A stretch of 64,000 bases of DNA, from the NCBI RefSeq assembly GCF_026683955.1, contig NZ_CP113343.1:248001-312000 (forward strand). Direction: 5' to 3'. Under the pieces are notes generated by a model. It was not told the origin of the DNA, did not search any database, and saw only the letters and a program-made list of their open reading frames with translations. This DNA comes from Arthrobacter sp. MMS18-M83. GTDB lineage: Bacteria; Actinomycetota; Actinomycetes; Actinomycetales; Micrococcaceae. Of the stretch, positions 1 to 64,000 are shown piece by piece (positions within the stretch are counted from its first letter, which is position 1; each line of letters begins with the position of its first letter). Made by a program: the position numbers and the translations under genes.

Positions 1-1629
1 ATAAACGCAGCGCACCCGGTCCGACTTCACGGCCTTCACACCCCCACGCCGGCGGGTCAGGCGTTCGCGATGGGCGTTCCCGTGCAGATCGAAAACTTCG
101 GAAGTAATCCGACGATGCTCGCCTGGAGAGCCGCTGCGAGAGACCAAGGATATAGCTCCGTAATCTCCGTGCCTTTGAACTCCGCCGATGAGACACTCGG
201 GACCCTCAACTGCTACACCCGATCGAACCATCACTTCACCAAAGAAGAAGAATCGCGCCTTTTGATGTTGGCAGACCAAGCAGCAATAGCCATCACCACC
301 AGTCGTCTGCGCTCCGAACAGGCGAACAAGATCACGGTCCTCAACCAGCTGAATGAGTCGCTTGAGGAGCAGTATGAACTGCAAAGGCAAGCCGAAGCAA
401 TCCATGACCGGTTGACGGGCCTGACGCTTGCAGGGGGCGGAATTAGGGCCCTTGGCGGCGCCCTAGCAGAGATCCTGGATCGTCCCGTCGCCATTTGCGA
501 GACCAACGGGACCATCCTCTACCAAGAGGAACACGACGGCGTTTCGCTCCCGGCGGCCCAACTCGCGAACGCCGCTGGCCTCCCCCTCCCTGATGTCGCG
601 TCCGCGGCCAATGCCGGATTGCTGTCCGAAGTTCATCTTCCGGATCCAACAGGCACGCTGACCGTTGTTCGGGTTCCGGTGATGATCAAGGAGAAGATAG
701 TCGCGTGGATCTGGACGAGCGGGAAGGTCTCCGAGCTGCGCCCGCTGGATCGCCAGGCGATGGAACGAGCCGCGGCGCCCCTGGCCTTGGAACTCCTCCG
801 GACCCGGACAGCGACCGAGGCAGAGTGGCGGGACACTGGCGAGATTCTCTCCGAACTCCTGTCAGGCAGAGGTCGCGGCTCCACAACGCTCTTGGGCCAA
901 GCCGCACGGCTCGGCCACGATCTGTCGCTTCCCCACGCAGTCATCGCGGTCCGATTCGAATCCCGTATCGAGAGCGCTTTACCGTACTGGCTTGCCGCCA
1001 CCTTCGAACGGATGGCGCGACAAGTCTCACCAAAGCCGCTGCTCGGATCCCACGAGGAGCACATCGTTGCTCTTTGGCCGCTGGGACCAACGACGCCGAT
1101 CAACGAAGTGCGAGGCATCGGCGAAGAGGTCAGGCAGATTCCTTCAGAACGCAATCAAGGCACGGATCGCGCGCACGCTGCCATCACGGGGCCGGTCACA
1201 AGCATCGCTGGCTATCCTGCGGCGTTTGCAACGGCCCGTGGAGCCATTGAGCTGGCGGCCCTACGCCAGGGTCCCCCCGGAACTCTGGTGTTGAGCGATC
1301 TAGGATTGACTGCGCTTCTACTGCAGCTCCCGGATGTATCCGCGCTGAGCCACTATGTGGACGACGTGCTTGGCCCGTTACGTGCCAACGGCTTAGCCCA
1401 AGATCCATCGCTCTTGCCGACCTTGTCAGCCCTCATTCACAATAATCTCAACGCGAGAAAGACAGCTGAGCAGCTGCATGTCAATGAGGATATCGTCATC
1501 GAAGCCCGCCGACGGATCCAGGATCTGCTCGCACTTGACCTTTCGCGCATCTCCGATCTCACGCGCATCTCAACGGCCATCGAAGTCGACGACGTCGTCG
1601 AGGCCAGGCAGAGCATCATTGACGTCTGA
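1..1629 (+). CDS. GAF-domain / PucR-CdaR-type transcriptional regulator, 5' end cut by window
   Basis: The reading frame is open from base 1, and the first 23 codons upstream of the ATG at 70 continue a GAF-like domain, so the true start lies outside the window. Residues to about 100 resemble a GAF sensor, ending in the typical LADQAAIAI helix; a short coiled segment follows (about 90-130). The C-terminus (LLPTLSALIHNN...HVNEDIVIEARRRIQDLL) aligns with the PucR/CdaR helix-turn-helix, although the usual HRNTVRYRL recognition stretch has diverged. The family comprises soluble cytoplasmic activators or repressors of catabolic genes that respond to small ligands. The downstream neighbourhood is gene-poor, so the target operon may lie upstream of the window or further right. 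Family is confident; ligand and target are unknown. Confidence 0.8.
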   Translation: MNAAHPVRLHGLHTPTPAGQAFAMGVPVQIENFGSNPTMLAWRAAARDQGYSSVISVPLNSADETLGTLNCYTRSNHHFTKEEESRLLMLADQAAIAITTSRLRSEQANKITVLNQLNESLEEQYELQRQAEAIHDRLTGLTLAGGGIRALGGALAEILDRPVAICETNGTILYQEEHDGVSLPAAQLANAAGLPLPDVASAANAGLLSEVHLPDPTGTLTVVRVPVMIKEKIVAWIWTSGKVSELRPLDRQAMERAAAPLALELLRTRTATEAEWRDTGEILSELLSGRGRGSTTLLGQAARLGHDLSLPHAVIAVRFESRIESALPYWLAATFERMARQVSPKPLLGSHEEHIVALWPLGPTTPINEVRGIGEEVRQIPSERNQGTDRAHAAITGPVTSIAGYPAAFATARGAIELAALRQGPPGTLVLSDLGLTALLLQLPDVSALSHYVDDVLGPLRANGLAQDPSLLPTLSALIHNNLNARKTAEQLHVNEDIVIEARRRIQDLLALDLSRISDLTRISTAIEVDDVVEARQSIIDV

Positions 1630-2239
1630 TCCCCGCGCGCGGGCGCATTCCACAAATGCGCCGGTGGGCGACGCGCGGGTCACACCCGGCGCCTCGGGTA
1701 TCCGCGTGACGGTAAATGGATTGAATAGAGGGGTGGTGTTCCACCGAGGCCCCGAGCAGATCTCTCGGAGGCTGACCGGTCGCGCCTCGGCGAGTAACTG
1801 ATGCGTCAGACTCCCACGCCCGAAAGTTCCAACGAACCCTTTCCTACTATTCATGCGTATGATACTAATTGTTTGTATGGGAGATAAATCATGAATTTTG
1901 GCACGCAACCGCAGGGCTGGATCTGGATGACCGGGGCTGACCCTATGCCAGCCGGCTGAATGAGCGTGCAACAGCGGAGGGACGCGACGAATCTGCACTC
2001 GCCTCTACCTGCTACCAACGTTGCGATGGGGCGATTTAGATGGCGGAGAATGGCCGACTCGGCGGCCCCTTCTTGCATTTGATGTCGCTTCAAACGCAGC
2101 CGCACAATTCCTCAACACTGACGAAAGGGATCCCGTGGGACTCAATACACCTCCACTGGCAGGCCGGAAGGCTGGGGTTTCCAGTCAGCTCGAACCGCAG
2201 CACGGACACAGCCTGCCGCTTAGCCGGAGGCAGCCTCTC
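1630..2239. other. Gene-poor stretch after the regulator
   Basis: I see no convincing gene here. Open frames are short and on both strands, and none resembles a family I recognise. An AT-rich patch near 1850-1890 could be a promoter. No clear hairpin terminator follows the regulator. Confidence 0.4.
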
Positions 2240-2485
2240 TTGGTGAAGCAGTGGAAGTACCTGTGGCGCAAGGAATTCGTCGAGCTACGCAACGGTCTCA
2301 ACGTATCGACCACCGGATGGGTTGACGACTTCACCCCAGATGGCATGACTATATGGATCTATCTGAGCGGGGGAATGGGCCGGATGATGATTCATCAATG
2401 CGACGGGATCGACGTCTGGCGCGTCGACTCCCGGATCTGCCAGAACCGCAGCGATCCCACAGCGGAAAAAGCCCACCCAGCCTAG
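2240..2485 (+). CDS. Small orphan protein, about 81 aa
   Basis: I recognise no named family. Start chosen at TTG 2240 because GGAGG lies at 2226-2230 with 9-nt spacing (GTG 2243 is the alternative); a longer frame opens at 2021 but its first part looks non-coding. The core (VELRNGLNVSTTGWVDDF, then MTIWIYLSGGMGRMMIH and DGIDVWRVDSRI) looks like a compact beta-rich soluble domain, reminiscent of short conserved hypothetical proteins in Arthrobacter. No signal peptide or membrane segment. It stands alone, with no operon partner. It may be intact or a remnant; function unknown. Confidence 0.5.
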   Translation: MVKQWKYLWRKEFVELRNGLNVSTTGWVDDFTPDGMTIWIYLSGGMGRMMIHQCDGIDVWRVDSRICQNRSDPTAEKAHPA

Positions 2486-3173
2486 GCGTCAAAGGCCTCT
2501 ATGGGCATCGCCCATCCACAAGCCGCGGCGGGGCTGCAAAAGACGATCACCCGGATCGTCGCCTATCGCAACAACTGCCGCCCCGCCGCTCACTACGCGT
2601 TGCCATCCGCAGCCGGGATGACCCGAGGAGTATGTTCTCAGGCCAAAGTCCTGGGAACTGAGTCGGTTCGTGCCGCTCTATAGTTCGCACCCAAACCAGC
2701 AGGAGATGCCAGTGCCTATTTCGCAAACTACAAGTACCGATTGTCACGGAGAGCCTCCGCGGGATCCGACGGCAGAAGACGTAGCGTCGCCGTCGCAACA
2801 ATCTCTGGACGATGAACTCACCGCAGCACCCTGGATTGGACTCCACTACAGGAGCGAAACCCGCTAAGGACCCCAGCGGGGGGGCCTCGCCCCTCTGGTC
2901 ACAGGCGGTGCTATTCGTGGCGAAGGTCACCGACCCCGCTCAGGGACCCAGTCTTTCTCCACGTACGCCCGTCGATTTTGTCGCCGGATACGACCGGGTG
3001 AAGCTGATCCGACCCGCATCACAGTTGGCTCACAGAGCCCAGTGTGCTTCTCGTGGCTTCGTTGTCCGATGCCTACCCGCGATTTCGGCTACCCGTGACC
3101 CGCTTCCAGGTTAGACCAGGGGCCGCTTATGAAGCGCCAGAACGAGTGATTCTTGGCCCGAGCGGTGCGGCGT
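2486..3173. other. Gene-poor stretch
   Basis: No gene can be supported. Short plus-strand frames near 2670-2867 and 2812-3114 lack family resemblance and consistent codon use. A weak imperfect hairpin (GCCAGAA ... TTCTTGGC, about 3134-3157) lies just past the stop of the minus-strand cytochrome b-like gene and could act as its terminator. Confidence 0.35.
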
Positions 3174-4148
3174 TTATCGCGTCACCTTGCCGGTAAGGGT
3201 TGCGATGGGCCGCAGGAAGAGCGGGCGTGCCAGGAACCAGGACGCGCTCATCAGCGCCACCGAACCAGCGAACATCAAGAAGCCGAGCCAGCCGGCGTCG
3301 TCCCGTGCAGCGTACATGTGGTTCAGGTTTCGGAGTGCCCCTGTGGTGAATACCAGGACCACGTGGACGACGATGAACAGCACGAAGAACAGCATCGTCG
3401 GGTAATGCAGGGCACGGGCCATCTCGATCGGGTACGCCCTGTTCAGCCGGGCGGTGTGCTGGGGCCATGCGTTGGACATCCGCAGCCCGGTAGCGATCGC
3501 CAACGGCGCTGCGATGAACGCGACCGCGAAATATGAAAGCAACTGCAGCGCGTTGTAGTTGGTCCAGCCACTCTCCAGCGGCCAGTCCAGGGACGCATAC
3601 TGCAACGCCGCCGACAGCGCGTTCGGGATGACGTCCCAGCCAGTCGGCACAATCCGCAGCCATTGGCCCGTGGCGAAGAGCATGATGAAGAAAACGATCC
3701 CGTTGAGCACCCACAATGCGTCCAGGCTCAGGTGGAACCAGAGGTCCAGGCTGACCTTTTTCGGCGGGTTCTTCGTTTTGATCAGGCCCTTGTTGTTCCG
3801 GGTCCAGTTCGCCTTGGGCCTGGCGGTCGTGCGCACCAGCCAGCCGGAACGGACGATCAGCAGAATCAGGAACGCGTTGAGGAAGTGCTGCCACCCCAGC
3901 CAGGCCGGCAAGCCGAGCGGGGCCGACGCGGGCAGTTCGGCCTGCCCCGGATACGTCGTCAGGAAATCCTGCACAGGTCCGAGGGTGCGCAGCCACCGGG
4001 CCAGCAGCACAACCAGCGCCAAAACTACGACGGCGGCCGCACCCGCCAGCACCGCCCGCACCCACCCGGGCCGGGCCGGCTTCCTTGGCTTCCCGGACTT
4101 AGGCGTCGACGGCGCGGACGTCGGGGGCATGCTTGTTGGCGTGGGCAT
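3174..4148 (-). CDS. Cytochrome b/b561-like integral membrane protein beside ETF
   Basis: 324 aa. A proline-rich cytoplasmic N-terminus is followed by about five or six hydrophobic segments (near residues 30-50, 90-110, 150-170, 205-225, 255-280 and 295-315). Histidines sit inside or next to helices ([32 protein letters not shown]), as in di-haem cytochrome b561/b6 proteins. It lies 25 bp downstream of etfA on the same strand, so it is probably co-transcribed with etfBA. The likely role, by inference, is to pass electrons between ETF and the membrane quinone pool, in place of or alongside a classical ETF:quinone oxidoreductase. Haem binding and direction of flow are not shown. Confidence 0.75.
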
Positions 4149-4173
4149 CTCGGTTGTCTCCTAGCTTGAGGGG

Positions 4174-5157
4174 TCAGCGGCTGGCGGAGAGCTGGCGGGC
4201 CTCGACGGCCGCGATCAACTGGGGAACCACGGTGAATACGTCACCGACAATGCCGAAGTCTGCGACGTCGAAGATCGGGGCGTCCTCATCCTTGTTGATC
4301 GCCACGATGGTCTTGGATGTCTGCATCCCGGCCCGGTGCTGGATCGCCCCGGAAATACCCAGCGCGATATACAGTTGCGGGGATACCGCGACGCCCGTCT
4401 GCCCCACTTGGTGCGACTGCGGTACGTAGCCGGCATCGACCGCGGCGCGGGAAGCGCCCACTGCCGCGCCCAGCGCATCTGCAAGCTGCTCGACAAGGAC
4501 GAAGTTCTCCTTCGAACCAAGACCGCGCCCACCGGAAACCACTACCGCTGCCCCACGCAGGGCCGGGCGTCCGGAATCCACGGTCGTCGCAGTTGAGGAC
4601 TCGATTGTCGCGAAACGCCCGGGACCATTCTCCGCCGCCACGCTGACGGCGTCAGCATTCACTGCCGCTGCTCGGTCGTCGATAGCCCCCAGGCGCACTG
4701 TGATGATCGGCAGTCCCCCGTCGACTGCCGACTCGGTGGTGTACGCGCCGCCGAACACCGAATGCGTGGCAATGACGCGATCCCCTTCGGCACGCACGCC
4801 TACTGCATCGATCAGCAGCCCTGCGCCCGTTCGCACTGCCAAGCGTGCGGCGACCTCACGGCTTTCGACCGTGTTGGCCACCAGCACCGCTGCAGGTGAA
4901 AGCACGCGTACGGCATCCGACAACGCGTCCAGGTCCGGGGCAGCCAGCAACTGGCCGGCCCGGTCGGATTCATAGATACGCACGCTGGCCGCGCCTAGGG
5001 CACCGAGTTCGGCGGCCAGATCGCGGCCCGCCCCGTGCACGACGGCGGCAACCGCCACCGGGGTGCCCAGTAACGAGGCCGCGCCGAGCAAGGAGGCTGC
5101 GGTGGATTTGGCGCCGCCCGTGTTCGTGGTTTCGATCAAAACAATGACATTGGCCAT
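4174..5157 (-). CDS. etfA: Electron transfer flavoprotein alpha subunit
   Basis: 327 aa, normal family length. The C-terminal FAD domain is intact: [40 protein letters not shown] and [14 protein letters not shown] are the classic EtfA signatures. With EtfB it forms the soluble FAD/AMP heterodimer that accepts electrons from acyl-CoA dehydrogenases. It lies 31 bp after etfB and 25 bp before the cytochrome b-like gene, forming a three-gene operon. It could serve the acyl-CoA dehydrogenase at 15049-16215. Confidence 0.95.
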
Positions 5158-5188
5158 CGGAAAAGTCCCTTCGAGTTCTTGTAGAGGT

Positions 5189-5959
5189 TCAGATCAGCCG
5201 GCCGGCAACAAGGAAATCGGCTAGTTCGGCGGCGGCATTGCCCTCGTCGACGACTTTCCGGCCCATGGCCCGAGGCGGGCGCCCATTCGCGGACACCATG
5301 ACGCTGCGAGCGGGGCCGAAGCTTCCTACGCCGAGATCCGATAGCCCGAGGGTCTGCAGTGATTTCTTCTTCGCCTTCAGGATTCCCTTGAAATTCGGGA
5401 ACCTAGCCTCGGCCGCACGCTCTGTCACCGAAATCACCGCCGGCAAGTCTGCGCTCACCGAGAGTGTGCCGCCTTCGACCCCGACCACGCCGCTCACGGA
5501 ACTCGACGTGATCGTCGCCGTGCCCAAGGAGGGCAGCAAGGGCAAGCCCAGCCGCTCGGCAACCATCGCCGGCACGACCCCGCCGCGCCCGTCAGTGGAC
5601 TCGTTGCCGGCCACCACCAGGTCATATCCGGTCCAGGACAACGCCGCCGCCAAAGCCGCGGAAGTCGCGGAGGCGTCAGCCCCGGCCAACCCGTCATCTG
5701 CGACATGGATCGCCGAGTCCGCGCCCATCGACAACAGTTTGCGCAGGGACTTCGTGCTCTGCGCCGGACCGACGCAGAGCACGACGACCTCGGCATCCTT
5801 GTTCTCATCTTTGAACCGCAGGGCCACCTCCAGGGCACGCTCGTTGATCTCGTCCGGTATCCGGTCCGAAGCCACCCGGTCCAGCAGGCCCGTCTGAAGG
5901 TCCAATACCCGCTCCTCTTCCGTATCCGGAACTTCCTTCGCCAAAACAACGATCTTCAT
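5189..5959 (-). CDS. etfB: Electron transfer flavoprotein beta subunit
   Basis: 256 aa. The start is ATG at 5959 ([18 protein letters not shown]), preceded by a GAGGAG ribosome site about 8 nt upstream; the longer frame to 6052 has no family similarity. Landmarks are [15 protein letters not shown], a [11 protein letters not shown] segment, the [18 protein letters not shown] recognition-loop region and [13 protein letters not shown]. It binds AMP and partners EtfA. It is the first gene of the etfB-etfA-cytochrome b operon and starts about 110 bp after hydrolase copy 1, in the same direction. Confidence 0.95.
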
Positions 5960-5981
5960 GTTGTTCTCCTCGGTCCTTCTC

Positions 5982-6071
5982 TCATTGCAAATGTGGTGGA
6001 TGTGCGGATGGCGCCGGTACGCAAAAGTGGTCCATATACGTGAGCATCTCAATGATGCCGAGCTGGATCAT
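5982..6071 (-). other. 29-codon orphan reading frame at the repeat junction
   Basis: The ATG at 6071 overlaps the hydrolase stop codon as ATGA, exactly where the CitE-like gene starts in the other repeat copy. The frame runs MIQLGIIEMLTYMDHF... and stops after 29 residues. Residues beyond the ATGA share nothing with the CitE-like gene. It may be a chance frame or the stub of a gene cut when the repeat arose. I do not recognise it. Confidence 0.3.
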
Positions 6072-6919
6072 GGTTGGTCGCCTTCCGCGAAGAAGTCCAG
6101 GAGGGAGTCGGTGAACTGTTTGGGCTGTTCGCGGGGGATGTAATGGCCGGTCTCGAACCATTCGACCCGCACGTCGGGCATGACCTGCTGAAGACGGTCG
6201 ATGATGGGCTGGTCCAGGACGTTGCTGGTGCGCCCGATCATGTACAGGGTCGGCATGGCCGCCTTCGCCGACATCTCCCACAGGTACTCGCCGTCGGGCA
6301 GGCTCACCGAGCCGGTGATCCACTGCAGGTCCGGGTCGGCCCTGGGCACCAGCTTGCCCGCCCAGTTCCGACGCACCTGGTACTTCACATGCAGGTCGAT
6401 GAACTCCTCGACCCACTCCGGGTGCTGCCCCACGTAGAACTCGCGCACCTCGTTCTCGTCACGGAAACCGCGCAGGTTCGTGTTGCGCTGGATGAAGTCC
6501 CGCATGAACCGCGCACCCTCCACGCTGGTCGCCGGCCCCGCATCCGATAACGCCATCCGCCGCACCTGCCCGGGGTTCTCCCCCGCGATCGCGATCGAGA
6601 CGCGCACCCCGTTGGAGTGCCCGACAAGGTAATAGGGTCCGATGCCCATCTGCTCAAGCAGGCCGGTGACATCGCCGGCGAACGCCCGCACCGCGTAGCC
6701 CTGCGGGGACCAGCTGCTCTCCCCGTGACCGCGCAGGTCCGGGGCAATGACGTGGTACTTCTCGGCAAGACGGCGCGCGATCGGATCCCAGGTGTGGGCG
6801 GTGACGTTCAAACCATGCACCATCACCAGCGGCTGGTTGCCGCGCTTGCCCCACTCCAGGTAATGGATGTCCAGGCCGTTGACCCTGGCCCGGCCCTCTT
6901 GATACTCGTGCGCAGTCAC
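6068..6919 (-). CDS. Alpha/beta hydrolase, copy 1 of an exact duplicate
   Basis: 283 aa, GTG start (6919) with GAGGAG just upstream. Alpha/beta-hydrolase fold: MVHGLN oxyanion region (about residues 34-39), DLRGHGESS, nucleophile elbow GHSNG (Ser about 100), and a C-terminal GHYIPREQP supplying the catalytic His. The cap region is rich in aromatic and charged residues. Likely an esterase, lactonase or C-C hydrolase in the cytoplasm; substrate unknown. The protein is identical to that at 30168-31019. This copy has its own promoter and is followed by etfBA rather than a CitE-like gene. Confidence 0.88.
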   Translation of the reverse strand: MTAHEYQEGRARVNGLDIHYLEWGKRGNQPLVMVHGLNVTAHTWDPIARRLAEKYHVIAPDLRGHGESSWSPQGYAVRAFAGDVTGLLEQMGIGPYYLVGHSNGVRVSIAIAGENPGQVRRMALSDAGPATSVEGARFMRDFIQRNTNLRGFRDENEVREFYVGQHPEWVEEFIDLHVKYQVRRNWAGKLVPRADPDLQWITGSVSLPDGEYLWEMSAKAAMPTLYMIGRTSNVLDQPIIDRLQQVMPDVRVEWFETGHYIPREQPKQFTDSLLDFFAEGDQP

Positions 6920-6980
6920 AATGCTCCTCTTTGAGTTGGTCCGGGCTCAACACGCCCGGCAGACCAGCAATTCCATCCTA

Positions 6981-7009
6981 ACTATATGTATGAATCGGAT
7001 ATTTGTCAC
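6981..7009 (-). promoter_or_regulatory. Sigma-70-type promoter of hydrolase copy 1
   Basis: Read on the minus strand: -35 GTGACA (7004-7009), 17-bp spacer, -10 TATAGT (6981-6986), about 60 bp upstream of the GTG start. It lies inside the repeat, so the second copy carries the same promoter at 31081-31109. Confidence 0.6.
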
Positions 7010-7036
7010 CCCTTCAAGCCACACCCTGCCAACACC

Positions 7037-7435
7037 CCGAAGCTCATGTCGAACACGTATAACCCTTGAACCAGCCTGTAAATCAAACGGTGTTTCCAGC
7101 CTGACGGGGCACAACGGGGTTCGGGGAAAGTAGCTTTTGGATATGGCGCATGGAACCCTTGGAACCACTAAAGCGAGCAGGCCACCCCTGATGCGTCTGC
7201 CAGGCGCCGTGTGACCAGGTGGTTGAAATTGTCCGCGCAATTGTTGCGCTCGTTTGCGCAGGCGCCGTTAGAACCGCATGTTGGGGTTCGCCGAGGAATT
7301 GCGTCGACCCGGGGTACTCGCCCTCCTCGGCCGAGCAGCGCTTCTGTCTTAGGGTTCGCTGCTGGGCCGGCACATAAGGCATCGGATCAAGGGCATGCAG
7401 GCTGATGGTGAAGCCGCGCACCACCGAAAGGGCCG
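7037..7435. other. Gene-poor stretch between repeat edge and IS remnant
   Basis: No gene is supported. Short frames on both strands lack family resemblance. The stretch is probably eroded DNA between the repeat junction and the transposase remnant. Confidence 0.4.
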
Positions 7436-7740
7436 GCTCTGGAGGAGCTCGCGAAACTCTGTGAGAAATTACAGGCGGTCGCTCGGTCATGGAACAATGC
7501 GTGGGAGGAATTCAGCCGTTCCTGGACTTCGACGCGGAAAGCCGGCCCGCGGTCTGCGGCACCATCCCGATTGAGTTGTTGAACGCCCGCAACCGCGCGC
7601 GGTCAGAGGCCGCAGCCTCCCGACGGAGTTGGAGCACTGAGGTGCCCGTATTTGGCGACCCGATCCCTGGACCGACAGGAACCCCGCAAACCCGAGTGGC
7701 CGCGCGTCGGAAAGCTGCCTAGAAGGCTTTCGCCGTCACC
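7436..7740 (+). pseudogene. IS256/Mutator-family transposase, 3' remnant with frameshift and stop
   Basis: The frame from 7436 gives ALEELAKLCEKL...WNNAWEEF. The next base-shifted frame continues QPFLDFDAESRPAVCGTIPI then ELLNARNRA, and the end reads RRKAA, stop, KAFAVT. This matches in order the C-terminus of IS256-family transposases (W..AWEEF-xPFLDYD-x-IRRVICSTNAIESLNARYRRA ... RWK.ALNAFAVT). At least one frameshift (near 7510) and one stop (7720-7722) make it dead. No N-terminal half or terminal inverted repeats were found. It marks past transposition close to the 969-bp repeat. Confidence 0.72.
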
Positions 7741-7827
7741 ATCGCGGGCCGCTAGCCGGACACGGAAAACTCACTGAACAAAACCGCCGAAAAGCACGCA
7801 AATGAAACTGATCCGGGGGAATTACAC

Positions 7828-8601
7828 CTAGGCCCAGGTGATCCGCGACGCGACAAAGCCCGGGGATGCGGCCTTTATTTGCTCGAAGTGGGTGCGGAAG
7901 TGTTCGCGTGCGAGTCGTTCAGCGAGGTCGGCATCTCCGGCTATGACCGCCTCGCCGATGGCGGCGTGTTCATGGCGAATCGTACTGTCGGTCGTCTTTT
8001 CGGCTAGGCCGATATTCACCAGTCGTGACGTGTACATCTCCTTCAGCGCCGTGGCGAGTAGATTCAGCACAGTGTTTCCGGTGCTCAGCGCCAGAGTGTA
8101 GTGAAAGTCATTGGCGCGTTCCACGATGATGCTGGGCTCAACACCATCCCCTGCTTCACGGTCCAGCACTCGGCGAATCTGCTCCGCGGATTCCGGCGTG
8201 AGTGATTCAGCGGCTTTGCGCGCGACAAGAGGCTCGAGAAGGAGGCGCGCCTCGGCCAGTTCTTCGAGCGTCGCCCCGCCCAGATTGAGATAAAGGGAGA
8301 AACTGCGGCTGACGTCGCGCGGGTTGACGCGCAGAAGAACGGGCCCGCCACCGGGGCCCGAGCGCAGGACGATCAGGCCAAAGGTCTCGAGGATGCGCAG
8401 CGCCTCACGCAGGGAGCCGCGCCCCACATCGAAATGCTCGATCATTTCAGCCTCGTTCGGCAACCTGTCCCCGGCCTGAAGTTCCCGCTCGATGATTAGT
8501 TCCAGGATCGCCGAAGCGACGCGTTCCGACGTCTTGACCTGGCGACCCAGAGCGGTCGGAGATGCATCCGCCGTCCAAAGGCTCGACGTTGAGGTTTTCA
8601 T
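7828..8601 (-). CDS. GntR-family regulator, FadR/FCD subgroup
   Basis: About 257 aa from ATG 8601 (a TTG at 8610 would add three residues). N-terminal winged helix: SERVASAILELIIERELQAG, LPNEAEMIEHF, and GRGSLREALRILETFGLI as recognition helix and wing (about residues 25-90). The C-terminal FCD domain (about 105-240) shows EARLLLEP, NDFHYTLA and the late RLAREHFRTHFEQI; its His/Asp residues typically hold a metal and an acid ligand. Likely a repressor for the adjacent SDR/HisD operon, which starts downstream on the same strand, or for other genes nearby. It lies beside the IS remnant. Confidence 0.88.
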   Translation of the reverse strand: MKTSTSSLWTADASPTALGRQVKTSERVASAILELIIERELQAGDRLPNEAEMIEHFDVGRGSLREALRILETFGLIVLRSGPGGGPVLLRVNPRDVSRSFSLYLNLGGATLEELAEARLLLEPLVARKAAESLTPESAEQIRRVLDREAGDGVEPSIIVERANDFHYTLALSTGNTVLNLLATALKEMYTSRLVNIGLAEKTTDSTIRHEHAAIGEAVIAGDADLAERLAREHFRTHFEQIKAASPGFVASRITWA

Positions 8602-8776
8602 GCGATTCAACCTATCGATAAGGGGGTATTCCTACCATAATATTCCCGATCGACGATTGCTTGACCATTTCCTCGTCGGCGAAGTGTCATCCGCCGGTCC
8701 GGCGGTGGACGCAGCGCTCTCGGCATGTTGTTATACACCCCTGGCAGGCCGGGCGTAGCACGGACGCGGCAGGAAC
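8602..8776. other. Intergenic region upstream of the GntR gene
   Basis: Contains an AT-rich segment (about 8620-8655) that probably holds the GntR promoter and any autoregulatory operator. No clear terminator for the upstream SDR was seen. Confidence 0.4.
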
Positions 8777-9523
8777 TCAGTGGATCGTATACCCGCCGTC
8801 GACGAGGATCGTCTGGCCTGTGATCAGAGCGGCGGCGTCGCCGAGTAGGAAGGCGACGGCTCCCACGACGTCGTCTGGCTCACCGAAGCGGCCCAGCGGA
8901 ATGCGAGCGAGCAGGGTAGCGGCGAACTCCGGCCGGGAGAGCGTCGATTCAGTTAACTCCGTACGCACGAAGGTGGGTGCCACTGTGTTAACGCGGATAC
9001 CCAGGTGCCCCCACTCGAATGCCATGCTTCTAGTTAGCTGAACGACGGCTGCCTTGCTGGAGCTGTATGAAACGCGGTCTTCGATGGCGACGATGCCAGC
9101 TTGGGAACCAATGTTTACGATCGACCCTTTGATTCCCTCGGCAGCCCATTGTTTCGCGATGGTTTGCGATAGAAAGAACAGACCTTTCGCGTTCAGCTGA
9201 TGAACCTGGTCCCATGCCTCTGGGGTGACCTCGAAGGCTGGTTGCGGCACATTCACTCCAGCGTTATTGACGAGCAGGCTGATTCCTACGCCCTCGGCGT
9301 GCAGCCGCTGGATGACAGCGGCAGCCCCGTCGATATCTGTCACATCCAGCACCACCGGCGACGTGCCGTAGCGCTCAGCGATCTGCTCGGCCTCGGCAGG
9401 TACCCGGGAAGTGCCATAGACGGTGGCTCCCAGTTCGTTCAAGCCGTCGGCGACTGCCCGGCCGAGCCCGCGGCCGGCCCCGGTGACGAGAACGGCGCGG
9501 CCATCGAGTCGAAAGGAGAACAT
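8777..9523 (-). CDS. Short-chain dehydrogenase/reductase (SDR)
   Basis: 248 aa from ATG 9523, preceded by GGAGG; the longer frame upstream overlaps hisD and is spurious. Classical SDR signatures: TGAGRGLG (NAD(P) binding, about residues 13-20), NNAG (about 85), catalytic YSSSK (about 150-154), and a C-terminal TGQTILVDGGYTIH. It oxidises or reduces a secondary alcohol/ketone in the cytoplasm. It lies 34 bp after the HisD-family gene in one operon; the two dehydrogenases probably act in sequence on one polyol-like substrate. Substrate unknown. Confidence 0.88.
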   Translation of the reverse strand: MFSFRLDGRAVLVTGAGRGLGRAVADGLNELGATVYGTSRVPAEAEQIAERYGTSPVVLDVTDIDGAAAVIQRLHAEGVGISLLVNNAGVNVPQPAFEVTPEAWDQVHQLNAKGLFFLSQTIAKQWAAEGIKGSIVNIGSQAGIVAIEDRVSYSSSKAAVVQLTRSMAFEWGHLGIRVNTVAPTFVRTELTESTLSRPEFAATLLARIPLGRFGEPDDVVGAVAFLLGDAAALITGQTILVDGGYTIH

Positions 9524-9557
9524 GGAAACCTCCGGTGCATGGGTGGGTGCCAAGGGT

Positions 9558-10898
9558 TTAGTCTTTCCGCGCGGCGGACTGCGGCATCCATTCGAACGCG
9601 TCGCCCCGGTACTTGGCCACCCGAACGTCACCTGAGCGCGCGTGACCTTCAAAGCGCTCGACGCGGGCAGCGCGGCCTGTGATCTCCCCCAGCATGGCAC
9701 TGGATTCTTCGTTGCGCACCTCCTGGTAGGTGACGGTGCGAAGAAACTTGCCGGCCCAGAGCCCGCCGGTGTAGCGGGCTGCACCTCGGGTGGGAAGCAC
9801 ATGGTTCGTGCCAATGGTCTTGTCACCGTACGACACACACGTCCCTTCGCCGAGGAAGAGGGCACCGTAGTGGCGCATCTTCTCCAGCGCCTCCCGAGGC
9901 TGTGCAGTCATGATTTGCACGTGCTCGAACGCGTAGCCGTCGGCCAGCGCGTACGCCTCGTTGAGGGTATCGACGACGTGCACCTCGCCGTAGTCCCGCC
10001 ACGCCGCTTCCGCGAAGTCGCGGGTGGGCATGCCGGGCAAGAGCCGATCGACGTGATCGATCACAGCACGGCCGAGATCCTCCGAGGTGGTGATGAGCAC
10101 GGCCGGGGAATCGGGTCCGTGTTCGGCTTGCGAAAGTAAGTCGACGGCGACGACGAAGGGATCCGCGTGCTCATCGGCGACGATGAGCACTTCGGTCGGC
10201 CCGGCGAACAGGTCGATGCCGACTTCGCCGAATAGCTGGCGCTTCGCTTCGGCAACAAAGGCGTTACCAGGTCCCGCCAGCATGTGCACGGGGTCGATGG
10301 TTTCGGTGCCCACGGCCAGGGCCGCTATCGCCTGGACGCCACCAAGGATGTAGATTTCGTCGGCGCCGGCGAGGTGCAGGGCGGCAACAGTGGCGTCCGG
10401 GATGCCACCGTCGATGGGAGGCGTAGCGGCGGCGACGCGCTCGACGCCGGCGACCTTGGCGGTGACCACGGTCATGTGCGCCGAGGCGAGCAGTGGGTAG
10501 CGGCCGCCCGGAACGTATGCGCCGATGGTGGTGACAGGCACATTCTTCTGACCCAGAAAGACGCCGGGGAACGTTTCAACCTCGAATTCTTGGAGCGAGG
10601 CAAGCTGATGCTCGGCCATGGTGCGCACCTGGGTCTGCACGAAGCGGATGTCGGCGAGCACCTGTTCGGGCACGCGGGCCATCACGTCTGCGATCTCCTC
10701 AGCACCGAGGAGGAACGATTCCGGTGCCCACGCGTCGAACTTCTGTGAGTATTCGCGCACGGCGACGTCGCCGCGGTCGCGGATATCGGCGATCACCTCC
10801 TCGACGGTGTTCTTTACCTTGGGATCAGAGCCGGCCACGCGGTCCCCGGCGGCGCGGGGCTTGAGGGCTAGGGAGATTGATGTGAATAGGGCGCTCAT
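9558..10898 (-). CDS. HisD-family alcohol dehydrogenase (catabolic paralogue)
   Basis: 446 aa. The catalytic set of histidinol dehydrogenase is present: SQAEHGPDS (Zn ligands Gln/His), YAFEHVQ (Glu-His pair), YGDKTIGTNHVLPT (Zn Asp and His) and FEGHARSG (Zn His). The family oxidises a primary alcohol to a carboxylate in two NAD steps. Placement with an SDR and under a divergent LacI regulator, away from other his genes, argues for a catabolic role, as in sulfopropanediol dehydrogenase (HpsN), rather than histidine synthesis. No sulfonate-specific partner is seen, so the substrate remains open. Confidence 0.85.
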   Translation of the reverse strand: MSALFTSISLALKPRAAGDRVAGSDPKVKNTVEEVIADIRDRGDVAVREYSQKFDAWAPESFLLGAEEIADVMARVPEQVLADIRFVQTQVRTMAEHQLASLQEFEVETFPGVFLGQKNVPVTTIGAYVPGGRYPLLASAHMTVVTAKVAGVERVAAATPPIDGGIPDATVAALHLAGADEIYILGGVQAIAALAVGTETIDPVHMLAGPGNAFVAEAKRQLFGEVGIDLFAGPTEVLIVADEHADPFVVAVDLLSQAEHGPDSPAVLITTSEDLGRAVIDHVDRLLPGMPTRDFAEAAWRDYGEVHVVDTLNEAYALADGYAFEHVQIMTAQPREALEKMRHYGALFLGEGTCVSYGDKTIGTNHVLPTRGAARYTGGLWAGKFLRTVTYQEVRNEESSAMLGEITGRAARVERFEGHARSGDVRVAKYRGDAFEWMPQSAARKD

Positions 10899-10936
10899 GG
10901 ATGTCCTTTACACGTTCATGTTCGGAGAGTTTGAAT

Positions 10937-10952
10937 ATGTATACGTATACAT
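10937..10952. promoter_or_regulatory. Perfect 16-bp palindromic operator between hisD-like and lacI-like genes
   Basis: ATGTATACGTATACAT is a perfect inverted repeat with a central CG, the usual form of LacI-family operators. It lies 38 bp upstream of the HisD-family start and 79 bp upstream of the LacI-family start, well placed for dual control by the product of 11031-12032. Binding is inferred. Confidence 0.75.
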
Positions 10953-11030
10953 CATGAAATGGCAGTGCGGCAAGACTGTAAGTTGATGAAGACAGGACCG
11001 TAGGTTGATCAGGAGAGGACGAACGAAACG

Positions 11031-12032
11031 ATGGCAGCGACCAGCCGTGACGTGGCCCGCGAGGCCGGCGTCTCGCAGGCGACCGTGTCGCGCGTGCTCA
11101 CCGCCGGGACCCCCGTGAGCGAAAAAACGCGTGCCCGTGTCATGGACGCCATGACGCGCATTGGCTATGTCCCGAATCGTGCCGCGCGCACCATGAAGAC
11201 CGGTCGCACGGGGACCATCGGCGTCGTCGTGGCCGACCTTGGCAACCCGTTCTACCCACAGCTTCTCGAGGCGCTTAGCCGCAGTCTCGACGCCTCCGAC
11301 CACCGCATGACTGTATGGGTCTCGGACGGGGGCAAGAATCAGGCCGCCCTTGATGCGATTCGGGAGGGGACCGTGGACGGAGTGATATTCACCACCGTCA
11401 CCGAACACTCCCATGAGCTGGCACGGGCGCTCGAACAGCGAAGCCCCCTCGTGCTGGTCAACCGGACCGTCGAGGGCGCCGATTGCGATCAAGTCTCAAG
11501 CGCCAACCGGCAAGGCGCAGGCCTGATCGCCAACTACCTGGTCTCCCACGGGCGCACCCGTGTCGCATTCATCGGCGGAACTCCTTTGGCCAGCACCACG
11601 GCGCAGCGCCTTGGCGGCTTCTCGGACCGCCTGGCCCGACTCGGTTACCCCCTCCCCGACGAACTCGTTGCACACGGCGCGTACACGCACGAAAGTGGAT
11701 GCCGCACCGCCGCGCGGCTCCTCAACCTGAACCCGGGCATCAACGCCCTCGTGTGCAGCAACGACCTCCTCGCCTTCGCCGCCCTCGACACAGCCAAGGC
11801 TGCCGGCATCCGCGTTCCCGACGACTTGTGGGTGATCGGCTACGACGACATCCAACAAGCGTCCTGGCAGTCGCTGAACCTCACAACAGTGCGGCAGGAC
11901 GTGGCGCAATTAGCGGCGGAGGCTACCCGCCTGCTCTTGGCCCGGCTCGACGACCCTGACCGCCCGGCGATCCGCGTCGAGCTCGAGCCGACCCTCGTGG
12001 TGCGCGCCTCAAGCGCGTTCGCACCCGCCTGA
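11031..12032 (+). CDS. LacI-family transcriptional regulator
   Basis: 333 aa. N-terminal HTH and hinge: TSRDVAREAGVSQATVSRVL, then VSEKTRARVMDAM, IGYVPNRAARTMKTGRTG (residues 2-65). The periplasmic-binding-protein-like sensor follows: IGVVVADLGNPFYPQLL, VLVNRTVEG, RVAFIGG, ALVCSNDLLAF, VIGYDDI. Divergent from the HisD-family/SDR operon with a palindromic operator in between. Most likely it represses that operon until a sugar- or polyol-like inducer binds, and it represses itself. Confidence 0.92.
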   Translation: MAATSRDVAREAGVSQATVSRVLTAGTPVSEKTRARVMDAMTRIGYVPNRAARTMKTGRTGTIGVVVADLGNPFYPQLLEALSRSLDASDHRMTVWVSDGGKNQAALDAIREGTVDGVIFTTVTEHSHELARALEQRSPLVLVNRTVEGADCDQVSSANRQGAGLIANYLVSHGRTRVAFIGGTPLASTTAQRLGGFSDRLARLGYPLPDELVAHGAYTHESGCRTAARLLNLNPGINALVCSNDLLAFAALDTAKAAGIRVPDDLWVIGYDDIQQASWQSLNLTTVRQDVAQLAAEATRLLLARLDDPDRPAIRVELEPTLVVRASSAFAPA

Positions 12033-12332
12033 CTCGTCGCGTTACTCACGGCCGCAGCCGAGGCCGCCCAGGAACAGATTGAACACTCTATTGTGCACGG
12101 GTGAGGACCCATAAACTTGATCGGTGCGCATCAAAATATCTATACTCATAAATTAGGCCGGATCCGCCAGCTGGCTCCTTGCCAGCCCCACGCCAACGCG
12201 TGGCGGACCGACACGAACCTGGAATCAGGCATCACCGACAGGAAATCCCATGACGCATTTCTCGCTCGGCGCGGCCGGGGCCACATCAGAGTCCGATCAG
12301 CGGTGGCGACGTGTTGTGGAATTGAGGTAGCA

Positions 12333-13586
12333 GTGCCGCGCTCTACCAACCGTGCCGTCGTCACCGTCGGTGAGGTGCGGGCCGCCTCCGCGGGCGTGAT
12401 TGCGCTTGCGGCGGTGTCAGGCGTCCGGTTCAGCTACGGCGTGATTCTGCCCGGCCTGTCCGCTCAGTTGAATTCGACCGTACTTGTGCTGGCGATGCCT
12501 TTCACCGTGCACTGGCTGGTGTTCACGTTGACGGCGCCACTGGCCTGGCGGGTGTTTGCACTCTATGGAACCCGGTTCATGTTCATAGCCGGCGGGGTGT
12601 TGTGCGGGCTGGGGATGGCAGCGCTTCCTCTCGTGGCGTCTCCGATCGAAGCTACCCTGACGTACGGCATCCTGGTTGGCTTGGGGACGCACGGCCTGGG
12701 ACAGATGGCCGCCAACCATCCCGTACTCATGATCTCGGATCAGAGCCGGCGGGACCGCCTCTTCGGCGTGGTGGCCTGTGGTGCCCCTGTCGGCACGGCC
12801 GCATACCCAGCGATCAGTGCGCTCGTCACCGACGCCACCGGCTGGCGAGTGGCTGCCGTCGTCGTCGGCGCGACGGTGGTGGGCACCAGCTTGTTCGCGG
12901 CAAGGCTCCTCCCCTCCCGCTACCCCCGCCGTGGACTGGTGCCCGGCGTGCATACCGTGACCCGGGCTCGGGCTCGGGCGACGGCGCCGTGGCGCGAAGC
13001 GTCCTTCCTGCTGCTGTGCGCCGCATTCTTCACTTCACTGCTTGTCCAGACGGCCGTACCGGTCCTCCTGCCCGTCTGGGGAGCAGGCCAGGGCTTCAGC
13101 GCGGCACAGCTCGCCATAGCGTTCACCATCATGGGCTCTGCTGGACTGGTTGGACGCTTCGTGATGACGGGAACCGGATGTGTTTTCGGTCGCCAGCTGT
13201 GGGCGGTCGTGCCCGTAGGGCTGCTGGGAGTCTCCGGCTTCGTCGTCGCTGTCTTCGCCTCCAACGAGTGGTGGTTGTATATCGCCGTCCTCCTGCTCGG
13301 ATTCAGCACGCCCGTCTTCGGCGCCCTCTTCGCCGTAGCCACTCTGGCCTGTTTCCCGCCGGAACGTTATGCGCAGATCAGCGGGGCACTTCTCGTGCCC
13401 GTCGGGATCGGCGCCGCAATATCTGGACTGATCCCAGGCCTTGCCGTCGACCATACCGTCCCGTTTGCCCTGATCTGGCTGGTGCTTGCGGGCATGCTCG
13501 CCAGCGGCTCCGTGCTCTTCCTCGTCGCTGAGCGGATATCCCCCGTGTACCGCGCTCAATTGGTGGTGTCGACAAGTTCCCGCTAG
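12333..13586 (+). CDS. Major facilitator superfamily transporter
   Basis: 417 aa from GTG 12333, chosen because GAGG lies about 6 nt upstream and the longer frame to 12117 begins with non-membrane sequence. About 12 hydrophobic helices, with a typical loop 2-3 region near TAPLAWRVFALYGTRF. It is a cytoplasmic-membrane carrier for a small metabolite. It is followed by a convergent CoA-transferase-like gene and preceded by the LacI regulator, so it may import the substrate of either cluster. Substrate unknown. No close named family recognised. Confidence 0.82.
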   Translation: MPRSTNRAVVTVGEVRAASAGVIALAAVSGVRFSYGVILPGLSAQLNSTVLVLAMPFTVHWLVFTLTAPLAWRVFALYGTRFMFIAGGVLCGLGMAALPLVASPIEATLTYGILVGLGTHGLGQMAANHPVLMISDQSRRDRLFGVVACGAPVGTAAYPAISALVTDATGWRVAAVVVGATVVGTSLFAARLLPSRYPRRGLVPGVHTVTRARARATAPWREASFLLLCAAFFTSLLVQTAVPVLLPVWGAGQGFSAAQLAIAFTIMGSAGLVGRFVMTGTGCVFGRQLWAVVPVGLLGVSGFVVAVFASNEWWLYIAVLLLGFSTPVFGALFAVATLACFPPERYAQISGALLVPVGIGAAISGLIPGLAVDHTVPFALIWLVLAGMLASGSVLFLVAERISPVYRAQLVVSTSSR

Positions 13587-13641
13587 GGCGCGGACAGGAG
13601 ACGGGCACCGCAAAACAGCACCCCACCGGCGGTTTACGGCC

Positions 13642-14934
13642 TCAGTTGTCCGCTGACGCGCGCAATCCGACACGATCCTCCGGGTGCGCGATCGCAATCA
13701 GGGCCCGGGCACGCTCCGCCAGGCTCCGCCCACCTAGCTCCGCAATCCCCCACTCGGTGACGACGAAGTCAACGTCGCTAGCCGAGGTAGTTACCGGGGT
13801 CACCCTTGCGAGCGACTTGACAATGCGGCCAAGTCCGCCCCCGCTGCGGGACGGGAGCGCGATGACGGATTCCCCGCCCACACTCTGGTGGGCAGCTCTC
13901 GTGAAATCATGCTGCCCTCCCCCCACTGCCACTTTGACGCCGCCCACCCATTCGGCATTGACCTGCCCCGAGAGGTCCACGCTAAACCCCGAGTTCACGC
14001 CCCAGAGCTTGTGTTGTTGCGCGAGCCGGAAAGGGTCATGCGTCACGCTCACGGGGTGCAAACGTACCGTTTCCGGCCAGGCAGCGGCACCAGCGTCCAC
14101 CGCCAGACCGGTGGCGACGTTCAGCCCGGGATCAACCGTCTTCGAAACGGCAGAATAAGACCGCCCTACAAGGTATTCTCGCAAGGCCCTGGGAAGAATT
14201 CCCGAGTGTATGCCGATGCCCGGGCGAGTGGCCAAGGCGCCGATAAGCGCGTCAGCCACGCCACCCAAACCCACCTCGAGAGTGGCATCGCCGGGGATCA
14301 AGCCCGCCACAAGTTCGGCAATCCGATCACGCACCGGTTCCGCGGCAGCTGTCGTGGCGACAGGGCTGACGGCGGCACTGTCGTCGGAGACGGTGACAGC
14401 ATCGGCCCACCACTCCGGCGGGGTCGGAAACAATCCGCCCACATACTCCCCCGCCGGTGCAACCTCGGCGGCGAGGCGAACCTCGGGCATAGCCGCGAGG
14501 GTAGGTGTGAAGCCCACGGCGTTGCCGAGTTCAAAGCCCCTGACGCCCCGTGCGACGCGAACCGCGTAAACATCGCAGGGAATGACTCCGGAGGACAGTA
14601 GACGATCAGTCTCCCATAGCGACAAAGGCAGGCTGTCGACGAGGTGGGCAAGCGCCCGCGGTGCCCCACCCGCGAGCATCGTGATACGCAGTCTTCCAGA
14701 TCGCAGGTCATCCTCGGCGTTGTCGTCAAGAAAGGCAAAGCGCGCGGTCAAGTCCGATACATAGAGACTGACCCGGATTTCCCGGCGCCGCGCCTCACTC
14801 AGCAAAGTCGCGATCAGGCGTGTCGGCAGTTGAGGCGACATCGCCGATACCAGGTTCAGATGATCCTTGCCGTCAAGGATCTCGGCTGCCGCCCTCACAT
14901 AGGCCCGGCTTTCACGTGCAACGTGTCGCGTCAT
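13642..14934 (-). CDS. Acetyl-CoA hydrolase / 4-hydroxybutyrate CoA-transferase-like protein
   Basis: 430 aa from ATG 14934 (GGGAG nine bases upstream); the 846-aa open frame extends over the antisense of the acyl-CoA dehydrogenase and is spurious. Family marks include NLVSAMSPQLP, YVSDLTARFAFL, the central LEVGLGGVADALIGAL, VNAEWVGGVKVAVGGGQHDF, and near the end FVVTEWGIAELGG. In 4HB CoA-transferase the motif after this centre is GIH(S/T)E, where Glu forms the acyl-CoA link; here it reads GIHSGILP, with Gly in that place. It may be a hydrolase, use another residue, or act on an unusual acid. Divergent from the acyl-CoA dehydrogenase. Confidence 0.8.
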   Translation of the reverse strand: MTRHVARESRAYVRAAAEILDGKDHLNLVSAMSPQLPTRLIATLLSEARRREIRVSLYVSDLTARFAFLDDNAEDDLRSGRLRITMLAGGAPRALAHLVDSLPLSLWETDRLLSSGVIPCDVYAVRVARGVRGFELGNAVGFTPTLAAMPEVRLAAEVAPAGEYVGGLFPTPPEWWADAVTVSDDSAAVSPVATTAAAEPVRDRIAELVAGLIPGDATLEVGLGGVADALIGALATRPGIGIHSGILPRALREYLVGRSYSAVSKTVDPGLNVATGLAVDAGAAAWPETVRLHPVSVTHDPFRLAQQHKLWGVNSGFSVDLSGQVNAEWVGGVKVAVGGGQHDFTRAAHQSVGGESVIALPSRSGGGLGRIVKSLARVTPVTTSASDVDFVVTEWGIAELGGRSLAERARALIAIAHPEDRVGLRASADN

Positions 14935-14976
14935 TGCCACAATCTCCCGTCCGTGTACTTCCTCTTGCACAATCTC

Positions 14977-14990
14977 ATGATGTTCATCAT
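14977..14990. promoter_or_regulatory. Inverted repeat between divergent CoA-transferase and acyl-CoA dehydrogenase genes
   Basis: ATGATG-TT-CATCAT, followed at once by an AT-rich TAATTATATG segment that could supply -10 boxes in either direction. It sits 43 bp from the minus-strand start and 59 bp from the plus-strand start. Candidate operator; the regulator is unknown. Confidence 0.45.
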
Positions 14991-15048
14991 AATTATATGC
15001 ATCAATAGTCGTGGGGCATAGGTGCCCCGAACCCGAGGAGCCAAAGGC

Positions 15049-16215
15049 ATGACCCAACTCACTGAAGAGCAGGAAGACCTCGTCGGACTCATCCGAACCT
15101 TTGTGGACAAGCAGGTCCTGCCGGTCGCATCGGACTTTGATCACAAAGATGAGTTCCCCGAAGAGCTCGTTGAGGCCATGAAGGAAATGGGGCTGTTCGG
15201 CATCACGATCCCGGAAGAGTACGGCGGCCTGGGACTGGACGTCTTCACCTATGCCTTGGTCATCAAGGAGCTCTCTCGCGGATGGATCTCGCTTTCGGGT
15301 GTCATCAATACCCATTTCATGGCGGCATGGATGATTCAGACCTTCGGTACCGAAGAGCAGAAGCGGCGCTATCTCCCGCGCATGGCCACCGGCGAGCTGC
15401 GCAGCGCCTACTCGATGACCGAACCGCATGCAGGTTCCGATGTCCAGGCGATAAGCACCCGGGCACGCCGCAACGGGGACGACTACATCATCGATGGCCA
15501 GAAGATGTGGGCCACGAACGGATTGCGCGCCGGAATGGTGATGATCCTCGCGGTGACTGACCCCAAGGCCGAGCCGCGGCACCGCGGGATGACTGCTTTC
15601 ATTATCGAGAAAGATCCGGGTGTGCAGGAACAGCCGGGCATCACGGTACCCGGGCAGCTCAAGAAACTGGGGTACAAGGGCGTAGAATCCACCGAGATCG
15701 TCTTCGACGGCTTCCACACTCCGGTCAGCAGCGTTCTCGGCGGCGAAGCCGCGGTAGGCAAAGGCTTCAAGCAGTTCATGGCAGCTGTCGAACTGGGCCG
15801 CGTCAACGTTGCCGCGCGGGCCGTGGGCCTGGCAACGTGCGCCCTCGAACAGTCCATCAAGTACGCCAACGAACGCGAAACGTTCGGCAAGCCGATCGCA
15901 AAGCATCAAGCCATCCAGCTGAAGATCGCCCAGATGGGCACGAAAATCAAGGCCGCGGAACTGCTGATGCTTGAGGCTGCAAGGCTCAAGACCACCGGTG
16001 CCCGATCCGACCTCGAAGCAGGCATGGCCAAGTTCTTCGCGACCGAGACCGCAGCCGAGGTCGCCCTTGAGGCGATGCGTATCCATGGCGGTTACGGCTA
16101 CTCGCAAGAGTTCATGGTCGAGCGGCTTTACCGCGATGCACCTCTCCTGATCCTTGGCGAGGGAACCAATGAGATCCAGCAACTCGTCATCGCCCGCCGC
16201 CTTCTCGAAGGCTGA
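15049..16215 (+). CDS. Acyl-CoA dehydrogenase
   Basis: 388 aa from ATG 15049 (GAGGAG upstream; the in-frame start at 15022 adds nine unlikely residues). Marks: GLFGITIPEEYGGLGLD, YSMTEPHAGSD (FAD/substrate loop), MWATNG, the helical RVNVAARAVGLA, IHGGYGYSQEFMVERLYRD, and ILGEGTNEIQQLV with the catalytic Glu of the short/medium-chain class. It introduces a 2,3-double bond in an acyl-CoA and passes electrons to ETF; etfBA lies about 9 kb to the left. It is followed 29 bp later by the reductase gene. The chain or ring preference cannot be read from sequence. Confidence 0.93.
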   Translation: MTQLTEEQEDLVGLIRTFVDKQVLPVASDFDHKDEFPEELVEAMKEMGLFGITIPEEYGGLGLDVFTYALVIKELSRGWISLSGVINTHFMAAWMIQTFGTEEQKRRYLPRMATGELRSAYSMTEPHAGSDVQAISTRARRNGDDYIIDGQKMWATNGLRAGMVMILAVTDPKAEPRHRGMTAFIIEKDPGVQEQPGITVPGQLKKLGYKGVESTEIVFDGFHTPVSSVLGGEAAVGKGFKQFMAAVELGRVNVAARAVGLATCALEQSIKYANERETFGKPIAKHQAIQLKIAQMGTKIKAAELLMLEAARLKTTGARSDLEAGMAKFFATETAAEVALEAMRIHGGYGYSQEFMVERLYRDAPLLILGEGTNEIQQLVIARRLLEG

Positions 16216-16244
16216 GATTCACTTCACACCAAGGAAGTCGCACA

Positions 16245-17240
16245 ATGACCACCACGCATGCCGAGACCCGCGACCGCGGTGCGGGAAGCACCGCCCACGA
16301 GATCCTTACACTCAGGGTCGTCGAGCGCTATAACCAGTCCGACGGCGTGATCGCGCTGACTCTTGAACGCCCCGATGGACAGCCGCTGCCCGAGTGGACC
16401 CCAGGGGCACACATTGACGTCCACCTGGGTCAAGATGCGGTCAGGCAGTACTCGCTGTGTTCTGACCCCGCCGACAATACCCATTGGCGGGTGGGCGTCC
16501 TGAACGTCGCCGACGGGCGGGGCGGCTCACGACTCCTTCACGAGACGGTGCATGAGGGCAGCACGATTCAGATCGGCACGCCCCGGAACAACTTCGGGCT
16601 CGCCCCGTCCCCGCGCTACCGGTTCGTTGCAGGTGGCATAGGCATCACTCCGATTCTGCCCATGCTGCGGCAGGCAACACGGGACGGCGCCGACTGGACC
16701 CTCGTGTACGGTGGCCGGTCACGTTCCTCAATGGCCTTCCTCGACGAACTTGCCCCATACGGTGCCCGGGTGCAGTTCGTGCCGGAAGACACCGACGGAC
16801 GCGTCGATTTTGCATCGTACTTCGCCGAGGTGCAGGCTGACACGCTCGTTTACGCGTGCGGGCCCGAACCACTGCTGCGTGTGGTCGAGGGCGCGACGGA
16901 ACACTGGCCGGAAGGTTCCCTGCACCTGGAGCGCTTCGCCCCGAAGGTTGTCGAGCATCAGGCGGATACGGCCTTCGAGGTCACTTTCGAGCTCAGCGGC
17001 GTCACCGCCACCATCCCCGCCGGCAAGTCCATATTGGAGATCGCAGAGGTTAGCGGCATTTCCATCGACTCCTCCTGCCGTGAAGGAACCTGCGGGACCT
17101 GCGAAACCTATCTCCTCGAGGGCGACGTTGACCACCGGGACTCCATCCTCACCTCTGCCGAACGCGCCGACAGCGAAAGCCTGTTCATCTGCGTCTCACG
17201 CGCCAAGAGGGACTGCCCGCGGCTCGTCCTCGAACTCTGA
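16245..17240 (+). CDS. Phthalate dioxygenase reductase-type flavin/[2Fe-2S] reductase
   Basis: 331 aa. Domains in order: flavin-binding barrel (RQYSLCSDP, about residue 65), NAD domain (GGIGITPILPML about 127-138, YACGPEPLLRVVE about 205), and a C-terminal plant-type [2Fe-2S] domain with Cys 278, 283, 286 and 316 (CREGTCGTC ... C). It moves electrons from NAD(P)H to an oxygenase. No oxygenase is adjacent: it follows the acyl-CoA dehydrogenase. The Rieske ferredoxin at 38547 or the P450 are possible but unproven partners. Confidence 0.9.
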   Translation: MTTTHAETRDRGAGSTAHEILTLRVVERYNQSDGVIALTLERPDGQPLPEWTPGAHIDVHLGQDAVRQYSLCSDPADNTHWRVGVLNVADGRGGSRLLHETVHEGSTIQIGTPRNNFGLAPSPRYRFVAGGIGITPILPMLRQATRDGADWTLVYGGRSRSSMAFLDELAPYGARVQFVPEDTDGRVDFASYFAEVQADTLVYACGPEPLLRVVEGATEHWPEGSLHLERFAPKVVEHQADTAFEVTFELSGVTATIPAGKSILEIAEVSGISIDSSCREGTCGTCETYLLEGDVDHRDSILTSAERADSESLFICVSRAKRDCPRLVLEL

Positions 17241-17351
17241 CTGGGCAGCCGTGGGTCGATTGCGAGGTGGGATCATCGAAACTGCACTACCCGCGACCGG
17301 GCGGAACCCTCGGAGGATCAGCAACACACTTTTCCTGACCGATTTCGAGTA

Positions 17352-17409
17352 CCACAGAGCGACTGCCGCGCTCCCCAGCCAAGGGGCGCGGCAGTCGCGT
17401 TCTCTGTGG
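17352..17409. terminator. Long bidirectional hairpin between convergent genes
   Basis: Arms CCACAGAG-CGACTGCCGCGC-CCCC and its complement on the right, with one small bulge, enclose a short loop around 17376-17380. It sits between the reductase stop (17240) and the ADH stop (17416), so it can end both transcripts. The T-tract is weak. Confidence 0.65.
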
Positions 17410-17415
17410 GCGGTG

Positions 17416-18354
17416 TCAGTCGCGGACGGCCACGAGGCGGCCAACGACCTCGCCGCGCTCGAGTTTCTGGACGCCTTCGCCGATCTCGTCGAACGAGATG
17501 GTGGTGATGTTGGCCTTGAGCTTGCCCTCGCTGATGAGCTTAAGCACCGCAGCGCAGTCCTCCTGGGTACCGGCTTGGGACCCGACCAGGGTGAGTCGGG
17601 AGAGTGTCAGACGCTGCAGGTTAAGTGTGCCCTCCGGGCGGCCCAGCCCGACCTGGACGACCTTGCCGTCGGGACGGACCGCCTCTATGGCGCCTGCGGT
17701 CGTCGTTCCGAAGCCGGCGTAGTCGATGATGACGTCAAGGTCCTTGTCGGCGAATTCGCGGATGTCCTTGGCGACGGCGGTCACGCCGAGTTCCCTGCCC
17801 AGGTCCCAGACCTTTTCGTTGACCTCGGCCGCGTAGACCTGGGCGCCGGCACCAACACAGACCTGCACCGCGAGGGATCCAAGGCCGCCCAGCCCGATGA
17901 TGCCGACCTTGTCGCCGGCCTTCACGCCGCCGACCGTCATGGCGGCGTGGTACGCCGTCATTCCGGCGTCGGTCGCCGCGGCGGCCTGGTCGAAGGAAAC
18001 CCCGTCCGGCACCGGGATGACGAACCTGGCTGGGGTGAGGACCTTCTCGGCGAATCCGCCGTCCATGCTGGTTCCAGGCGTGGGGATATCGCAAGGGATG
18101 GCGACACGCTGACCCGTCGCAAACCCGGTGACGTCGGGTCCGACCGCCGAGACCACGCCGGCAATTTCGTGCCCGAGCGTGATCGGCCGCTTGGGCAGGA
18201 GCCCGGACAACGTTCCGTCGAGGAATCCGACGTCGCTGTGGCAGATGCCGGCGCCCTTGACGTCCAGCACCAGCTCCCCCGGCCCGGGAACCGGGGCCGG
18301 AACATCATGCAGCTCCAGCGGGTGGTTCTCGGTAACGAACTGCCAAGCCTTCAT
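17416..18354 (-). CDS. Zinc-type medium-chain alcohol dehydrogenase, short form
   Basis: 312 aa, shorter than the usual 340-350. GroES-like half: GAGICHSDVG (Zn Cys), LGHEIAGVV (His-Glu), and IPCDIPTPG where the structural-zinc four-cysteine lobe is missing, which explains the length. Rossmann half: GIIGLGGLGSLAVQ (about 165-178). It oxidises an alcohol with NAD. It is the last gene of the long minus-strand block that contains the P450, after the VOC gene, so it may oxidise the P450 product or a later alcohol. Confidence 0.88.
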   Translation of the reverse strand: MKAWQFVTENHPLELHDVPAPVPGPGELVLDVKGAGICHSDVGFLDGTLSGLLPKRPITLGHEIAGVVSAVGPDVTGFATGQRVAIPCDIPTPGTSMDGGFAEKVLTPARFVIPVPDGVSFDQAAAATDAGMTAYHAAMTVGGVKAGDKVGIIGLGGLGSLAVQVCVGAGAQVYAAEVNEKVWDLGRELGVTAVAKDIREFADKDLDVIIDYAGFGTTTAGAIEAVRPDGKVVQVGLGRPEGTLNLQRLTLSRLTLVGSQAGTQEDCAAVLKLISEGKLKANITTISFDEIGEGVQKLERGEVVGRLVAVRD

Positions 18355-18439
18355 GACCGTCTCCTTTGCAGTGAACGTCCGTGGCTCAGGTTATCCCCGC
18401 GTCGGGGCATCCTCAATGGGTCGCGCACGATCTCAACGC

Positions 18440-18901
18440 TCAGGAGACGAGTTCCTGGTAACTGGTGCTCACGAGTTCCACCGGAGTTCCCCATGGGTCT
18501 TCGCAGTAACGTACCCTGGTGCCCGACGCAGTGATGTGTATCTGGCTTCGGGTGCGGCCGCCCAGTGCAACGAGTTTCTCGACTGAAGCGTCAAGGTCCT
18601 CCACGGTGAAGGCAAGGTGGTGGATTCCTGCTTTCCAGTATTCAAAGTGCTCGTCCCGATATTCGACGGCGGGTTCGACGAATTCGAAGAGCTCGATGCC
18701 GACGCCGGACCCGTCGCTTAAGTGGGCGAGCCGCATGTGCTTCCACTTTTCGCCGAACACGTCCTTGCGACGATCAGCTGCCGCCGTTTGGATGCTGGCT
18801 TCGTGGGGCGCAACGAGTAGCGTCAGGTTGAACAGTTCGCTGTAGAACTCGACGCCGGCGTCGATGTCGCCGACCGTGATTCCTATGTGATTGACCAGCA
18901 C
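18440..18901 (-). CDS. VOC (glyoxalase/bleomycin-resistance fold) protein
   Basis: 153 aa from GTG 18901 with AAAGGA eight bases upstream. Two beta-alpha-beta modules: VNHIGITVGDIDAGVEFYS at the start and GIHHLAFTVEDLDASVEKL in the second half, followed by RVRYCEDPWGTPVELVST, giving the paired His/Glu metal site of VOC enzymes. Candidate roles are lyase, isomerase (such as methylmalonyl-CoA epimerase-like) or dioxygenase. It lies 13 bp after the MFS gene and is probably in the P450 operon. Reaction unknown. Confidence 0.8.
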   Translation of the reverse strand: MLVNHIGITVGDIDAGVEFYSELFNLTLLVAPHEASIQTAAADRRKDVFGEKWKHMRLAHLSDGSGVGIELFEFVEPAVEYRDEHFEYWKAGIHHLAFTVEDLDASVEKLVALGGRTRSQIHITASGTRVRYCEDPWGTPVELVSTSYQELVS

Positions 18902-18914
18902 TGCGGTGTTCCTT

Positions 18915-20120
18915 TCAGTCGATTTGCCCGGCGTACAAAGAGGCACGCCGAGGTTGGGTCTTTATGCGTTGCAGCCCCGCACCAAAACACAGAACTGCGG
19001 CTGGGACGACGAGGGCACTAAGGACTGTCCACATTCCGGTGATATTGCCCAGCGATCTCACAACAAGTCCGGACCCGAACACGAGAATGGCGCACGCTCC
19101 ATACGCGACGCAGGAGTACACGGATGTCCCCACCCCCTGCTGTCTGGGGGTCAATCCCGCCATCACGATCCTCATCCCGGTCCGATAGCCGAGTCCCTGT
19201 CCGATGCCCGCTATCCCACACCCCGCAATCACAAGGGGAAGGGACACCACTGTGAGTCCCAGCACCGCCACAAGGCCTCCTGCAGCGATCGACAGCGCGG
19301 AGATGACCGTCGCCCACCTCATGGAGGCTCGGGCCAGCGAGTACTGCCCGATGTTGGCGAGAACGAGCATGCTGATGGAGGCCGAGTTCGCCAGAACCAG
19401 CGATGTCGACTCAAAGGCGATCGTGGCCGAGAGTGGGACTAGTGCGACGACCAGGCCGCCAACGGTGAAGGCCATTGATCCGAGCAAGTAACCGATCCAC
19501 AGGGGTGGGCCGGGCGCTTCCGCGGTCTCTGACACTCTGCCGGCATCCACGGGTAGGGATCGAGTCCGGGACGGCCTCAGGCCCACGCCCACCATCGCAA
19601 CGGCCGCGGCGGCGAGGACGAGATGGACGCCGAAGCCGGTGATTAGCGGGTCGGGAGCGAATTCGGCTACCAGGACGGCACCGCCGGTGCCGCTCAGGGC
19701 TCCGACAATGGTGACGGTTGCGACCATGGTGCGTCCGCGCTCACCTATAAGGGCCAGGGTGAGGGTGGCCGCGGCGCCGGCACCGAAGCCGAGGCTGATT
19801 CCGCTCAAGGCGCGTCCTACCAGTAGCCCGGGAAGACTGACCGTCAGATAGGCCACGTCCGCGGCCATCGTGGCCATCAGGCCAAGGAACAAGAGCAGTA
19901 CCGGATGGGACTGAATCCGGTGAATGGTCATAACCAGGAGCACCGGAACGAGGGCGATCAGGAAGACGCTATATACCGCCGAAAGGTCGGCGACCCCCAG
20001 TCCGAGCTGCCGTCCATAGCTCGGAAGCAAAGGTGTGGCGAGCTGGGTACCGATTCCGACCGTGAGGAACGCGAGCCCAACGATGCGGGCGAGGGATGAT
20101 GCATCGCCGCGCGACTTCAC
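18915..20120 (-). CDS. Major facilitator superfamily transporter in the P450 operon
   Basis: 401 aa, about 12 membrane helices; N-terminal TQLATPLLPSYGRQLGL and GRALSGISLGFGAGAAATL are typical of drug/metabolite:H+ MFS carriers. It lies 18 bp downstream of the HtaA-like gene. It may import the P450 substrate or export an intermediate; direction and substrate cannot be told. Confidence 0.82.
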   Translation of the reverse strand: MKSRGDASSLARIVGLAFLTVGIGTQLATPLLPSYGRQLGLGVADLSAVYSVFLIALVPVLLVMTIHRIQSHPVLLLFLGLMATMAADVAYLTVSLPGLLVGRALSGISLGFGAGAAATLTLALIGERGRTMVATVTIVGALSGTGGAVLVAEFAPDPLITGFGVHLVLAAAAVAMVGVGLRPSRTRSLPVDAGRVSETAEAPGPPLWIGYLLGSMAFTVGGLVVALVPLSATIAFESTSLVLANSASISMLVLANIGQYSLARASMRWATVISALSIAAGGLVAVLGLTVVSLPLVIAGCGIAGIGQGLGYRTGMRIVMAGLTPRQQGVGTSVYSCVAYGACAILVFGSGLVVRSLGNITGMWTVLSALVVPAAVLCFGAGLQRIKTQPRRASLYAGQID

Positions 20121-20138
20121 AGGGGTCGTGGTTTCTTT

Positions 20139-20681
20139 TTAGGGGCCATTGACGGGGTCCTTGGCCATCAGGACCAGAGGGTCAAAAGCGGTGCCTTCCG
20201 CATATACGTCCCCGAAGAGTCCCACGCCCGACCAGGCGAGCAGTGGAGTGAACGTGGACGAGCCGGCAGGGAGCTTCCCGGGGGAATTCGCCGGCACCAA
20301 ACGGGCGATCCGACGACGCCGGGACTCGTCCGTTATGTCGGCGGTATCGGCTATCGTCAGCCACAGTCCCTCTGAGCTGGCCTCGATCGCCGGTTCAGCC
20401 AGGATGACAGTCATCATGCCGCCGTGGGCGCTGAAAGCCACCCCGCCGGCGAACCGGACCGTATCCGGCGAATGGTCGCCGGCGGCTCGAGGAAACGTGA
20501 ACGCCTCACCCGTGACACCGGCCGGGACGACGATCGCCGTCTTGCCACCGGAGTTCTTCACGTAACTCAGGAAACTGGCTTTGACGCCCCAGTGCATTGC
20601 GCCGGCAGACGCGGGCACGAGGGGGTGGGCGCGGACCATCCCGTCCTGCTTGCCGGTGCCCGCATCTGCAGTGTTGTTCAT
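20139..20681 (-). CDS. HtaA-domain-like protein without signal peptide
   Basis: 180 aa from ATG 20681, one base after the ferredoxin stop (TAA C ATG), so probably translationally coupled. The whole protein follows the HtaA haem-binding domain pattern: HWGVKASFLSYVKNSGG (about residues 30-46), VRFAGGVAFSAHGGMMTVIL with the domain's GHxG-like His, LAEPAIEA, and a C-terminal FGDVYAEGTAFDPLVL. HtaA proteins are normally secreted or surface haem binders; this one has no signal peptide, membrane anchor or sortase motif and should stay in the cytoplasm. Its place between ferredoxin and carrier genes in a P450 operon suggests haem supply or binding of a hydrophobic substrate (inference). Confidence 0.7.
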   Translation of the reverse strand: MNNTADAGTGKQDGMVRAHPLVPASAGAMHWGVKASFLSYVKNSGGKTAIVVPAGVTGEAFTFPRAAGDHSPDTVRFAGGVAFSAHGGMMTVILAEPAIEASSEGLWLTIADTADITDESRRRRIARLVPANSPGKLPAGSSTFTPLLAWSGVGLFGDVYAEGTAFDPLVLMAKDPVNGP

Positions 20682-20682
20682 G

Positions 20683-20895
20683 TTAGCTCGCGGCAGAATG
20701 AAGGATGATTGCCGCAACAGGGCACACGTTGGCTGCCTTCTCGACAACCGCTTCGTCGCCGGGCGCAACCTGTGGGTGGAGCAGGATGACCGTACCGTCC
20801 ATGGGGTCTTGGTCAAAGAAGTCCGGCGCTACTTCGACGCAGTTTCCTGCGCCCATGCAGCGCTCGTGGAGCACCTCAATTGTCTTGTTTGCCAT
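20683..20895 (-). CDS. [3Fe-4S]-type ferredoxin for P450
   Basis: 70 aa. Cys 13, 19 and 58 in CMGAGNC ... NVCPVAA give the Cys-x5-Cys ... Cys-Pro pattern of single-cluster [3Fe-4S] ferredoxins that serve actinobacterial P450s. Small and acidic. It lies 56 bp after the P450 gene and carries electrons from the FAD reductase (22959-24173) to the P450. Confidence 0.93.
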   Translation of the reverse strand: MANKTIEVLHERCMGAGNCVEVAPDFFDQDPMDGTVILLHPQVAPGDEAVVEKAANVCPVAAIILHSAAS

Positions 20896-20951
20896 GATTT
20901 GCGTCCTCTCTGAATGTGTTGGATGTCCGTATGACATCTATGTGGCTTCGG

Positions 20952-22160
20952 TTACCAGTCCACGAGGACTGACTCGACGCCGTAAATGATGGAGTTGTGG
21001 AATTCTAGGTTTTCGACCTTTTCGACTAGTCGAAGGTTCGGGAACCGGTCGAAGATCTTGGCGAATACGGCCTGCAACTCGACACGGGCCAGTGGCTGAC
21101 CCAGGCACTGGTGCACGCCGTAACCGAAGGCGAGATGCCCGCGTGCATCGCGGGTGATGTCGAACTTTTCAGGGTCCGGGAAGGCCTCCGGGTCATGATT
21201 GGCCGCCATAATGGGGGCGATCACTCCCTCACCCGCACGGATGTCGAAGCCTCCGATGGATGTGTCCTCCGCAGCCTGACGGTACGCGACGTGGTGGGCG
21301 ACGCTCAGGTAACGCAGCAGCTCTTCGACGGCGGCCGGCACCAGATCGGGGTTCTCCCGCAACTTCTTGATCTGGTCCGGGTTCTCCAGGAAGAGCAGGG
21401 TGCCGAGCGCGATCATGTTGGCGGTAGTGTCGAACCCACCTACGAGAATGAGGTGCAACATGTGCTGCAGTTCCTCCGGGGTGAGCTCACCCGTGCGCAC
21501 TCTGCCGCGCACCAGCCGGCTGATCAGGTCATCGGCGTCGCTGTCCCAACGCTCTTCAATGACCCGGGCGAAGTAGGCCAGAGTGTCGGCACCCGCCTGC
21601 TGCGACTCTTCCGGGGTGCTGTCCAGGCTCATCGCCTTCTGCACGCGGTCGAGGAAGAAATCACTGTCTTCGGGCGGCAGATCAAGCAATTTTGTGATCA
21701 CGCGGGACGGAACAGGCAGTGCCAAGGTCTGAACCAGGTCGACGGGACCGCCCGATTTTTCCATGCCGTCAAATACTTCGTCGATCATGGCGTCCAGGTA
21801 GGGGCGATACCCCCGCACGCGCCGAATCATGAAGTCCGCGGTCAGCATCAGGCGGTGTACGTCATGTTGCGGTGGGTCCATGCGCGCAAATACGCGTTGG
21901 CCCTTTCGAAATGAAGCAGCCGTTTCGCTCGATTGCGGAAATCCGGGGCGCAAGGTGTCCGAGGACAGTGCCCGGTCATTGAGCAGTTGTTTGATGTCGG
22001 CGTATCGCGTCGCCAGCCACGCCGTTGAACCATCCCAAAGCTGCACTTTGCTGATGGGCTCGATCTTGCGGACTTCGGCCATTTCGGGGGGCTGGCTCAG
22101 CGGCCAGTCCCTCTGGAACGGGAACTTCCGCAGCGTCGATGTCTCGTTGGTTGATGCCAT
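20952..22160 (-). CDS. Cytochrome P450 monooxygenase
   Basis: 402 aa from ATG 22160; the 477-aa frame adds antisense sequence. Marks: I-helix GGFDTTAN (O2 activation), K-helix EELLRYLS (ExxR), and haem loop FGYGVHQCLGQPLAR with axial Cys about 352. No membrane anchor, so it is a soluble class I bacterial P450 using ferredoxin and FAD reductase, both encoded beside it. It hydroxylates an unactivated carbon. Neighbouring SDR and MDR dehydrogenases suggest the alcohol is next oxidised to a ketone. I cannot assign a CYP family by eye. Confidence 0.95.
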   Translation of the reverse strand: MASTNETSTLRKFPFQRDWPLSQPPEMAEVRKIEPISKVQLWDGSTAWLATRYADIKQLLNDRALSSDTLRPGFPQSSETAASFRKGQRVFARMDPPQHDVHRLMLTADFMIRRVRGYRPYLDAMIDEVFDGMEKSGGPVDLVQTLALPVPSRVITKLLDLPPEDSDFFLDRVQKAMSLDSTPEESQQAGADTLAYFARVIEERWDSDADDLISRLVRGRVRTGELTPEELQHMLHLILVGGFDTTANMIALGTLLFLENPDQIKKLRENPDLVPAAVEELLRYLSVAHHVAYRQAAEDTSIGGFDIRAGEGVIAPIMAANHDPEAFPDPEKFDITRDARGHLAFGYGVHQCLGQPLARVELQAVFAKIFDRFPNLRLVEKVENLEFHNSIIYGVESVLVDW

Positions 22161-22182
22161 GACGGCTCCTTTCGTGAATGGG

Positions 22183-22962
22183 TCAGTAGCCCTTGCCTGC
22201 GGTCCAGCCGCCGTCGGCATTGATGATCGTTCCATTGATGAAGCGGGCCGCGGGCGTACAGAGGAAGACGACCGCAGCTGCCACGTCCTCCGGTTGTCCC
22301 CAGCTTCCGGTTGGCGTTCCCGCGATGATCGCCGCAGATTCGGGTCCGGTGCGCAGGTATTCGGCGTTAATAGGTGTTTCGACAATCCCCGGCGCGACGC
22401 CGTTGCATCGGATGCCGCGTCCCCCCAGTTCGACGGCTATCGACTTCGTGAGCATCACGAGGCCCGCTTTGGATGCGTTGTAGGCGGAACGGTTCTTGAA
22501 GGCGAGGTCGGCCGCCACCGAGGTGACGTTCACGATCGAGCCGCCGCGACCGCTGCTCAGCATGGTGCGCACCGCTCCCTGGGCGATGAGAAACGGGGCG
22601 GTCAGGTTGAGGTCGAGCGTGCGCTGCCAATCGTCGAGCGGGTAGTCCTCGAAGGAGTGCACTCCCCTGCGTCCGGCGTTGTTGACGACGATGTCAAGCG
22701 AGCCGAAGTCCGCGGCGACCCTGTCGGGCAGCGCCGCGGCCTGCTTCAGGTCGCCCAGATCGACGGCGTAGGGGCGTACATCCTGGCTTTCCCCGCCAAG
22801 GCTCGCGACGGCGTCTGCCAACAGCTCGTCTTGGATGTCTATGAGGGCAACACGCGCCCCTTGTGCGCGCAGACCGGCTGCAATGCTCAAGCCGATGCCT
22901 TGGGCTGCGCCGGTGACCAGCGCGACGGTGCCTTCGAGGGCAGGATGAGGCGCCATCATCAT
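22183..22962 (-). CDS. SDR dehydrogenase in the P450 operon
   Basis: 259 aa. TGAAQGIGLS (cofactor), DVRPYAVDL, NNAG (about residue 92), YNASKAGLVML with catalytic Tyr-x3-Lys (about 157-161), and a C-terminal INADGG. It overlaps the reductase stop by 4 bp upstream and lies 22 bp before the P450, hence co-translated with the electron chain. Likely oxidises the hydroxylated P450 product to a ketone (inference from position, by analogy with camphor and cineole routes). Confidence 0.9.
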   Translation of the reverse strand: MMMAPHPALEGTVALVTGAAQGIGLSIAAGLRAQGARVALIDIQDELLADAVASLGGESQDVRPYAVDLGDLKQAAALPDRVAADFGSLDIVVNNAGRRGVHSFEDYPLDDWQRTLDLNLTAPFLIAQGAVRTMLSSGRGGSIVNVTSVAADLAFKNRSAYNASKAGLVMLTKSIAVELGGRGIRCNGVAPGIVETPINAEYLRTGPESAAIIAGTPTGSWGQPEDVAAAVVFLCTPAARFINGTIINADGGWTAGKGY

Positions 22963-24173
22963 GAGGCCGGCTGACGGAGCGAAGCGAAATGAGCCGTCAC
23001 ATCATGGATGGGCGCTCGTTCAAGCACGAGATTCCGGAACTGGAATATCGACGCTCCAGCGGCCATTCCCGCAACGCTCAGAAGCCTGCCCTCCTTCAGA
23101 TACGCAACGAAAAGGCGCTCTGGATCACCGTCAAGGACGACGGCCTGGTCATGCCCAAGGTTGGATCCGATGCTCTGGATACGGCTCCCGTACTGTTCAG
23201 ACCAGAAGTAGGGTGCGCTGACGAAACCGCCGGCGTCATGGGTGCCAAGCAACCGCTTGGCCGCATAGGTGCCCTGTTCGACGGCGTTCGTCCAATGCTC
23301 GACGCGCATGAGGCGTTCGTAGAGCGGGTTATGCCATAGCGCGATATCACCGGCGGCAACGACATCTTCCGTGCCGGCTACCGAGCACGTCGTATCGCAA
23401 ACCAAACCGCGTTCGACGTCGAGATTGCTGTCAAGAAGCCAGTCAACAGCGGGAACAGATCCGATGGCAACGAGCACAACATCGGCGTCCAGTGAATCGC
23501 CGTTTGAGAGGTGAACCCGCCGGATCGATCCCGACGCGTGCCCTTCCAGCTCGCGGACGGTCTGTCCGAGAACGAAACGAACGCCCTCATTCTCATGCTT
23601 CGCCTGTAGCGCGGCGCTGAAGGTCTGCCCAAGAATGTGAACAAGGGGTGCCTGCATTGGTTCAATGACGGTGACCTCCTTCCCCAGCTTGCGTGCCACG
23701 GAGGCAACCTCAAGTCCGATGAATCCGCCGCCCACGATGACGACACGCTGGGCCTCGGCCAGGTCCCCACGCATGTTGTGGGAGTCCGCCCAGGTGCGCA
23801 GGGAGTGGACACCGCCGAGCTGGGCGAACGGTGACGGGCGCGCCATTGTGCCTGTTGCAATCACGAGGCCATCGTACTGCTCGGCGAAGGGCCGGCCGTC
23901 GGCATGTATGCCGCGAACGGTTCGCCGCTCCAGGTCGAGGCCCTCCAACCCCCCGCTGATGCGTTCGGCGCGCAGTTCGTCCGCCCACCCCATGGCGACT
24001 TTCCCGGCGGGCAGCGCCCCGGAGAGAAGTCCCTTCGAGACCTCGGGGCGGCGGTACGGCACGTGGGGATCGCGGTCAACCGTGAGGAGGCGTCCGCCGA
24101 AACCTCCCTGACGGAGCTCGCGGGCAGCGCTCAGGCCCGCAACTGACGATCCGGCTATGACGATTGTTTTCAT
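22959..24173 (-). CDS. FAD-dependent ferredoxin reductase (P450/putidaredoxin-reductase type)
   Basis: 404 aa. First dinucleotide fold GSSVAGLSAARELR (about 8-21), VPYRRPEVSKGLLSG, ATGTMARP, second fold VIVGGGFIGLEVASVARKLG (NAD), and VVAAGDIALWHN near the C-terminus (FAD). It transfers electrons from NAD(P)H to the [3Fe-4S] ferredoxin. It shares a 4-bp overlap with the SDR and is 3 bp downstream of the ABC permease stop, so the importer and P450 chain form one transcription block. Confidence 0.93.
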   Translation of the reverse strand: MKTIVIAGSSVAGLSAARELRQGGFGGRLLTVDRDPHVPYRRPEVSKGLLSGALPAGKVAMGWADELRAERISGGLEGLDLERRTVRGIHADGRPFAEQYDGLVIATGTMARPSPFAQLGGVHSLRTWADSHNMRGDLAEAQRVVIVGGGFIGLEVASVARKLGKEVTVIEPMQAPLVHILGQTFSAALQAKHENEGVRFVLGQTVRELEGHASGSIRRVHLSNGDSLDADVVLVAIGSVPAVDWLLDSNLDVERGLVCDTTCSVAGTEDVVAAGDIALWHNPLYERLMRVEHWTNAVEQGTYAAKRLLGTHDAGGFVSAPYFWSEQYGSRIQSIGSNLGHDQAVVLDGDPERLFVAYLKEGRLLSVAGMAAGASIFQFRNLVLERAPIHDVTAHFASLRQPAS

Positions 24174-24176
24174 GTC

Positions 24177-25268
24177 TTAGACCTCAACCCTTTTCTCGGA
24201 GACTTGCCCGGCCGGCGGGGCAGATGGGGAGCCCTGCGTGCCGGCTGGTTGCGTTGATGCCGAGAGGGAACCGCCGCCTTGGTTCTTGCCCTTCGACTTC
24301 TCCTTTTTCGGCCGTGACAGCTTCTTGCGGCGGACGACAGCCAGGCCAACGGCCGCGATCAGTGCAACTCCGTTGAACATCGAGGCGACCCATTGCGCTC
24401 CCGAAACCAGCTGCAGGCCCTGTACGCCGGTGGCCAGCACGAAGATGGCGAGCACTGTCCCCCAGACGTTGTGCCGGCCCGGTACCAGCTGGGTGGATCC
24501 GAGGAACACGGCCGCGAAGGCGGGGAGCAGCAGGGAGGGCCCGAAACCGAGGGAGGGACCGGTCAGCGATACGAAAAGCACGCCGGCGAACCCGCAAATC
24601 GTCCCCGAGATCGTCAGCGAGAGGAATGACCACTTGTCGACCTGGACACCCGACAGCCGGGCCGCCTCACGGTCAAAGCCGGTCGCACGCATGTAGCGTC
24701 CCGCCGGGGTGCGCTCAAGGAGCCACCAGACAATGAGTGCGATGACGATCATGTAGAAGAACACCGCTTGGAACCCGAAGATGCTCGTTTGGGTCAGACC
24801 GGTAAAGAATTCATTGTCAACCGGCAGCGGCTCCCGGTTATTGGTCACGATCACCAGGAATGCCTCCAGAATCGATCCCATGGCCAAGGTGGCAATGAAC
24901 GAGTCGATCTTCAGCTTCACCACTATCAGACCGTTCAGCATGCCGATCGCGGTTCCCACCGCAGTCCCCAGGAGGATTGCCCCGACCGGGTCGAGCAGAC
25001 CGTTTGTCTGCACAATGACGGCGAGGATGCCGGAGAAGTTCGCAATGGCCCCGATGGACAGATCGAACTGGCCGGTGACCATGGGCACCAGCAATGCCAG
25101 CGCCACGATGGCCGCGATTGCCTCTGTGGAGGCCAGAAGATGGACCGTGTTCATGGTGGGGAACGTGCGCGGCGCCATGAACGAGAACAGCACGACGAAC
25201 AGACCCCAAAGGTAGAGGCCGCTGAACCTGTCCAAGCCGGGCGAGAACTTTCTTCCTGTCACTTTCAT
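24177..25268 (-). CDS. ABC transporter permease, RbsC-type
   Basis: 363 aa, about 8-10 membrane helices. VTGQFDLSIGAIANFSG is the family's conserved GxxDLSxG segment and GVQVDKWSFLSLTISG the cytoplasmic coupling region. The hydrophilic tail (about residues 315-363; Lys, Ser, Pro, Gly rich) is unusually long. It works with the ATPase (25265) and binding protein (26874). The class carries sugars, but members also import autoinducers and other small molecules; here it heads a P450 operon. Confidence 0.92.
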   Translation of the reverse strand: MKVTGRKFSPGLDRFSGLYLWGLFVVLFSFMAPRTFPTMNTVHLLASTEAIAAIVALALLVPMVTGQFDLSIGAIANFSGILAVIVQTNGLLDPVGAILLGTAVGTAIGMLNGLIVVKLKIDSFIATLAMGSILEAFLVIVTNNREPLPVDNEFFTGLTQTSIFGFQAVFFYMIVIALIVWWLLERTPAGRYMRATGFDREAARLSGVQVDKWSFLSLTISGTICGFAGVLFVSLTGPSLGFGPSLLLPAFAAVFLGSTQLVPGRHNVWGTVLAIFVLATGVQGLQLVSGAQWVASMFNGVALIAAVGLAVVRRKKLSRPKKEKSKGKNQGGGSLSASTQPAGTQGSPSAPPAGQVSEKRVEV

Positions 25269-26815
25269 GAGGTTTCAACCTTTGATTCATTGGAACGGAG
25301 AACTCTGCGATCGAGTTCGGCCACCGAAATGTCACTTCCGGTGAGCTGTTCGGTGATCACCCCTGACCGGATAATGAGGACGCGATCGCACACGGTGGCA
25401 ATCTCTTCTGCGTCCGTGGAACTGATGACAACGGCGGCGCCGGCATCGCTGGCATCGATGATGTGACGGTGCAGTTGAGCCTTCGCGCCCACATCCACTC
25501 CCTGCGTCGGTTCGTCCAGGAGCATGACGCGCGGTGAGATGCGCATCCACTTGCCGATCAGGATCTTCTGCTGGTTACCACCGCTGAAGCTTGCCAGCGG
25601 AGCCTTCACGGCTCCCGCCGGCCGGACCGCGAGCCGGTCCATCCACTGACTGGATTCGGCGAGTTCGGCCTTGATCCGCAGATGACCGCCCCGGAAAAAC
25701 TTCTTCATGGCCGGCAGGGTGAGGTTCTCGCACGCCGTCATTTCCATCAGGCCGCCACCGCGCTTGCGATCGGGAGCGAGATAGGCAACTCCTTTCTTGA
25801 TCGCCGACGAGGGCCGGGCGGCAAGCAGGACCCCATCGACGCGAACGTCACCGCCCTCGCGTTCCCTCGCCCCGAAGATGGTGCCAAGAAGCGATTCCCT
25901 GCCCGAACCGGTCAAGCCGTAAACGCCGACGATCTCGCCCGGCCGCACCTCGAAATCCACCCCTTCGAGTGCATCCCCGCGTAGCCCCGATACCTTCAGA
26001 ACAGGCTGGCCGCCTCCCGAAGGAACGTCGATGCTCTCGCGCCGTACGGGCTCGACAGTTCCACCGACGAGTGCGTGGATGATGTCCTCACGCGGGGCTT
26101 CCGCCACGTCCCTGGTGAACACCACATGACCGTCGCGCAGCACGCTCACCCGATCGGCGAGGCGGAAGACCTCGTCAAGGTGGTGGGTCACATAGAGTAT
26201 GGCCACACCTTGCGAGGCCGCCTTCTTGACCATCTCATGAAGGTGGGCCACCTCTCGTGCCGGAAGCGTGGCCGTGGGTTCGTCGAGAATGAGGACAGTC
26301 ACCTTACCGCCGTGCCGGCTCAGGGCGCGAGCGACGGCGACGCCCGTTCGCTGAGCGGCAGAGAGCTCTGCGACCCGCTTGGCCGGGCTGATGTCCAGCC
26401 CGACCGCTGCGAGGGCCTCAATCGCTTCCCGACGCGACTGCGCACGACGAATCGTGCCGAACCTCGTCGGAAAGCCCGCCCCGATGGCCAGGTTGTCAAG
26501 CACAGTGCTTTCAGCGACGAGCCCGAGGTCCTGGTGGACGATTCGGAGCCCGAGTTCATGCGCGCTCTTCGTGGAACCAAAGTCCAGGGGCTTTCCGGCG
26601 ATCAAGACCTCCCCGCGACCCGGGTCCGGGGCGTGATAGCCACCGAGGACCTTGATGAGCGTCGATTTGCCCGAACCGTTCTGACCCAGCAGCGCGTGGA
26701 TCTCTCCGGGGACCAGGTTCAGTTCGAGCGGGTGGAGCACCGTCCTTGGTCCGAAAGTCTTCGACACACGCGCGATCGAGATCGCAGGAGGCATCACCGC
26801 TGTTGGCGCTGTCAT
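25265..26815 (-). CDS. ABC transporter ATPase, RbsA-type, two nucleotide-binding domains
   Basis: 516 aa with tandem ABC domains. First: GQNGSGKSTLIKVL (Walker A, about 39-52), LILDEPTATLP (Walker B), degenerate signature LSAAQRTGVAVAR. Second: GLTGSGRESL in place of a full Walker A and intact LASFSGGNQQKILIGKWM, MLLDEPTQGVDVG. This asymmetry is normal for the family. It overlaps the permease by 4 bp. Confidence 0.94.
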   Translation of the reverse strand: MTAPTAVMPPAISIARVSKTFGPRTVLHPLELNLVPGEIHALLGQNGSGKSTLIKVLGGYHAPDPGRGEVLIAGKPLDFGSTKSAHELGLRIVHQDLGLVAESTVLDNLAIGAGFPTRFGTIRRAQSRREAIEALAAVGLDISPAKRVAELSAAQRTGVAVARALSRHGGKVTVLILDEPTATLPAREVAHLHEMVKKAASQGVAILYVTHHLDEVFRLADRVSVLRDGHVVFTRDVAEAPREDIIHALVGGTVEPVRRESIDVPSGGGQPVLKVSGLRGDALEGVDFEVRPGEIVGVYGLTGSGRESLLGTIFGAREREGGDVRVDGVLLAARPSSAIKKGVAYLAPDRKRGGGLMEMTACENLTLPAMKKFFRGGHLRIKAELAESSQWMDRLAVRPAGAVKAPLASFSGGNQQKILIGKWMRISPRVMLLDEPTQGVDVGAKAQLHRHIIDASDAGAAVVISSTDAEEIATVCDRVLIIRSGVITEQLTGSDISVAELDRRVLRSNESKVETS

Positions 26816-26873
26816 GGAGAGTCCCTTCTTTTCCTTCGGTCAAATGTTCTGGGCTTGGCTTGCGTGCCGGGTG

Positions 26874-28055
26874 CTACTTGACGCCCCACAGTTTCAGGTA
26901 TTGCTCCAGGGCGCCCGTCGGGTAGTTGTAGGGAACGCTGGTGCCTTTGACGCTTTCCTGGGTGACCAGCTGGAAGGGCAGGACGGAGACCTTGTCGAGA
27001 CCGTCGCTGTGGGTGATGGCGCGCAGGGCGGCATCAACCTGGGAGTAGCCCGCAACAGGGTAGGAAAAGGCGGTCCAGGCGACCTGGGAACCGTCCATGA
27101 GTCCGCCCTGGGCGCCCTGATCCATTGAACGGCCCCCGATCTTGACCTGTCCGTTCAGGCCGGCCGCCTTGAGCGCGGCTGTGATCCCCTTGGAGAACTG
27201 TGCGTTGTCGAAGAAGACGTAGTTGATGTCGGGCTTTGACCGAAGGGTATTCACGACCGTCGGGACGACCTGGTTTTGGCTGACCTGCGTCAGCGTGGAT
27301 TCGAGAATCTGCACGCCGCACGCGGCGCACTTGTCAGTGACCTCCTGCTTGAAGGCCTTCACGAAAGCCTCAAGGGAGGGGATGGCTGGGATGTTCTCGA
27401 ACAGCACCTGGCCCACGCCCTTGGAGTCAGCGATGAACCAGTCGGCCAGCGTCTTCCCGGCGGCTGCTTCTGCGTCACAGCCGACCGCGCCTTGAACGAT
27501 GCTGCCAAGGGGCTGGAGCGGGCACACTGAACCGACGATGAGGGGGATGCCGGCGTCCTTGTACTGCTGAATGACGTCTTCACCGTACGCGGAGACGGGA
27601 TCGCCGCTTATCAGGACGGCCTTGGGGCCCTTCGCGAGGGCGGTCAGCAACGCGGAGCGTAGGGTAGCGGGGTTCGAGCCCTGGTAGGCGAGCTCTTCGA
27701 AGGTCCAGCCGATGGCATCGATGGCCTTGTGTGCGGCATCAACCATAAGCGTCGTCGCCGGAAGGCCGCTGTTCAGGTAGATGATCTTCCCGTGTGCAGG
27801 CAAAGTCCCTTTGAGCGGAATGCTCTGGTTCAGGGTCGTGGGCGCTGCCACGTGTGCGTCGGCGATCGTCTTGGCTGCGGCCAGGTCTGCGGTGGTGGCA
27901 CCCTTTGCGTCTGGGGCACCGCCAGCCGTTGCACATCCAGCCATAAGCAGTGCCGAGGCGGCAACCGCAATGCCCAACGTGAGCTTGCGGAAGGGGCTGC
28001 TTCCCACCCGGGTATTGACTGGGAAGCCAGCTGCGCGTTTCAGTTCTTTGTCCAT
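26874..28055 (-). CDS. Substrate-binding lipoprotein of the ABC importer
   Basis: 393 aa from ATG 28055 (GGAG upstream). Lipoprotein signal: Arg/Lys-rich start, hydrophobic core, lipobox LLMAGC (Cys about 41). The mature part is a periplasmic-binding-protein type 1 fold (IIYLNSGLP, VLISGDPVSAYGED, IPLIVGS, YVFFDNAQFSKGI). Two closely spaced cysteines (DKCAACG) may form a disulfide. First gene of the importer/P450 block; ligand unknown but probably the pathway's growth substrate. Confidence 0.9.
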   Translation of the reverse strand: MDKELKRAAGFPVNTRVGSSPFRKLTLGIAVAASALLMAGCATAGGAPDAKGATTADLAAAKTIADAHVAAPTTLNQSIPLKGTLPAHGKIIYLNSGLPATTLMVDAAHKAIDAIGWTFEELAYQGSNPATLRSALLTALAKGPKAVLISGDPVSAYGEDVIQQYKDAGIPLIVGSVCPLQPLGSIVQGAVGCDAEAAAGKTLADWFIADSKGVGQVLFENIPAIPSLEAFVKAFKQEVTDKCAACGVQILESTLTQVSQNQVVPTVVNTLRSKPDINYVFFDNAQFSKGITAALKAAGLNGQVKIGGRSMDQGAQGGLMDGSQVAWTAFSYPVAGYSQVDAALRAITHSDGLDKVSVLPFQLVTQESVKGTSVPYNYPTGALEQYLKLWGVK

Positions 28056-28352
28056 TGCGAACTCCGTCGTTCGGGCGTCAACAACTGCGTTGACCCTATG
28101 GTTGATTGGGCGGAGTGGTGGCCTCCTGAGACCATCACATTCATACCTACTGTGACAACTATACACATGAATATGAATTGCGTCACTGGTTTTATATGAG
28201 CTACGTCACGGACCTTTTGTGAGCAGATACAGGACCGGGAATGCGTGATACGGCGGTGCCGGCCAGCCCACCAAGCTGCGCCAGATCCGGGTCCCGCCTC
28301 GACTCGTCCCCGGTCTCGAATCGCCAGGATGCCTTGCAGCTCAGCTCCAAAG

Positions 28353-28390
28353 GGATCGGGGGCGGATGCTCTCGCACCCGCCCCCGATCC
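28353..28390 (-). terminator. Hairpin terminator of the CamK-like operon
   Basis: Perfect 13-bp inverted repeat GGATCGGGGGCGG / CCGCCCCCGATCC around a 12-nt loop, starting 30 bp past the stop of the SDR at 28420. The T-tract is poor, as often in high-GC genomes. AT-rich DNA at 28135-28200 beyond it probably contains the promoter of the binding-protein gene. Confidence 0.75.
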
Positions 28391-28419
28391 TCATACAAGG
28401 CAACGCGTCCCGCCCTCGG

Positions 28420-29253
28420 TCAGCGACCGCAAACGTAGTCATCAATCGGCGCGGTATCCCACGCTCCCGCTCCGCCGGTCCCCCGGACGCTGCAGACCTG
28501 GGACGCACCGCCGTCGACGTAAAGGAGCTGTCCCGTGATATAGCTGGACCGGTCGGAGAGCAGGAATGCTGCGGCGTCTGCGATTTCGCCGGGGTGGCCC
28601 GCGCGGCGCAGTGGCACGGTGCCACCACGGCGGAGCAGATTCTCTTGGACGGCATCGATGACGACGCCGTCAAAAGCCTGCTGTGTGGCGATGAGCCCAG
28701 GGGCAATCCCGTTGACACCCACGCCGATCGGCGCACCGTACATCGCCGAACCGCGCAGCAGAGACAGAACGGCTCCCTTGGACGCCTGGTAAGGGATGAT
28801 GTCGTGACTACCGTGTGTCCCGCTAATGGAACAGGTAGCGAGGACCGTTCCGCCGCCGCCCTGCGACTCGAACTGGCGAAGCGCGGCGCGAATACCGAGG
28901 AAGGTGCTGACGACATTCACCTCCATCACGCGACGGAAGTCGTCCAGGCTGAGATCGACAAGGCGCGCCGGACTGCCGACGATGCCCACATTCAGGTGAT
29001 GCATGTCGATGCGGTCGAAGGCATCCAGGCCCGCTGCGATGTAGCGCTCGACGCCCGCCTCTGTGGAGACATCCGCTTGCACGCTGATTGCCCGGCTGCC
29101 ATAGCGCCCCGCGACCGCGGCGGCGTCGTCTCCTTCACGGTCCACGACGACGACCCGCGCACCCGCTCCGACCAAGCGGTCGACCACGGCTTCACCGAGT
29201 CCGCGGCCGGCACCGGTGACCACCGCCACACGGCTTTGGAAGTTCTCCGTCAC
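28420..29253 (-). CDS. SDR-family protein with altered NNAG motif
   Basis: 277 aa. TGAGRGLGEAVV cofactor loop, HLNVGIVG where NNAG normally stands (about residue 87), catalytic Ser region CSISGTHG, YQASKGAVL (Tyr-x3-Lys), and SYITGQLLYVDGG. The tail is about 25 residues longer than usual and ends DDYVCGR. Catalytic residues are kept, so it is probably active. Last gene of the operon headed by the CamK-like crotonase, 15 bp after the CitE-like gene. Confidence 0.87.
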   Translation of the reverse strand: MTENFQSRVAVVTGAGRGLGEAVVDRLVGAGARVVVVDREGDDAAAVAGRYGSRAISVQADVSTEAGVERYIAAGLDAFDRIDMHHLNVGIVGSPARLVDLSLDDFRRVMEVNVVSTFLGIRAALRQFESQGGGGTVLATCSISGTHGSHDIIPYQASKGAVLSLLRGSAMYGAPIGVGVNGIAPGLIATQQAFDGVVIDAVQENLLRRGGTVPLRRAGHPGEIADAAAFLLSDRSSYITGQLLYVDGGASQVCSVRGTGGAGAWDTAPIDDYVCGR

Positions 29254-29268
29254 GCTTCGCGCCCCGCT

Positions 29269-30171
29269 TTATGCGCGTTCGAGGACGAGCCTGGCCACCC
29301 TGTAATCGGGCAACGTGATGACCCGGCCGTTGAGCACAGCAGCCGGCTCACCCCTTGCCACGGTCTCTTCGTACACGTCGCACACCTGGCGCGCCCGATC
29401 CACCTCGGCGGCCGAGGGGCGCATGACTTCATTGATGATGGGCAGGTGGGCGGGCGAGACCGCAATGCAGGCGGTGAAGCCGAGATCGGACCACGTCTGG
29501 ATAAATGCGCGGACCTTCTCGAGGTCCTTGTACTCGGGGATCAGCGAGCCTCCGGTTGCCCACAGCCCGTAGGCGGCAGCTGCGGTGGCGATCTTCGCGC
29601 GTGCATACCCGCTGGTCAGCGACGAGAGCATGCCGTCGGCATCGAAGGGCCGTGAGCCGATGTCGGCGGCGAGGTCGACGTATCCGAAGTGCAGGCCGAC
29701 GACGGCCGGGTGCGCCGCGATGCGGTCGAGCTCAATAAGCGCGCGGGCGGTTTCGATCATCACATGAAGCGGGTGAACCCTGCCTGCGCCACGCATGATC
29801 GCAACGACCTCGTCGAGCTCCTCGACCGTTTCGACCTTCGGGTAGGAGATGACGATATCCGCGTCGACGGCGGCGAGTGCCTCCAGGTCGGCCCGCCCCC
29901 AGGGCGAGCCGATGTTGTTGCTGCGGACTATGATGCGGCGCCCGCCGAAGTAGTCGATGTCTGCGAGCACTTCGATGACCCGTTCGCGTACCCGCTCCTT
30001 GTTTTCGGGGGTAGCAGAGTCTTCGAGGTCGAGCATGATTCCGTCGGCCGCGACCTCCGGAACCTTGGACCAATACTTCTCGTTGAGCACTGGGACCTCG
30101 ATGAGGCTGATCATGCTGGCATATTCCTGGCGCGGTGTGCGTGCGGTCAGGTCTGTGGAGGTTGTACTCAT
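29269..30171 (-). CDS. HpcH/HpaI-CitE-family lyase
   Basis: 300 aa from ATG 30171, which overlaps the hydrolase stop as ATGA; the 415-aa frame running into the hydrolase is spurious. CitE-type marks: IMLDLEDSATPENK, IVRSNNIGSPWG, ISYPKVETVEEL, MIETARALIEL, and GYVDLAADIGSRPF with acidic Mg ligands. The family cleaves or forms beta-hydroxyacyl-CoA thioesters (citryl-, malyl-, citramalyl-CoA). It probably releases a C2/C3 unit at the end of this operon's pathway. Confidence 0.87.
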   Translation of the reverse strand: MSTTSTDLTARTPRQEYASMISLIEVPVLNEKYWSKVPEVAADGIMLDLEDSATPENKERVRERVIEVLADIDYFGGRRIIVRSNNIGSPWGRADLEALAAVDADIVISYPKVETVEELDEVVAIMRGAGRVHPLHVMIETARALIELDRIAAHPAVVGLHFGYVDLAADIGSRPFDADGMLSSLTSGYARAKIATAAAAYGLWATGGSLIPEYKDLEKVRAFIQTWSDLGFTACIAVSPAHLPIINEVMRPSAAEVDRARQVCDVYEETVARGEPAAVLNGRVITLPDYRVARLVLERA

Positions 30172-31019
30172 GGTTGGTCGCCTTCCGCGAAGAAGTCCAG
30201 GAGGGAGTCGGTGAACTGTTTGGGCTGCTCGCGGGGGATGTAATGGCCGGTCTCGAACCATTCGACCCGCACGTCGGGCATGACCTGCTGAAGACGGTCG
30301 ATGATGGGCTGGTCCAGGACGTTGCTGGTGCGCCCGATCATGTACAGGGTCGGCATGGCCGCCTTCGCCGACATCTCCCACAGGTACTCGCCGTCGGGCA
30401 GGCTCACCGAGCCGGTGATCCACTGCAGGTCCGGGTCGGCCCTGGGCACCAGCTTGCCCGCCCAGTTCCGACGCACCTGGTACTTCACATGCAGGTCGAT
30501 GAACTCCTCGACCCACTCCGGGTGCTGCCCCACGTAGAACTCGCGCACCTCGTTCTCGTCACGGAAACCGCGCAGGTTCGTGTTGCGCTGGATGAAGTCC
30601 CGCATGAACCGCGCACCCTCCACGCTGGTCGCCGGCCCCGCATCCGATAACGCCATCCGCCGCACCTGCCCGGGGTTCTCCCCCGCGATCGCGATCGAGA
30701 CGCGCACCCCGTTGGAGTGCCCGACAAGGTAATAGGGTCCGATGCCCATCTGCTCAAGCAGGCCGGTGACATCGCCGGCGAACGCCCGCACCGCGTAGCC
30801 CTGCGGGGACCAGCTGCTCTCCCCGTGACCGCGCAGGTCCGGGGCAATGACGTGGTACTTCTCGGCAAGACGGCGCGCGATCGGATCCCAGGTGTGGGCG
30901 GTGACGTTCAAACCATGCACCATCACCAGCGGCTGGTTGCCGCGCTTGCCCCACTCCAGGTAATGGATGTCCAGGCCGTTGACCCTGGCCCGGCCCTCTT
31001 GATACTCGTGCGCAGTCAC
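30168..31019 (-). CDS. Alpha/beta hydrolase, copy 2 of an exact duplicate
   Basis: 283 aa, identical to the protein at 6068-6919, with the same GTG start, GAGGAG site, GHSNG elbow and GHYIPREQP His. Here it is embedded in an operon: the Gfo/Idh gene ends 95 bp upstream and the CitE-like gene overlaps its stop as ATGA. That coupling makes this the more natural home of the gene. It may hydrolyse an ester or lactone arising after ring opening by the CamK-like enzyme (inference). Confidence 0.88.
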   Translation of the reverse strand: MTAHEYQEGRARVNGLDIHYLEWGKRGNQPLVMVHGLNVTAHTWDPIARRLAEKYHVIAPDLRGHGESSWSPQGYAVRAFAGDVTGLLEQMGIGPYYLVGHSNGVRVSIAIAGENPGQVRRMALSDAGPATSVEGARFMRDFIQRNTNLRGFRDENEVREFYVGQHPEWVEEFIDLHVKYQVRRNWAGKLVPRADPDLQWITGSVSLPDGEYLWEMSAKAAMPTLYMIGRTSNVLDQPIIDRLQQVMPDVRVEWFETGHYIPREQPKQFTDSLLDFFAEGDQP

Positions 31020-31080
31020 AATGCTCCTCTTTGAGTTGGTCCGGGCTCAACACGCCCGGCAGACCAGCAATTCCATCCTA

Positions 31081-31109
31081 ACTATATGTATGAATCGGAT
31101 ATTTGTCAC
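31081..31109 (-). promoter_or_regulatory. Internal promoter of hydrolase copy 2
   Basis: Same -35 GTGACA (31104-31109), 17-bp spacer and -10 TATAGT (31081-31086) as in copy A. In this place it would be an internal operon promoter driving hydrolase, CitE-like and SDR genes independently of the upstream pair. Confidence 0.6.
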
Positions 31110-31113
31110 CCCT

Positions 31114-32217
31114 TCAAACCACACCCTGCCAACACCTCGTGGCGGCAGCACGCCGGATGACGTCAAGCAGCTCGTGCAACCGCACCGCGTCGTCGAAGTC
31201 GGGGACGTCACCATCTGAGGTCCCGGCCGCTATCGCCCGGTACATCCGCCGCACGCTGGCAGCGGGCCCGGCCAGCGGATCGCCGTCAGCGCCAGGCGGT
31301 TCCTCGGGGGCCGGCAGGACAGACCGCTCCCCCGAACTGCGCGTCTCGACCAGGCTCAACCGTGCCATCTGTATCTGGCCGTCGGGGCTATCCGGCACAA
31401 TCTCCAGTGTGCCCTCCGAGCCATAGACCGTCATCAGGGGCATCCCGGTCGCATGCACACCCAGAACAAACAGTCCAGACAATGTCGCCCCGCCTGCGAG
31501 CGCTCCTTGGATGGCCACCTGGTCGGCCGCGGTCTTGGTTATCCAACGATTCTCGCCTTCGATCGCCACCTTCGGCGTGGCCACGCCAACCTTCGCCAAT
31601 ATCCCGGCGAGCCGCCCGACCGCGAACTCCACGGCATCAAGGGTGTGCGCGGCACGCACGGTCAGCGCCGACAGCCCGTTTCGCTCATCGGCAACCCACT
31701 CCTTGCCGGGCGCCAGCACCGGCGCGCCATGACCCATGCCGGCTGACAAGACATGCACGGCCAGCACGCGGCCGACTCGGCCCCCGTCGACCAACTCGCG
31801 AAGTAGCCGAACTGCGGGTTGCTGCCGCGCCTGCAGGCCGATGATGTGGCGGACGCCGGCCAGCACCGCGTGATCCCGCAGGATCTTGGCTTGCTGGGTA
31901 TTCACCCCGAGAGGCCACTCGCAGTAGACGTCCTTCCGGGCTGCCAGGGCGGCCGTGACGGACTCAAAGTGCTTTGTGACTTTCACAGCGACAGTTACGA
32001 GGCCGACGTCGGTGTCAGCCGCGAGAGCGGCGGCACTTGTATGGGCGCGTCGTGCACCAAATCGTTGGGCCGAGGCGTCCGCAGTAGCTCGTCGCGTTGT
32101 TGACACCGCGCGAAGCGCCACTCCAGGTGTCGCCAGAACGGCTGGAATGTGCGATTCCAGGGCCCATCCGCCGCTGATGCTGGCACCGACAATTCCGACA
32201 CCGAGGTCGCCAGTCAC
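31114..32217 (-). CDS. Gfo/Idh/MocA-family oxidoreductase
   Basis: 367 aa. N-terminal Rossmann domain GIVGASISGGWALESHIPA (about 7-25), VTVAVKVTKHFE, and the family's EKP motif as EWPLG (about 99). C-terminal alpha/beta domain with GLFVLGVHATGMPLM and YGSEGTLEI. NAD(P)-dependent oxidation/reduction of a cyclic alcohol or aldehyde. It overlaps the crotonase by 4 bp, so the two products probably act together. The last few residues are encoded by the 969-bp repeat and may not be the ancestral C-terminus. Confidence 0.85.
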   Translation of the reverse strand: MTGDLGVGIVGASISGGWALESHIPAVLATPGVALRAVSTTRRATADASAQRFGARRAHTSAAALAADTDVGLVTVAVKVTKHFESVTAALAARKDVYCEWPLGVNTQQAKILRDHAVLAGVRHIIGLQARQQPAVRLLRELVDGGRVGRVLAVHVLSAGMGHGAPVLAPGKEWVADERNGLSALTVRAAHTLDAVEFAVGRLAGILAKVGVATPKVAIEGENRWITKTAADQVAIQGALAGGATLSGLFVLGVHATGMPLMTVYGSEGTLEIVPDSPDGQIQMARLSLVETRSSGERSVLPAPEEPPGADGDPLAGPAASVRRMYRAIAAGTSDGDVPDFDDAVRLHELLDVIRRAAATRCWQGVV

Positions 32218-32990
32218 GGACGGGGCGTTTCGTGACCCGACAGCTGGCCGGCCTTCAGCCCACCCATATACCAGTGACCGCTGCCCTCAACACCGAGACC
32301 ATGGCTGAGGCCCTCGTTGAAATTGCGCCGGAACCCGATCGAGGCCGCGGCCTTTGCGTAGCGCAGCATCGCCACGTCTCGGCGCGCCAGATCCCTGGCA
32401 ATCTCCCAGGCACGGTCCATGAGCTTCTCTGCGGGCAGTACCTCGTTGATGAACCCGATCTGCTTTCCCTCCTCGGCGCCGATCACGGACCCGGTGAGCA
32501 GCCAGTACTTGACGCGGGTGGGCCCGAGCAGTTCACCCCACACCAGGTTCACCCCGTCGCCCGGGATGGTGTCACGCAGGGGAAAGTGTGCCTTGTCGGC
32601 AAACTCGGCGTGCTCGGCAGCGAGGACGATGTCGCCCATCACGGGGATCTCGGAATGGATGAGGGCCGGGCCGTTCACGGCCCCGATGATCGGGATTTCG
32701 ACGTCGTTCAGGTTCCGCAACATCCGGCGCCCCTCCCACCAGATGTAGTCCCAGCTGTGGCGGGTAAAACTCGTCACATCCAGCTCAGTGCAGTACACAT
32801 CGCCGGTGCCCGTCAGGATGAGCACCTTCGTGGCATGGTTCTTGCCGACCCAATCGAAAGCCTCGGTGAGCTCAGTGTGGGCCTGGGCATCCCAGACGAA
32901 GGATCCGCCGTTTGTGTGAAACCGCATTTCGGTGACGCCATTGTCGTGAGTGATGCTGATTCGTTCCCAGTGCGGGTGTTCGAAGGTCAT
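32214..32990 (-). CDS. Crotonase-fold hydrolase resembling 6-oxocamphor hydrolase (CamK)
   Basis: 258 aa. Throughout its length it follows Rhodococcus 6-oxocamphor hydrolase rather than ordinary enoyl-CoA hydratases: FVWDAQAH, KVLILTGTGDVYCTELD, EGRRMLRNL, VEIPIIGAVNGPALIHSEIP, AHFPLRDTIPGDGVN. Residues matching that enzyme's Trp40, His122, His145 and Asp154 appear as Trp33, His112, His135 and Asp145, from my memory of the published active site. Such enzymes split non-activated beta-diketones by retro-Claisen hydrolysis, opening a ring. First gene of a five-gene operon. With the P450 and SDRs nearby it suggests bicyclic-ketone catabolism; the substrate may differ from camphor. Confidence 0.82.
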   Translation of the reverse strand: MTFEHPHWERISITHDNGVTEMRFHTNGGSFVWDAQAHTELTEAFDWVGKNHATKVLILTGTGDVYCTELDVTSFTRHSWDYIWWEGRRMLRNLNDVEIPIIGAVNGPALIHSEIPVMGDIVLAAEHAEFADKAHFPLRDTIPGDGVNLVWGELLGPTRVKYWLLTGSVIGAEEGKQIGFINEVLPAEKLMDRAWEIARDLARRDVAMLRYAKAAASIGFRRNFNEGLSHGLGVEGSGHWYMGGLKAGQLSGHETPRP

Positions 32991-33279
32991 CGACCCTTCC
33001 TTTCTATGAAAATGAGTGGCGCAACATCACTTCTCGCCATGAAGATGCCCTCGCGGTCGGGGCGTACCGACGGGGCGATTTGGCCTTCGACACAGCCCCG
33101 GGTATGCACGCGGACATCTGGGCCTGGCCGACTTGCCCCGAAAGCCCGGTCCATCAATCCCAATATAGGCATCAGCCACCCAAACTGCTACCCTTGATTA
33201 TATTCATAGTCATCATTAGACGGTTTTGATTCCATATTCTCGACATCGATGCCGGCTGGCAAATGCATAGGAGCCGAAT
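32991..33279. other. Divergent promoter region between the CamK-like operon and the MmgE/PrpD gene
   Basis: About 290 bp without a gene. An AT-rich block at 33190-33225 contains TGATTATATTC (33195-33205), also found at 41220-41230 ahead of the amidohydrolase operon. Read on the minus strand it includes TATAAT, although the leader to 32990 would be about 200 nt. Confidence 0.45.
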
Positions 33280-34644
33280 ATGACCATGCCCCACTCTCTC
33301 ACCCGTACCGGCCTGTCGGGCCAAGTCGCAGAGGCTGTCCTCGACGTCGCGGACAGCTCCCTCGACACCTCCCTGTCCACCGCCGTCAGTGACCGGCTTT
33401 TGCACGGTATCGGGGTGGCGCTGACCGGGACCGAGTTCGAGGCCTTTGCTGCGGGTTTACGAGCCGTCTCCTCCGAATCGGGCGCCTCCACGGTATTGGG
33501 TCGGCGCAACCGGCTCTCCCCCGCGGCAGCGGCCTTCGTCAACGCCATTGCCGCACACTCGTGCTTGCAGGAAGATTGCGGTCCCGGCGGTTACGTAGAG
33601 GGAAGCCACCCAGGCACCTACATCATTCCGGCTGCCTTGGCGGCCGTTGATGCGGCTGGCGTAAGCGGTGAGCGCTTCGCTCGCGGCGTGATCGCAGGCT
33701 ACGAGGCCGTCAGTATCCTCGGGGAGATCGTTCCGGGCGGCTTGAGCGCCCGTAAGTACCGCCCCAGCGGGATCATGGGTCCATTCGGTGCAGCGACGGC
33801 CGCGGCGTACATTTTCGGCGCAGACGCCAATCAGCTTGCCACGGCTTTGAGCATCGCCAGCAACTCCGCGGCGGGCAGCAATCAGGGCTTTGTTAGCGGC
33901 ACCATTGAGCCCCTTGCCCATGCCGGTCTTGGTGCGAGAAACGGCTTGCTTGCCGCTAAGCTCGCGATGGCCGGCGCCGCGGCAAGTCCGAATGCGCTGG
34001 AGGGTCCATACGGCTTCTTCGCAGTGTATGCGGGTGAACAGCCAACCGTCGCGGGTCTGGGCCTCCGCTCCGAGGAGCCGGCCATCACGCGCCTGGGCAG
34101 CAAGAAGTTTGCCGTCTGCTTGCAGAATCAGGAAACCCTTGAACTGGCCGGCGAATTGGCCCCGGCGCTAACGGGTGCGACGATCCGCGAGTTGGTGCTT
34201 TCCCGGCCTAACACCCCGGCCAACGGCACCGGTAGCGCTGGGGTAGGCGCAGAAGGACCCTTCGAAACCATGCTGCAACGTCAGATGTCCGCACGTTTCA
34301 CGCTCGCCGCAGCGCTGCTTGGCCGACCGGTTACCGATCCCCGCTACTTCAACGAGGCAGGCGCGGATGCCCAGGCGGCCGACCTGGCAGCCTTGGTGAG
34401 CCTGCGTCAAAACGAAGCGGACGCCGTCGAAATCGTAGCCCTGCTCGACGACGGGCGGGAGCTGCGAATCGCGGGCCGGCGCCCCGAAATCCTCCAGCCA
34501 GGCTCGGGCCGCATTGATGAACTCTTCCTCGAACGAGCCGGAAAGGTTCTCAACGCCGAGTTGGCCGAACGCATACTGAGCGACATCCGCTCCATCTCTT
34601 CAGTCCCAGACGCCGCAGTTATCACAAACGCGTTGCGCGGCTGA
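33280..34644 (+). CDS. MmgE/PrpD-family protein
   Basis: 454 aa, usual length. Helical N-terminal domain with LSPAAAAFVNAIAAHSCLQED and GSHPGTYIIPAALA (the HPG... active-site segment), GVIAGYEAVSILG, then GPFGAATAAAYIFG and a smaller C-terminal alpha/beta domain. The family includes 2-methylcitrate dehydratase, cis-aconitate decarboxylase and isomerases/hydrolases of cyclic acids. It is convergent to the SDR/CaiB/MaoC/CitE operon, and both end at one terminator. It could decarboxylate or dehydrate a branched tricarboxylate handled by that operon; substrate unknown. Confidence 0.87.
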   Translation: MTMPHSLTRTGLSGQVAEAVLDVADSSLDTSLSTAVSDRLLHGIGVALTGTEFEAFAAGLRAVSSESGASTVLGRRNRLSPAAAAFVNAIAAHSCLQEDCGPGGYVEGSHPGTYIIPAALAAVDAAGVSGERFARGVIAGYEAVSILGEIVPGGLSARKYRPSGIMGPFGAATAAAYIFGADANQLATALSIASNSAAGSNQGFVSGTIEPLAHAGLGARNGLLAAKLAMAGAAASPNALEGPYGFFAVYAGEQPTVAGLGLRSEEPAITRLGSKKFAVCLQNQETLELAGELAPALTGATIRELVLSRPNTPANGTGSAGVGAEGPFETMLQRQMSARFTLAAALLGRPVTDPRYFNEAGADAQAADLAALVSLRQNEADAVEIVALLDDGRELRIAGRRPEILQPGSGRIDELFLERAGKVLNAELAERILSDIRSISSVPDAAVITNALRG

Positions 34645-34705
34645 GAAGTTCGGACCGTCGACGCCGGTTGGCTGGTGGAAACGCCTCTAGATCTGCAGCC
34701 ATCAA

Positions 34706-34740
34706 AAGGCCCCGGAAGGTCTCTGACCTTCCGGGGCCTT
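34706..34740. terminator. Strong bidirectional hairpin terminator
   Basis: Perfect 15-bp stem (AAGGCCCCGGAAGGT and its complement) with a 5-nt loop, flanked by A-rich DNA on the left and T/C on the right. It lies between the MmgE/PrpD stop and the tail of the convergent minus-strand operon. Confidence 0.88.
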
Positions 34741-34832
34741 CCATCTCAGGCATCGATTCAACCCCTGAATGTACTCCTCCGGAGGCATCAGGGGACGGTC
34801 GATATCGTCCCCTGACGACCGTCTGGCCAAGC

Positions 34833-34925
34833 TCAGTCCGTGTCAGGAATGAGGCCGATGGCGCTCACCGGGCACAGTGACAGGGCCGACTTTTGCTCGG
34901 CGGCAACTCATCAACGATTTCCTCA
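34833..34925 (-). pseudogene. Ferredoxin C-terminal remnant
   Basis: On the minus strand, just downstream of the SDR stop, a frame reads EQKSALSLCPVSAIGLIPDTD then TGA (stop 34833-34835). This is the last-cluster end of a small P450-type ferredoxin (Cys-Pro-x-x-Ala-Ile). A stop stands just before it, and the residues EEIVDELPP appear in a neighbouring frame, so a frameshift is likely. The N-terminal cluster cysteines are missing. It suggests a ferredoxin once formed the end of this operon. Confidence 0.55.
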
Positions 34926-34938
34926 CACTGTCGGTGAC

Positions 34939-35808
34939 CTACGCGGACTCGATTTGCGCGGCCAACATAATCGGCATCGTCGCAGTCGTGCCGCCGTCGA
35001 CCGGGATCGTGTGCCCTGTCACATACCGTGACTCGTCGCTGGCCAGATAGAGAACTGCGAAAGCGACGTCCCAGCCTGTGCCTTCTGTGCCGAGCATGGT
35101 GGCCTTCGCGCGTCGGGATCGCATGCGGTCCGTACCTCCTCCATCCCAGCCTTTGAACCCCAGACCCATGGGAATCGCGACATGCCCGGGTGCGACGGTG
35201 TTGACCCGTATCGCGCTTTGGCCGTACTCGAATGCCTGCGCCTTGGCCATGGCAATCAGACCGCCCTTCGCCGCCGAGTAGCCGATGCCGCCCCCGGCTC
35301 GAAAGCCGGCGATTGACGAAATGTGGATGATGGAGCCGCCGCCGGCCGCCTTCATGTGCGGAAGCACGGCGTCAGACATGAGCTTGGGGGCCTTCAGGTT
35401 GAGGGCGATGATGGCATCCCACATCGACTCGAGGTTCTCCTGCTCACCGGGCGCAATGGCTGCATTGTTGACCAGGATGTCGATTCCGCCGAACTCGTCG
35501 AGGGCACGGGCCGCCACCGCTTCGCAGTTCGCCTTGACGGTGATGTCTGCAGTATGGACGTAGGCGCGCCCACCGATTCGCTCGATGGCTTCGAGCGTGT
35601 GTCGTGCCCGGTCTTCCGAGACGTCCAGTACAACGACGTTCGCCCCCTGCGATGCCAACAACAGAGCGATGTCCGACCCGGTGCCGCCCATGGTTCCGGC
35701 CGAACCCGCTCCAGTGACGATCGCTGTTCGCCCCTCTAGTCGTCGGTCCCCCGGCAATTCGGGAATCTCGAGGCTATCGCTGTGCGGTGTCTGGCCGGTG
35801 GTGTTCAT
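34939..35808 (-). CDS. SDR dehydrogenase
   Basis: 289 aa. TGAGSAGTMGGTGSDIA at the cofactor loop carries an insertion compared with TGxxxGxG, NNAA (NNAG variant) near residue 112, IHISSIAGF, YSAAKGGLIAM (Tyr-x3-Lys), and VTGHTIPVDGG. It follows CaiB by about 90 bp as the last intact gene of the minus-strand operon. It probably oxidises a hydroxyacid or alcohol intermediate; substrate unknown. Confidence 0.88.
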   Translation of the reverse strand: MNTTGQTPHSDSLEIPELPGDRRLEGRTAIVTGAGSAGTMGGTGSDIALLLASQGANVVVLDVSEDRARHTLEAIERIGGRAYVHTADITVKANCEAVAARALDEFGGIDILVNNAAIAPGEQENLESMWDAIIALNLKAPKLMSDAVLPHMKAAGGGSIIHISSIAGFRAGGGIGYSAAKGGLIAMAKAQAFEYGQSAIRVNTVAPGHVAIPMGLGFKGWDGGGTDRMRSRRAKATMLGTEGTGWDVAFAVLYLASDESRYVTGHTIPVDGGTTATMPIMLAAQIESA

Positions 35809-35899
35809 TCGGGCTCTCCTTTGAGTTCAATGCAATGAATGTAATCGGAAGATCCACTTCGCTACCGGTGACGCCGTCACCGGCAGCGCAGTGGATCTG

Positions 35900-37102
35900 T
35901 TAGATGGTGCCGGCCGCGCGCAGTTCTGCGATGCCGTCCGGGCTGATGCCGAGATCCTCGGCGTAGAAACTGTCGTTGTGCTCACCCAGCGAGGGTGCGG
36001 TCCGCCATACCTTGCCGGTGTGGTTGGTGAGGCGTGGGAAAACATTCTGCATTCGCACGGGGCCGAGGTCGGGGTCCTCGATCTCAATCACGTTCTCGCG
36101 TTCCCGGTAAGTTTCGTCCTTGAGGATGTCCTCGACCGTGTAGATCGGGGAGGCGACGACTTCGAGACGGTCCATCTCGGCAACACACTCGGCGAGGGTG
36201 TGCGCCTTGATCCACTGGCGCACCAACTCGTCGAGCCGCTCACGGTGCTGCACCTGCATAGCCGGGGTGGCGTAGTCCTCCAGGGGTTCGCCCACTAAGG
36301 TGGCCACGTTCTGCACCGACCGGGGCGTGCCCGAGGTGACCGTAATCCAGCGGTCGTCCTTTGTCATGTAGGTATTGATGACGGCGGCCGGGGCGGCCGC
36401 GAGCTGGTTGCCGGCCCGCGTCGGGTTCTCGCCGAGCTGGTCGTAGAAGATGACCTGCCATTCGACCAGGCGGAAGAGTCCGTCGTAGAGCGCGAGGTCG
36501 ATCCACTCACCCTGGAAGTCCGGGTCGTTGTTCTTGCGGTAGGCAGCGGCCAGAATCGCGTAGGCGCCCATCAACCCGGTGACGGAGTCGCCGTGGGAGA
36601 AGCCCGTGTGCACCGGGGGTCCGTCGGGGAATCCGGTGATGTTGACCACCCCGCTCATCGCCTCGCCCACTTTGCCGAAACCGGGCGAGTTCCGCTTGGA
36701 AGACGAGTTTCCGAAGCCGGTGACCTGCAGCATGATCAGCTTGGGGTTGATCTTGTTAAGCGAGGTGAAGTCAAGCTCCCACTTCTCCAGGGTTTCCACG
36801 CGGAAGTTGCAGATGACGACGTCCGCCCATGCCGCCAGTTTGCGTGCGAGGTCCCGGCCTTCCTCGGTACGCAGGTTGAGGGTGACCGAGCGTTTGTTGC
36901 GGGCCGCCACCTTCCACCACAGGTGCACGCCGTCTTTGGCTGGTCCGGCGTTGCGCTGCGGGTCCCCGCGCCCCGGATCCTCGACGTGCACGATGTCCGC
37001 GCCCAGGTCGGCGAGAAGTGTTCCGGCGAGGGGGCCGGCGATGACGTGGGCGAACTCGACGACTTTCAGGCCGCTGAGCGCGCGCTTATCGATTTGAGAC
37101 AT
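35900..37102 (-). CDS. CaiB/BaiF-family (class III) CoA-transferase
   Basis: 400 aa from ATG 37102; the 527-aa frame runs into antisense DNA. N-terminal LKVVEFAHVIAGPLAGTLLADLGADIVHVEDP, RNKRSVTLNL, VTGFG, and ALYDGLF with the likely catalytic Asp; the C-terminus has GEHNDSFYAEDLGIS. It moves CoA between carboxylic acids by covalent Asp intermediates. With MaoC and CitE in the same operon it probably activates a branched dicarboxylate such as a mesaconate/itaconate analogue. 62 bp separate it from MaoC. Confidence 0.92.
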   Translation of the reverse strand: MSQIDKRALSGLKVVEFAHVIAGPLAGTLLADLGADIVHVEDPGRGDPQRNAGPAKDGVHLWWKVAARNKRSVTLNLRTEEGRDLARKLAAWADVVICNFRVETLEKWELDFTSLNKINPKLIMLQVTGFGNSSSKRNSPGFGKVGEAMSGVVNITGFPDGPPVHTGFSHGDSVTGLMGAYAILAAAYRKNNDPDFQGEWIDLALYDGLFRLVEWQVIFYDQLGENPTRAGNQLAAAPAAVINTYMTKDDRWITVTSGTPRSVQNVATLVGEPLEDYATPAMQVQHRERLDELVRQWIKAHTLAECVAEMDRLEVVASPIYTVEDILKDETYRERENVIEIEDPDLGPVRMQNVFPRLTNHTGKVWRTAPSLGEHNDSFYAEDLGISPDGIAELRAAGTI

Positions 37103-37164
37103 AGTGAGTGCTGCTCCTTGTTGTTTGTGGCCGGTGCGTCGGTGCGCCGGCATTGGTGTCGTGG

Positions 37165-37695
37165 CTAGACGTTCCATTCCGAGGTCGGTTCGGGAAACTG
37201 CTCGACCGCCTGGGGGGCATGCTTGCGATACATCATGAAGGTGCGCTGGTATTCGACGACGGTCTGGCCGTGCTGGTTGATGCCCCGGGTGCGGATTCCG
37301 ATGATGCCTTGATTCGGGCGCGACTTCGATTCGCGTTTGGAGGTCACTTCGCTTTCGGCCCACAGGGTGTCGCCGGCGAACACAGGATTGGGCATGGAGA
37401 TCTTGTCCCAGGCGAGGTTCGCCATGGCGTTCTCGCTCGTGTCTGCCACCGAGAGCCCCACCACGATCGACAGGGTCAGGCACGAGTTGACGAGCGGGGC
37501 CTTGAACTCCGTCTTCGCGGCGAACTCATTGTTGAAGTGCACCTGGTTGGTGTTCATGGTGAGCAGGGTGAACCACGTGTTGTCTGTCTGCTCGATGGTG
37601 CGCCCCAGACGGCTCCGGTAGACGTCTCCCACCTCCATGTCTTCAAAGAAACGTCCGCGCCACTGTTTGGGTGCCATGACGGTGTCGGTGCTCAT
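37165..37695 (-). CDS. MaoC-family hydratase, mesaconyl/itaconyl-CoA hydratase-like
   Basis: 176 aa. Hotdog fold: GRFFEDMEVGDVYRS, GRTIEQTDNTWFTLLTMNTNQVHFN with the Asp and His of the R-hydratase site, and PVFAGDTLWAESEV. The TWFTLLTMNTNQ stretch is typical of the beta-methylmalyl-CoA dehydratase (Mch) and itaconyl-CoA hydratase branch rather than of short-chain enoyl hydratases. It overlaps the CitE stop by 4 bp, so hydration followed by lyase cleavage is likely. Confidence 0.88.
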   Translation of the reverse strand: MSTDTVMAPKQWRGRFFEDMEVGDVYRSRLGRTIEQTDNTWFTLLTMNTNQVHFNNEFAAKTEFKAPLVNSCLTLSIVVGLSVADTSENAMANLAWDKISMPNPVFAGDTLWAESEVTSKRESKSRPNQGIIGIRTRGINQHGQTVVEYQRTFMMYRKHAPQAVEQFPEPTSEWNV

Positions 37696-38543
37696 AGGTT
37701 CTCCTTAGTAAGTGGACGGGCGGGGATGCCCGAGATGGTCAGGGTGCGCTGAGCCCTGCGCAGTACTGGTAGGTCGACAAACTTCGTTCCCACCGTCGCG
37801 ACACCACTGCCGTTTCTCTGGGCCTGCTCGTACGCCTCGACAACGGCGAGGGCGTGCACAATGTCCTCCTCACCCGGGGTGAAGGCGTCCTTGACGGCGC
37901 CGAGTTGCCGGGGGTGGATGCAGGCTTTCGCGGTGAAGCCCAGGCTGCGTGACCGCGTCGAGGCCGCAACAAGTCCGTCGTCGTCAGTCACGTCCAGATG
38001 CACGACGTCGATTGGCCCCTCAATCCCTGCGGCAGCCGAGGCCATCGCCACCCGCGACCGGGGGTAGAGCAGGTCGAGTTCGTCGGCGCGCAGCTCGCTC
38101 CCGACGTCGGCCGCAAGGTCGGCCGAACCGAGCATGAGGCGTACGACGCGAGGGTCGGCGGCGACACCGGGCGCCTCCTCCACACCCTCGGCAGTCTCGA
38201 CCAGCCCGATGACCGGTGGGCACGCCCGAGGCAGGAGGCCCAGCATGCGCCGGGTCGCTTTCGGGACCATGATGGCGTCCAGGGCGGCGCCGCTGAGCAC
38301 TTCCAGGTCGGAGACACCCCAGGCCGTGTCGGGTGCGTTGATCCGGACGATGATCGCCGGACCGCCTTTGGTGCGGGCGTCCAGGATCTCGCGGGTGCAA
38401 CGACGGGCGTCACTTTTCGCTTGGGGTGCGATCGCGTCTTCGAGGTCGAGGACGACGGCGTCGGCGCCGCTCTCGAGTGCCTTGTTCACCTTTCGTCTGT
38501 CGTCGGCGGGGACGAATAGTAGCGTGCACAGACCCTCGCGCAT
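37692..38543 (-). CDS. CitE-family beta-hydroxyacyl-CoA lyase
   Basis: 283 aa. LFVPADDRRKVNKAL, VVLDLEDAIAPQAK, IIVRINAPDT, MVPKATRR, IGLVETAEGVEEA, GSADLAADVGSE and KACIHPRQL are the full CitE/malyl-CoA lyase set. It cleaves a malyl- or citramalyl-like CoA ester to acetyl-CoA or propionyl-CoA plus an oxo acid. Encoded between the Rieske ferredoxin and MaoC with tiny gaps. The second CitE-like gene, at 29269, is more distant. Confidence 0.9.
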   Translation of the reverse strand: MREGLCTLLFVPADDRRKVNKALESGADAVVLDLEDAIAPQAKSDARRCTREILDARTKGGPAIIVRINAPDTAWGVSDLEVLSGAALDAIMVPKATRRMLGLLPRACPPVIGLVETAEGVEEAPGVAADPRVVRLMLGSADLAADVGSELRADELDLLYPRSRVAMASAAAGIEGPIDVVHLDVTDDDGLVAASTRSRSLGFTAKACIHPRQLGAVKDAFTPGEEDIVHALAVVEAYEQAQRNGSGVATVGTKFVDLPVLRRAQRTLTISGIPARPLTKENL

Positions 38544-38546
38544 GAT

Positions 38547-39029
38547 TTACTCCCCGGCCCTTCGGGCTGGACGCTCCGGGCGCGCGGGCCTCTCCGGGCG
38601 GACACGGCGGGGACTGCAATACACTGAGCCGTCGCGGACATCAATCTGGTAGGCGCCGAGTCGGCCTTTGAGCGCACCGCCCACGCTGGCACCCGTTCGC
38701 AGGCTGAACTCGTATCCATGCCAGGGGCAGGTGACGACCTCGCCCTCCTGGGCGAAACGGTACTCGTTGCGCTCCGACGGCTCCATCGTGCCTTTGATGG
38801 CGCCATCACACATGTTGGCGGCCTGGTGCGGGCACTTCGAACCGATCGCGAAGACCCCGGCGAGGGTGCGCACCACGCACACCTCGCGGCCGCCGATCTC
38901 GACGCTCCGGAACTCATCCAGGACCATGTCGTCGTACTCGCACACGTACTCGAAGTCGTCTACCGGGGGGCCGGCGACCGGGTCCGTTCGACGCACGGCG
39001 TCGAGCGTGACGGGCTGGGATTCGCTCAT
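38547..39029 (-). CDS. Rieske [2Fe-2S] ferredoxin
   Basis: 160 aa. The cluster motif is CPHQAANMC ... VVTCPWHGYEFSLRTG, with the CxH and CxxH ligand pairs at about 66-68 and 100-103. The N-terminus and the Arg/Pro-rich tail (RPERPARPERPAR) extend beyond the usual 105 residues. It is too small for an oxygenase alpha subunit and none is adjacent. It overlaps the amidohydrolase-fold gene by 4 bp. It may feed an oxygenase elsewhere, or form a complex with the amidohydrolase pair. Confidence 0.9.
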   Translation of the reverse strand: MSESQPVTLDAVRRTDPVAGPPVDDFEYVCEYDDMVLDEFRSVEIGGREVCVVRTLAGVFAIGSKCPHQAANMCDGAIKGTMEPSERNEYRFAQEGEVVTCPWHGYEFSLRTGASVGGALKGRLGAYQIDVRDGSVYCSPRRVRPERPARPERPARRAGE

Positions 39030-40066
39030 GACGTCACCGCTTCAACGCGGTGGAGCAGGGCAGCCCCGTTGGCGAGAACGAGGGCGCCATCGTCCGGGCC
39101 TAGCTGCTTGATGACGTCCCCGGGAGCATCCCCGTCGAAAGGACTGTGCGAGCCGAACACGATGCGGCTCCGGAGCGCGTCGGTGGTGAAGTGGCGCTCC
39201 CAGTCGCGGTCCATAGTCGCTTCTTTCAGGGGCCAGGTGTTCAGCCAGACCTGCTCGAGGACATACTTGCTGGGTGCATGTTTCACCCATGGAACGTCGT
39301 AGCGGAACGTGCGCCATTCGCGGTCGATCCGCCACAGCAACGATGGCAGCCAGCCGAAACCGAAACCTGAGAAGAGGAACCGGACGGTGGGGAATTTCTC
39401 AAAGGTGCCCTCGAAAGCGAGACTGGTGATATTGGATTCAGCCAGCTGCGGCATGAGCACCTGACGGCTGAGGGCGCTGTAATGGACGCCTCCGCCAAGC
39501 GGCTGGGCACCGGCGTAAAGGCCCTCGACACCGCTGAAATGCACGATGATGGCGAGTCCGGTCTCGGCAGCCGCCTGGTAGATCGGGTCGTAGTGCTTGG
39601 TTCCAAGCAGGCCGGCCCCGAGCGGGAGAGCGATGGCACCAAATACGTGCTCGGCGGCCCGGCGCCGGATTTCTGCCGCAGACCACCCCGGATCCCCTGG
39701 CTGAACAACGATGACTGGCACGTTGTTGCCCGAGGACCAGTTGTCGCGGGCTAATGAGTTGAAGCCGGACAGGAACTCGGTGGCGGCGACTCCGTCGGCC
39801 CACCCGTTCACGGTGAGCGCCTGGTGTGGCATCAGGAGAACCTTGTCCGCCCCGGGCAGTGCGGCGGCAGAGACGGGTTCGTCGCCGAACCTGCTAGACA
39901 CGCGTATGTGATTGCTCGCCTCGGTCACGGAGCCAAGGAACTCTTTGCGTTCGAAGTGCTTTTGCCAGGACTTGTCCAAGTACGCGAGCACGTCGCGGTA
40001 GTCAGTGACGGCGACGTGCCTGTCAGTGTCGATGATCATGGTTAACTGTCTTTCCTGCAATGTCAT
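39026..40066 (-). CDS. Amidohydrolase-fold protein with changed metal site
   Basis: 346 aa. Related to the neighbouring amidohydrolase: DTDRHVAVTDY near the start, LAIIVHFSGVEGLYAG (His), TFEKFPTVRFLFSGFGFGWLPSLLWRID. Where active members have a metal Asp (GSDYPH), this protein reads FGSHSPFDG, so the final Asp is replaced by His. A second in-frame Met (residue 10) gives MIIDTDRH, the more family-like start. It may be a non-catalytic partner of the product of 40070, as heteromer genes often lie side by side. Confidence 0.82.
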   Translation of the reverse strand: MTLQERQLTMIIDTDRHVAVTDYRDVLAYLDKSWQKHFERKEFLGSVTEASNHIRVSSRFGDEPVSAAALPGADKVLLMPHQALTVNGWADGVAATEFLSGFNSLARDNWSSGNNVPVIVVQPGDPGWSAAEIRRRAAEHVFGAIALPLGAGLLGTKHYDPIYQAAAETGLAIIVHFSGVEGLYAGAQPLGGGVHYSALSRQVLMPQLAESNITSLAFEGTFEKFPTVRFLFSGFGFGWLPSLLWRIDREWRTFRYDVPWVKHAPSKYVLEQVWLNTWPLKEATMDRDWERHFTTDALRSRIVFGSHSPFDGDAPGDVIKQLGPDDGALVLANGAALLHRVEAVTS

Positions 40067-40069
40067 GGC

Positions 40070-41188
40070 TCAGAGCGTGACCGCGGTACGGAAGATCTTG
40101 TCGCCGAACACACCGAGTGCGTTTTCGTAGCACACGGCGCGACGCAACCTTTCGGGGATTTTGTTGTGCAATACGAAGAAGGGGTCGTCGGTGTCGTAGT
40201 GGGGATAGTCGGAGCTGAAGAGCAACACGTCCGAGACGCCGGCGGGCGAGAAGAGGGCATCCAGTTCAGCCTGGGTCTCAACCTCATCGAGAGGCTGGGT
40301 GGTGAACGTGATGTGTTCGCGAATGTACTCGCTCGGCTTCTTCTGGATCCGCAGCGCGGCACCCGGGTCGCGCTCCCAAAAGAGGTCGAGGCGGTTCATC
40401 AAAGAAGGCAGCCAGCTGAAGCCCCATTCCACAAAGATCACCTTGAGGCTGGGGAACATCTCAAACGTTCCATTGACGATGAGGTCGGCGACGTTGGCCG
40501 CACCGACCTGGGTGAGCACCGAGTGCCGCTCACCATAAGACCGCGGCACGCCGCCTGCAGGTCCCTGGGAGAACGTGTAGCAGCCCTCGGACCCACTCTG
40601 GTGGACGGCGATGGGCAGCCCGGCTTCGACGGCCGCCTCGTAAATCGGGTTGTACCAGGAATCCCCCAGCATCCGCTCCATGACGAGCAGCTGCACGGCG
40701 ACAACACCAGGCGTACCTGCATGGCGTCGGATTTCCGCTGCGGCCTGGGCAGGATCGTGCGGTGAAACGGTGATGGCGAGGCCGAAGCGGGGGTCACGGT
40801 TGATCCAGGTCTCAACGAAGTAGTCATTGGTGGCGTTGACAAAGGCGTTCGCGGCATCAATGTCACCCCACGCGGTGGTGCCGTACGGCTGTTGCGGGAG
40901 CAGGAGCGCCGTAGTGATGCCGTACGGGTCCAGGTGCCGTTCAATGACGAGTTCCGGGTCTGACCCCGCGGGACCCCCGTCGGCGGGGTAGGCGTCCAGC
41001 CGCTGCGTGTCGGCAGGATGGTTGTACCGGTCGCGTGCCCGGGCGTAGGTACGTACGCCACGCTCCTCGAAGTGTCGACGCCAATCCGCCGTCAAATACG
41101 CATAGAAGTCTTCGGTGGTGCGCGCCATCGGATGCACATCACAGTCCACGATGGGATCCCTGCCGGGTGGATTCAACGCCGTTGTCAT
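40070..41188 (-). CDS. Amidohydrolase 2-family metal-dependent hydrolase/decarboxylase
   Basis: 372 aa. Metal-site pattern is complete: IVDCDVHP at the start, LPIAVHQSGSEG (His), KVIFVEWGFSWLP, and LLFSSDYPHYDTDD with the catalytic Asp. The family (ACMSD-like) includes decarboxylases, hydratases and hydrolases of ring-cleavage and carboxylated products. First gene of the seven-gene minus-strand operon that ends at the SDR of 34939; GGAGG precedes its start. Confidence 0.87.
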   Translation of the reverse strand: MTTALNPPGRDPIVDCDVHPMARTTEDFYAYLTADWRRHFEERGVRTYARARDRYNHPADTQRLDAYPADGGPAGSDPELVIERHLDPYGITTALLLPQQPYGTTAWGDIDAANAFVNATNDYFVETWINRDPRFGLAITVSPHDPAQAAAEIRRHAGTPGVVAVQLLVMERMLGDSWYNPIYEAAVEAGLPIAVHQSGSEGCYTFSQGPAGGVPRSYGERHSVLTQVGAANVADLIVNGTFEMFPSLKVIFVEWGFSWLPSLMNRLDLFWERDPGAALRIQKKPSEYIREHITFTTQPLDEVETQAELDALFSPAGVSDVLLFSSDYPHYDTDDPFFVLHNKIPERLRRAVCYENALGVFGDKIFRTAVTL

Positions 41189-41221
41189 GATCTCAACCTC
41201 CGTGATTAGTCTATGATCATG

Positions 41222-41249
41222 ATTATATTCAAATGGTAGGGAATTGCAA
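41222..41249 (-). promoter_or_regulatory. Promoter of the amidohydrolase-CitE-MaoC-CaiB operon
   Basis: Minus strand: -35 TTGCAA (41244-41249), 16-bp spacer, -10 TATAAT (41222-41227), about 34 bp upstream of the start at 41188. The self-complementary ATGATCAT (41213-41220) directly downstream could be an operator. Confidence 0.65.
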
Positions 41250-41322
41250 TCATCTGAGGTGCTCGTCCAACGGCGAACGGTCTCGTGTGGGGATCATGCT
41301 CGCTATCTGAAAGAAGGAACTG

Positions 41323-42354
41323 ATGAGCCTGCCGTCGATTACCTTCACCGGTCACGCCCAAAAAGAAGCGTGGCAGAACAAGGTGCTGCCTCCCGTGGAA
41401 CAGATCTGTGAGGACGTGTGGTCCGTCCCGGTTCCGTTCCCAGGTAGTCCGATGCGCTATACCGTGAGTTACCTGCTCGTGGGGGACGGTGACGTGGTGC
41501 TGATCGATCCGGGCTGGGACAGTGATGCCGGTCTGCGGCTGGCAGGCCTTGGCCTCAGCGACCTGACCGGCATTGTGGTCACCCACTATCACTCGGACCA
41601 TCTGGGAATGGCAGCCCGCCTGCGGGCGGCCTCGGGAGCCTGGGTTGCACTAGGCGACCTGGAAGTGCGCCGGCTCAGCGCCTGCGAGGATCTTGACCTT
41701 GTCCTGCACAACGACCGCGAGAAGATGACTTTGTGGGGCGTTCCAGCAGGCAGGCTGTCTGAAGTGGCCATGGACAAACCCACCCTCGTCCATTTGCAGG
41801 ACCTCGCGGATCCGGATCTGCGGCTGACAGACGGCAGCCTGGTGCCCGGCAGGGGGCTCGACCTGAAGGTGGTCACGACTCCCGGCCATTCACCAGGGCA
41901 TATTTGCATGGTCGACGAGACGCATAGCCTGATTTTCAGCGGGGACCATGTCCTGCCGCGCATCTCCCCGCAGATAGCCCTGGAACTGCCAGGGCCGCCT
42001 AACCCGCTTGCGGACTATTACGATTCACTGGACCTGATCGCGTTCGAGGACGAGATGGAGGTCTGCCCTGCGCACGAGTACCGGTTCAGCGGCATGCAGC
42101 GGCGGGTGGCAGAGCTAGTGAAACATAACCGCGAACGCTCCGCCGAGGTGCTGAGAGTGCTCGACAGGCACCGGGCCGAAACCGTATGGGACATCGCCCG
42201 CCACTTGACGTGGTCCCGTGGCTGGGACTCCCTGCAGGCCGTCTCGCTGCGCCTGGCGGTCTCCGAAACTGCCAGCCACGTGGTGTACCTGCGCTCACAA
42301 GGCCATGAAATCAACGTGCCTGTGACAGAGCCACGCCTGGGTGCGCTTCGTTGA
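41323..42354 (+). CDS. Metallo-beta-lactamase-fold hydrolase
   Basis: 343 aa. VVLIDPGWDSDAG, THYHSDHLGMA (HxHxDH di-zinc motif, about 88-93), TTPGHSPGHICMVD (His), LIFSGDHVLP (Asp) and CPAHEYRFSG (His) complete the glyoxalase-II-like site; the last 80 residues form a helical winged extension. Likely a thioesterase, lactonase or other hydrolase of a CoA or glutathione/mycothiol conjugate. Divergent from the amidohydrolase operon and so possibly co-regulated with it. Confidence 0.88.
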   Translation: MSLPSITFTGHAQKEAWQNKVLPPVEQICEDVWSVPVPFPGSPMRYTVSYLLVGDGDVVLIDPGWDSDAGLRLAGLGLSDLTGIVVTHYHSDHLGMAARLRAASGAWVALGDLEVRRLSACEDLDLVLHNDREKMTLWGVPAGRLSEVAMDKPTLVHLQDLADPDLRLTDGSLVPGRGLDLKVVTTPGHSPGHICMVDETHSLIFSGDHVLPRISPQIALELPGPPNPLADYYDSLDLIAFEDEMEVCPAHEYRFSGMQRRVAELVKHNRERSAEVLRVLDRHRAETVWDIARHLTWSRGWDSLQAVSLRLAVSETASHVVYLRSQGHEINVPVTEPRLGALR

Positions 42355-42369
42355 CGCCCTTCGTGTAGG

Positions 42370-42700
42370 GGTCGGCGGCGGGAGGACATCATTGAATGGC
42401 GGCTCGCCCCCGGCACCGTCCTCGCCGAAGTGGAACAATCCGAACGCCCGGGCGTGTCCCGCACACCCGTCCGGGAGGCGCTGAGCCGGCTCAGCGCGGA
42501 AGGGCCGACGACGGCGGCAGGCGGCCGCGGCGTCGTCGTCAACGATATCTCCCTGGACGGACATCGACGAACTCTTCGAGCTGCGCGAAACCCTGGACGG
42601 CAAGGCTGCCGCCCTCGCCGCCGTGCGCGGTGAACGCCCGGTGTTCGAGCAGCTCTATGCCGAGCTCCTCCGGGCCCCGGAGATGCTCCGCGACAGCGCG
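42370..42700 (+). pseudogene. GntR/FCD regulator remnant
   Basis: A frame gives RREDIIEWRLAPGTVLAEVE, then GVSRTPVREALSRLSAEG (GntR recognition helix) and GGRGVVVNDISLD. A one-base shift near 42557 then resumes with DIDELFELRETLDGKAAALA and EQLYAELLRAPEML from the start of an FCD domain. Both ends are missing: there is no start codon and no remaining C-terminal domain. It is a dead regulator, a different lineage from the intact GntR at 7828. Confidence 0.75.
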
Positions 42701-42745
42701 TACATTTTCAGCTGGCGATTGTTTGAGCATTCTCGGTGGCGGGCA

Positions 42746-42985
42746 CTAGCGATTTGATTTGAGTTCAGCCCTGAGTATCAGTTGTTCCGGGGATACCCTC
42801 AACTCGAATCCGCTTGCTCGCTCCAATAGGCGGCGGGGGCCTGCTGCATCGGCTGCGATCCAGGCAATGGTCGAGTCTTCGGTCGCCGCGTCTATGATGC
42901 CGGTTCGTGCCAGAGCTCCTCGGAGCCAAACTTGGACTTCGGCTCCGGGGAGTCTTCGCCAGTTGTCGAATCTGATGAAAGTCAT
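42746..42985 (-). CDS. Small orphan protein, 79 aa
   Basis: MTFIRFDNWRRLPGAEVQVW, then ARTGIIDAATEDSTIAWIAA and RRLLERASGFELRVSPEQL. It looks like a compact beta-rich domain and resembles short conserved hypotheticals of Arthrobacter, but I cannot name a family. No signal or membrane segment. It lies 75 bp before the aldolase stop, on the same strand. Confidence 0.5.
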   Translation of the reverse strand: MTFIRFDNWRRLPGAEVQVWLRGALARTGIIDAATEDSTIAWIAADAAGPRRLLERASGFELRVSPEQLILRAELKSNR

Positions 42986-43060
42986 TGGTTACCTCACCTG
43001 GGCGGAGACCCAGGGCGCGGAAGCGGTGCATCCGACGCCCTGGGCTATTGAAGCAACTGT

Positions 43061-44083
43061 CTAGCTTGCGGTGGAGAGCTGCACGGCGACGTCGATGATC
43101 ATGTCTTCCTGTCCTCCGACGTAGCCGGCTTTGCCGATTTCTTCGAGGATCTGCCAGGCGGGGACGCCGTAGCGTTCGGCGGCGCGTTCGGCGTGGATCA
43201 GGAAGGAGGAGTACACGCCGGCGTAGCCCTGCATAATGGACGCCCGGTCCATGACGGGCATCCGGGTGATGAAGGGCTTGACCACGTCTTCGGCGGCGGC
43301 CATGACACCGTGCACGTCAACCCCGGTGCGGATGTTCAGGCGTTCGAAAGCCGCCGCGAGGACCTCGGTCGGCGAGTTCCCGGCTCCGGCGCCGAGGGCC
43401 AGCAGGGTACCGTCGATCTGCTTGGCACCGGCACGGACGGCGTAGATGGAGTTGGCGACGCCGAAGCTGAGGTTCTGATGTCCGTGGAAACCGACCTGAG
43501 CGTCGTTGCCAAGTTCCGCGACGAGGGCGGAAACCCGTTCGGAGACGTCTTCCAGGATGAGCGCCCCGGCGGAGTCGACGACGTAGACGCACTGGCAGCC
43601 GGCGTCCGCCATGATTCGGGCCTGCTTGGCCAAGTTCTCCGGACTGGTCCGGTGCGAGAGCATCAGGAAGCCGACGGTTTCCATACCGAGCTTGCGGGCG
43701 TGCTGGAAGTGCTGGATGGAGACGTCGGCTTCGGTGCAGTGCGTGGCGATGCGGGCGACGGAGGCGCCGGCGTCGTGGGCCCGGTTGAGGTCGTGGATGG
43801 TTCCAAGGCCCGGGAGCATGAGCACGGCAATCCTGGCGTTCCGTGCCTCCTCGACCGCAGCACGGACCAGATCCAGTTCCGGGGTCAGCGAGAAGCCGTA
43901 GTTGAAGGACGAGCCGCCGAGTCCGTCACCGTGGCTGACCTCGATGACCTCCACCTTGGCGTCGTCCAGAGCGCGGACCACGGAGCGGACGTGGTCTTCG
44001 GTGAATTTGTGGCTCATGGCGTGGGAGCCGTCGCGCAGCGTGGTGTCCGTGAGCCGGACGCCGATCTCTTGTGACGTGGTCAT
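43061..44083 (-). CDS. mhpE: 4-hydroxy-2-oxovalerate aldolase
   Basis: 340 aa from ATG 44083; the 580-aa frame is spurious upstream. DmpG/MhpE marks: [17 protein letters not shown] (metal Asp and catalytic His), [39 protein letters not shown] (metal His), [15 protein letters not shown], and the C-terminal communication domain. Cleaves 4-hydroxy-2-oxoacids to pyruvate and an aldehyde, which is channelled to the MhpF partner encoded 2 bp upstream. Last gene of the mhp-type operon. Confidence 0.94.
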
Positions 44084-44085
44084 GG

Positions 44086-45024
44086 TTATGCTCCTACGGT
44101 TGCTGCCGGGGTGGCGGCGTCGATGCGGTCTGCGAGCAGGTCCGCGGTGCGGGTGGCGGCGGCGGTGATGATGTCCAGGTTCCCGGCGTATTCGGGGAGG
44201 TAGTCGGCGGCGCCCTTGACCTGGATCCAGATCCCGACGCGGCCGTTGCCGTTCCAGTCGTCCCGAGCGGTGTCGAACTGCGGCTCTACTCGCAGTGCGT
44301 AGCCGGGGACGTAGTCCTGGATTTTCGCGACGGCTTCGTCGATGGCTGCGCGGATCCTGTCCTGCAGCTCGCCGTGTTCGGCTGCTTCGGCGGGGATGGC
44401 GCAGTAGACGGTGTTGCGCATGATCATGGGCGGTTCCACCGGGTTGATGATGATGATGGCCTTGCCGCGCTTGGCGCCGCCGACAACTTCCAGGGCCTTG
44501 GCCGTGGTTTCGGTGAACTCGTCCACGTTGGCGCGGGTGCCGGGCCCGGCTGATTTGGAGGCGATGGACGCAACGATTTCGGCGTAGTCCACGGGCACTA
44601 CGGAGGACACCGCGGCGACGATCGGGGTGGTGGCCTGGCCCGCGCAGGTGATCATGTTGACGTTCAGGACGTCCTGAAGGGAGTCCAGGTTCACGACCGG
44701 GCAGAGGTAAGGCCCGACGGCGGCCGGGGTCAGGTCGATGGCGTGGATGCCTGCGGCCTTGTACTTCGGTGCATTGACCTGGTGTGCCTTCGCCGAGGTG
44801 CATTCGAAGACGAAGTCCGGGAGGTCGTCCTGGGCCAGGAGCCAGTCCACGCCCTCAGCGGAGGTGGTGACGCCGAGCCGGGCTGCCCGGGCAAGGCCGT
44901 CGGAGGCCGGGTCGACGCCGATCATGTACTTGACCTCGACGTTCTTGCTGCGGCGCATCAGTTTGAACATCAGGTCGGTGCCGATGTTGCCCGAGCCGAC
45001 GATGGCGGCTGTTTTCTTTGCCAT
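44086..45024 (-). CDS. mhpF: Acetaldehyde dehydrogenase (acylating)
   Basis: 312 aa. [13 protein letters not shown] (NAD), [26 protein letters not shown] with catalytic Cys, [20 protein letters not shown]. Converts the aldehyde from MhpE with CoA and NAD to acyl-CoA, forming a channelled complex. It sits directly between mhpD and mhpE. Confidence 0.95.
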
Positions 45025-45034
45025 GGGGGTGTCC

Positions 45035-45841
45035 TTAGTCTGTGAAGTGGATGGTGAGGGAGCCCAGCGACCCGAAGTCCGCCACGGCGGTGCTTCCCGC
45101 GGTCACGGGTTCGGCTTTGGTGAAGGAACCGGGGAGGATCAGCTGCCCGGCCTCCAGCGCAACGCCCTGTTCGCCCAGGACGTTGGCGAGCCAGGCGAGC
45201 GGGGCGACGGGGTTGTCCATGACGTCGGCACCGGTTCCGGTCCCGAGTACCTGGCCATCGATCACGAGGGAACATTCGATGTCCAGCAGTGCGGAGGGGT
45301 CGACGTCAAGAGGTTGGGTCCCGACGGCGATAGCACCGCAGGAGGCGTTGTCCGCCACAGTGTCCACGAGTTTGATGTCCCAGTCGGTGATGCGCGAATC
45401 GATGATTTCGATGGCCGGGTACACCCCGCCGATGGCGGCCGCGGCCTGTTCCAGAGTGACACCGGGGCCCTGGAGGCGGGATTTGAGTACGAAGCCGAAT
45501 TCCGGTTCCACCTTGGGCTGGATGAACCCGGACGCCGGGATCCGGGCGCCGTCGTGGTGGACCATGTCCTCAAAGAAGAACCCGAAGTCCGGTGAGCCCA
45601 CGCCCAGCTGCTTTTGCATGGCCAAAGAGGTCAGTCCGACCTTCCGGCCAGCCAGTACCCGCCCCGCTGCCAGGTGGTGCTCCAGCTGGGCGGTCTGAAC
45701 GTAATACGCGTCCGCCAGGTCCATGCCGTCAAGGCGGTCGCGCAGCGGCGCGACCGGGACCAGCGTTGTGGTGGCGTCCAGCAGCTCGGTGGCGAGCTGG
45801 TCCAGCAATTCGCGGCGGATCGTTTCCGCGCGGGCCGCCAT
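45035..45841 (-). CDS. mhpD: 2-oxopent-4-enoate (2-keto-4-pentenoate) hydratase
   Basis: 268 aa from ATG 45841, overlapping the mhpB stop (TGATG); the longer frame is spurious. [40 protein letters not shown] (metal Glu residues), [17 protein letters not shown] and [11 protein letters not shown] are family signatures. Hydrates the dienoate released by the C-C hydrolases to 4-hydroxy-2-oxoacid for MhpE. Confidence 0.94.
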
Positions 45842-46779
45842 CACTTCACCACCGCGGTGGTCACGCCGAAGCCGGCGATGAATTCCGGGATGGGGCGGTA
45901 GTACTCGGAGGTCACGGTGTATTCCCCAGCTGCGCGCAGTGCGTTGTAGGCGGCTACCCAGGTGCGGACTTCGTGGGCGGAGTTGCCGGCCGACGCCGCC
46001 ATTTCTGCAGCGGTCCAGGTGTCCAGCTTCTCGAGTTCGCCGGATGCCAGGATGTCCAGGAGCTGGCGGTCCCATTCGGGGTTCAGGTCCATGATGTTGG
46101 CCTTTCCTTTGGCGAAGGCTGCGGCGGTTTCGATGACCCGCTGCTGTCGTTCATTGCGGGCGGCTGCGGTGGGGTGCCGGCCGTTGAGGAGCGTGGCTTT
46201 CTGTTCGGGGGTGGCGGTGGCGATCTGCGGTACGGGCGGATCGTGGGACAGGCCGCCGGAGCCGATCAGGAGGACCCTTTTGTCCAGGGTCTTGAGGTAG
46301 TTTCCGACGGCGGTGCCCAGCTGCCGCACCCGGCGCATGGAGGCGAAGGGCGGCGCGACGGAGTTGATGAAGATCGGAATCACGGGCTTGGCGGCGATGG
46401 AGCCGAAGAGCACTTCAAGGGGCTGGACGGCGCCGTGGTCGATTTCCATCTTGAGCGAGATTGCTGTGTCGAGATCGGCGTCGATGATGGCTTGGGCCAG
46501 ATCCTTTGCGACGGCGGTAGGCACGTTGAGCGGGCCTTCCTCGCTGCCGTAGTCCCCCACGCCGACGGCTTCGTAGCCGACGCAGAACGGCGGCATGAGT
46601 TCGTAGAAGAAGCCGTTGTAGTGGTCTGGTGCGAAGGAGACCACCAGTTCGGGGTCGAAGTCCTCCACGAATTTCCGGGCGACGGCGAACGCGGCGTCGA
46701 CATCCTTCTGGATTTCCTCCGGCGGTGTGGTGACCTCCAGCAGCGGGCTATGCGACATGCAGACGAGTGCGAGCGTCAT
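45841..46779 (-). CDS. mhpB: 2,3-dihydroxyphenylpropionate 1,2-dioxygenase (LigB-type extradiol)
   Basis: 312 aa. Class III extradiol marks: CMSHSPLLEV (Fe His), FAPDHYNGFFYELMPPFCVG, SLKMEIDHGAVQPLEV, GSGGLSHDPPVPQ (catalytic His), and the late NEWDR-like NPEWDRQLLDI. Cleaves a 3-alkylcatechol next to the hydroxyls with Fe(II) and O2. It overlaps mhpA by 32 bp. A second, unrelated ring-cleavage enzyme is encoded at 51124. Confidence 0.93.
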   Translation of the reverse strand: MTLALVCMSHSPLLEVTTPPEEIQKDVDAAFAVARKFVEDFDPELVVSFAPDHYNGFFYELMPPFCVGYEAVGVGDYGSEEGPLNVPTAVAKDLAQAIIDADLDTAISLKMEIDHGAVQPLEVLFGSIAAKPVIPIFINSVAPPFASMRRVRQLGTAVGNYLKTLDKRVLLIGSGGLSHDPPVPQIATATPEQKATLLNGRHPTAAARNERQQRVIETAAAFAKGKANIMDLNPEWDRQLLDILASGELEKLDTWTAAEMAASAGNSAHEVRTWVAAYNALRAAGEYTVTSEYYRPIPEFIAGFGVTTAVVK

Positions 46780-48463
46780 TGCTTGCTCCTTCCTTGAAAG
46801 ACATTGCGGTGAGAATGGCGTTGAGGGTTTCCGAGGCGTCCTGGGCCAGGCACGCGCCGGCTATGAAGCGGTCCGGGCGGACGAACACCACAGGGGTGGG
46901 ACGGTCGTCGAACCATTTCTTGAGCTGGCCACTCGTATCACCGGCGACGACGACGTCTGCCGGGTAGCGATCTTCGGACCAGGCTCGCTGGCTTTCTGGG
47001 ACCAGGCACACCAGCTGCGCGCCGAGCTCCTCGAGCCTGGCGAGGTCTTCGGTGGAGAAGACGTCTTTCGGGTTGTTGCCCCAGACCAGCACGGTCCACC
47101 ATTTGCCGGTCACTTCGTCGAGCAGGATGTTGGATTGCTCGCGGGTGGTGACGCGGGGTTGCGGGAACTGGACACCGACCGGGGAGATCTTGGTGTTGGC
47201 TGTCAGGCTCGGGATCAGCCTGCCGGTGATTCTGGCGACGGCGGATCCCGGTTTGTGGCTGGTGGGATCGACCACGACGCCGCGGGTGTAGCGCGGCATC
47301 GGTTTGAATTTCATGTCGGCGAAGTAGGACTTGACCTGGGGAAGCAGGTTCAGGGCCGCCGCGATGGCGTCCCTGGAGGCCACCAGGGCGGGGTTGGTGA
47401 CCTTGATGACGTTGCCCAGGGTGAGGGACAGGTCGACCATGGCCTTGGCGTGGTCCCGGCGTTCGATGTCGTACGTCTCCAGCAGGTCATCGGTGGCTTG
47501 GCCGCGGAGGATCGTGGCGAGCTTCCACGCCAGGTTGGTGGCGTCGCGGACTCCGGAGTTCCAGCCCTGGCCCATCCAGACGGGCATGAGGTGGGCGGCG
47601 TCACCGGCGATCAGGACCTTGCCGCGGCGGAATGAACTGGCGATCCGGGCGTGGTGGGTGTAGACGCGGCGGCGGATGAAGTCCAATCCGGCGGGATCCG
47701 GGACGTGATCGGCCAGGAGTCTGTTCACGAAGTCGGGGTCAGTCACCATGTCATCGGTCTCGCCGTCGAACAGCATGAATTCCCAGCGACGGATGGCGTG
47801 CGGCAGGCCGATGGACACGTAGGGCCGTTTCGGGTCGGCACCGAGGAAGACGTTGGGGGTGCCAAGGGGGTCGTTGTTGACGTCGACAACCAGCCAGCGG
47901 GTGGAGGGGGATTTTCCGTCGAACAGCACGCCCATCCAGAGCCGGGTGGCGGAGCGTCCGCCTTCGCAGCCGACCACGTACTTGGCGTGGATCTGCTGCA
48001 GGTCGGTCGTGCCGTCGGCCTCCGTGACATTGATTGTGGCGAGGACGCCGTTTTCGGTCTCGCGCAGCGAGAGGACCTCGTGGTTGAACCTGACATCCAC
48101 GCTTGCGTGGCGTGCAAGGCCTTCCAGCATCGCCTGGTCTACCAGGGGCTGGATGAAGGCGTTTTTGCGGGGCCAGCCGAATTCGTCGGTGGTCGGGGCG
48201 TTGTGGGTGAGGATGCGGCCCTTGCCGTTGACGAGCCGCATGATGTGCTGGGGCGTGGTGTGCGGCAGGACGGTGTCCGTGAGTCCGGCGGTCTGGACGG
48301 AACGCAGGGACTCGTCATCAATGCCAACGCCGCGGGGGTAGTCGATGAGCCCGGGCAGGGCCTCCAGCAGGGTCACATTCTGCCCGTAGGTGCCCAAAAG
48401 GTTGGTCAGCATCAGGCCGACGGGGCCCGCGCCGATCACCAGTACGTCGGTGTCAAACTCCAT
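46748..48463 (-). CDS. mhpA: 3-(3-hydroxyphenyl)propionate hydroxylase-type flavoprotein monooxygenase
   Basis: 571 aa from ATG 48463. DVLVIGAGPVGLMLTNLLG (FAD GxGxxG), DYPRGVGIDDESLRSVQTAG, YVVGCEGGRSATR (DG-type motif), KVLIAGDAAHLMPVWMGQG (GD motif) and a thioredoxin-like C-terminal domain with VFVRPDRFIAG. It ortho-hydroxylates a phenol to a catechol using NADH, O2 and FAD in the cytoplasm. Paralogous to the monooxygenase at 49421. Confidence 0.91.
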   Translation of the reverse strand: MEFDTDVLVIGAGPVGLMLTNLLGTYGQNVTLLEALPGLIDYPRGVGIDDESLRSVQTAGLTDTVLPHTTPQHIMRLVNGKGRILTHNAPTTDEFGWPRKNAFIQPLVDQAMLEGLARHASVDVRFNHEVLSLRETENGVLATINVTEADGTTDLQQIHAKYVVGCEGGRSATRLWMGVLFDGKSPSTRWLVVDVNNDPLGTPNVFLGADPKRPYVSIGLPHAIRRWEFMLFDGETDDMVTDPDFVNRLLADHVPDPAGLDFIRRRVYTHHARIASSFRRGKVLIAGDAAHLMPVWMGQGWNSGVRDATNLAWKLATILRGQATDDLLETYDIERRDHAKAMVDLSLTLGNVIKVTNPALVASRDAIAAALNLLPQVKSYFADMKFKPMPRYTRGVVVDPTSHKPGSAVARITGRLIPSLTANTKISPVGVQFPQPRVTTREQSNILLDEVTGKWWTVLVWGNNPKDVFSTEDLARLEELGAQLVCLVPESQRAWSEDRYPADVVVAGDTSGQLKKWFDDRPTPVVFVRPDRFIAGACLAQDASETLNAILTAMSFKEGASNDARTRLHVA

Positions 48464-48518
48464 GGTGGTTCTCTGTTCTGTGAAATACGCGGTGGTGGGC
48501 TTGGGGAAAGCCGGCGGC

Positions 48519-49388
48519 TCAGGGGGCGAGCATGAAGTCCAGGAAGATGCGGTTGAAGGTTTCCGGGTCCTCGTACTGGGGCCAGTGGCCACAGTTCTCC
48601 ATCACCGCGAGTTCGCCGTCTGGAATGAGCCCGGCGATGCGGCGGCCCTCGTCCACGGGGCCGGAGGGGTCCTTGGTCGTCCAGAGCACCATTGCCGGTG
48701 CCTTGATCCGGGCCAGTGTCTCATCGGTCAGCATGCTGCTGCTGCGGGTTTCCGGGTCCTGCAGTGCCATGTTGGCCTGGCAGGCTTTGAGCCAGTCGGG
48801 CTGCTGGAAGATTGCCTGGCGGGTGCGGATGAGATCGTCCGTGACCATGGCGGGATCGGCCATGAGCCATTCGAGCCGGGCTTTGACCCGCTCCCACGAG
48901 GGATCCTTGGCTGCCTCCATGGAGAGCGTGTACAGGCGTTCCATCACGGCGGGGTTGGCCATGGTGCCGCCCATGGTGTTCAGCAGGATCCGCTCCACCT
49001 TTTCCGGGTAGTCGATCGCGAACCGGGCGGTGACCCAGCCGCCCAGGGACTCCCCCGTGAGGTACGCCTTTTCGACGCCGATGGCGTCCATGAAGCCCAG
49101 CAGCTGGGCGATGTAGTGTTTGATTTCCAGCGGATGGTCCGGCTTGGCACTGTAGCCGTGCCCGATGAAGTCGATGGCCCAGACGTCAAAGTGCTCGGAC
49201 AAGGCCTTCAGGTTGCGGACGTAGGCCTCGGCGTGGCCGGTGATGCCGTGCATCGCGATCAGCGTCGGCTTCGATGAGTCCCCGGCGTGAAGGTACCGGG
49301 TGCGGTACGGCCCGGCCTGGATGAAGCCCTGGCTGAACTCAACCTGGGCAAGGTCGGACCAGACACTGGTGTAGGGGCGCTCTGTCAT
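48519..49388 (-). CDS. mhpC: Alpha/beta-fold C-C bond hydrolase, MhpC-like
   Basis: 289 aa from ATG 49388 (AAGGAAA upstream); GTG 49424, overlapping the previous stop as GTGA, is an alternative. MHGITGHAEAY (oxyanion), DFIGHGYSAKP, GESLGGWVTARFA (nucleophile Ser), KDPSGPVDEG (Asp) and ENCGHWPQYEDPE (His). Hydrolyses a meta-cleavage product to a dienoate and an acid. A second hydrolase of this class is at 52128. Confidence 0.87.
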   Translation of the reverse strand: MTERPYTSVWSDLAQVEFSQGFIQAGPYRTRYLHAGDSSKPTLIAMHGITGHAEAYVRNLKALSEHFDVWAIDFIGHGYSAKPDHPLEIKHYIAQLLGFMDAIGVEKAYLTGESLGGWVTARFAIDYPEKVERILLNTMGGTMANPAVMERLYTLSMEAAKDPSWERVKARLEWLMADPAMVTDDLIRTRQAIFQQPDWLKACQANMALQDPETRSSSMLTDETLARIKAPAMVLWTTKDPSGPVDEGRRIAGLIPDGELAVMENCGHWPQYEDPETFNRIFLDFMLAP

Positions 49389-49420
49389 TGGTGGTTTCCT
49401 TGAAGTTGGCGAGGTGTGGG

Positions 49421-51028
49421 TCACGGGACTGCGATGACGCTGACGGCCGTTTCGCGGCGGCCGGAGAGTTCCGGGACGTCAAGGCCTGACTTGTCCGTGG
49501 CCAGCACGAACCGGTCCGGGCGCAGTACCAGGACGCGGGCGCCGTGTTTGACCGCCCACGGGGTCAGGACGTTGTTGAAATCCACGAGGTCTGTGTCCAG
49601 CCGCGGGGCCTGTGTGGTGGCGCGGATGGTGTGGAATCCGGCACCGAGCTGTTCCCAGCCGGTGGCCTGTTCGGGTGTCATGACGTCCCGCGGATCGGTG
49701 TTGAAGCCCAGGACGGCGAACCCGTCGCCGAGGGTGTCATCGAGTTTCACCTGGGCGCCTTCTGTGGTGGCCACCACCGGCTGCGGGATCATTCGCCCGA
49801 CGGCGCTGCCGCTTGTGACCGTTCCGTTGATCAGCCCGGCGGTCACGGCTGGCTTGGGCTTGAAGCGGAATTCACGGATGATCGTGCCGATTTTGGGCAG
49901 CTTCTGCAGCAGGGGCAGCCCGTGGTTGCGGATCGCAACCTTTACCGGGTTGCTTTCCTCAATCATGAAGCCAAGGGTCTCGGCGAGTTTGGTCATTTCC
50001 CGTACGTGCGGTTCGCGTTCGGCCTGGTAGAGGTCCAACAGCCCGTCGGGCATCTGACCGTTCAGGACGAGCCGCAGCTTCCAGGCGATGTTGTGGGCGT
50101 CCCGCACGCCGGACTGCATGCCCTGCCCTGCCCACGGCGGCATCATGTGCGCCGCGTCGCCGACGAGGAAGACCCGGCCCTGGCGCCACTGCTTGGCCAT
50201 CAGCGTGTGGTGCGTGTAGAAGGCATGCTGGAGGATTTCGACCTCGTTAGCGGTCACCCCGAACGGTTCGAGCAGCTTCCACAGTGCTTCACGGCTCTGG
50301 AAGTCTTCCTTGTTCTCATGGGAGCGCAGCGGCAGTTCCCAGCGGTGATGGCCGAGGGCCAGCGGGATGTCCACGACCGGGCGGATGGGGTCGGACCAGA
50401 ATGTCAGCAGGTCACGCTCGGGCCACCACGTCTTGACCTTGGCGTCGACGATGACCCATTCGGTGGTCTTGCTCTTGCCGTGCAGCTCCATTTTCAGGGC
50501 TTCCCGCACCCGGCTGCTGCCGCCGTCGCACGCGAGAAGGTACCGGGCCCGCACGGTGCGCAGGGCGCCGGTTGCCTTGTTCTGGACGGTGATGGTGACG
50601 CCGTCGTCATCCTGGCTGATGGCCGTCATTTCCTCGCCGAAGTTCACGTCCACGACGCCGGGGTAGCGGCCGGCTCCTTCGCGCAGGGTCTTTTCGACGG
50701 CGGGCTGGTAGATCTGGGGACTGGCGGGCTGTCCGTAGCCGGAGGCTGACGGAGTCATCCGGAGGAACTCCTTGCCCGCGTAGGTTTTCCAACGCAGGAC
50801 GGACCGGGGGTCCATGTCTGCCAGCAGTTTTTCGTCCAGGCCCGCCTGCTGGAAGATCCGCAGGGTGTATTCGTCCATGGTCACGGCCCGGGCGCGGGGG
50901 TAGATGTCCATGGCGCGTTCGAACACGCCTGTGCTGATGCCGTACTGGCCCAGGAAGTTTGCTGCGGTGACGCCGCTGGGGCCGTAGCCGACGATAGCCA
51001 CGTCATAGTCAAAGGAGTCGGTGCTCAT
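49421..51028 (-). CDS. Second aromatic flavoprotein monooxygenase, MhpA-like
   Basis: 535 aa. DVAIVGYGPSGVTAANFLG (FAD), YPRARAVTMDEYTLRIFQQ, LLACDGGSSRVREALKM, RVFLVGDAAHMMPPWAGQGMQSG and a C-terminal VLVLRPDRFVLA. Same architecture as the protein at 46748 but clearly diverged, so a different phenol is expected. It is followed by the second C-C hydrolase gene pair upstream in the operon. Likely pairs with the VOC dioxygenase. Confidence 0.9.
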   Translation of the reverse strand: MSTDSFDYDVAIVGYGPSGVTAANFLGQYGISTGVFERAMDIYPRARAVTMDEYTLRIFQQAGLDEKLLADMDPRSVLRWKTYAGKEFLRMTPSASGYGQPASPQIYQPAVEKTLREGAGRYPGVVDVNFGEEMTAISQDDDGVTITVQNKATGALRTVRARYLLACDGGSSRVREALKMELHGKSKTTEWVIVDAKVKTWWPERDLLTFWSDPIRPVVDIPLALGHHRWELPLRSHENKEDFQSREALWKLLEPFGVTANEVEILQHAFYTHHTLMAKQWRQGRVFLVGDAAHMMPPWAGQGMQSGVRDAHNIAWKLRLVLNGQMPDGLLDLYQAEREPHVREMTKLAETLGFMIEESNPVKVAIRNHGLPLLQKLPKIGTIIREFRFKPKPAVTAGLINGTVTSGSAVGRMIPQPVVATTEGAQVKLDDTLGDGFAVLGFNTDPRDVMTPEQATGWEQLGAGFHTIRATTQAPRLDTDLVDFNNVLTPWAVKHGARVLVLRPDRFVLATDKSGLDVPELSGRRETAVSVIAVP

Positions 51029-51123
51029 GGGACCTTCCTCACTGAAGGGTCATGTCCTCAGCTGAGGACGAAGGACGGGGATGGTGCCGGGACCGCAATG
51101 GCGCGGTCCCGGCATAGCGGCTG

Positions 51124-52131
51124 CTAGGCCCGCAGGGCTGCGAGCGAATGAAGGGGTGCTGAGTTGGTGGTCGGTGCCATGGAGTTGTCGGGGCCCATCT
51201 GCAGCGGGTCCCCGTACCAGGTCAGGCCGTCACCGACCGTGTTGGGAGTCCACTCGATGGCTTCCCAGTCCGGGTCGAAGATCAGGTAGCCGCCGGCGTA
51301 GAGCTCCACGCGGTGGCCGGAGCCCGGGTCGCGGACGTAGAGGTAGAGCGCCTGGCCGATGCCGTGTTTGCCCGGTCCGACGTCGAACTGCACGTCGTGG
51401 TCTTTGAGGACGTCCGCAGCCGTCATCAGGTCGGAGAAGTTCTCCAGGTTGAAGGCCACGTGGTGCAGCTGTCCGGACTTCTCAAAGGGGTTCGCGACGA
51501 GGGCCAGGTCATGGACCTGGGGGGTGACGGACATCCAGGAAGCCAGCAGTGTCTGGCTCTCCGGGATGTGGATGAATTCGCGGCGTTTGAAACCGAGGGT
51601 TTCGCGGACCCACTTCTCCGCGGCGTTCATGTCGCCCGGGGCGCACTGGACATTGAAGTGGTCGATCCGGCGGACGCCGAGTCCGCGGCGCTTGGAGCTG
51701 TTGGACGGCAGGTGGGAACGGATCTCCTCCGGAGCCAGCGGCTTATCGATGCCGTAGTAGAGCTCCAGCGGGTGGCCGGCTCCGGGCCAGATGAACCGCA
51801 AGGCCTCGCCGCGTCCGACCTCGTGCCCCGCGGGCAGTTCGATGGCCTCGATCTCCTGGGCCCGGAGCTCGTTGTAGAACAGCTCCACGTCTTCCGGGCG
51901 CTTGACGCGGAAGCTGTAGGCATCGACAACCGCCTCGTCCGAGCGGCGCAGGATCAGCGAGTGGTGGGTAAGTTCCATGTAGCCGCGCAGGTAGGCGACG
52001 TCGGCCGTTTCGTAGACGACCTCCATGCCGAGCAGGTCACGGAAGAAGCCCAGGGACTTCTCAAGGTCAGGGGTGCCGAGGGTGATTGCGCCGGCTTGGG
52101 CAATCTGCGGTCCGGGGTTGTAGATCGTCAT
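51124..52131 (-). CDS. VOC-type extradiol ring-cleavage dioxygenase (catechol 2,3-dioxygenase class)
   Basis: 335 aa, two-domain type I extradiol enzyme. Fe(II) ligands: RIDHFNVQC (His, about 157), GQLHHVAFNLENF (His, about 221) and GHRVELYAGGYLIFDPDWE (Glu, about 275), with the C-terminal YxxG metal-site strand. Cleaves a substituted catechol or polyhydroxylated ring. It overlaps the upstream C-C hydrolase gene by 4 bp, so the two act in sequence. Unrelated in fold to MhpB of the same operon. Confidence 0.92.
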   Translation of the reverse strand: MTIYNPGPQIAQAGAITLGTPDLEKSLGFFRDLLGMEVVYETADVAYLRGYMELTHHSLILRRSDEAVVDAYSFRVKRPEDVELFYNELRAQEIEAIELPAGHEVGRGEALRFIWPGAGHPLELYYGIDKPLAPEEIRSHLPSNSSKRRGLGVRRIDHFNVQCAPGDMNAAEKWVRETLGFKRREFIHIPESQTLLASWMSVTPQVHDLALVANPFEKSGQLHHVAFNLENFSDLMTAADVLKDHDVQFDVGPGKHGIGQALYLYVRDPGSGHRVELYAGGYLIFDPDWEAIEWTPNTVGDGLTWYGDPLQMGPDNSMAPTTNSAPLHSLAALRA

Positions 52132-52955
52132 GATATTTCGCTCCTAAGGAACTCGCCGGTGAGTCTGTTGAATGAGTTGAGTTGTTCGTATTGAGCCCAG
52201 TGCCCGCAGCGCGGAAACACGTGCAGCTCCGAGTTGGAAATCGCCTCAAGCCAGAGGATGGCCCAGCCCGGGAGGAGGAACCGGTCTTCGCGGCCCCAGA
52301 TGATCAGGGTTCGGGCGGTGATGTTGCCCAGCAGTTCCGTCAGGTCTCCCATGTGGGGGACGCCTTCAATTTCCGGGTTGTTCTTCGCAGCGGCGTGGTA
52401 ACGCTGTTCGACAAGTTCGTCGGTAACGAGCGCCGGATCGTAAACCATGGCCCCGGTGAATTCCCGCAGCAGCTCCCGGTCGACGCCCTGGGTCATCGCT
52501 TTGACGATGAGCTGGATGCCGTACGGCAAGTCCTCGGACTTCGTGACGTGCTTCGGCGTCAGCCCGCCCGGGGCCATCAGGATCAGTGAAGTCACCCGGT
52601 CCGGGGCGGTCGCCGCGATCCAGGCTGCGACGCCGCCGCCGTAGCTGTTGCCGATGAGGCTGAACTCTTGCACGCCCAAGGCGTCCAAGGCTTTCAGGAT
52701 CCGCTCGCCGCTGTAAGGAATCAGCGCGCCTTCGATGTGAGGCCGCCCCGATGCACCAAAGCGGGGGTGGTCGATGACAAGGTTCCGGAAGTCCGGAAAG
52801 GCCTCCAGATTGGCCTGGAAGTTGGAAAGTCCGCTCGCGCCGGGGCCGCTGCCGTGCAGCCAGACCAGAGGAAAGCCCTGGCCAGAGATGGAAACGTGCA
52901 GGGTGGTGTCACCGACATCGACCTGTTGCGACGTGATCTCCAGTGTTGACGTCAT
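52128..52955 (-). CDS. Alpha/beta-fold meta-cleavage product hydrolase (BphD/HsaD-like)
   Basis: 275 aa from ATG 52955 with AAAGG upstream; the frame to 53054 crosses the promoter. LHGSGPGASGLSNFQAN (typical BphD oxyanion), DHPRFGASGRP, GNSYGGGVAAWIA (Ser), GREDRFLLPGW (Asp), RCGHWAQYEQ (His). Hydrolyses the C-C bond of the VOC dioxygenase product. First gene of the operon. Confidence 0.9.
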   Translation of the reverse strand: MTSTLEITSQQVDVGDTTLHVSISGQGFPLVWLHGSGPGASGLSNFQANLEAFPDFRNLVIDHPRFGASGRPHIEGALIPYSGERILKALDALGVQEFSLIGNSYGGGVAAWIAATAPDRVTSLILMAPGGLTPKHVTKSEDLPYGIQLIVKAMTQGVDRELLREFTGAMVYDPALVTDELVEQRYHAAAKNNPEIEGVPHMGDLTELLGNITARTLIIWGREDRFLLPGWAILWLEAISNSELHVFPRCGHWAQYEQLNSFNRLTGEFLRSEIS

Positions 52956-52993
52956 CGTTGATCGCCTTTCTGTGTGGGTCATTCCAGATAGTA

Positions 52994-53009
52994 CACTAGT
53001 GGTGATCAC
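52994..53009. promoter_or_regulatory. Adjacent 8-bp palindromes between the mhp-type operon and its TetR gene
   Basis: CACTAGTG immediately followed by GTGATCAC, 39 bp upstream of the first operon gene and about 130 bp upstream of the TetR start. Likely operator region of the TetR regulator, overlapping the operon promoter. Confidence 0.6.
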
Positions 53010-53138
53010 AGTCACAAGCGACGGAATAGGATGCTTCTCAAAATGAGGAACCAAATGAATCTGGTAGTGGCGTCATCCGTGGCGGGGGAACGTCGTTCGG
53101 CTGAGCCACAGGCGGCAGCAGCGGGATATTCTTCAGTA

Positions 53139-53807
53139 ATGCCCGCCAAGAGAATGCCAATGCATAACAAACGTAAAGAACTGGGCGAGGTATCGCGCCA
53201 GACGATTATCGATACAGCAGCCAGGCTGATGGCTGAGCACGGCTACGACGGAACCTCCATGTCGCAGCTCGCCAAGGAATCCGGATTACCGTCCAGCTCC
53301 ATCTACTGGCATTTCTCCAGCAAGGAAGGCGTCCTGGAGGCGGTCATGGAACGCGGTGCCCGACACTTTTTCGGCGCTTTCGATGATCCTGACTGGTTTG
53401 CGGGAACCCCCAGTGAGCGGCTCCACCAGATGTTCCTGCGCACAGGCCTTTCCCTGATCGGAGATCCCGAGCACGCTCAGTTTCTCCAGCTGCAGCTGAT
53501 GTTCCGCCTGAACAGCCAACGGCACCGCGAGAAGGCATCCCATGACGTCGCCACTGCGGTGCGGACCGAGGGAGTAGCCTTCATGCACCGCTGGATCAAA
53601 GGCGCCTATGAGGAGTACGGGGAACAGGTCTCCGAACAGATTGCCTCTGAACTGGATGAATTTGCCGTCGCGATGATTGACGGGATCTACCTCACCATCA
53701 AAGCTGGCTCGCCGGTTACGCCGGCCGTGCTGCTTGATCACGCGGCCACGGCCCTTGTCGGTCTGGCCGAGGACGCCCTACGAGGCATCAATAGTCAACA
53801 CACCTGA
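53139..53807 (+). CDS. TetR-family transcriptional regulator
   Basis: About 222 aa from ATG 53139; ATG 53160 (AAGAGA upstream) is equally possible and the frame is open to 53031. HTH: SRQTIIDTAARLMAEHGYDG, MSQLAKESGLPSSSIYWHFSSKEGVLEAVM (residues about 20-70), followed by an all-helical ligand domain. Divergent from the aromatic operon and most likely its repressor, released by a pathway intermediate. Confidence 0.88.
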   Translation: MPAKRMPMHNKRKELGEVSRQTIIDTAARLMAEHGYDGTSMSQLAKESGLPSSSIYWHFSSKEGVLEAVMERGARHFFGAFDDPDWFAGTPSERLHQMFLRTGLSLIGDPEHAQFLQLQLMFRLNSQRHREKASHDVATAVRTEGVAFMHRWIKGAYEEYGEQVSEQIASELDEFAVAMIDGIYLTIKAGSPVTPAVLLDHAATALVGLAEDALRGINSQHT

Positions 53808-54865
53808 TTGCGAACGTCGGGATCGACTCAATGAAGCCCGGCAAATGGAAAGGACCGGTCAAGAGAAGTTTCGGCATGGGAGGAAGACCCGAGGCGCGCC
53901 TTCGTTGCACGGAAGATAGCGTCGGGAGAGGACTCCTTGTCGGACTCCTACAACGTCCGAAGGCCAATACCACATCCTTGGGTCTGGACAGCGATCATCC
54001 ACACACAGGGGAACCTGACGCGACTCTACAGACAATTGAACGCGGCCCCGGCCGAAGCGAGACCACCAGAACCTCACAAGTCATGTAGCCACGTCCTCGG
54101 CACATCATGAAGAAGCAAGAACACAGACATACCGCCCACCCCAAGGAAAGAGGCACCCGGCCACACCAACGGCCACCAACAACCACGGCCCCGAAGGGCC
54201 CATAAAAAGCTGATTTGTGCACAGCCAGAGGGCCAAATAGGCCCCTGACCTGCGGAAACACTGTGCCCGAGGTGGGACTCGAACCGCATTCCAGGCCGCG
54301 GAAACACAGGGAACTCGCGGAAACATGCTGAGTACGGGCCAGTCCGGCCCCGGTACGGCCGAGTCCGAAGCCCAAAGTGTGTATGTTGTACGCACCCGGT
54401 TTTTGGCCGTCGAACTCCCCCACCGACCGCACATCGGGAATTCCGAGCCGTAAGCACCGTCCCAGCCGTTACGGGATCGTCCCATACGCGGGCCTGCTGT
54501 TCGCAGCCACCGGTTGCTCCCCTGTTGTCACCATCGCCGACATATGCCCAGACTGCGAAGCATCATCTTGAATACATGGCCTACGGCTCCTGTCGAGGCT
54601 CGCCGTTCGCGGTTTCGCCAACCGGGATGACCTGCTCACCGAGCTGAACATGGACTGGCTGCAGAACAGCATGAGCCAGTCCAGGTCTTCCACCACGGCT
54701 GTCTCCCTGGACATGATGCGCAACTGGATCCGCAACGGCCCAGACAACTCTGGTTCGTAACATCACGATTGGTCGGCTGGGTCGCCCCTTCGGCGGGTCC
54801 CTGGCGGTATGCTCTAGCCTCAACTGGCCGGTGTCAACAACCGGCTCAAGCATTGGGGACGGTCA
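53808..54865. other. Gene-poor, remnant-rich stretch
   Basis: No intact gene. It contains a tRNA 3'-end fragment (54264-54285), three copies of GCGGAAACA around it (54252-54260, 54298-54306, 54317-54325), and a stop-bounded plus-strand frame ending at TAA 54758-54760 (LLTELNMDWLQNSMSQSRSS, then DMMRNWIRNG) that has no start codon and looks like the tail of a lost gene. Overlapping minus-strand frames at 53995-54485 have no family resemblance. Confidence 0.5.
54264..54285 (-). other. tRNA 3'-end fragment, probable old attachment site
   Basis: On the minus strand the 22 bp read GGTTCGAGTCCC then ACCTCGGGCA, i.e. the T-loop (TTCGAGT), 3' half of the T-stem, acceptor strand CTCGGGC and discriminator A, as in a tRNA-Leu. 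The 5' half of the T-arm does not pair and no anticodon or D-arm precedes it, so it is not a tRNA gene. Such fragments are left when integrative elements recombine at tRNA 3' ends. Confidence 0.65.
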
Positions 54866-55936
54866 ATGGGCTTCAGCGACTTCTCTGGCAGGTCGGCTGC
54901 CGTGCGTCTCACCCTAGCCGTGGGAATGTGTCTGTCAGTGGCAGGATGCTCCGGCCCGGAGCCATCGGCCATCGTCGGCAGTGGAGGCGCTGAGTCGCAC
55001 GCCAGCGGCAGCATCATCGCGTCGCAGGCGGGCGTCCAGCCGGCTTCGGGCCTCATCCTCACCTGGACTGACTCGAGCGGAAACGCAGAGGTGGACGCCA
55101 TCGACCCGGCCACTGGAGCCGCCGGCACCGTCGCGACGTTCGTCTCGCCCGACACGTCCATCTCCATCGATCCGGAGATCGTGGAGATGACATACGGATC
55201 CTCTCCGATGGGGCGAGCCATGTTCTCCCCCGACTTCCACCGCGTGGTCGCTGTGAAGAAGACATCGGCCGCCGCCGTGCACGTTGGTTGGCTCGACACC
55301 ACAGGGACGTTCACTGACGTCAGTGCAGCAACGAACACGACCTCCGGTTCCGCCACAGTCACCGCTGATGACACGCCGATGTTCGGCACCGACGGGACGT
55401 TCTACTTCGCCCGCCGCGAGGCCGGCGTCGGCCCAAAGAAACAGCCCACAATCGTGAAAGTCCCAAACGGACTCACCGGTCCGGCAACTGCTATGAAAAC
55501 CCTCTCACCCGATGAAGGGGTGAACTACTTCGTCAACCCTGACGGGACGCTCGTAGGGGTCCAGTACGGGGGCGGTACGTTTCAGGAAAACGGTGCGGGC
55601 GTCGGAGGCTTCGTTGTCCAGGACTGGATCAACTCGACCGAGTATGTAGCGGTCGATTTCAGCCAAAGCGGGATCTACCGGGTCAAGGCGAAACCTCGCA
55701 GCAAGTCCGACCTGATGGACTCGCCCACGGATGGCATCGCCCTGTTCCAGCCGACGGACCGGACCCCCTCCTACACCGTCGTGAGCCCTGACGGCGCCTC
55801 CGTTGCCTTCCTCTCGATGGCCCCCAACTCAGGCAGCCACGAGCTGTACACCGTCGGCTCCGCAGGAGGCGGAACACCGAAGAAGGTTCCAGCCAGCGCT
55901 GTACCTAACAAAGCCAAACTCATCGGCTGGAAATGA
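54866..55936 (+). CDS. Predicted secreted lipoprotein, beta-propeller-like
   Basis: 356 aa. The N-terminus is a lipoprotein signal (Arg, hydrophobic core, lipobox LSVAGC with Cys about 28). The mature region has repeated segments in TolB/WD-like style: GLILTWTDSSGNAEVDAID, MFSPDFHRVVAVK, NPDGTLVGVQYGG, SPDGASVAFLSM and HELYTVGSAGG, consistent with a beta-propeller on the outer face of the membrane. Not part of any catabolic operon; convergent with the DUF6308 gene. Function unknown. Confidence 0.75.
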   Translation: MGFSDFSGRSAAVRLTLAVGMCLSVAGCSGPEPSAIVGSGGAESHASGSIIASQAGVQPASGLILTWTDSSGNAEVDAIDPATGAAGTVATFVSPDTSISIDPEIVEMTYGSSPMGRAMFSPDFHRVVAVKKTSAAAVHVGWLDTTGTFTDVSAATNTTSGSATVTADDTPMFGTDGTFYFARREAGVGPKKQPTIVKVPNGLTGPATAMKTLSPDEGVNYFVNPDGTLVGVQYGGGTFQENGAGVGGFVVQDWINSTEYVAVDFSQSGIYRVKAKPRSKSDLMDSPTDGIALFQPTDRTPSYTVVSPDGASVAFLSMAPNSGSHELYTVGSAGGGTPKKVPASAVPNKAKLIGWK

Positions 55937-55971
55937 CGGACAGCTTCGAACGGAACTGGAGGGCGTTTTAG

Positions 55972-56658
55972 TTATGCCCGTCTGCGGCGAATGCGCTTAC
56001 GCCTCCTGGGGTCTTTCTCCTCGACGAGCCGCCAGGCCACCATGTCCAAGGCCCGCAAAGGCGTTACTTCCGGACCACCGGCCGGTGCGAGCGCTGCGAT
56101 GTCCGTCCAGTGCTGCAAGCCGTCTTTGAGGTCTTTCTGGATGTGGGGCAGCCACGCGGTCATGAACTCCCCATTGGTGCGCCCCTTCACGCTAGCCATC
56201 CTCTTAGCCCCGAGCTTGCCGTAGCAGCGCCAGATGTTGTCGTCGTAAAGCGGCAGCAGGCCCGGCCGCTTCAGTTGCAGGATCTTGGCCAGTTTCACCA
56301 GGCGCAGCTGCGGTGTCTTCCTGCCGTCCAGGACCCCGAAGAGCTTGGTGATGGCCGACAAGGTTTCCGGAGCGGCGTGGTCCAGGGTGCCGGTCAGGTC
56401 CTCGTTACGCAGGAGCGGGTTGACGTCCTCCAGGATCCCCAGCAACGAGTATTGGGTTTTGAGCGGGTTCTGTCCGGCGTTCAGGAGGCCGGCTGCCAAG
56501 GCATCCTGGGGACCGACGGAATCACGGTCGCCATTCCCGGGGTAGCTGTCGTAGGCAGGGTAGGACCATTGGCCGGGCTGGTTCATGTACCCGCACGCCA
56601 GCTCTTTGGCATGCTCGACACTGACTTCCAGACCGCCCACGATAAGAGTCTCCGTCAT
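55972..56658 (-). CDS. DUF6308-family protein
   Basis: 228 aa from ATG 56658; the 242-aa form uses an upstream start without support. Helical soluble protein with LARKxL-like segments, LKRPGLLPLYDDNIWRCYGK (about 140-160), FMTAWLPHIQKDL, ALDMVAWRLVEE and an Arg/Lys-rich tail. It matches my recollection of the actinobacterial DUF6308 family, of unknown role. Stand-alone. Confidence 0.7.
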   Translation of the reverse strand: MTETLIVGGLEVSVEHAKELACGYMNQPGQWSYPAYDSYPGNGDRDSVGPQDALAAGLLNAGQNPLKTQYSLLGILEDVNPLLRNEDLTGTLDHAAPETLSAITKLFGVLDGRKTPQLRLVKLAKILQLKRPGLLPLYDDNIWRCYGKLGAKRMASVKGRTNGEFMTAWLPHIQKDLKDGLQHWTDIAALAPAGGPEVTPLRALDMVAWRLVEEKDPRRRKRIRRRRA

Positions 56659-57050
56659 GCGCCTGAGCCTACCGCCGCACGCACCAGGACATGAGCACAT
56701 TCACTGACGTGACGGCCGGCTTGTCGGCCGGCACCCGCAAAGGACTGATCCGGCGATCGCGGGCGGCCGCTGCGGAAAGCATTCCAGGGCGGCCGTTTTC
56801 ATGCCCGGAGACTCTCGAAATGACCTCCTGCAATGACTCGTTTCATCGCTTCGGGCGGTTCGAGTCGGCCTGAGCTGCCGCCTGCCGACCGAAACCGGGA
56901 CGACCCTACAGGTCTGATCACGGACGGGTTGTGCGGCGGTGCGTCGGCGGGATTTATGCTTGGCGGTTTGGCCAAGCCTGCATCGTGATTGCAATTGACG
57001 ATCGAAACGGGAACATAACGATCGGGCCAACCGAAACGGTAGGTTTGGGG
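56659..57050. other. Gene-poor stretch
   Basis: Short frames on both strands without recognisable similarity. No clear promoter or terminator. Confidence 0.35.
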
Positions 57051-57344
57051 ATGCAGACTCCAACTGCCGAAGCCGATCTATCTGCGCAATACAGCACAGC
57101 CCGAACAGTTGACCAGTTGGGTGGCGCTCTCGGAGACGGTGGGCTAACCGCAAGGGACGTCGTTTCGGCGGGGGTCGGGATCTTCGGCGGCAAATGTAGT
57201 GATGCTCCAGGCGCCGGACTTCTGGACCTGGTCCGCGGCGAAGCCTACGACGTCGCCGCTGACTGGGCCCTCCGGCCCGTCGAACTGGTCAAAGATGAGG
57301 ACGGCCGGCACTGCCTGGAAACCGTAGACAACCCCGTCGTCTAG
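57051..57344 (+). CDS. Hypothetical protein or remnant, about 97 aa
   Basis: From ATG 57051 (MQTPTAEADLSAQYSTARTV); the frame is open to 56931. The second half, GLLDLVRGEAYDVAADWALR then LVKDEDGRHCLETVDNPVV, has protein-like composition. No family recognised, no signal or membrane segment. It could be the tail of a larger lost gene. Confidence 0.35.
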   Translation: MQTPTAEADLSAQYSTARTVDQLGGALGDGGLTARDVVSAGVGIFGGKCSDAPGAGLLDLVRGEAYDVAADWALRPVELVKDEDGRHCLETVDNPVV

Positions 57345-57390
57345 CCTGCCAGGGGCTGCTTACCGGTTGGGCAACGGGGGGTTCGGGTGT

Positions 57391-57618
57391 TCACGCGGCT
57401 TTGACGAGGGGCAGTTCGTCCCAGTGGGTGGTGTGCCGGGGTGAGAGCATGTCCCGTTTCATGGTCCAGTCCGGGCCTCTCCGGATCCCGGCGTGTCCGG
57501 GCCCGATCGACCCCCTCCCGTAGCGTTTGCTGACGTCTTCCAAGAGTGTGCCGATCTCACGCTCCTCGTGGACGTTCGCAAACAGTTCCAAGGGTTTCTG
57601 GTTCCCGCTGGGCCGCAA
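57391..57618 (-). pseudogene. UmuC (DNA polymerase V) C-terminal fragment
   Basis: The last 70 residues read LELFANVHEEREIGTLLEDV, then KRYGRGSIGPGHAGI, DWTMKRDMLSPRHTTHWDEL and PLVKAA. This is the DUF4113 tail of Y-family UmuC proteins (…RG.GT…W.M.R…SPRYTTRWDELPV). The catalytic palm and fingers are absent upstream, where frames change, so only the 3' end survives. UmuC genes are common on plasmids and islands of this group. Confidence 0.72.
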
Positions 57619-57656
57619 GGGTTGCCGACCTCTGTAGCTCGGACCGGTTCCACGCC

Positions 57657-57887
57657 CTATGTGTTCGCGGGTTCTTCGCGCGCTTCGCGGGTCTGACCGT
57701 AGGGGACATCCTGGCTTACAGCGACGGTGTAGCTGGTGTAGCTGTGTTGGGTAACGAGGATGCCGTGGCGGCGTTCCTTCTTGGCTCGTTCGCGGGCGAT
57801 ATCGACGGCGGCGTTCAGATCGTTTTCGAGGGTGTTGGGGTCGTGGGCGATGATTTCCAGGACGATGTCCGAATGGTTTTTGATCAT
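57657..57887 (-). CDS. Small conserved-looking orphan protein, 76 aa
   Basis: MIKNHSDIVLEIIAHDPNTL, then ENDLNAAVDIARERAKKE, GILVTQHSYTSYTVAVSQDV. AAAGAGA lies just upstream of the ATG. Codon use and even hydrophobicity look genuine, and it resembles short Arthrobacter hypotheticals. Alpha/beta, soluble; function unknown. Confidence 0.6.
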   Translation of the reverse strand: MIKNHSDIVLEIIAHDPNTLENDLNAAVDIARERAKKERRHGILVTQHSYTSYTVAVSQDVPYGQTREAREEPANT

Positions 57888-57976
57888 CGTGGTCTCTTTC
57901 TGGGCAGGGTGTGCCGAGCTATCAACCCCTGCGGGGCTTCCGGGGCCTTCGTTCGGGACTCGGCTGTTTTGATGGT

Positions 57977-59458
57977 TTAGTCGGCGTAAGGGTCCGCGAT
58001 GCCGACGTACTGCGTGGTGAGGTATTCCTCGATGCCTTCGAAGCCGCCTTCACGGCCCAGGCCGGACTGCTTCACGCCACCGAAAGGTGCTGCGGCGTTG
58101 GAGATGACGCCGGCGTTGAGGCCGAGCATGCCGGTCTCGATCTTTTCGCTGACGCGCAGTCCGCGGTTGAGGTCCTTGGTGTAGACGTAGGCGACCAGTC
58201 CGTATTCGGTGTTGTTGGCCAGTTTGATGGCCTCGTCTTCGCTCTTGAAGGTGATGATCGGGGCCACCGGTCCGAAGATTTCTTCCTTCAGGATGCGGGC
58301 GTCGGCGGACACGTTCTTGAGCACGGTGGGCTGGTAGAAGTAGCCCGGGCCGTCCACCGGGGCACCGCCGGTGACGGCGATCGCGCCGTTGGCGACGGCG
58401 TCGGACACGAGGGCGTGTACGCCGTTGCGGGCCTTGCCGTCAATCAGCGGGCCGACCGTGGAGTCCGGGTCGGTACCGCGCGCAGTGTTGAGCGCCGAGA
58501 TCTTGGCAGCGAACTTGTCGGCGAAGGCATCAGCGATGGAGTCGTGCACAATGAAGCGGTTGGCTGCGGTGCAGGCCTCGCCCATGTTGCGCATCTTGGC
58601 TGCGACGGCGCCTTCGACGGCCTTGTCCAGGTCGGCGTCCTCGAAGACCACGAACGGTGCGTTGCCGCCGAGTTCCATGGAGCTGCGCAGGACCTTGTCC
58701 GCGGCTTCGCGCATGAGGGACTGCCCGACGGCGGTGGAACCCGTGAAGGAGATCTTGCGCAGGCGGTCGTCCTTGATGAGGGGCCCGGTGACTGCGCCTG
58801 CCGTGGAGGTCTGGATGACGTTGAGCACGCCTGCGGGGAGGCCGGCTTCCTGCATGACCTGGGCGAAGAGCAGGCTGGTCAGCGGGGTCAGGTTGGCGGG
58901 CTTGAGCACCATGGTGCAGCCGGCCGCGACGGCGGGGGCAATCTTGCGGGTAGCCATGGCCAAGGGGAAGTTCCAGGGAGTAATCAGCAGGCAGGGGCCA
59001 ACCGGCTTCTTCTGGACCAGGATGCGGTTCTTGCCGTCCGGGGCCGCGGAGTAGCGGCCGCTGACGCGGACGGCTTCCTCGGAGAACCAGCGCAGGAACT
59101 CGGCGCCGTAGGCAACTTCACCACGCGCCTCAGCCAGCGGCTTGCCCATTTCCAGGGTCATGAGCAGCGCGAAGTCTTCGGCACGTGCCGTGACCAGCTC
59201 GAACGCGCGGCGCAGGATTTCGCCACGCTCTCGGGGAGCGGTACGGGCCCATGAGGCCTGGGCGGCGGCGGCAGCGTCCAGGGCGGCGGCGCCGTCCTCT
59301 GCTCCGGCGTCGGAGATGCTCATGAGCACCTTGCCCGTGGCGGGGTCCTCGACGTCGAACGTCTTGCCGGATGCCGCAGGCAGCCACTGGCCGTTGATGA
59401 GCAGCCTCGTAGGGGTTGAGGCAAGAAGCCGGGTTTCGTTGTTCAAGGGAGAGGTCAT
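57977..59458 (-). CDS. gabD: NAD(P)-dependent succinate-semialdehyde dehydrogenase-like aldehyde dehydrogenase
   Basis: 493 aa. ALDH marks: TPWNFPLAMATRKIAPA, GFTGSTAVGQSLM (cofactor), MELGGNAPFVVFEDADLD (catalytic Glu), MGEACTAANRF (catalytic Cys), and the C-terminal PFGGVKQSGLGREGG typical of the GabD/SSADH group. Oxidises succinate semialdehyde or a similar aldehyde to the acid. It is 95 bp downstream of glyA, same strand, perhaps the end of the diiron monooxygenase operon. Confidence 0.9.
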   Translation of the reverse strand: MTSPLNNETRLLASTPTRLLINGQWLPAASGKTFDVEDPATGKVLMSISDAGAEDGAAALDAAAAAQASWARTAPRERGEILRRAFELVTARAEDFALLMTLEMGKPLAEARGEVAYGAEFLRWFSEEAVRVSGRYSAAPDGKNRILVQKKPVGPCLLITPWNFPLAMATRKIAPAVAAGCTMVLKPANLTPLTSLLFAQVMQEAGLPAGVLNVIQTSTAGAVTGPLIKDDRLRKISFTGSTAVGQSLMREAADKVLRSSMELGGNAPFVVFEDADLDKAVEGAVAAKMRNMGEACTAANRFIVHDSIADAFADKFAAKISALNTARGTDPDSTVGPLIDGKARNGVHALVSDAVANGAIAVTGGAPVDGPGYFYQPTVLKNVSADARILKEEIFGPVAPIITFKSEDEAIKLANNTEYGLVAYVYTKDLNRGLRVSEKIETGMLGLNAGVISNAAAPFGGVKQSGLGREGGFEGIEEYLTTQYVGIADPYAD

Positions 59459-59553
59459 GGTTTTCCATTCGTTCAGGGGAACCGGCAGCCGTTGGCGTTT
59501 GCAGTGCCGGGTTTGGCGGCGCCCGAGTCGACACCTGTCGCGACTGCGGAGGG

Positions 59554-60855
59554 TTACACCTTTGCGTGGTTCTTTGCGGTGTCAGGCAAGTGCGGGTAGA
59601 TGGGGAAGGCGTCGGCGAGCGTGGTCGCCCGGGCGGCCAACTCCGCCTCGTCGCCGCCGATGAGTGTTTCGGCGACTATGTCGGCCACCTCAGTGAACTC
59701 GTCCTGGCCGAATCCCCGCGTGGCCAGTGCGGGCGTGCCGATTCGAAGTCCGGAGGTGACCATCGGCGGACGCGGATCGAAAGGTACCGCGTTGCGATTC
59801 ACTGTGATTCCGACACGGTGCAAGGCGTCTTCGCCGTCGCGTCCGGTCAAAGGTGAGTCGCGCAGGTCGACCATGGCGAGGTGTACGTCGGTACCGCCGG
59901 TGAGGACGGCGATCCCTTTGCTCTGCACGTCGGTCTCCGACAGACGGGCCGCGAGCAGCCGTGCCCCCTCGACCGAGTTGCGCTGCCTGGTACGGAACTC
60001 CGCGGTGGCAGCGATCTTGATCGCAACAGCCTTGGCCGCAATGGCGTGCATTAGGGGTCCGCCCTGCTGACCGGGAAAGACGTTGCTGTCTATGGCCTTT
60101 GCATGCTCCGCCGTCGTGAGGATAACCGCGGAACGCGGGCCGCCGAGGGTCTTGTGCACCGTGGTGGTGACGACATCGGCATACGGAATCGGCGACGGGT
60201 GAAGTCCCGCGGCGACAAGCCCTGCGAAATGTGCCATGTCCACCCACAGCGTGGCCCCCACGTCGTCGGCCACAGCGCGGAATGCCTCGAAGTCAAGTTC
60301 TCGTGGATATGCCGACCATCCGGCGATGAGGACCCGCGGGCGTTCGGCGCGGGCAATGGTGAGCACCTTGTCCATGTCGATCCGCGACGTCCGAGGATCG
60401 ACCTGATAGGCCGCCGCGCGATAGAGCTTGCCCGAGAAATTGAGCCGCATGCCGTGGGTAAGGTGACCGCCATGTGCAAGGTCCAGACCCAAGATGGTGT
60501 CCCCGGGTTGGGCGAAGGTGCTCAACGCGGCTGCACTCGCCTGCGCACCTGCGTGTGGCTGGACGTTGGCGTGCTCAGCTCCGAACAGCGCTTTGAGGCG
60601 GTCTATCGCGAGTTGCTCAACGACGTCGACGAATTCGCAGCCGCCGTAATACCTGCGCCGGGGGTACCCCTCAGCATATTTGTTGGTCAGAACTGAGCCT
60701 TGGGCCTCCAATACCGCACGCGGTACGAGGTTCTCGGAGGCGATCATTTCGAGCGTCGAGCGTTGCCGCCCGAGTTCGCCTGCCATCGCAGCGGCGAGCT
60801 CGGGGTCGACGTCAGCGAGTGGCAGGTCCATCACGGACTGAAGACGCGTGCTCAC
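59554..60855 (-). CDS. glyA: Serine hydroxymethyltransferase
   Basis: 433 aa, GTG start overlapping the previous stop (GTGA). [80 protein letters not shown] with the PLP Lys, and [17 protein letters not shown]. Interconverts serine and glycine with methylene-tetrahydrofolate. Placement in a monooxygenase operon suggests C1 (formaldehyde/methylene-THF) assimilation from a demethylated or cleaved substrate, in addition to any housekeeping copy. Confidence 0.93.
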
Positions 60856-61151
60856 GCTTCGTCGCCGACGGTCGTGAACGTTGTCACCGAGCGGCTCTGC
60901 AGACGCGGAATGACCTCGCCGAGGACGAGCGTTTGAAACGGCTCGGAGGCGCGGTGTTCCTCGTAGCCGGTCGCGTCGGTGTAATGCTCGTAGACGACGA
61001 AAGTGTTCGGGTCATCGTTACTGACCTGCGCTTGGAAGTGGACCGTCTTCTCTTCGGCGCGGTTGCCCGGGGTCATTTTCTCGAGGATTGACCGGATGTA
61101 GTCGGCCTCGCCTTCTCTTGCGGTCCAGGTGGCGATGATGACGTGTCCCAT
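60852..61151 (-). CDS. Antibiotic biosynthesis monooxygenase (ABM)-fold protein
   Basis: 99 aa. [40 protein letters not shown] and [13 protein letters not shown] are the dimeric ferredoxin-like barrel pattern. Members are small quinol oxygenases or heme-free accessory proteins. It overlaps glyA by 4 bp and so is translated with it; comparable small barrel proteins accompany oxygenases in other degradation operons. Role unknown. Confidence 0.82.
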
Positions 61152-61176
61152 GATGTGTTCCTTCCGGTGGGTGATG

Positions 61177-61938
61177 TCAGATGGTGAATCCGATGGCCTG
61201 CAGTTGCTCGCGGCCGTCGGCGGTGATGTCGGACGGCTTCCATGCTGGAACCCATTGCCACTCGATGCGGAAGTCGGAGACGAGCCGATTACCTTCTGCC
61301 GGCAGCAGCTCGGCGCGCATCTGGTCGGACATGATCTCGGTCAGCGGGCAGGCCGCGGACGTCAATGTCATGGTGATGATGGCCACGCGGCCCTGCTCGA
61401 CCGCCACGTTTCGAACGAACCCCAGGTCCACGATGTTGATCCCGAGGTCGGGATCGATGACCTCGTACAAGAGTTCACGGACGGAGTCGGCCAGCGGATC
61501 ACGGTCGGCAGGACTGCGGTCCGCCACGTCATCCTCGCGGCGTGAAACAGTCGGCGACGGAGCCGGCGCGACGTCGGCACCGGTAGCCTCGTAGAGGCCT
61601 CTCGGGGTCAGGTCGAACCGGATGTCGCTGGTGACGCTGGCGATCCAGTCGGCTTTCCCGTGCGCCTTCCGTCGTACCCGCACGATGTCCTCACCCGCGG
61701 TCACGGTTGCGGCGGTGACCACGAGCTGTCGCGGGTCGAGGCCCGAAGAGCGCGCATCCGACATCGCTTTGTCGATGATGCGGGCGACCGGTTCGCAGGT
61801 GTGGCCAGCTGCGAAGCGGAGCTTCTCCCGCGCCTGGGGTGCGGTGAGCCCAGTGACGGTGTCGAGTGCCGCACGCGCCTCGTCGCACGGCACGCGCACT
61901 TGCGACTCGGTAATTGTCAGTGCGGTCACGAGAGTCAT
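61177..61938 (-). CDS. Fusion of a ribosomal protein uL22-like domain with a DUF59/MIP18 domain
   Basis: 253 aa. Residues about 8-115 follow bacterial uL22 in order (VPCDEARAALDTVTGL, QAREKLRFAA, IIDKAMSDAR, LVVTAATVTAGED, RVRRKAHGKADWIA, SDIRFDL). A linker (about 116-145) leads to a DUF59 domain: VRELLYEVIDPDLGINIVDL, ITMTLTSAACPLTEIM with the conserved Cys, and SDFRIEWQWVPAWKPSDI. DUF59 proteins mature iron-sulfur or diiron proteins, and one accompanies many soluble diiron monooxygenases. The uL22-like part may bind RNA, ribosome or partner protein (inference). Overlaps the reductase gene by 4 bp. Confidence 0.85.
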   Translation of the reverse strand: MTLVTALTITESQVRVPCDEARAALDTVTGLTAPQAREKLRFAAGHTCEPVARIIDKAMSDARSSGLDPRQLVVTAATVTAGEDIVRVRRKAHGKADWIASVTSDIRFDLTPRGLYEATGADVAPAPSPTVSRREDDVADRSPADRDPLADSVRELLYEVIDPDLGINIVDLGFVRNVAVEQGRVAIITMTLTSAACPLTEIMSDQMRAELLPAEGNRLVSDFRIEWQWVPAWKPSDITADGREQLQAIGFTI

Positions 61939-63185
61939 GAGGTCCTCTCCTCTGCTGTGGCGCTGGCGGGCATGCGTGAGCGCAGTCGGTTGAGCGGCAT
62001 CGCCTGGTCTCGCAGTTTGTCGGCCGTCACATCATGGTCGACGAACAGCAACCGGCGCACCGCAATCACGTCGCGCGGCTGGTTGAGCGAGATTACGCTG
62101 CGAATGCGCCCGTCCCGCAAGGCGAATGCCGAGAATTTCAGGTCGTCGAGCGAGCCACGGATGACGACTTCGTCCGAGCCCTCGGCGCGCCCCGTCCGCT
62201 GCAGGTTGTGTTCGTATTGATCGGACCAGAACCAGTGCGCCTCGAGGAACGGCTCGTCGTGGCCGAGAAGATTGCGCGCTGCCGCCGCGCCGTGCCGGGT
62301 GGCGGTGTCGTGGTGTTCGACCCGCAGGTGCTGGTTGTAGAAGGGGTGATAGGAGGAGGCGACGTCGCCGGCGGCGTACACGTTCGGCACGTTCGTTCGG
62401 CAGAATTGGTCGGTGACGATGCCGTTGTCGGTGACGATGCCGGCCTCGGCGGCCAGTTCTACGTTGGGCAATGAGCCTGCTCCGACGACGACGAGGTCGG
62501 CCTCGATGGAACCGTGATTGGTTCGCACGACAGCCGACGAACCGGTGTCGTGGACGCCGAGGACGACACTGTTAAGATGCAGCTCAACCCCTTTGGCGCG
62601 GTGTATGTCGGTGAAAATGGCGCCGATCGAATGGCCGAGTGCTTTGTTCATCAAGACGTCGGCGCGTTCCACGATGGTGGCGCGCTTCCCAAGACCCACG
62701 GCAGTTGCCGCGACCTCGCAGCCGATGAATCCGCCGCCGAGAACTGCGACGTGTTCGGCTGATGCGAGCCGAGAACGCAACAACTTGGCGTCCGCGAGTG
62801 ACCGCAGCGTGAGTATTCGGTCGCTCGCGTCGCCCGGTGCCGGCCGGGCGCGGACTCCGGTCGCCAAGACGAGTCCGTCGTAGGACAGCGATTCGCCGGT
62901 CGAGAGTTTCAAGCGCCTTGCTCGTGGGTCGAGGCGTTGAGCCTTTACCCCGAGAAGGGTCTGTACTTGGTGGTCGGCGTACCACTGTGGCTCGCGAATC
63001 AGCGTCGGTGTCGGGGGTGAACCAGGTTCCAGGAAGTCTTTCGACAGCGGTGGTCGCTCGTAGGGCACAGTGTCGTCGTCACTGACGAGGACGAGTTCGC
63101 CGTCGAAGCCGCCGGATCGAAGGGTGGCCACGGTTGAGGCCGCCGCCACCCCTCCTCCGACGACGACGTGTCGTACGGTGCTCAT
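61935..63185 (-). CDS. FAD-dependent ferredoxin reductase of the diiron monooxygenase
   Basis: 416 aa from ATG 63185, ATGA overlap with the Rieske gene. VVVGGGVAAASTVATLR (FAD), VPYERPPLSKDFL, ATGVRARPAPG, VAVLGGGFIGCEVAATA (NAD), VYAAGDVASSYHP. Rubredoxin/BphA4-type reductase feeding the Rieske ferredoxin. Classic toluene-type systems use a one-chain plant-type reductase instead, so this composition is mixed. Confidence 0.92.
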   Translation of the reverse strand: MSTVRHVVVGGGVAAASTVATLRSGGFDGELVLVSDDDTVPYERPPLSKDFLEPGSPPTPTLIREPQWYADHQVQTLLGVKAQRLDPRARRLKLSTGESLSYDGLVLATGVRARPAPGDASDRILTLRSLADAKLLRSRLASAEHVAVLGGGFIGCEVAATAVGLGKRATIVERADVLMNKALGHSIGAIFTDIHRAKGVELHLNSVVLGVHDTGSSAVVRTNHGSIEADLVVVGAGSLPNVELAAEAGIVTDNGIVTDQFCRTNVPNVYAAGDVASSYHPFYNQHLRVEHHDTATRHGAAAARNLLGHDEPFLEAHWFWSDQYEHNLQRTGRAEGSDEVVIRGSLDDLKFSAFALRDGRIRSVISLNQPRDVIAVRRLLFVDHDVTADKLRDQAMPLNRLRSRMPASATAEERTS

Positions 63186-63511
63186 TCGACGTCGACCTGG
63201 ATTATGCCGTCGGCATTGACCCTGCACGGGAACGACTTCAGTGTGGTGTCGTCCGGGTTGATACCTGCGCCGGTATCGGCAGCGAAGGTCCACATGTGCC
63301 GGAGGCAGGTGATCGATTCACCGTCGAAGTCGCCTTCGTCGAGGAGCCATGCCTGGTGCGGGCATTTGTTTTCGAAGGCACGGACTGCGCCGTCGACATT
63401 CACCACGAGAACCTTTGTGCCGTCGATCTCGACACCGACCATGTCGCCTTCCCACAAGTCGTCGATGTGCTGAGTGTCCTGCCAGCGCCGGGTGGCGTCG
63501 TCTGTCATCAT
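63182..63511 (-). CDS. TmoC-like Rieske ferredoxin
   Basis: 109 aa from ATG 63511, overlapping the beta-subunit stop (ATGA). Cluster CPHQAWLLDEG ... ITCLRHMWTFAADTGAGINP with CxH and CxxH ligands; the HMWTF-x-G-x-INP segment is typical of the toluene/isoprene monooxygenase Rieske component. Carries electrons from the reductase to the diiron hydroxylase. Confidence 0.92.
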   Translation of the reverse strand: MMTDDATRRWQDTQHIDDLWEGDMVGVEIDGTKVLVVNVDGAVRAFENKCPHQAWLLDEGDFDGESITCLRHMWTFAADTGAGINPDDTTLKSFPCRVNADGIIQVDVE

Positions 63512-64000
63512 GTCGTGCTCACTTTCGCCACCGCCTCGGCTGGTGCGAGGATGCCGCGCAGGAAGCCTTCGCGTGCGGCCTTGGCACCGGCAGTGACGGC
63601 GTCGGCGTTGCGTGGGATTTCGGGAGTCTCGGCGAGGATCGTCGCGAGCCCGTGTGCAGCGGCGTCGGCGATCGGGGACCACTTGGCCACCCATTTGTCG
63701 ATTGCTGATGCGCTGGTGGGCTGCTGAGTGATCGCGAACTGCGCCAGGGCGATGCTCCACCGGTTTCGTCGCTGGTTGTCCGCATCGAGGAAGCCGTGCA
63801 GAAGCCAGGTCAGTTCGTCGCCGTTGTCACGGGCTATCTCACCGAATTGGCGGCTCAGAACGTCGTCCAACGTCGGCAGCAACACGAGGTTGAGCGCAGT
63901 GAATGCTTCGCCCCAGTCGTAGGTGGCGAGCACGCTCTCGACTGCCTTGCGGGCGGGTTGCCATCCGGGGTGTGTCTCCCACACTCTGCGTTCGTGATCG
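63508..64000 (-). CDS. Soluble diiron monooxygenase beta subunit, 5' end cut by window
   Basis: At least 164 C-terminal residues; the frame is open to base 64000. RKAVESVLATYDWGEAFTAL, NLVLLPTLDDVLSRQFGEIA, NGDELTWLLHGFLDADNQRR and FLRGILAPA match the helical beta subunit of toluene/phenol/propane monooxygenases. It is a structural partner with no iron ligands. The alpha subunit and coupling protein should lie to the right of the window. Confidence 0.85.
   Translation of the reverse strand, partial: DHERRVWETHPGWQPARKAVESVLATYDWGEAFTALNLVLLPTLDDVLSRQFGEIARDNGDELTWLLHGFLDADNQRRNRWSIALAQFAITQQPTSASAIDKWVAKWSPIADAAAHGLATILAETPEIPRNADAVTAGAKAAREGFLRGILAPAEAVAKVSTT

Follow-up and report, generated by a model that had tools for sequence, protein, structure and literature searches.

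A candidate catabolic gene cluster of Arthrobacter sp. MMS18-M83 that may join CoA-free ring opening by a beta-diketone-hydrolase-type crotonase to a CoA-dependent lower route

The window analysed here is a stretch of 64,000 nt from Arthrobacter sp. MMS18-M83 (NZ_CP113343.1, 248,001-312,000), and all coordinates are positions within it (Table 1). Each of the 30 reading frames that were checked is open and has a terminal stop. The window is rich in catabolic genes, among them a set for aromatic meta-cleavage at 43-53 kb. The original prediction had placed a pathway for a bicyclic, terpenoid-like ketone at 17416-32990; the genes named there are real, their families being borne out by Pfam across the span, but its limits were too narrow, as the system extends further on both sides.

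Table 1. Features of the candidate cluster in window order; percentages are identities to counterparts in G078, another genome of the genus, unless stated otherwise.
Feature	Position	Strand	Basis
Cytochrome b561-like membrane protein	3174-4148	-	Pfam score under cut-off; 60%
ETF alpha subunit	4174-5157	-	59%
ETF beta subunit	5189-6052	-	52%
Alpha/beta hydrolase, second copy	6068-6919	-	Duplicated stretch
Candidate operator upstream of the copied hydrolase and the ETF genes, within duplicated stretch	6980-6994	+	Motif score
GntR/FCD regulator, candidate pathway regulator	7828-8610	-	58%
Acetyl-CoA hydrolase/transferase-family protein (start unsure)	13642-14925	-	51%
Candidate operator, acetyl-CoA hydrolase-like gene/acyl-CoA dehydrogenase interval	14991-15005	+	Motif score
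Acyl-CoA dehydrogenase	15022-16215	+	82%
Zinc MDR dehydrogenase	17416-18354	-	Pfam; 55% relative in OCH-clade locus L041
VOC/glyoxalase-family protein	18440-18946	-	Pfam
MFS transporter	18915-20120	-	Pfam
HtaA-domain protein	20139-20681	-	Pfam
Ferredoxin, [3Fe-4S] type by cysteines	20683-20895	-	Pfam Fer4_15/Fer4_13; 49%
Cytochrome P450	20952-22160	-	Pfam; 50%
SDR1 dehydrogenase, putatively P450 product to beta-diketone	22183-22962	-	Pfam
FAD-dependent ferredoxin reductase	22959-24173	-	Pfam; 55%
CUT2/Rbs-type importer, permease	24177-25268	-	Pfam
CUT2/Rbs-type importer, ATPase	25265-26815	-	Pfam
CUT2/Rbs-type importer, binding protein	26874-28055	-	Pfam
Candidate operator upstream of importer-P450 operon	28157-28171	+	Motif score
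SDR2 dehydrogenase	28420-29253	-	Pfam
CitE-like (HpcH/HpaI) CoA-ester lyase	29269-30171	-	Pfam; 71%
Alpha/beta hydrolase	30168-31019	-	Pfam; 64%
Candidate operator upstream of hydrolase, within duplicated stretch	31080-31094	+	Motif score
Gfo/Idh/MocA-family protein, GAL80-like, EWP motif, role unsure	31114-32217	-	Pfam
Beta-diketone-hydrolase-type crotonase, proposed ring-opening enzyme	32214-32990	-	Pfam, structure matches, tree, residues
Candidate operator, crotonase/PrpD intergenic	33196-33210	+	Motif score
MmgE/PrpD-family protein, divergent from crotonase gene	33280-34644	+	None in G078 cluster
SDR3 dehydrogenase	34939-35808	-	Pfam
CoA-transferase family III, proposed activator of ring-opened acid	35900-37102	-	81%
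MaoC hydratase, RipB/Ich-like	37165-37695	-	81%
Second CitE/RipC-like lyase	37692-38543	-	53%
Candidate operator upstream of 34939-41188 gene string	41221-41235	+	Motif score; lower (17.4) in the three collinear genomes

A class I bacterial P450 system is encoded in one gene string and comprises a P450 with the heme Cys and ExxR, a small ferredoxin and an FAD reductase; the ferredoxin is read as [3Fe-4S] because its second cysteine is missing (C-x5-C ... CP). The best solved-structure matches of the P450 are 3tyw, which we take to be a CYP105, and 5y1i, both listed without a CYP number, and CYP105Q4 and CYP105AS1 rank lower. The importer, described earlier as RbsABC-type, is of the CUT2/Rbs type by its make-up (a Peripla_BP_4 protein, a double ATPase and a BPD_transp_2 permease), although its binding protein resembles RbsB weakly. 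The reported duplication of the hydrolase is genuine: 30168-31139 and 6068-7039 are copies of 972 nt that are 99.7% identical. The gene of the Gfo/Idh protein overlaps that of the crotonase by 4 nt; GAL80 is the best solved-structure match of this protein, which carries EWP, and dehydrogenases of the family usually carry EKP. All five gene families of the itaconate/methylsuccinate (Rip-type) module lie near one another in the window; three of their proteins do not reach the equivalog cut-offs that NCBIfam sets for itaconate-type families (MaoC 194 versus 340, second CitE-like lyase 177 versus 375, CoA-transferase 210 versus 700).

Among solved structures, the crotonase scores 207 bits against 6-oxocamphor hydrolase (OCH, the CamK of the original prediction; PDB 1o8u, 1szo), 198 against ABDH of Anabaena (Alr4455; PDB 2j5g/2j5s) and 67 against the best enoyl-CoA hydratase. 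In a search with its predicted fold (mean pLDDT 87.3), the top seven matches are OCH chains at an r.m.s.d. of 1.1-1.3 Å and the top 12 are all OCH or ABDH chains. The tree separates an OCH/ABDH clade of 75 rows, the window crotonase among them, from 23 others with support of 100/100, and a His at the position of OCH His122 occurs in 73 of the 75 rows and in none of the 23. The earlier statement that the protein keeps the key residues of OCH was right, since H38, H112, H135, D145 and E235 align with residues of OCH and ABDH; for ABDH, the accessible part of the literature names H43, H144, D153 and E243, with catalytic His, His, Asp and Glu (PMC3584854). That the protein is a beta-oxidation enzyme, a hydratase or isomerase that depends on CoA, as the ECH_1 Pfam domain might suggest together with NCBIfam matches that are nearly all to hydratase/isomerase models and far under their cut-offs (25 of 60 matches listed), is highly improbable in view of the clade split, the fold and the catalytic residues. 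Judged by its sequence, the crotonase is a member of the CoA-independent beta-diketone hydrolase clade and not an enoyl-CoA hydratase. Because it clusters with CoA-independent hydrolases, the tree does not give the grouping with CoA-dependent hydratases that was to count against the original prediction.

The crotonase shares fold, catalytic residues and clade with OCH, and fold and the catalytic His, His, Asp and Glu with ABDH, but it is 46% identical to the former and 42% to the latter and belongs to a sub-clade separate from both. Placement in the OCH sub-clade was rejected (AU p = 0.00996), so that 'CamK-like' does not hold in the sense of a CamK orthologue; the nearest tree relatives come from Hydrocarboniphaga and Sphingopyxis. 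This adds a sub-clade of beta-diketone hydrolases in which none of the rows compared is a characterised enzyme, and its enzymes may be of use as desymmetrising biocatalysts.

Crotonases of at least 40% identity, P450s of at least 50% and CoA-transferases with E <= 1e-120 occur in the same five of 199 genomes, the own genome counted, with the 40% and 50% thresholds set after the lists were seen. The block is nearly collinear in three of the other four genomes; since four of the five thus share one collinear block, the independent arrangements number two. The second is found in G078, where 17 of the 31 tested window genes are matched within ~28 kb of a diverged, rearranged counterpart cluster, a count that leaves out one weak HtaA match (28%) and three unspecific SDR matches. 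For the other ten, the 59 kb searched yielded no match: these are the genes for the Gfo/Idh, MDR, VOC, MFS and MmgE/PrpD proteins, the importer's binding protein (absent by sequence), a Rieske protein, two amidohydrolases and a flavin/[2Fe-2S] reductase (16245-17240).

Best kept in G078 are the acyl-CoA dehydrogenase (82%), CoA-transferase and MaoC (81% each), CitE-like lyase (71%) and hydrolase (64%); less so are the P450 system (49-55%), the crotonase (40%) and the importer (~30%). The gradient is uneven, as the second CitE-like lyase (53%), the ETF (52-59%) and the acetyl-CoA hydrolase-like protein (51%) match G078 no more closely than the P450 system does. The G078 crotonase, at 57.5% identity, groups inside the clade of OCH itself. 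Because CoA genes are well kept while the P450 systems have diverged and the crotonases come from different sub-clades, two different upper parts for ring opening probably lead into one shared CoA-dependent lower route. Assignment of the dehydrogenase step is tentative, since the SDRs of G078 are ~31-33% alike to those of the window and the MDR is unmatched. The original prediction had set several genes apart from the described route. Of these, the Gfo/Idh protein is unmatched and the HtaA protein weakly matched in G078; the CitE-like lyase, the hydrolase and the importer type recur in G078 and are therefore probably pathway members.

A candidate operator motif occurs upstream of several gene strings, with seven sites scoring at least 18 in the window versus none in 20 simulated windows and none in 143 kb from 20 other loci (some overlapping). 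Its seeds were chosen by eye in intergenic DNA rich in A and T, so that some of them may be promoter -10 boxes. In leave-one-out tests the members rank 6 to 13 among ~128,000 positions, preceded mostly by the other members. Its presence upstream of both the crotonase and the P450 operons hints at co-regulation. These two operons probably belong together, because they are found in the same five of 199 genomes, are relinked in a new order in G078 and have this upstream motif in common. The same observations speak against two or three unrelated operons standing side by side, the crotonase and P450 serving different substrates; such an arrangement would suit a window so dense in catabolic genes, meta-cleavage set included, and a G078 cluster of different gene order in which just 17 of 31 genes recur, but we regard it as improbable. 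Across the crotonase clade, a P450 is near 13 of 68 loci versus 1 of 20 controls, the counts being small and 25 of the 88 loci under 15 kb. The lower module is not a general companion of the clade (MaoC near 1 and CitE near 2 of the 68 loci), and an acyl-CoA dehydrogenase is near 10 of 68 clade loci versus 7 of 20 control loci.

Camphor catabolism follows the logic of hydroxylating, oxidising and then opening the ring, and the route proposed below resembles this logic of OCH. Rhodococcus-type camphor catabolism, with the crotonase acting on 6-oxocamphor, would agree with the clade and active site shared with OCH and with a G078 cluster that combines a crotonase of OCH's own clade and a related P450 system. 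It nevertheless seems rather unlikely: the window crotonase itself falls outside OCH's clade, its closest relatives are those from Hydrocarboniphaga and Sphingopyxis, and camphor, a volatile lipophile, should need no sugar-type importer. A 'bicyclic terpenoid ketone' as substrate is plausible as one of several candidates. Some clade relatives adjoin xanthine-dehydrogenase-type oxidoreductases or a cytosine deaminase, and with such different neighbours the clade is not bound to terpenoids. A different precursor of a beta-diketone, whether monocyclic, heterocyclic or acyclic, that is polar enough to need a CUT2-type importer is therefore a serious if minority possibility; the importer type is present in both arrangements, although a class I P450 and dehydrogenases beside the crotonase best match the hydroxylate-oxidise-open logic. 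Beta-diketone hydrolase activity is also met elsewhere, in CurH of Rhodococcus, a curcuminoid hydrolase named as a beta-diketone hydrolase in a title cited by PMC12981152.

We read the cluster as a catabolic pathway that combines known chemistry in a new way and hold, with moderate confidence, that it is a single pathway in two halves, a P450/crotonase upper and a CoA-dependent lower one. The gene families, the clade and active site of the crotonase and the linkage of the halves in the second, rearranged cluster are sequence-based; we infer all individual reactions and the sequence in which they run, as well as the regulator and the kind of substrate (a cyclic, perhaps bicyclic, ketone). The importer would bring in a polar or scarce cyclic substrate, which reductase, ferredoxin and P450 would hydroxylate; an SDR (or the MDR) would oxidise the resulting alcohol, giving a cyclic beta-diketone. 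By adding water, the crotonase would then open the ring to a keto acid in a retro-Claisen reaction without CoA. The family III CoA-transferase may turn this acid into a CoA ester for desaturation by the acyl-CoA dehydrogenase, with the ETF taking the electrons, and hydration by the MaoC protein; the CitE-like lyases would split off an acetyl-CoA-type unit, the alpha/beta hydrolase being a putative partner of the one at 29269-30171.

The window differs from the OCH system in its CUT2-type importer and its CoA-transferase/MaoC/CitE genes. As far as the available text describes them, itaconate/methylsuccinate clusters of Pseudomonas and Cupriavidus hold a CoA-transferase, MaoC, CitE-like lyase, acyl-CoA dehydrogenase, MmgE/PrpD and glyoxalase-family protein (PMC12290011). 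All six families named there are present in the window, but its proteins fall under the RipB, RipC and mesaconate-CoA-transferase cut-offs and its genes form several strings joined to a P450/ring-opening part. In the Pseudomonas putida camphor pathway (CamABCDEFG), likewise from the accessible part of the source, lactone-forming monooxygenases open both rings (PMC4097962); its start, a P450 system and a hydroxyketone dehydrogenase, is also present in the window, and the frames scanned from 17.4 to 41.2 kb include no recognisable gene for a lactone-forming monooxygenase. The window offers a defined gene set, with a rearranged second cluster to compare it with, for a putative link between retro-Claisen ring opening free of CoA and a lower route that depends on it. 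If true, this would suggest how bacteria complete breakdown after a 6-oxocamphor-hydrolase-type step.

It is conceivable, though unlikely, that both rings of a bicyclic ketone are degraded with a single oxygenase step, by a chemistry derived on paper. The crotonase would open ring one to a cyclopentanone bearing an acetic-acid side chain, which the CoA-transferase, the acyl-CoA dehydrogenase, MaoC (giving a tertiary alcohol) and a CitE-like retro-aldol lyase would release as acetyl-CoA. A camphor-type skeleton would thus yield a cyclopentane-1,3-dione, a second beta-diketone, and either the alpha/beta hydrolase or a second action of the crotonase could open it with water. Were this so, ring two would not need the Baeyer-Villiger-type oxygenase that Pseudomonas employs for it, and exchanging the crotonase and the importer would direct one and the same lower route to other skeletons.

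The window crotonase was compared by sequence with all solved structures, and the scores for 6-oxocamphor hydrolase (OCH; 1o8u, 207 bits, and 1szo, 202 bits) and the Anabaena β-diketone hydrolase (ABDH; 198 bits) stood far from that of the first enoyl-CoA hydratase, at only 67 bits. The top twelve matches of its predicted structure (mean pLDDT 87.3, 18 sequences as input) were all OCH or ABDH chains, with an r.m.s.d. of 1.1-1.8 Å, ahead of any CoA enzyme. In a 98-row tree, the window protein, OCH and ABDH fall on one side (75 rows) with a split support of 100/100, and the 23 rows on the other side include three of the seven host hydratases; the other four (L004, L006, L007 and L008), which lay beyond the reach of a tblastn search with the window protein, are absent from the tree, as are crotonase loci L009-L011, L015-L017 and L019. 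A histidine occupies the position of OCH His122 in 73 of the 75 clade rows versus none of the remaining 23, and the ABDH catalytic residues, as given in the available part of PMC3584854, are retained. Score gap, fold, residues and tree thus ruled out an enoyl-CoA hydratase. An OCH orthologue was ruled out as well: a tree forcing the protein into the OCH sub-clade was rejected (AU p = 0.00996), and its own sub-clade holds sequences from Hydrocarboniphaga (locus L028) and Sphingopyxis (L024), with a support of 100/98. Judged by these sequence tests, the window crotonase is OCH-like in its working and is not orthologous to the camphor enzyme.

The crotonase opens a minus-strand series of genes running from 32990 to 17416, where it is followed by a Gfo/Idh protein, an α/β hydrolase, a CitE-like lyase and an SDR; then by a CUT2/Rbs-type importer (binding protein, ATPase and permease), a ferredoxin reductase, a second SDR and a P450; and finally by a small ferredoxin, an HtaA-domain protein, an MFS protein, a VOC protein and an MDR dehydrogenase. 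Several adjacent genes overlap by 4 bases in an operon-like manner. The gene inventory of the original prediction was correct. The Gfo/Idh protein may not be a dehydrogenase, since it resembles GAL80 and carries EWP in place of the EKP that is usual in the family. A single 846-aa gene at 13642-16182 was ruled out, its upper part lying antisense to the plus-strand acyl-CoA dehydrogenase. A 972-bp stretch, carrying a gene and an upstream motif, is present in two copies that are 99.7% identical and look as if they were kept alike by gene conversion; both copies also occur in two same-genus genomes (G042 and G106), and the contigs of a third (G053) break at that point.

Among the 199 genomes compared, own included and many of the same genus, 11 have a crotonase match at E ≤ 1e-25, and the window version is found at 99-100% in three same-genus genomes. 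The DNA of G042 and G106 is nearly collinear from the window start to ~41.3 kb, and in G053 the block was traced over 10.2-42.4 kb across two contigs, interrupted at the duplicated hydrolase. Identity across the aligned pieces is 90-98% (mostly 92-98% at the nucleotide level; one 170-nt piece 85%), and the 5-kb gyrB loci of the three species are 91.5-92.5% identical to that of the own genome (also recorded as 91.6-92.5%). As the block equals or slightly exceeds the gyrB loci in identity, there is no support for its having been acquired whole by recent lateral transfer; at this ordinary divergence, it looks to have been either inherited or exchanged. A P450 at ≥50%, a crotonase at ≥40% and a CoA-transferase at E ≤ 1e-120 occur in exactly the same five of the 199 genomes, with the two identity lines set after the lists had been inspected. 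Four of the five carry one common block, so there are effectively two independent arrangements rather than five. The CoA-transferase reaches E ≤ 1e-110 in two of 396 phylum genomes, one being the own genome. The window gene set was repeated beside a crotonase in none of 88 loci from named genomes (8 plasmid, 80 genome; 25 shorter than 15 kb). Plasmids gave no megablast match to the block, no relative was confirmed on viral contigs, and no paper on such a cluster was found in the open-licence literature. A further crotonase of the type, distinct from that of the window (~35% identity), is present in six same-genus genomes (G064, G027, G056, G082, G073 and G106; loci L013-L017 and L019); no P450-cluster genes were found in the two 20-kb surroundings inspected (G106 and G064).

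The most telling result of the analysis is the conservation pattern between the window and G078, a same-genus genome with a diverged and rearranged counterpart cluster at C2:341.1-368.7 kb. Within the 59 kb examined there is no collinear copy of the block, and 17 of the 31 window genes tested by tblastn have counterparts (Table). Five genes on the CoA-dependent side are conserved at 64-82%, the P450 system at ~50%, and the crotonase and importer at 30-40%. The two crotonases belong to different sub-clades, that of G078 lying within OCH's own (support 100/97; 57.5% identity to OCH). By tblastn over the 59 kb, no counterpart was found for the MDR, VOC, MFS, Gfo/Idh, MmgE/PrpD or Rieske proteins, the two amidohydrolases, the reductase at 16245-17240 or the binding protein; by eye, G078 possesses its own importer binding protein. 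Matches to the three window SDRs (31-33%) are unspecific, and that to the HtaA-domain gene (28%) counts little, since HtaA matches at E ≤ 1e-6 are present in 24 of 99 relatives, counting the own genome. The simplest reading is that a common lower pathway serves two upper parts that differ in substrate. The gradient is unclean, the second CitE, the ETF and the acetyl-CoA hydrolase-like protein standing at just 51-59%, and this unevenness slightly reduces our confidence in the best explanation as a whole, a single catabolic pathway in two halves, which we hold to be moderately probable.

Positions of features in the window and tblastn identity of gene counterparts in G078
Feature	Position	Identity in G078 (%)	Remark
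Acyl-CoA dehydrogenase		82	
CoA-transferase III		81	
MaoC		81	
CitE		71	
α/β hydrolase		64	
Cytochrome-b561-like		60	
ETF alpha		59	
GntR		58	
Ferredoxin reductase		55	
Second CitE		53	
ETF beta		52	
Acetyl-CoA hydrolase-like		51	
P450		50	
Ferredoxin		49	
Crotonase	32214-32990 (-)	40	
Importer ATPase		31	
Importer permease		29	
MmgE/PrpD protein	33280-34644 (+)		
972-bp duplicate	6068-7039; 30168-31139		
Motif site	2347		score 16.8; no assigned gene
Motif site	6980		score ≥18
Motif site	12138		score ≥18
Motif site	14991		score ≥18
Motif site	28157		score ≥18
Motif site	31080		score ≥18
Motif site	33196		score ≥18
Motif site	41221		score ≥18
Rieske ferredoxin-like and two Amidohydro_2 proteins	38547-41188		
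Meta-cleavage set	43061-53054		
L22-like/FeS_assembly_P frame	61177-61938		253 aa

The itaconate and methylsuccinate set, in the available part of PMC12290011, comprises a CoA-transferase III, a RipB-type MaoC hydratase, a RipC-type CitE-like lyase, an acyl-CoA dehydrogenase, an MmgE/PrpD protein and a glyoxalase-family gene, the isomerase being almost confined there to Pseudomonadota. The same families are present in the window, but the three window proteins with such models score under the curated cut-offs, so these three probably act on a related acid, larger or branched in another way. The lower gene set is not general across the crotonase clade: near its loci versus control loci, MaoC was found in 1/68 versus 0/20, CitE in 2/68 versus 1/20, CoA-transferase in 18/68 versus 4/20 and acyl-CoA dehydrogenase in 10/68 versus 7/20. 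The Rieske and Amidohydro_2 genes stand in the same string as CitE, MaoC and CoA-transferase; they recur in the collinear genomes and are without counterpart in the G078 cluster.

For the upper half, CYP105-type solved structures are among the best matches of the P450 (3tyw is, we assume, a CYP105), a type encountered in the oxidation of terpenoids, steroids and xenobiotics. A P450 gene is found close to 13 of 68 crotonase-clade loci versus 1 of 20 controls, and in the closest relative, L028, a P450 and an SDR adjoin the crotonase. A bicyclic ketone is the leading guess for the substrate, still a tentative one, because OCH acts on such a compound and the P450-SDR-hydrolase order fits. The presence of a sugar-type importer in each of the two arrangements points to a substrate that is polar or scarce, and a 55% relative of the zinc MDR in L041, an OCH-clade locus of Streptomyces acidicola, mildly favours a role for the MDR as hydroxyketone dehydrogenase. 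Elsewhere in the clade, the crotonases of L020, L023 and L026 (Pseudonocardia, Paraburkholderia and Arthrobacter plasmids) adjoin xanthine-dehydrogenase-type oxidoreductases or cytosine deaminase, so that N-heterocycle catabolism may be another role of the clade.

With a camphor-type skeleton, opening of the first ring would yield an acid in which a cyclopentanone bears an acetic-acid arm. The four lower enzymes could cut off this arm as acetyl-CoA to leave a cyclopentane-1,3-dione, another β-diketone, and the α/β hydrolase or the crotonase might carry out a second hydrolysis. That both rings of a bicyclic ketone are degraded in this way was derived on paper and seems to us unlikely. In the Pseudomonas camphor route, as described in the available part of PMC4097962, both rings proceed via lactone-forming monooxygenases, whereas the frames scanned here at 17.4-41.2 kb include no recognisable Baeyer-Villiger-type gene.

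A 15-base AT-rich motif (AAYTATATKCATVAA-like) in intergenic DNA was spotted by eye and scanned afterwards. At a score of ≥18, it occurs in none of 20 first-order simulated windows and in none of 20 further loci (143 kb, with some overlap), where two sites reach 15-16. Because 6980 and 31080 represent one site, present in both copies of the duplicate, and 12138 lies inside the first codons of the listed frame 12117-13586, five sites are independent; these are the seeds themselves, and their leave-one-out ranks were 6, 6, 8, 9 and 13 of ~128,000 positions. Of the sites, 14991, 28157, 31080 and 33196 are retained in the collinear genomes wherever the stretch was covered, 41221 falls there to 17.4, and 12138 reaches ≥14 in G106 only. 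The best G078 site (L113:604, score 15-16) lies between the acyl-CoA dehydrogenase and acetyl-CoA hydrolase-like genes, paralleling 14991, which is flanked by the same pair. Together, the window sites and this G078 site support, without proving, the view that the crotonase operon (33196), the importer-P450 operon (28157) and the acyl-CoA dehydrogenase (14991) are controlled jointly. The GntR gene that the window (7828-8610) shares with G078 suggests itself as the candidate regulator. Scanning for palindromes of the FCD type (TNGT-ACNA) turned up nothing notable.

Collinearity with G042 and G106 stops just short of an aromatic meta-cleavage set, which comprises an HMGL/DmpG aldolase, an acetaldehyde dehydrogenase, two FAD monooxygenases, an extradiol-type dioxygenase and two hydrolases. 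Further on, an odd fusion joins a ribosomal protein L22-like N-terminal domain to an FeS_assembly_P domain; no further ribosomal gene was seen around it among the frames scanned, and it adjoins ferredoxin-reductase, SHMT and aldehyde dehydrogenase genes.
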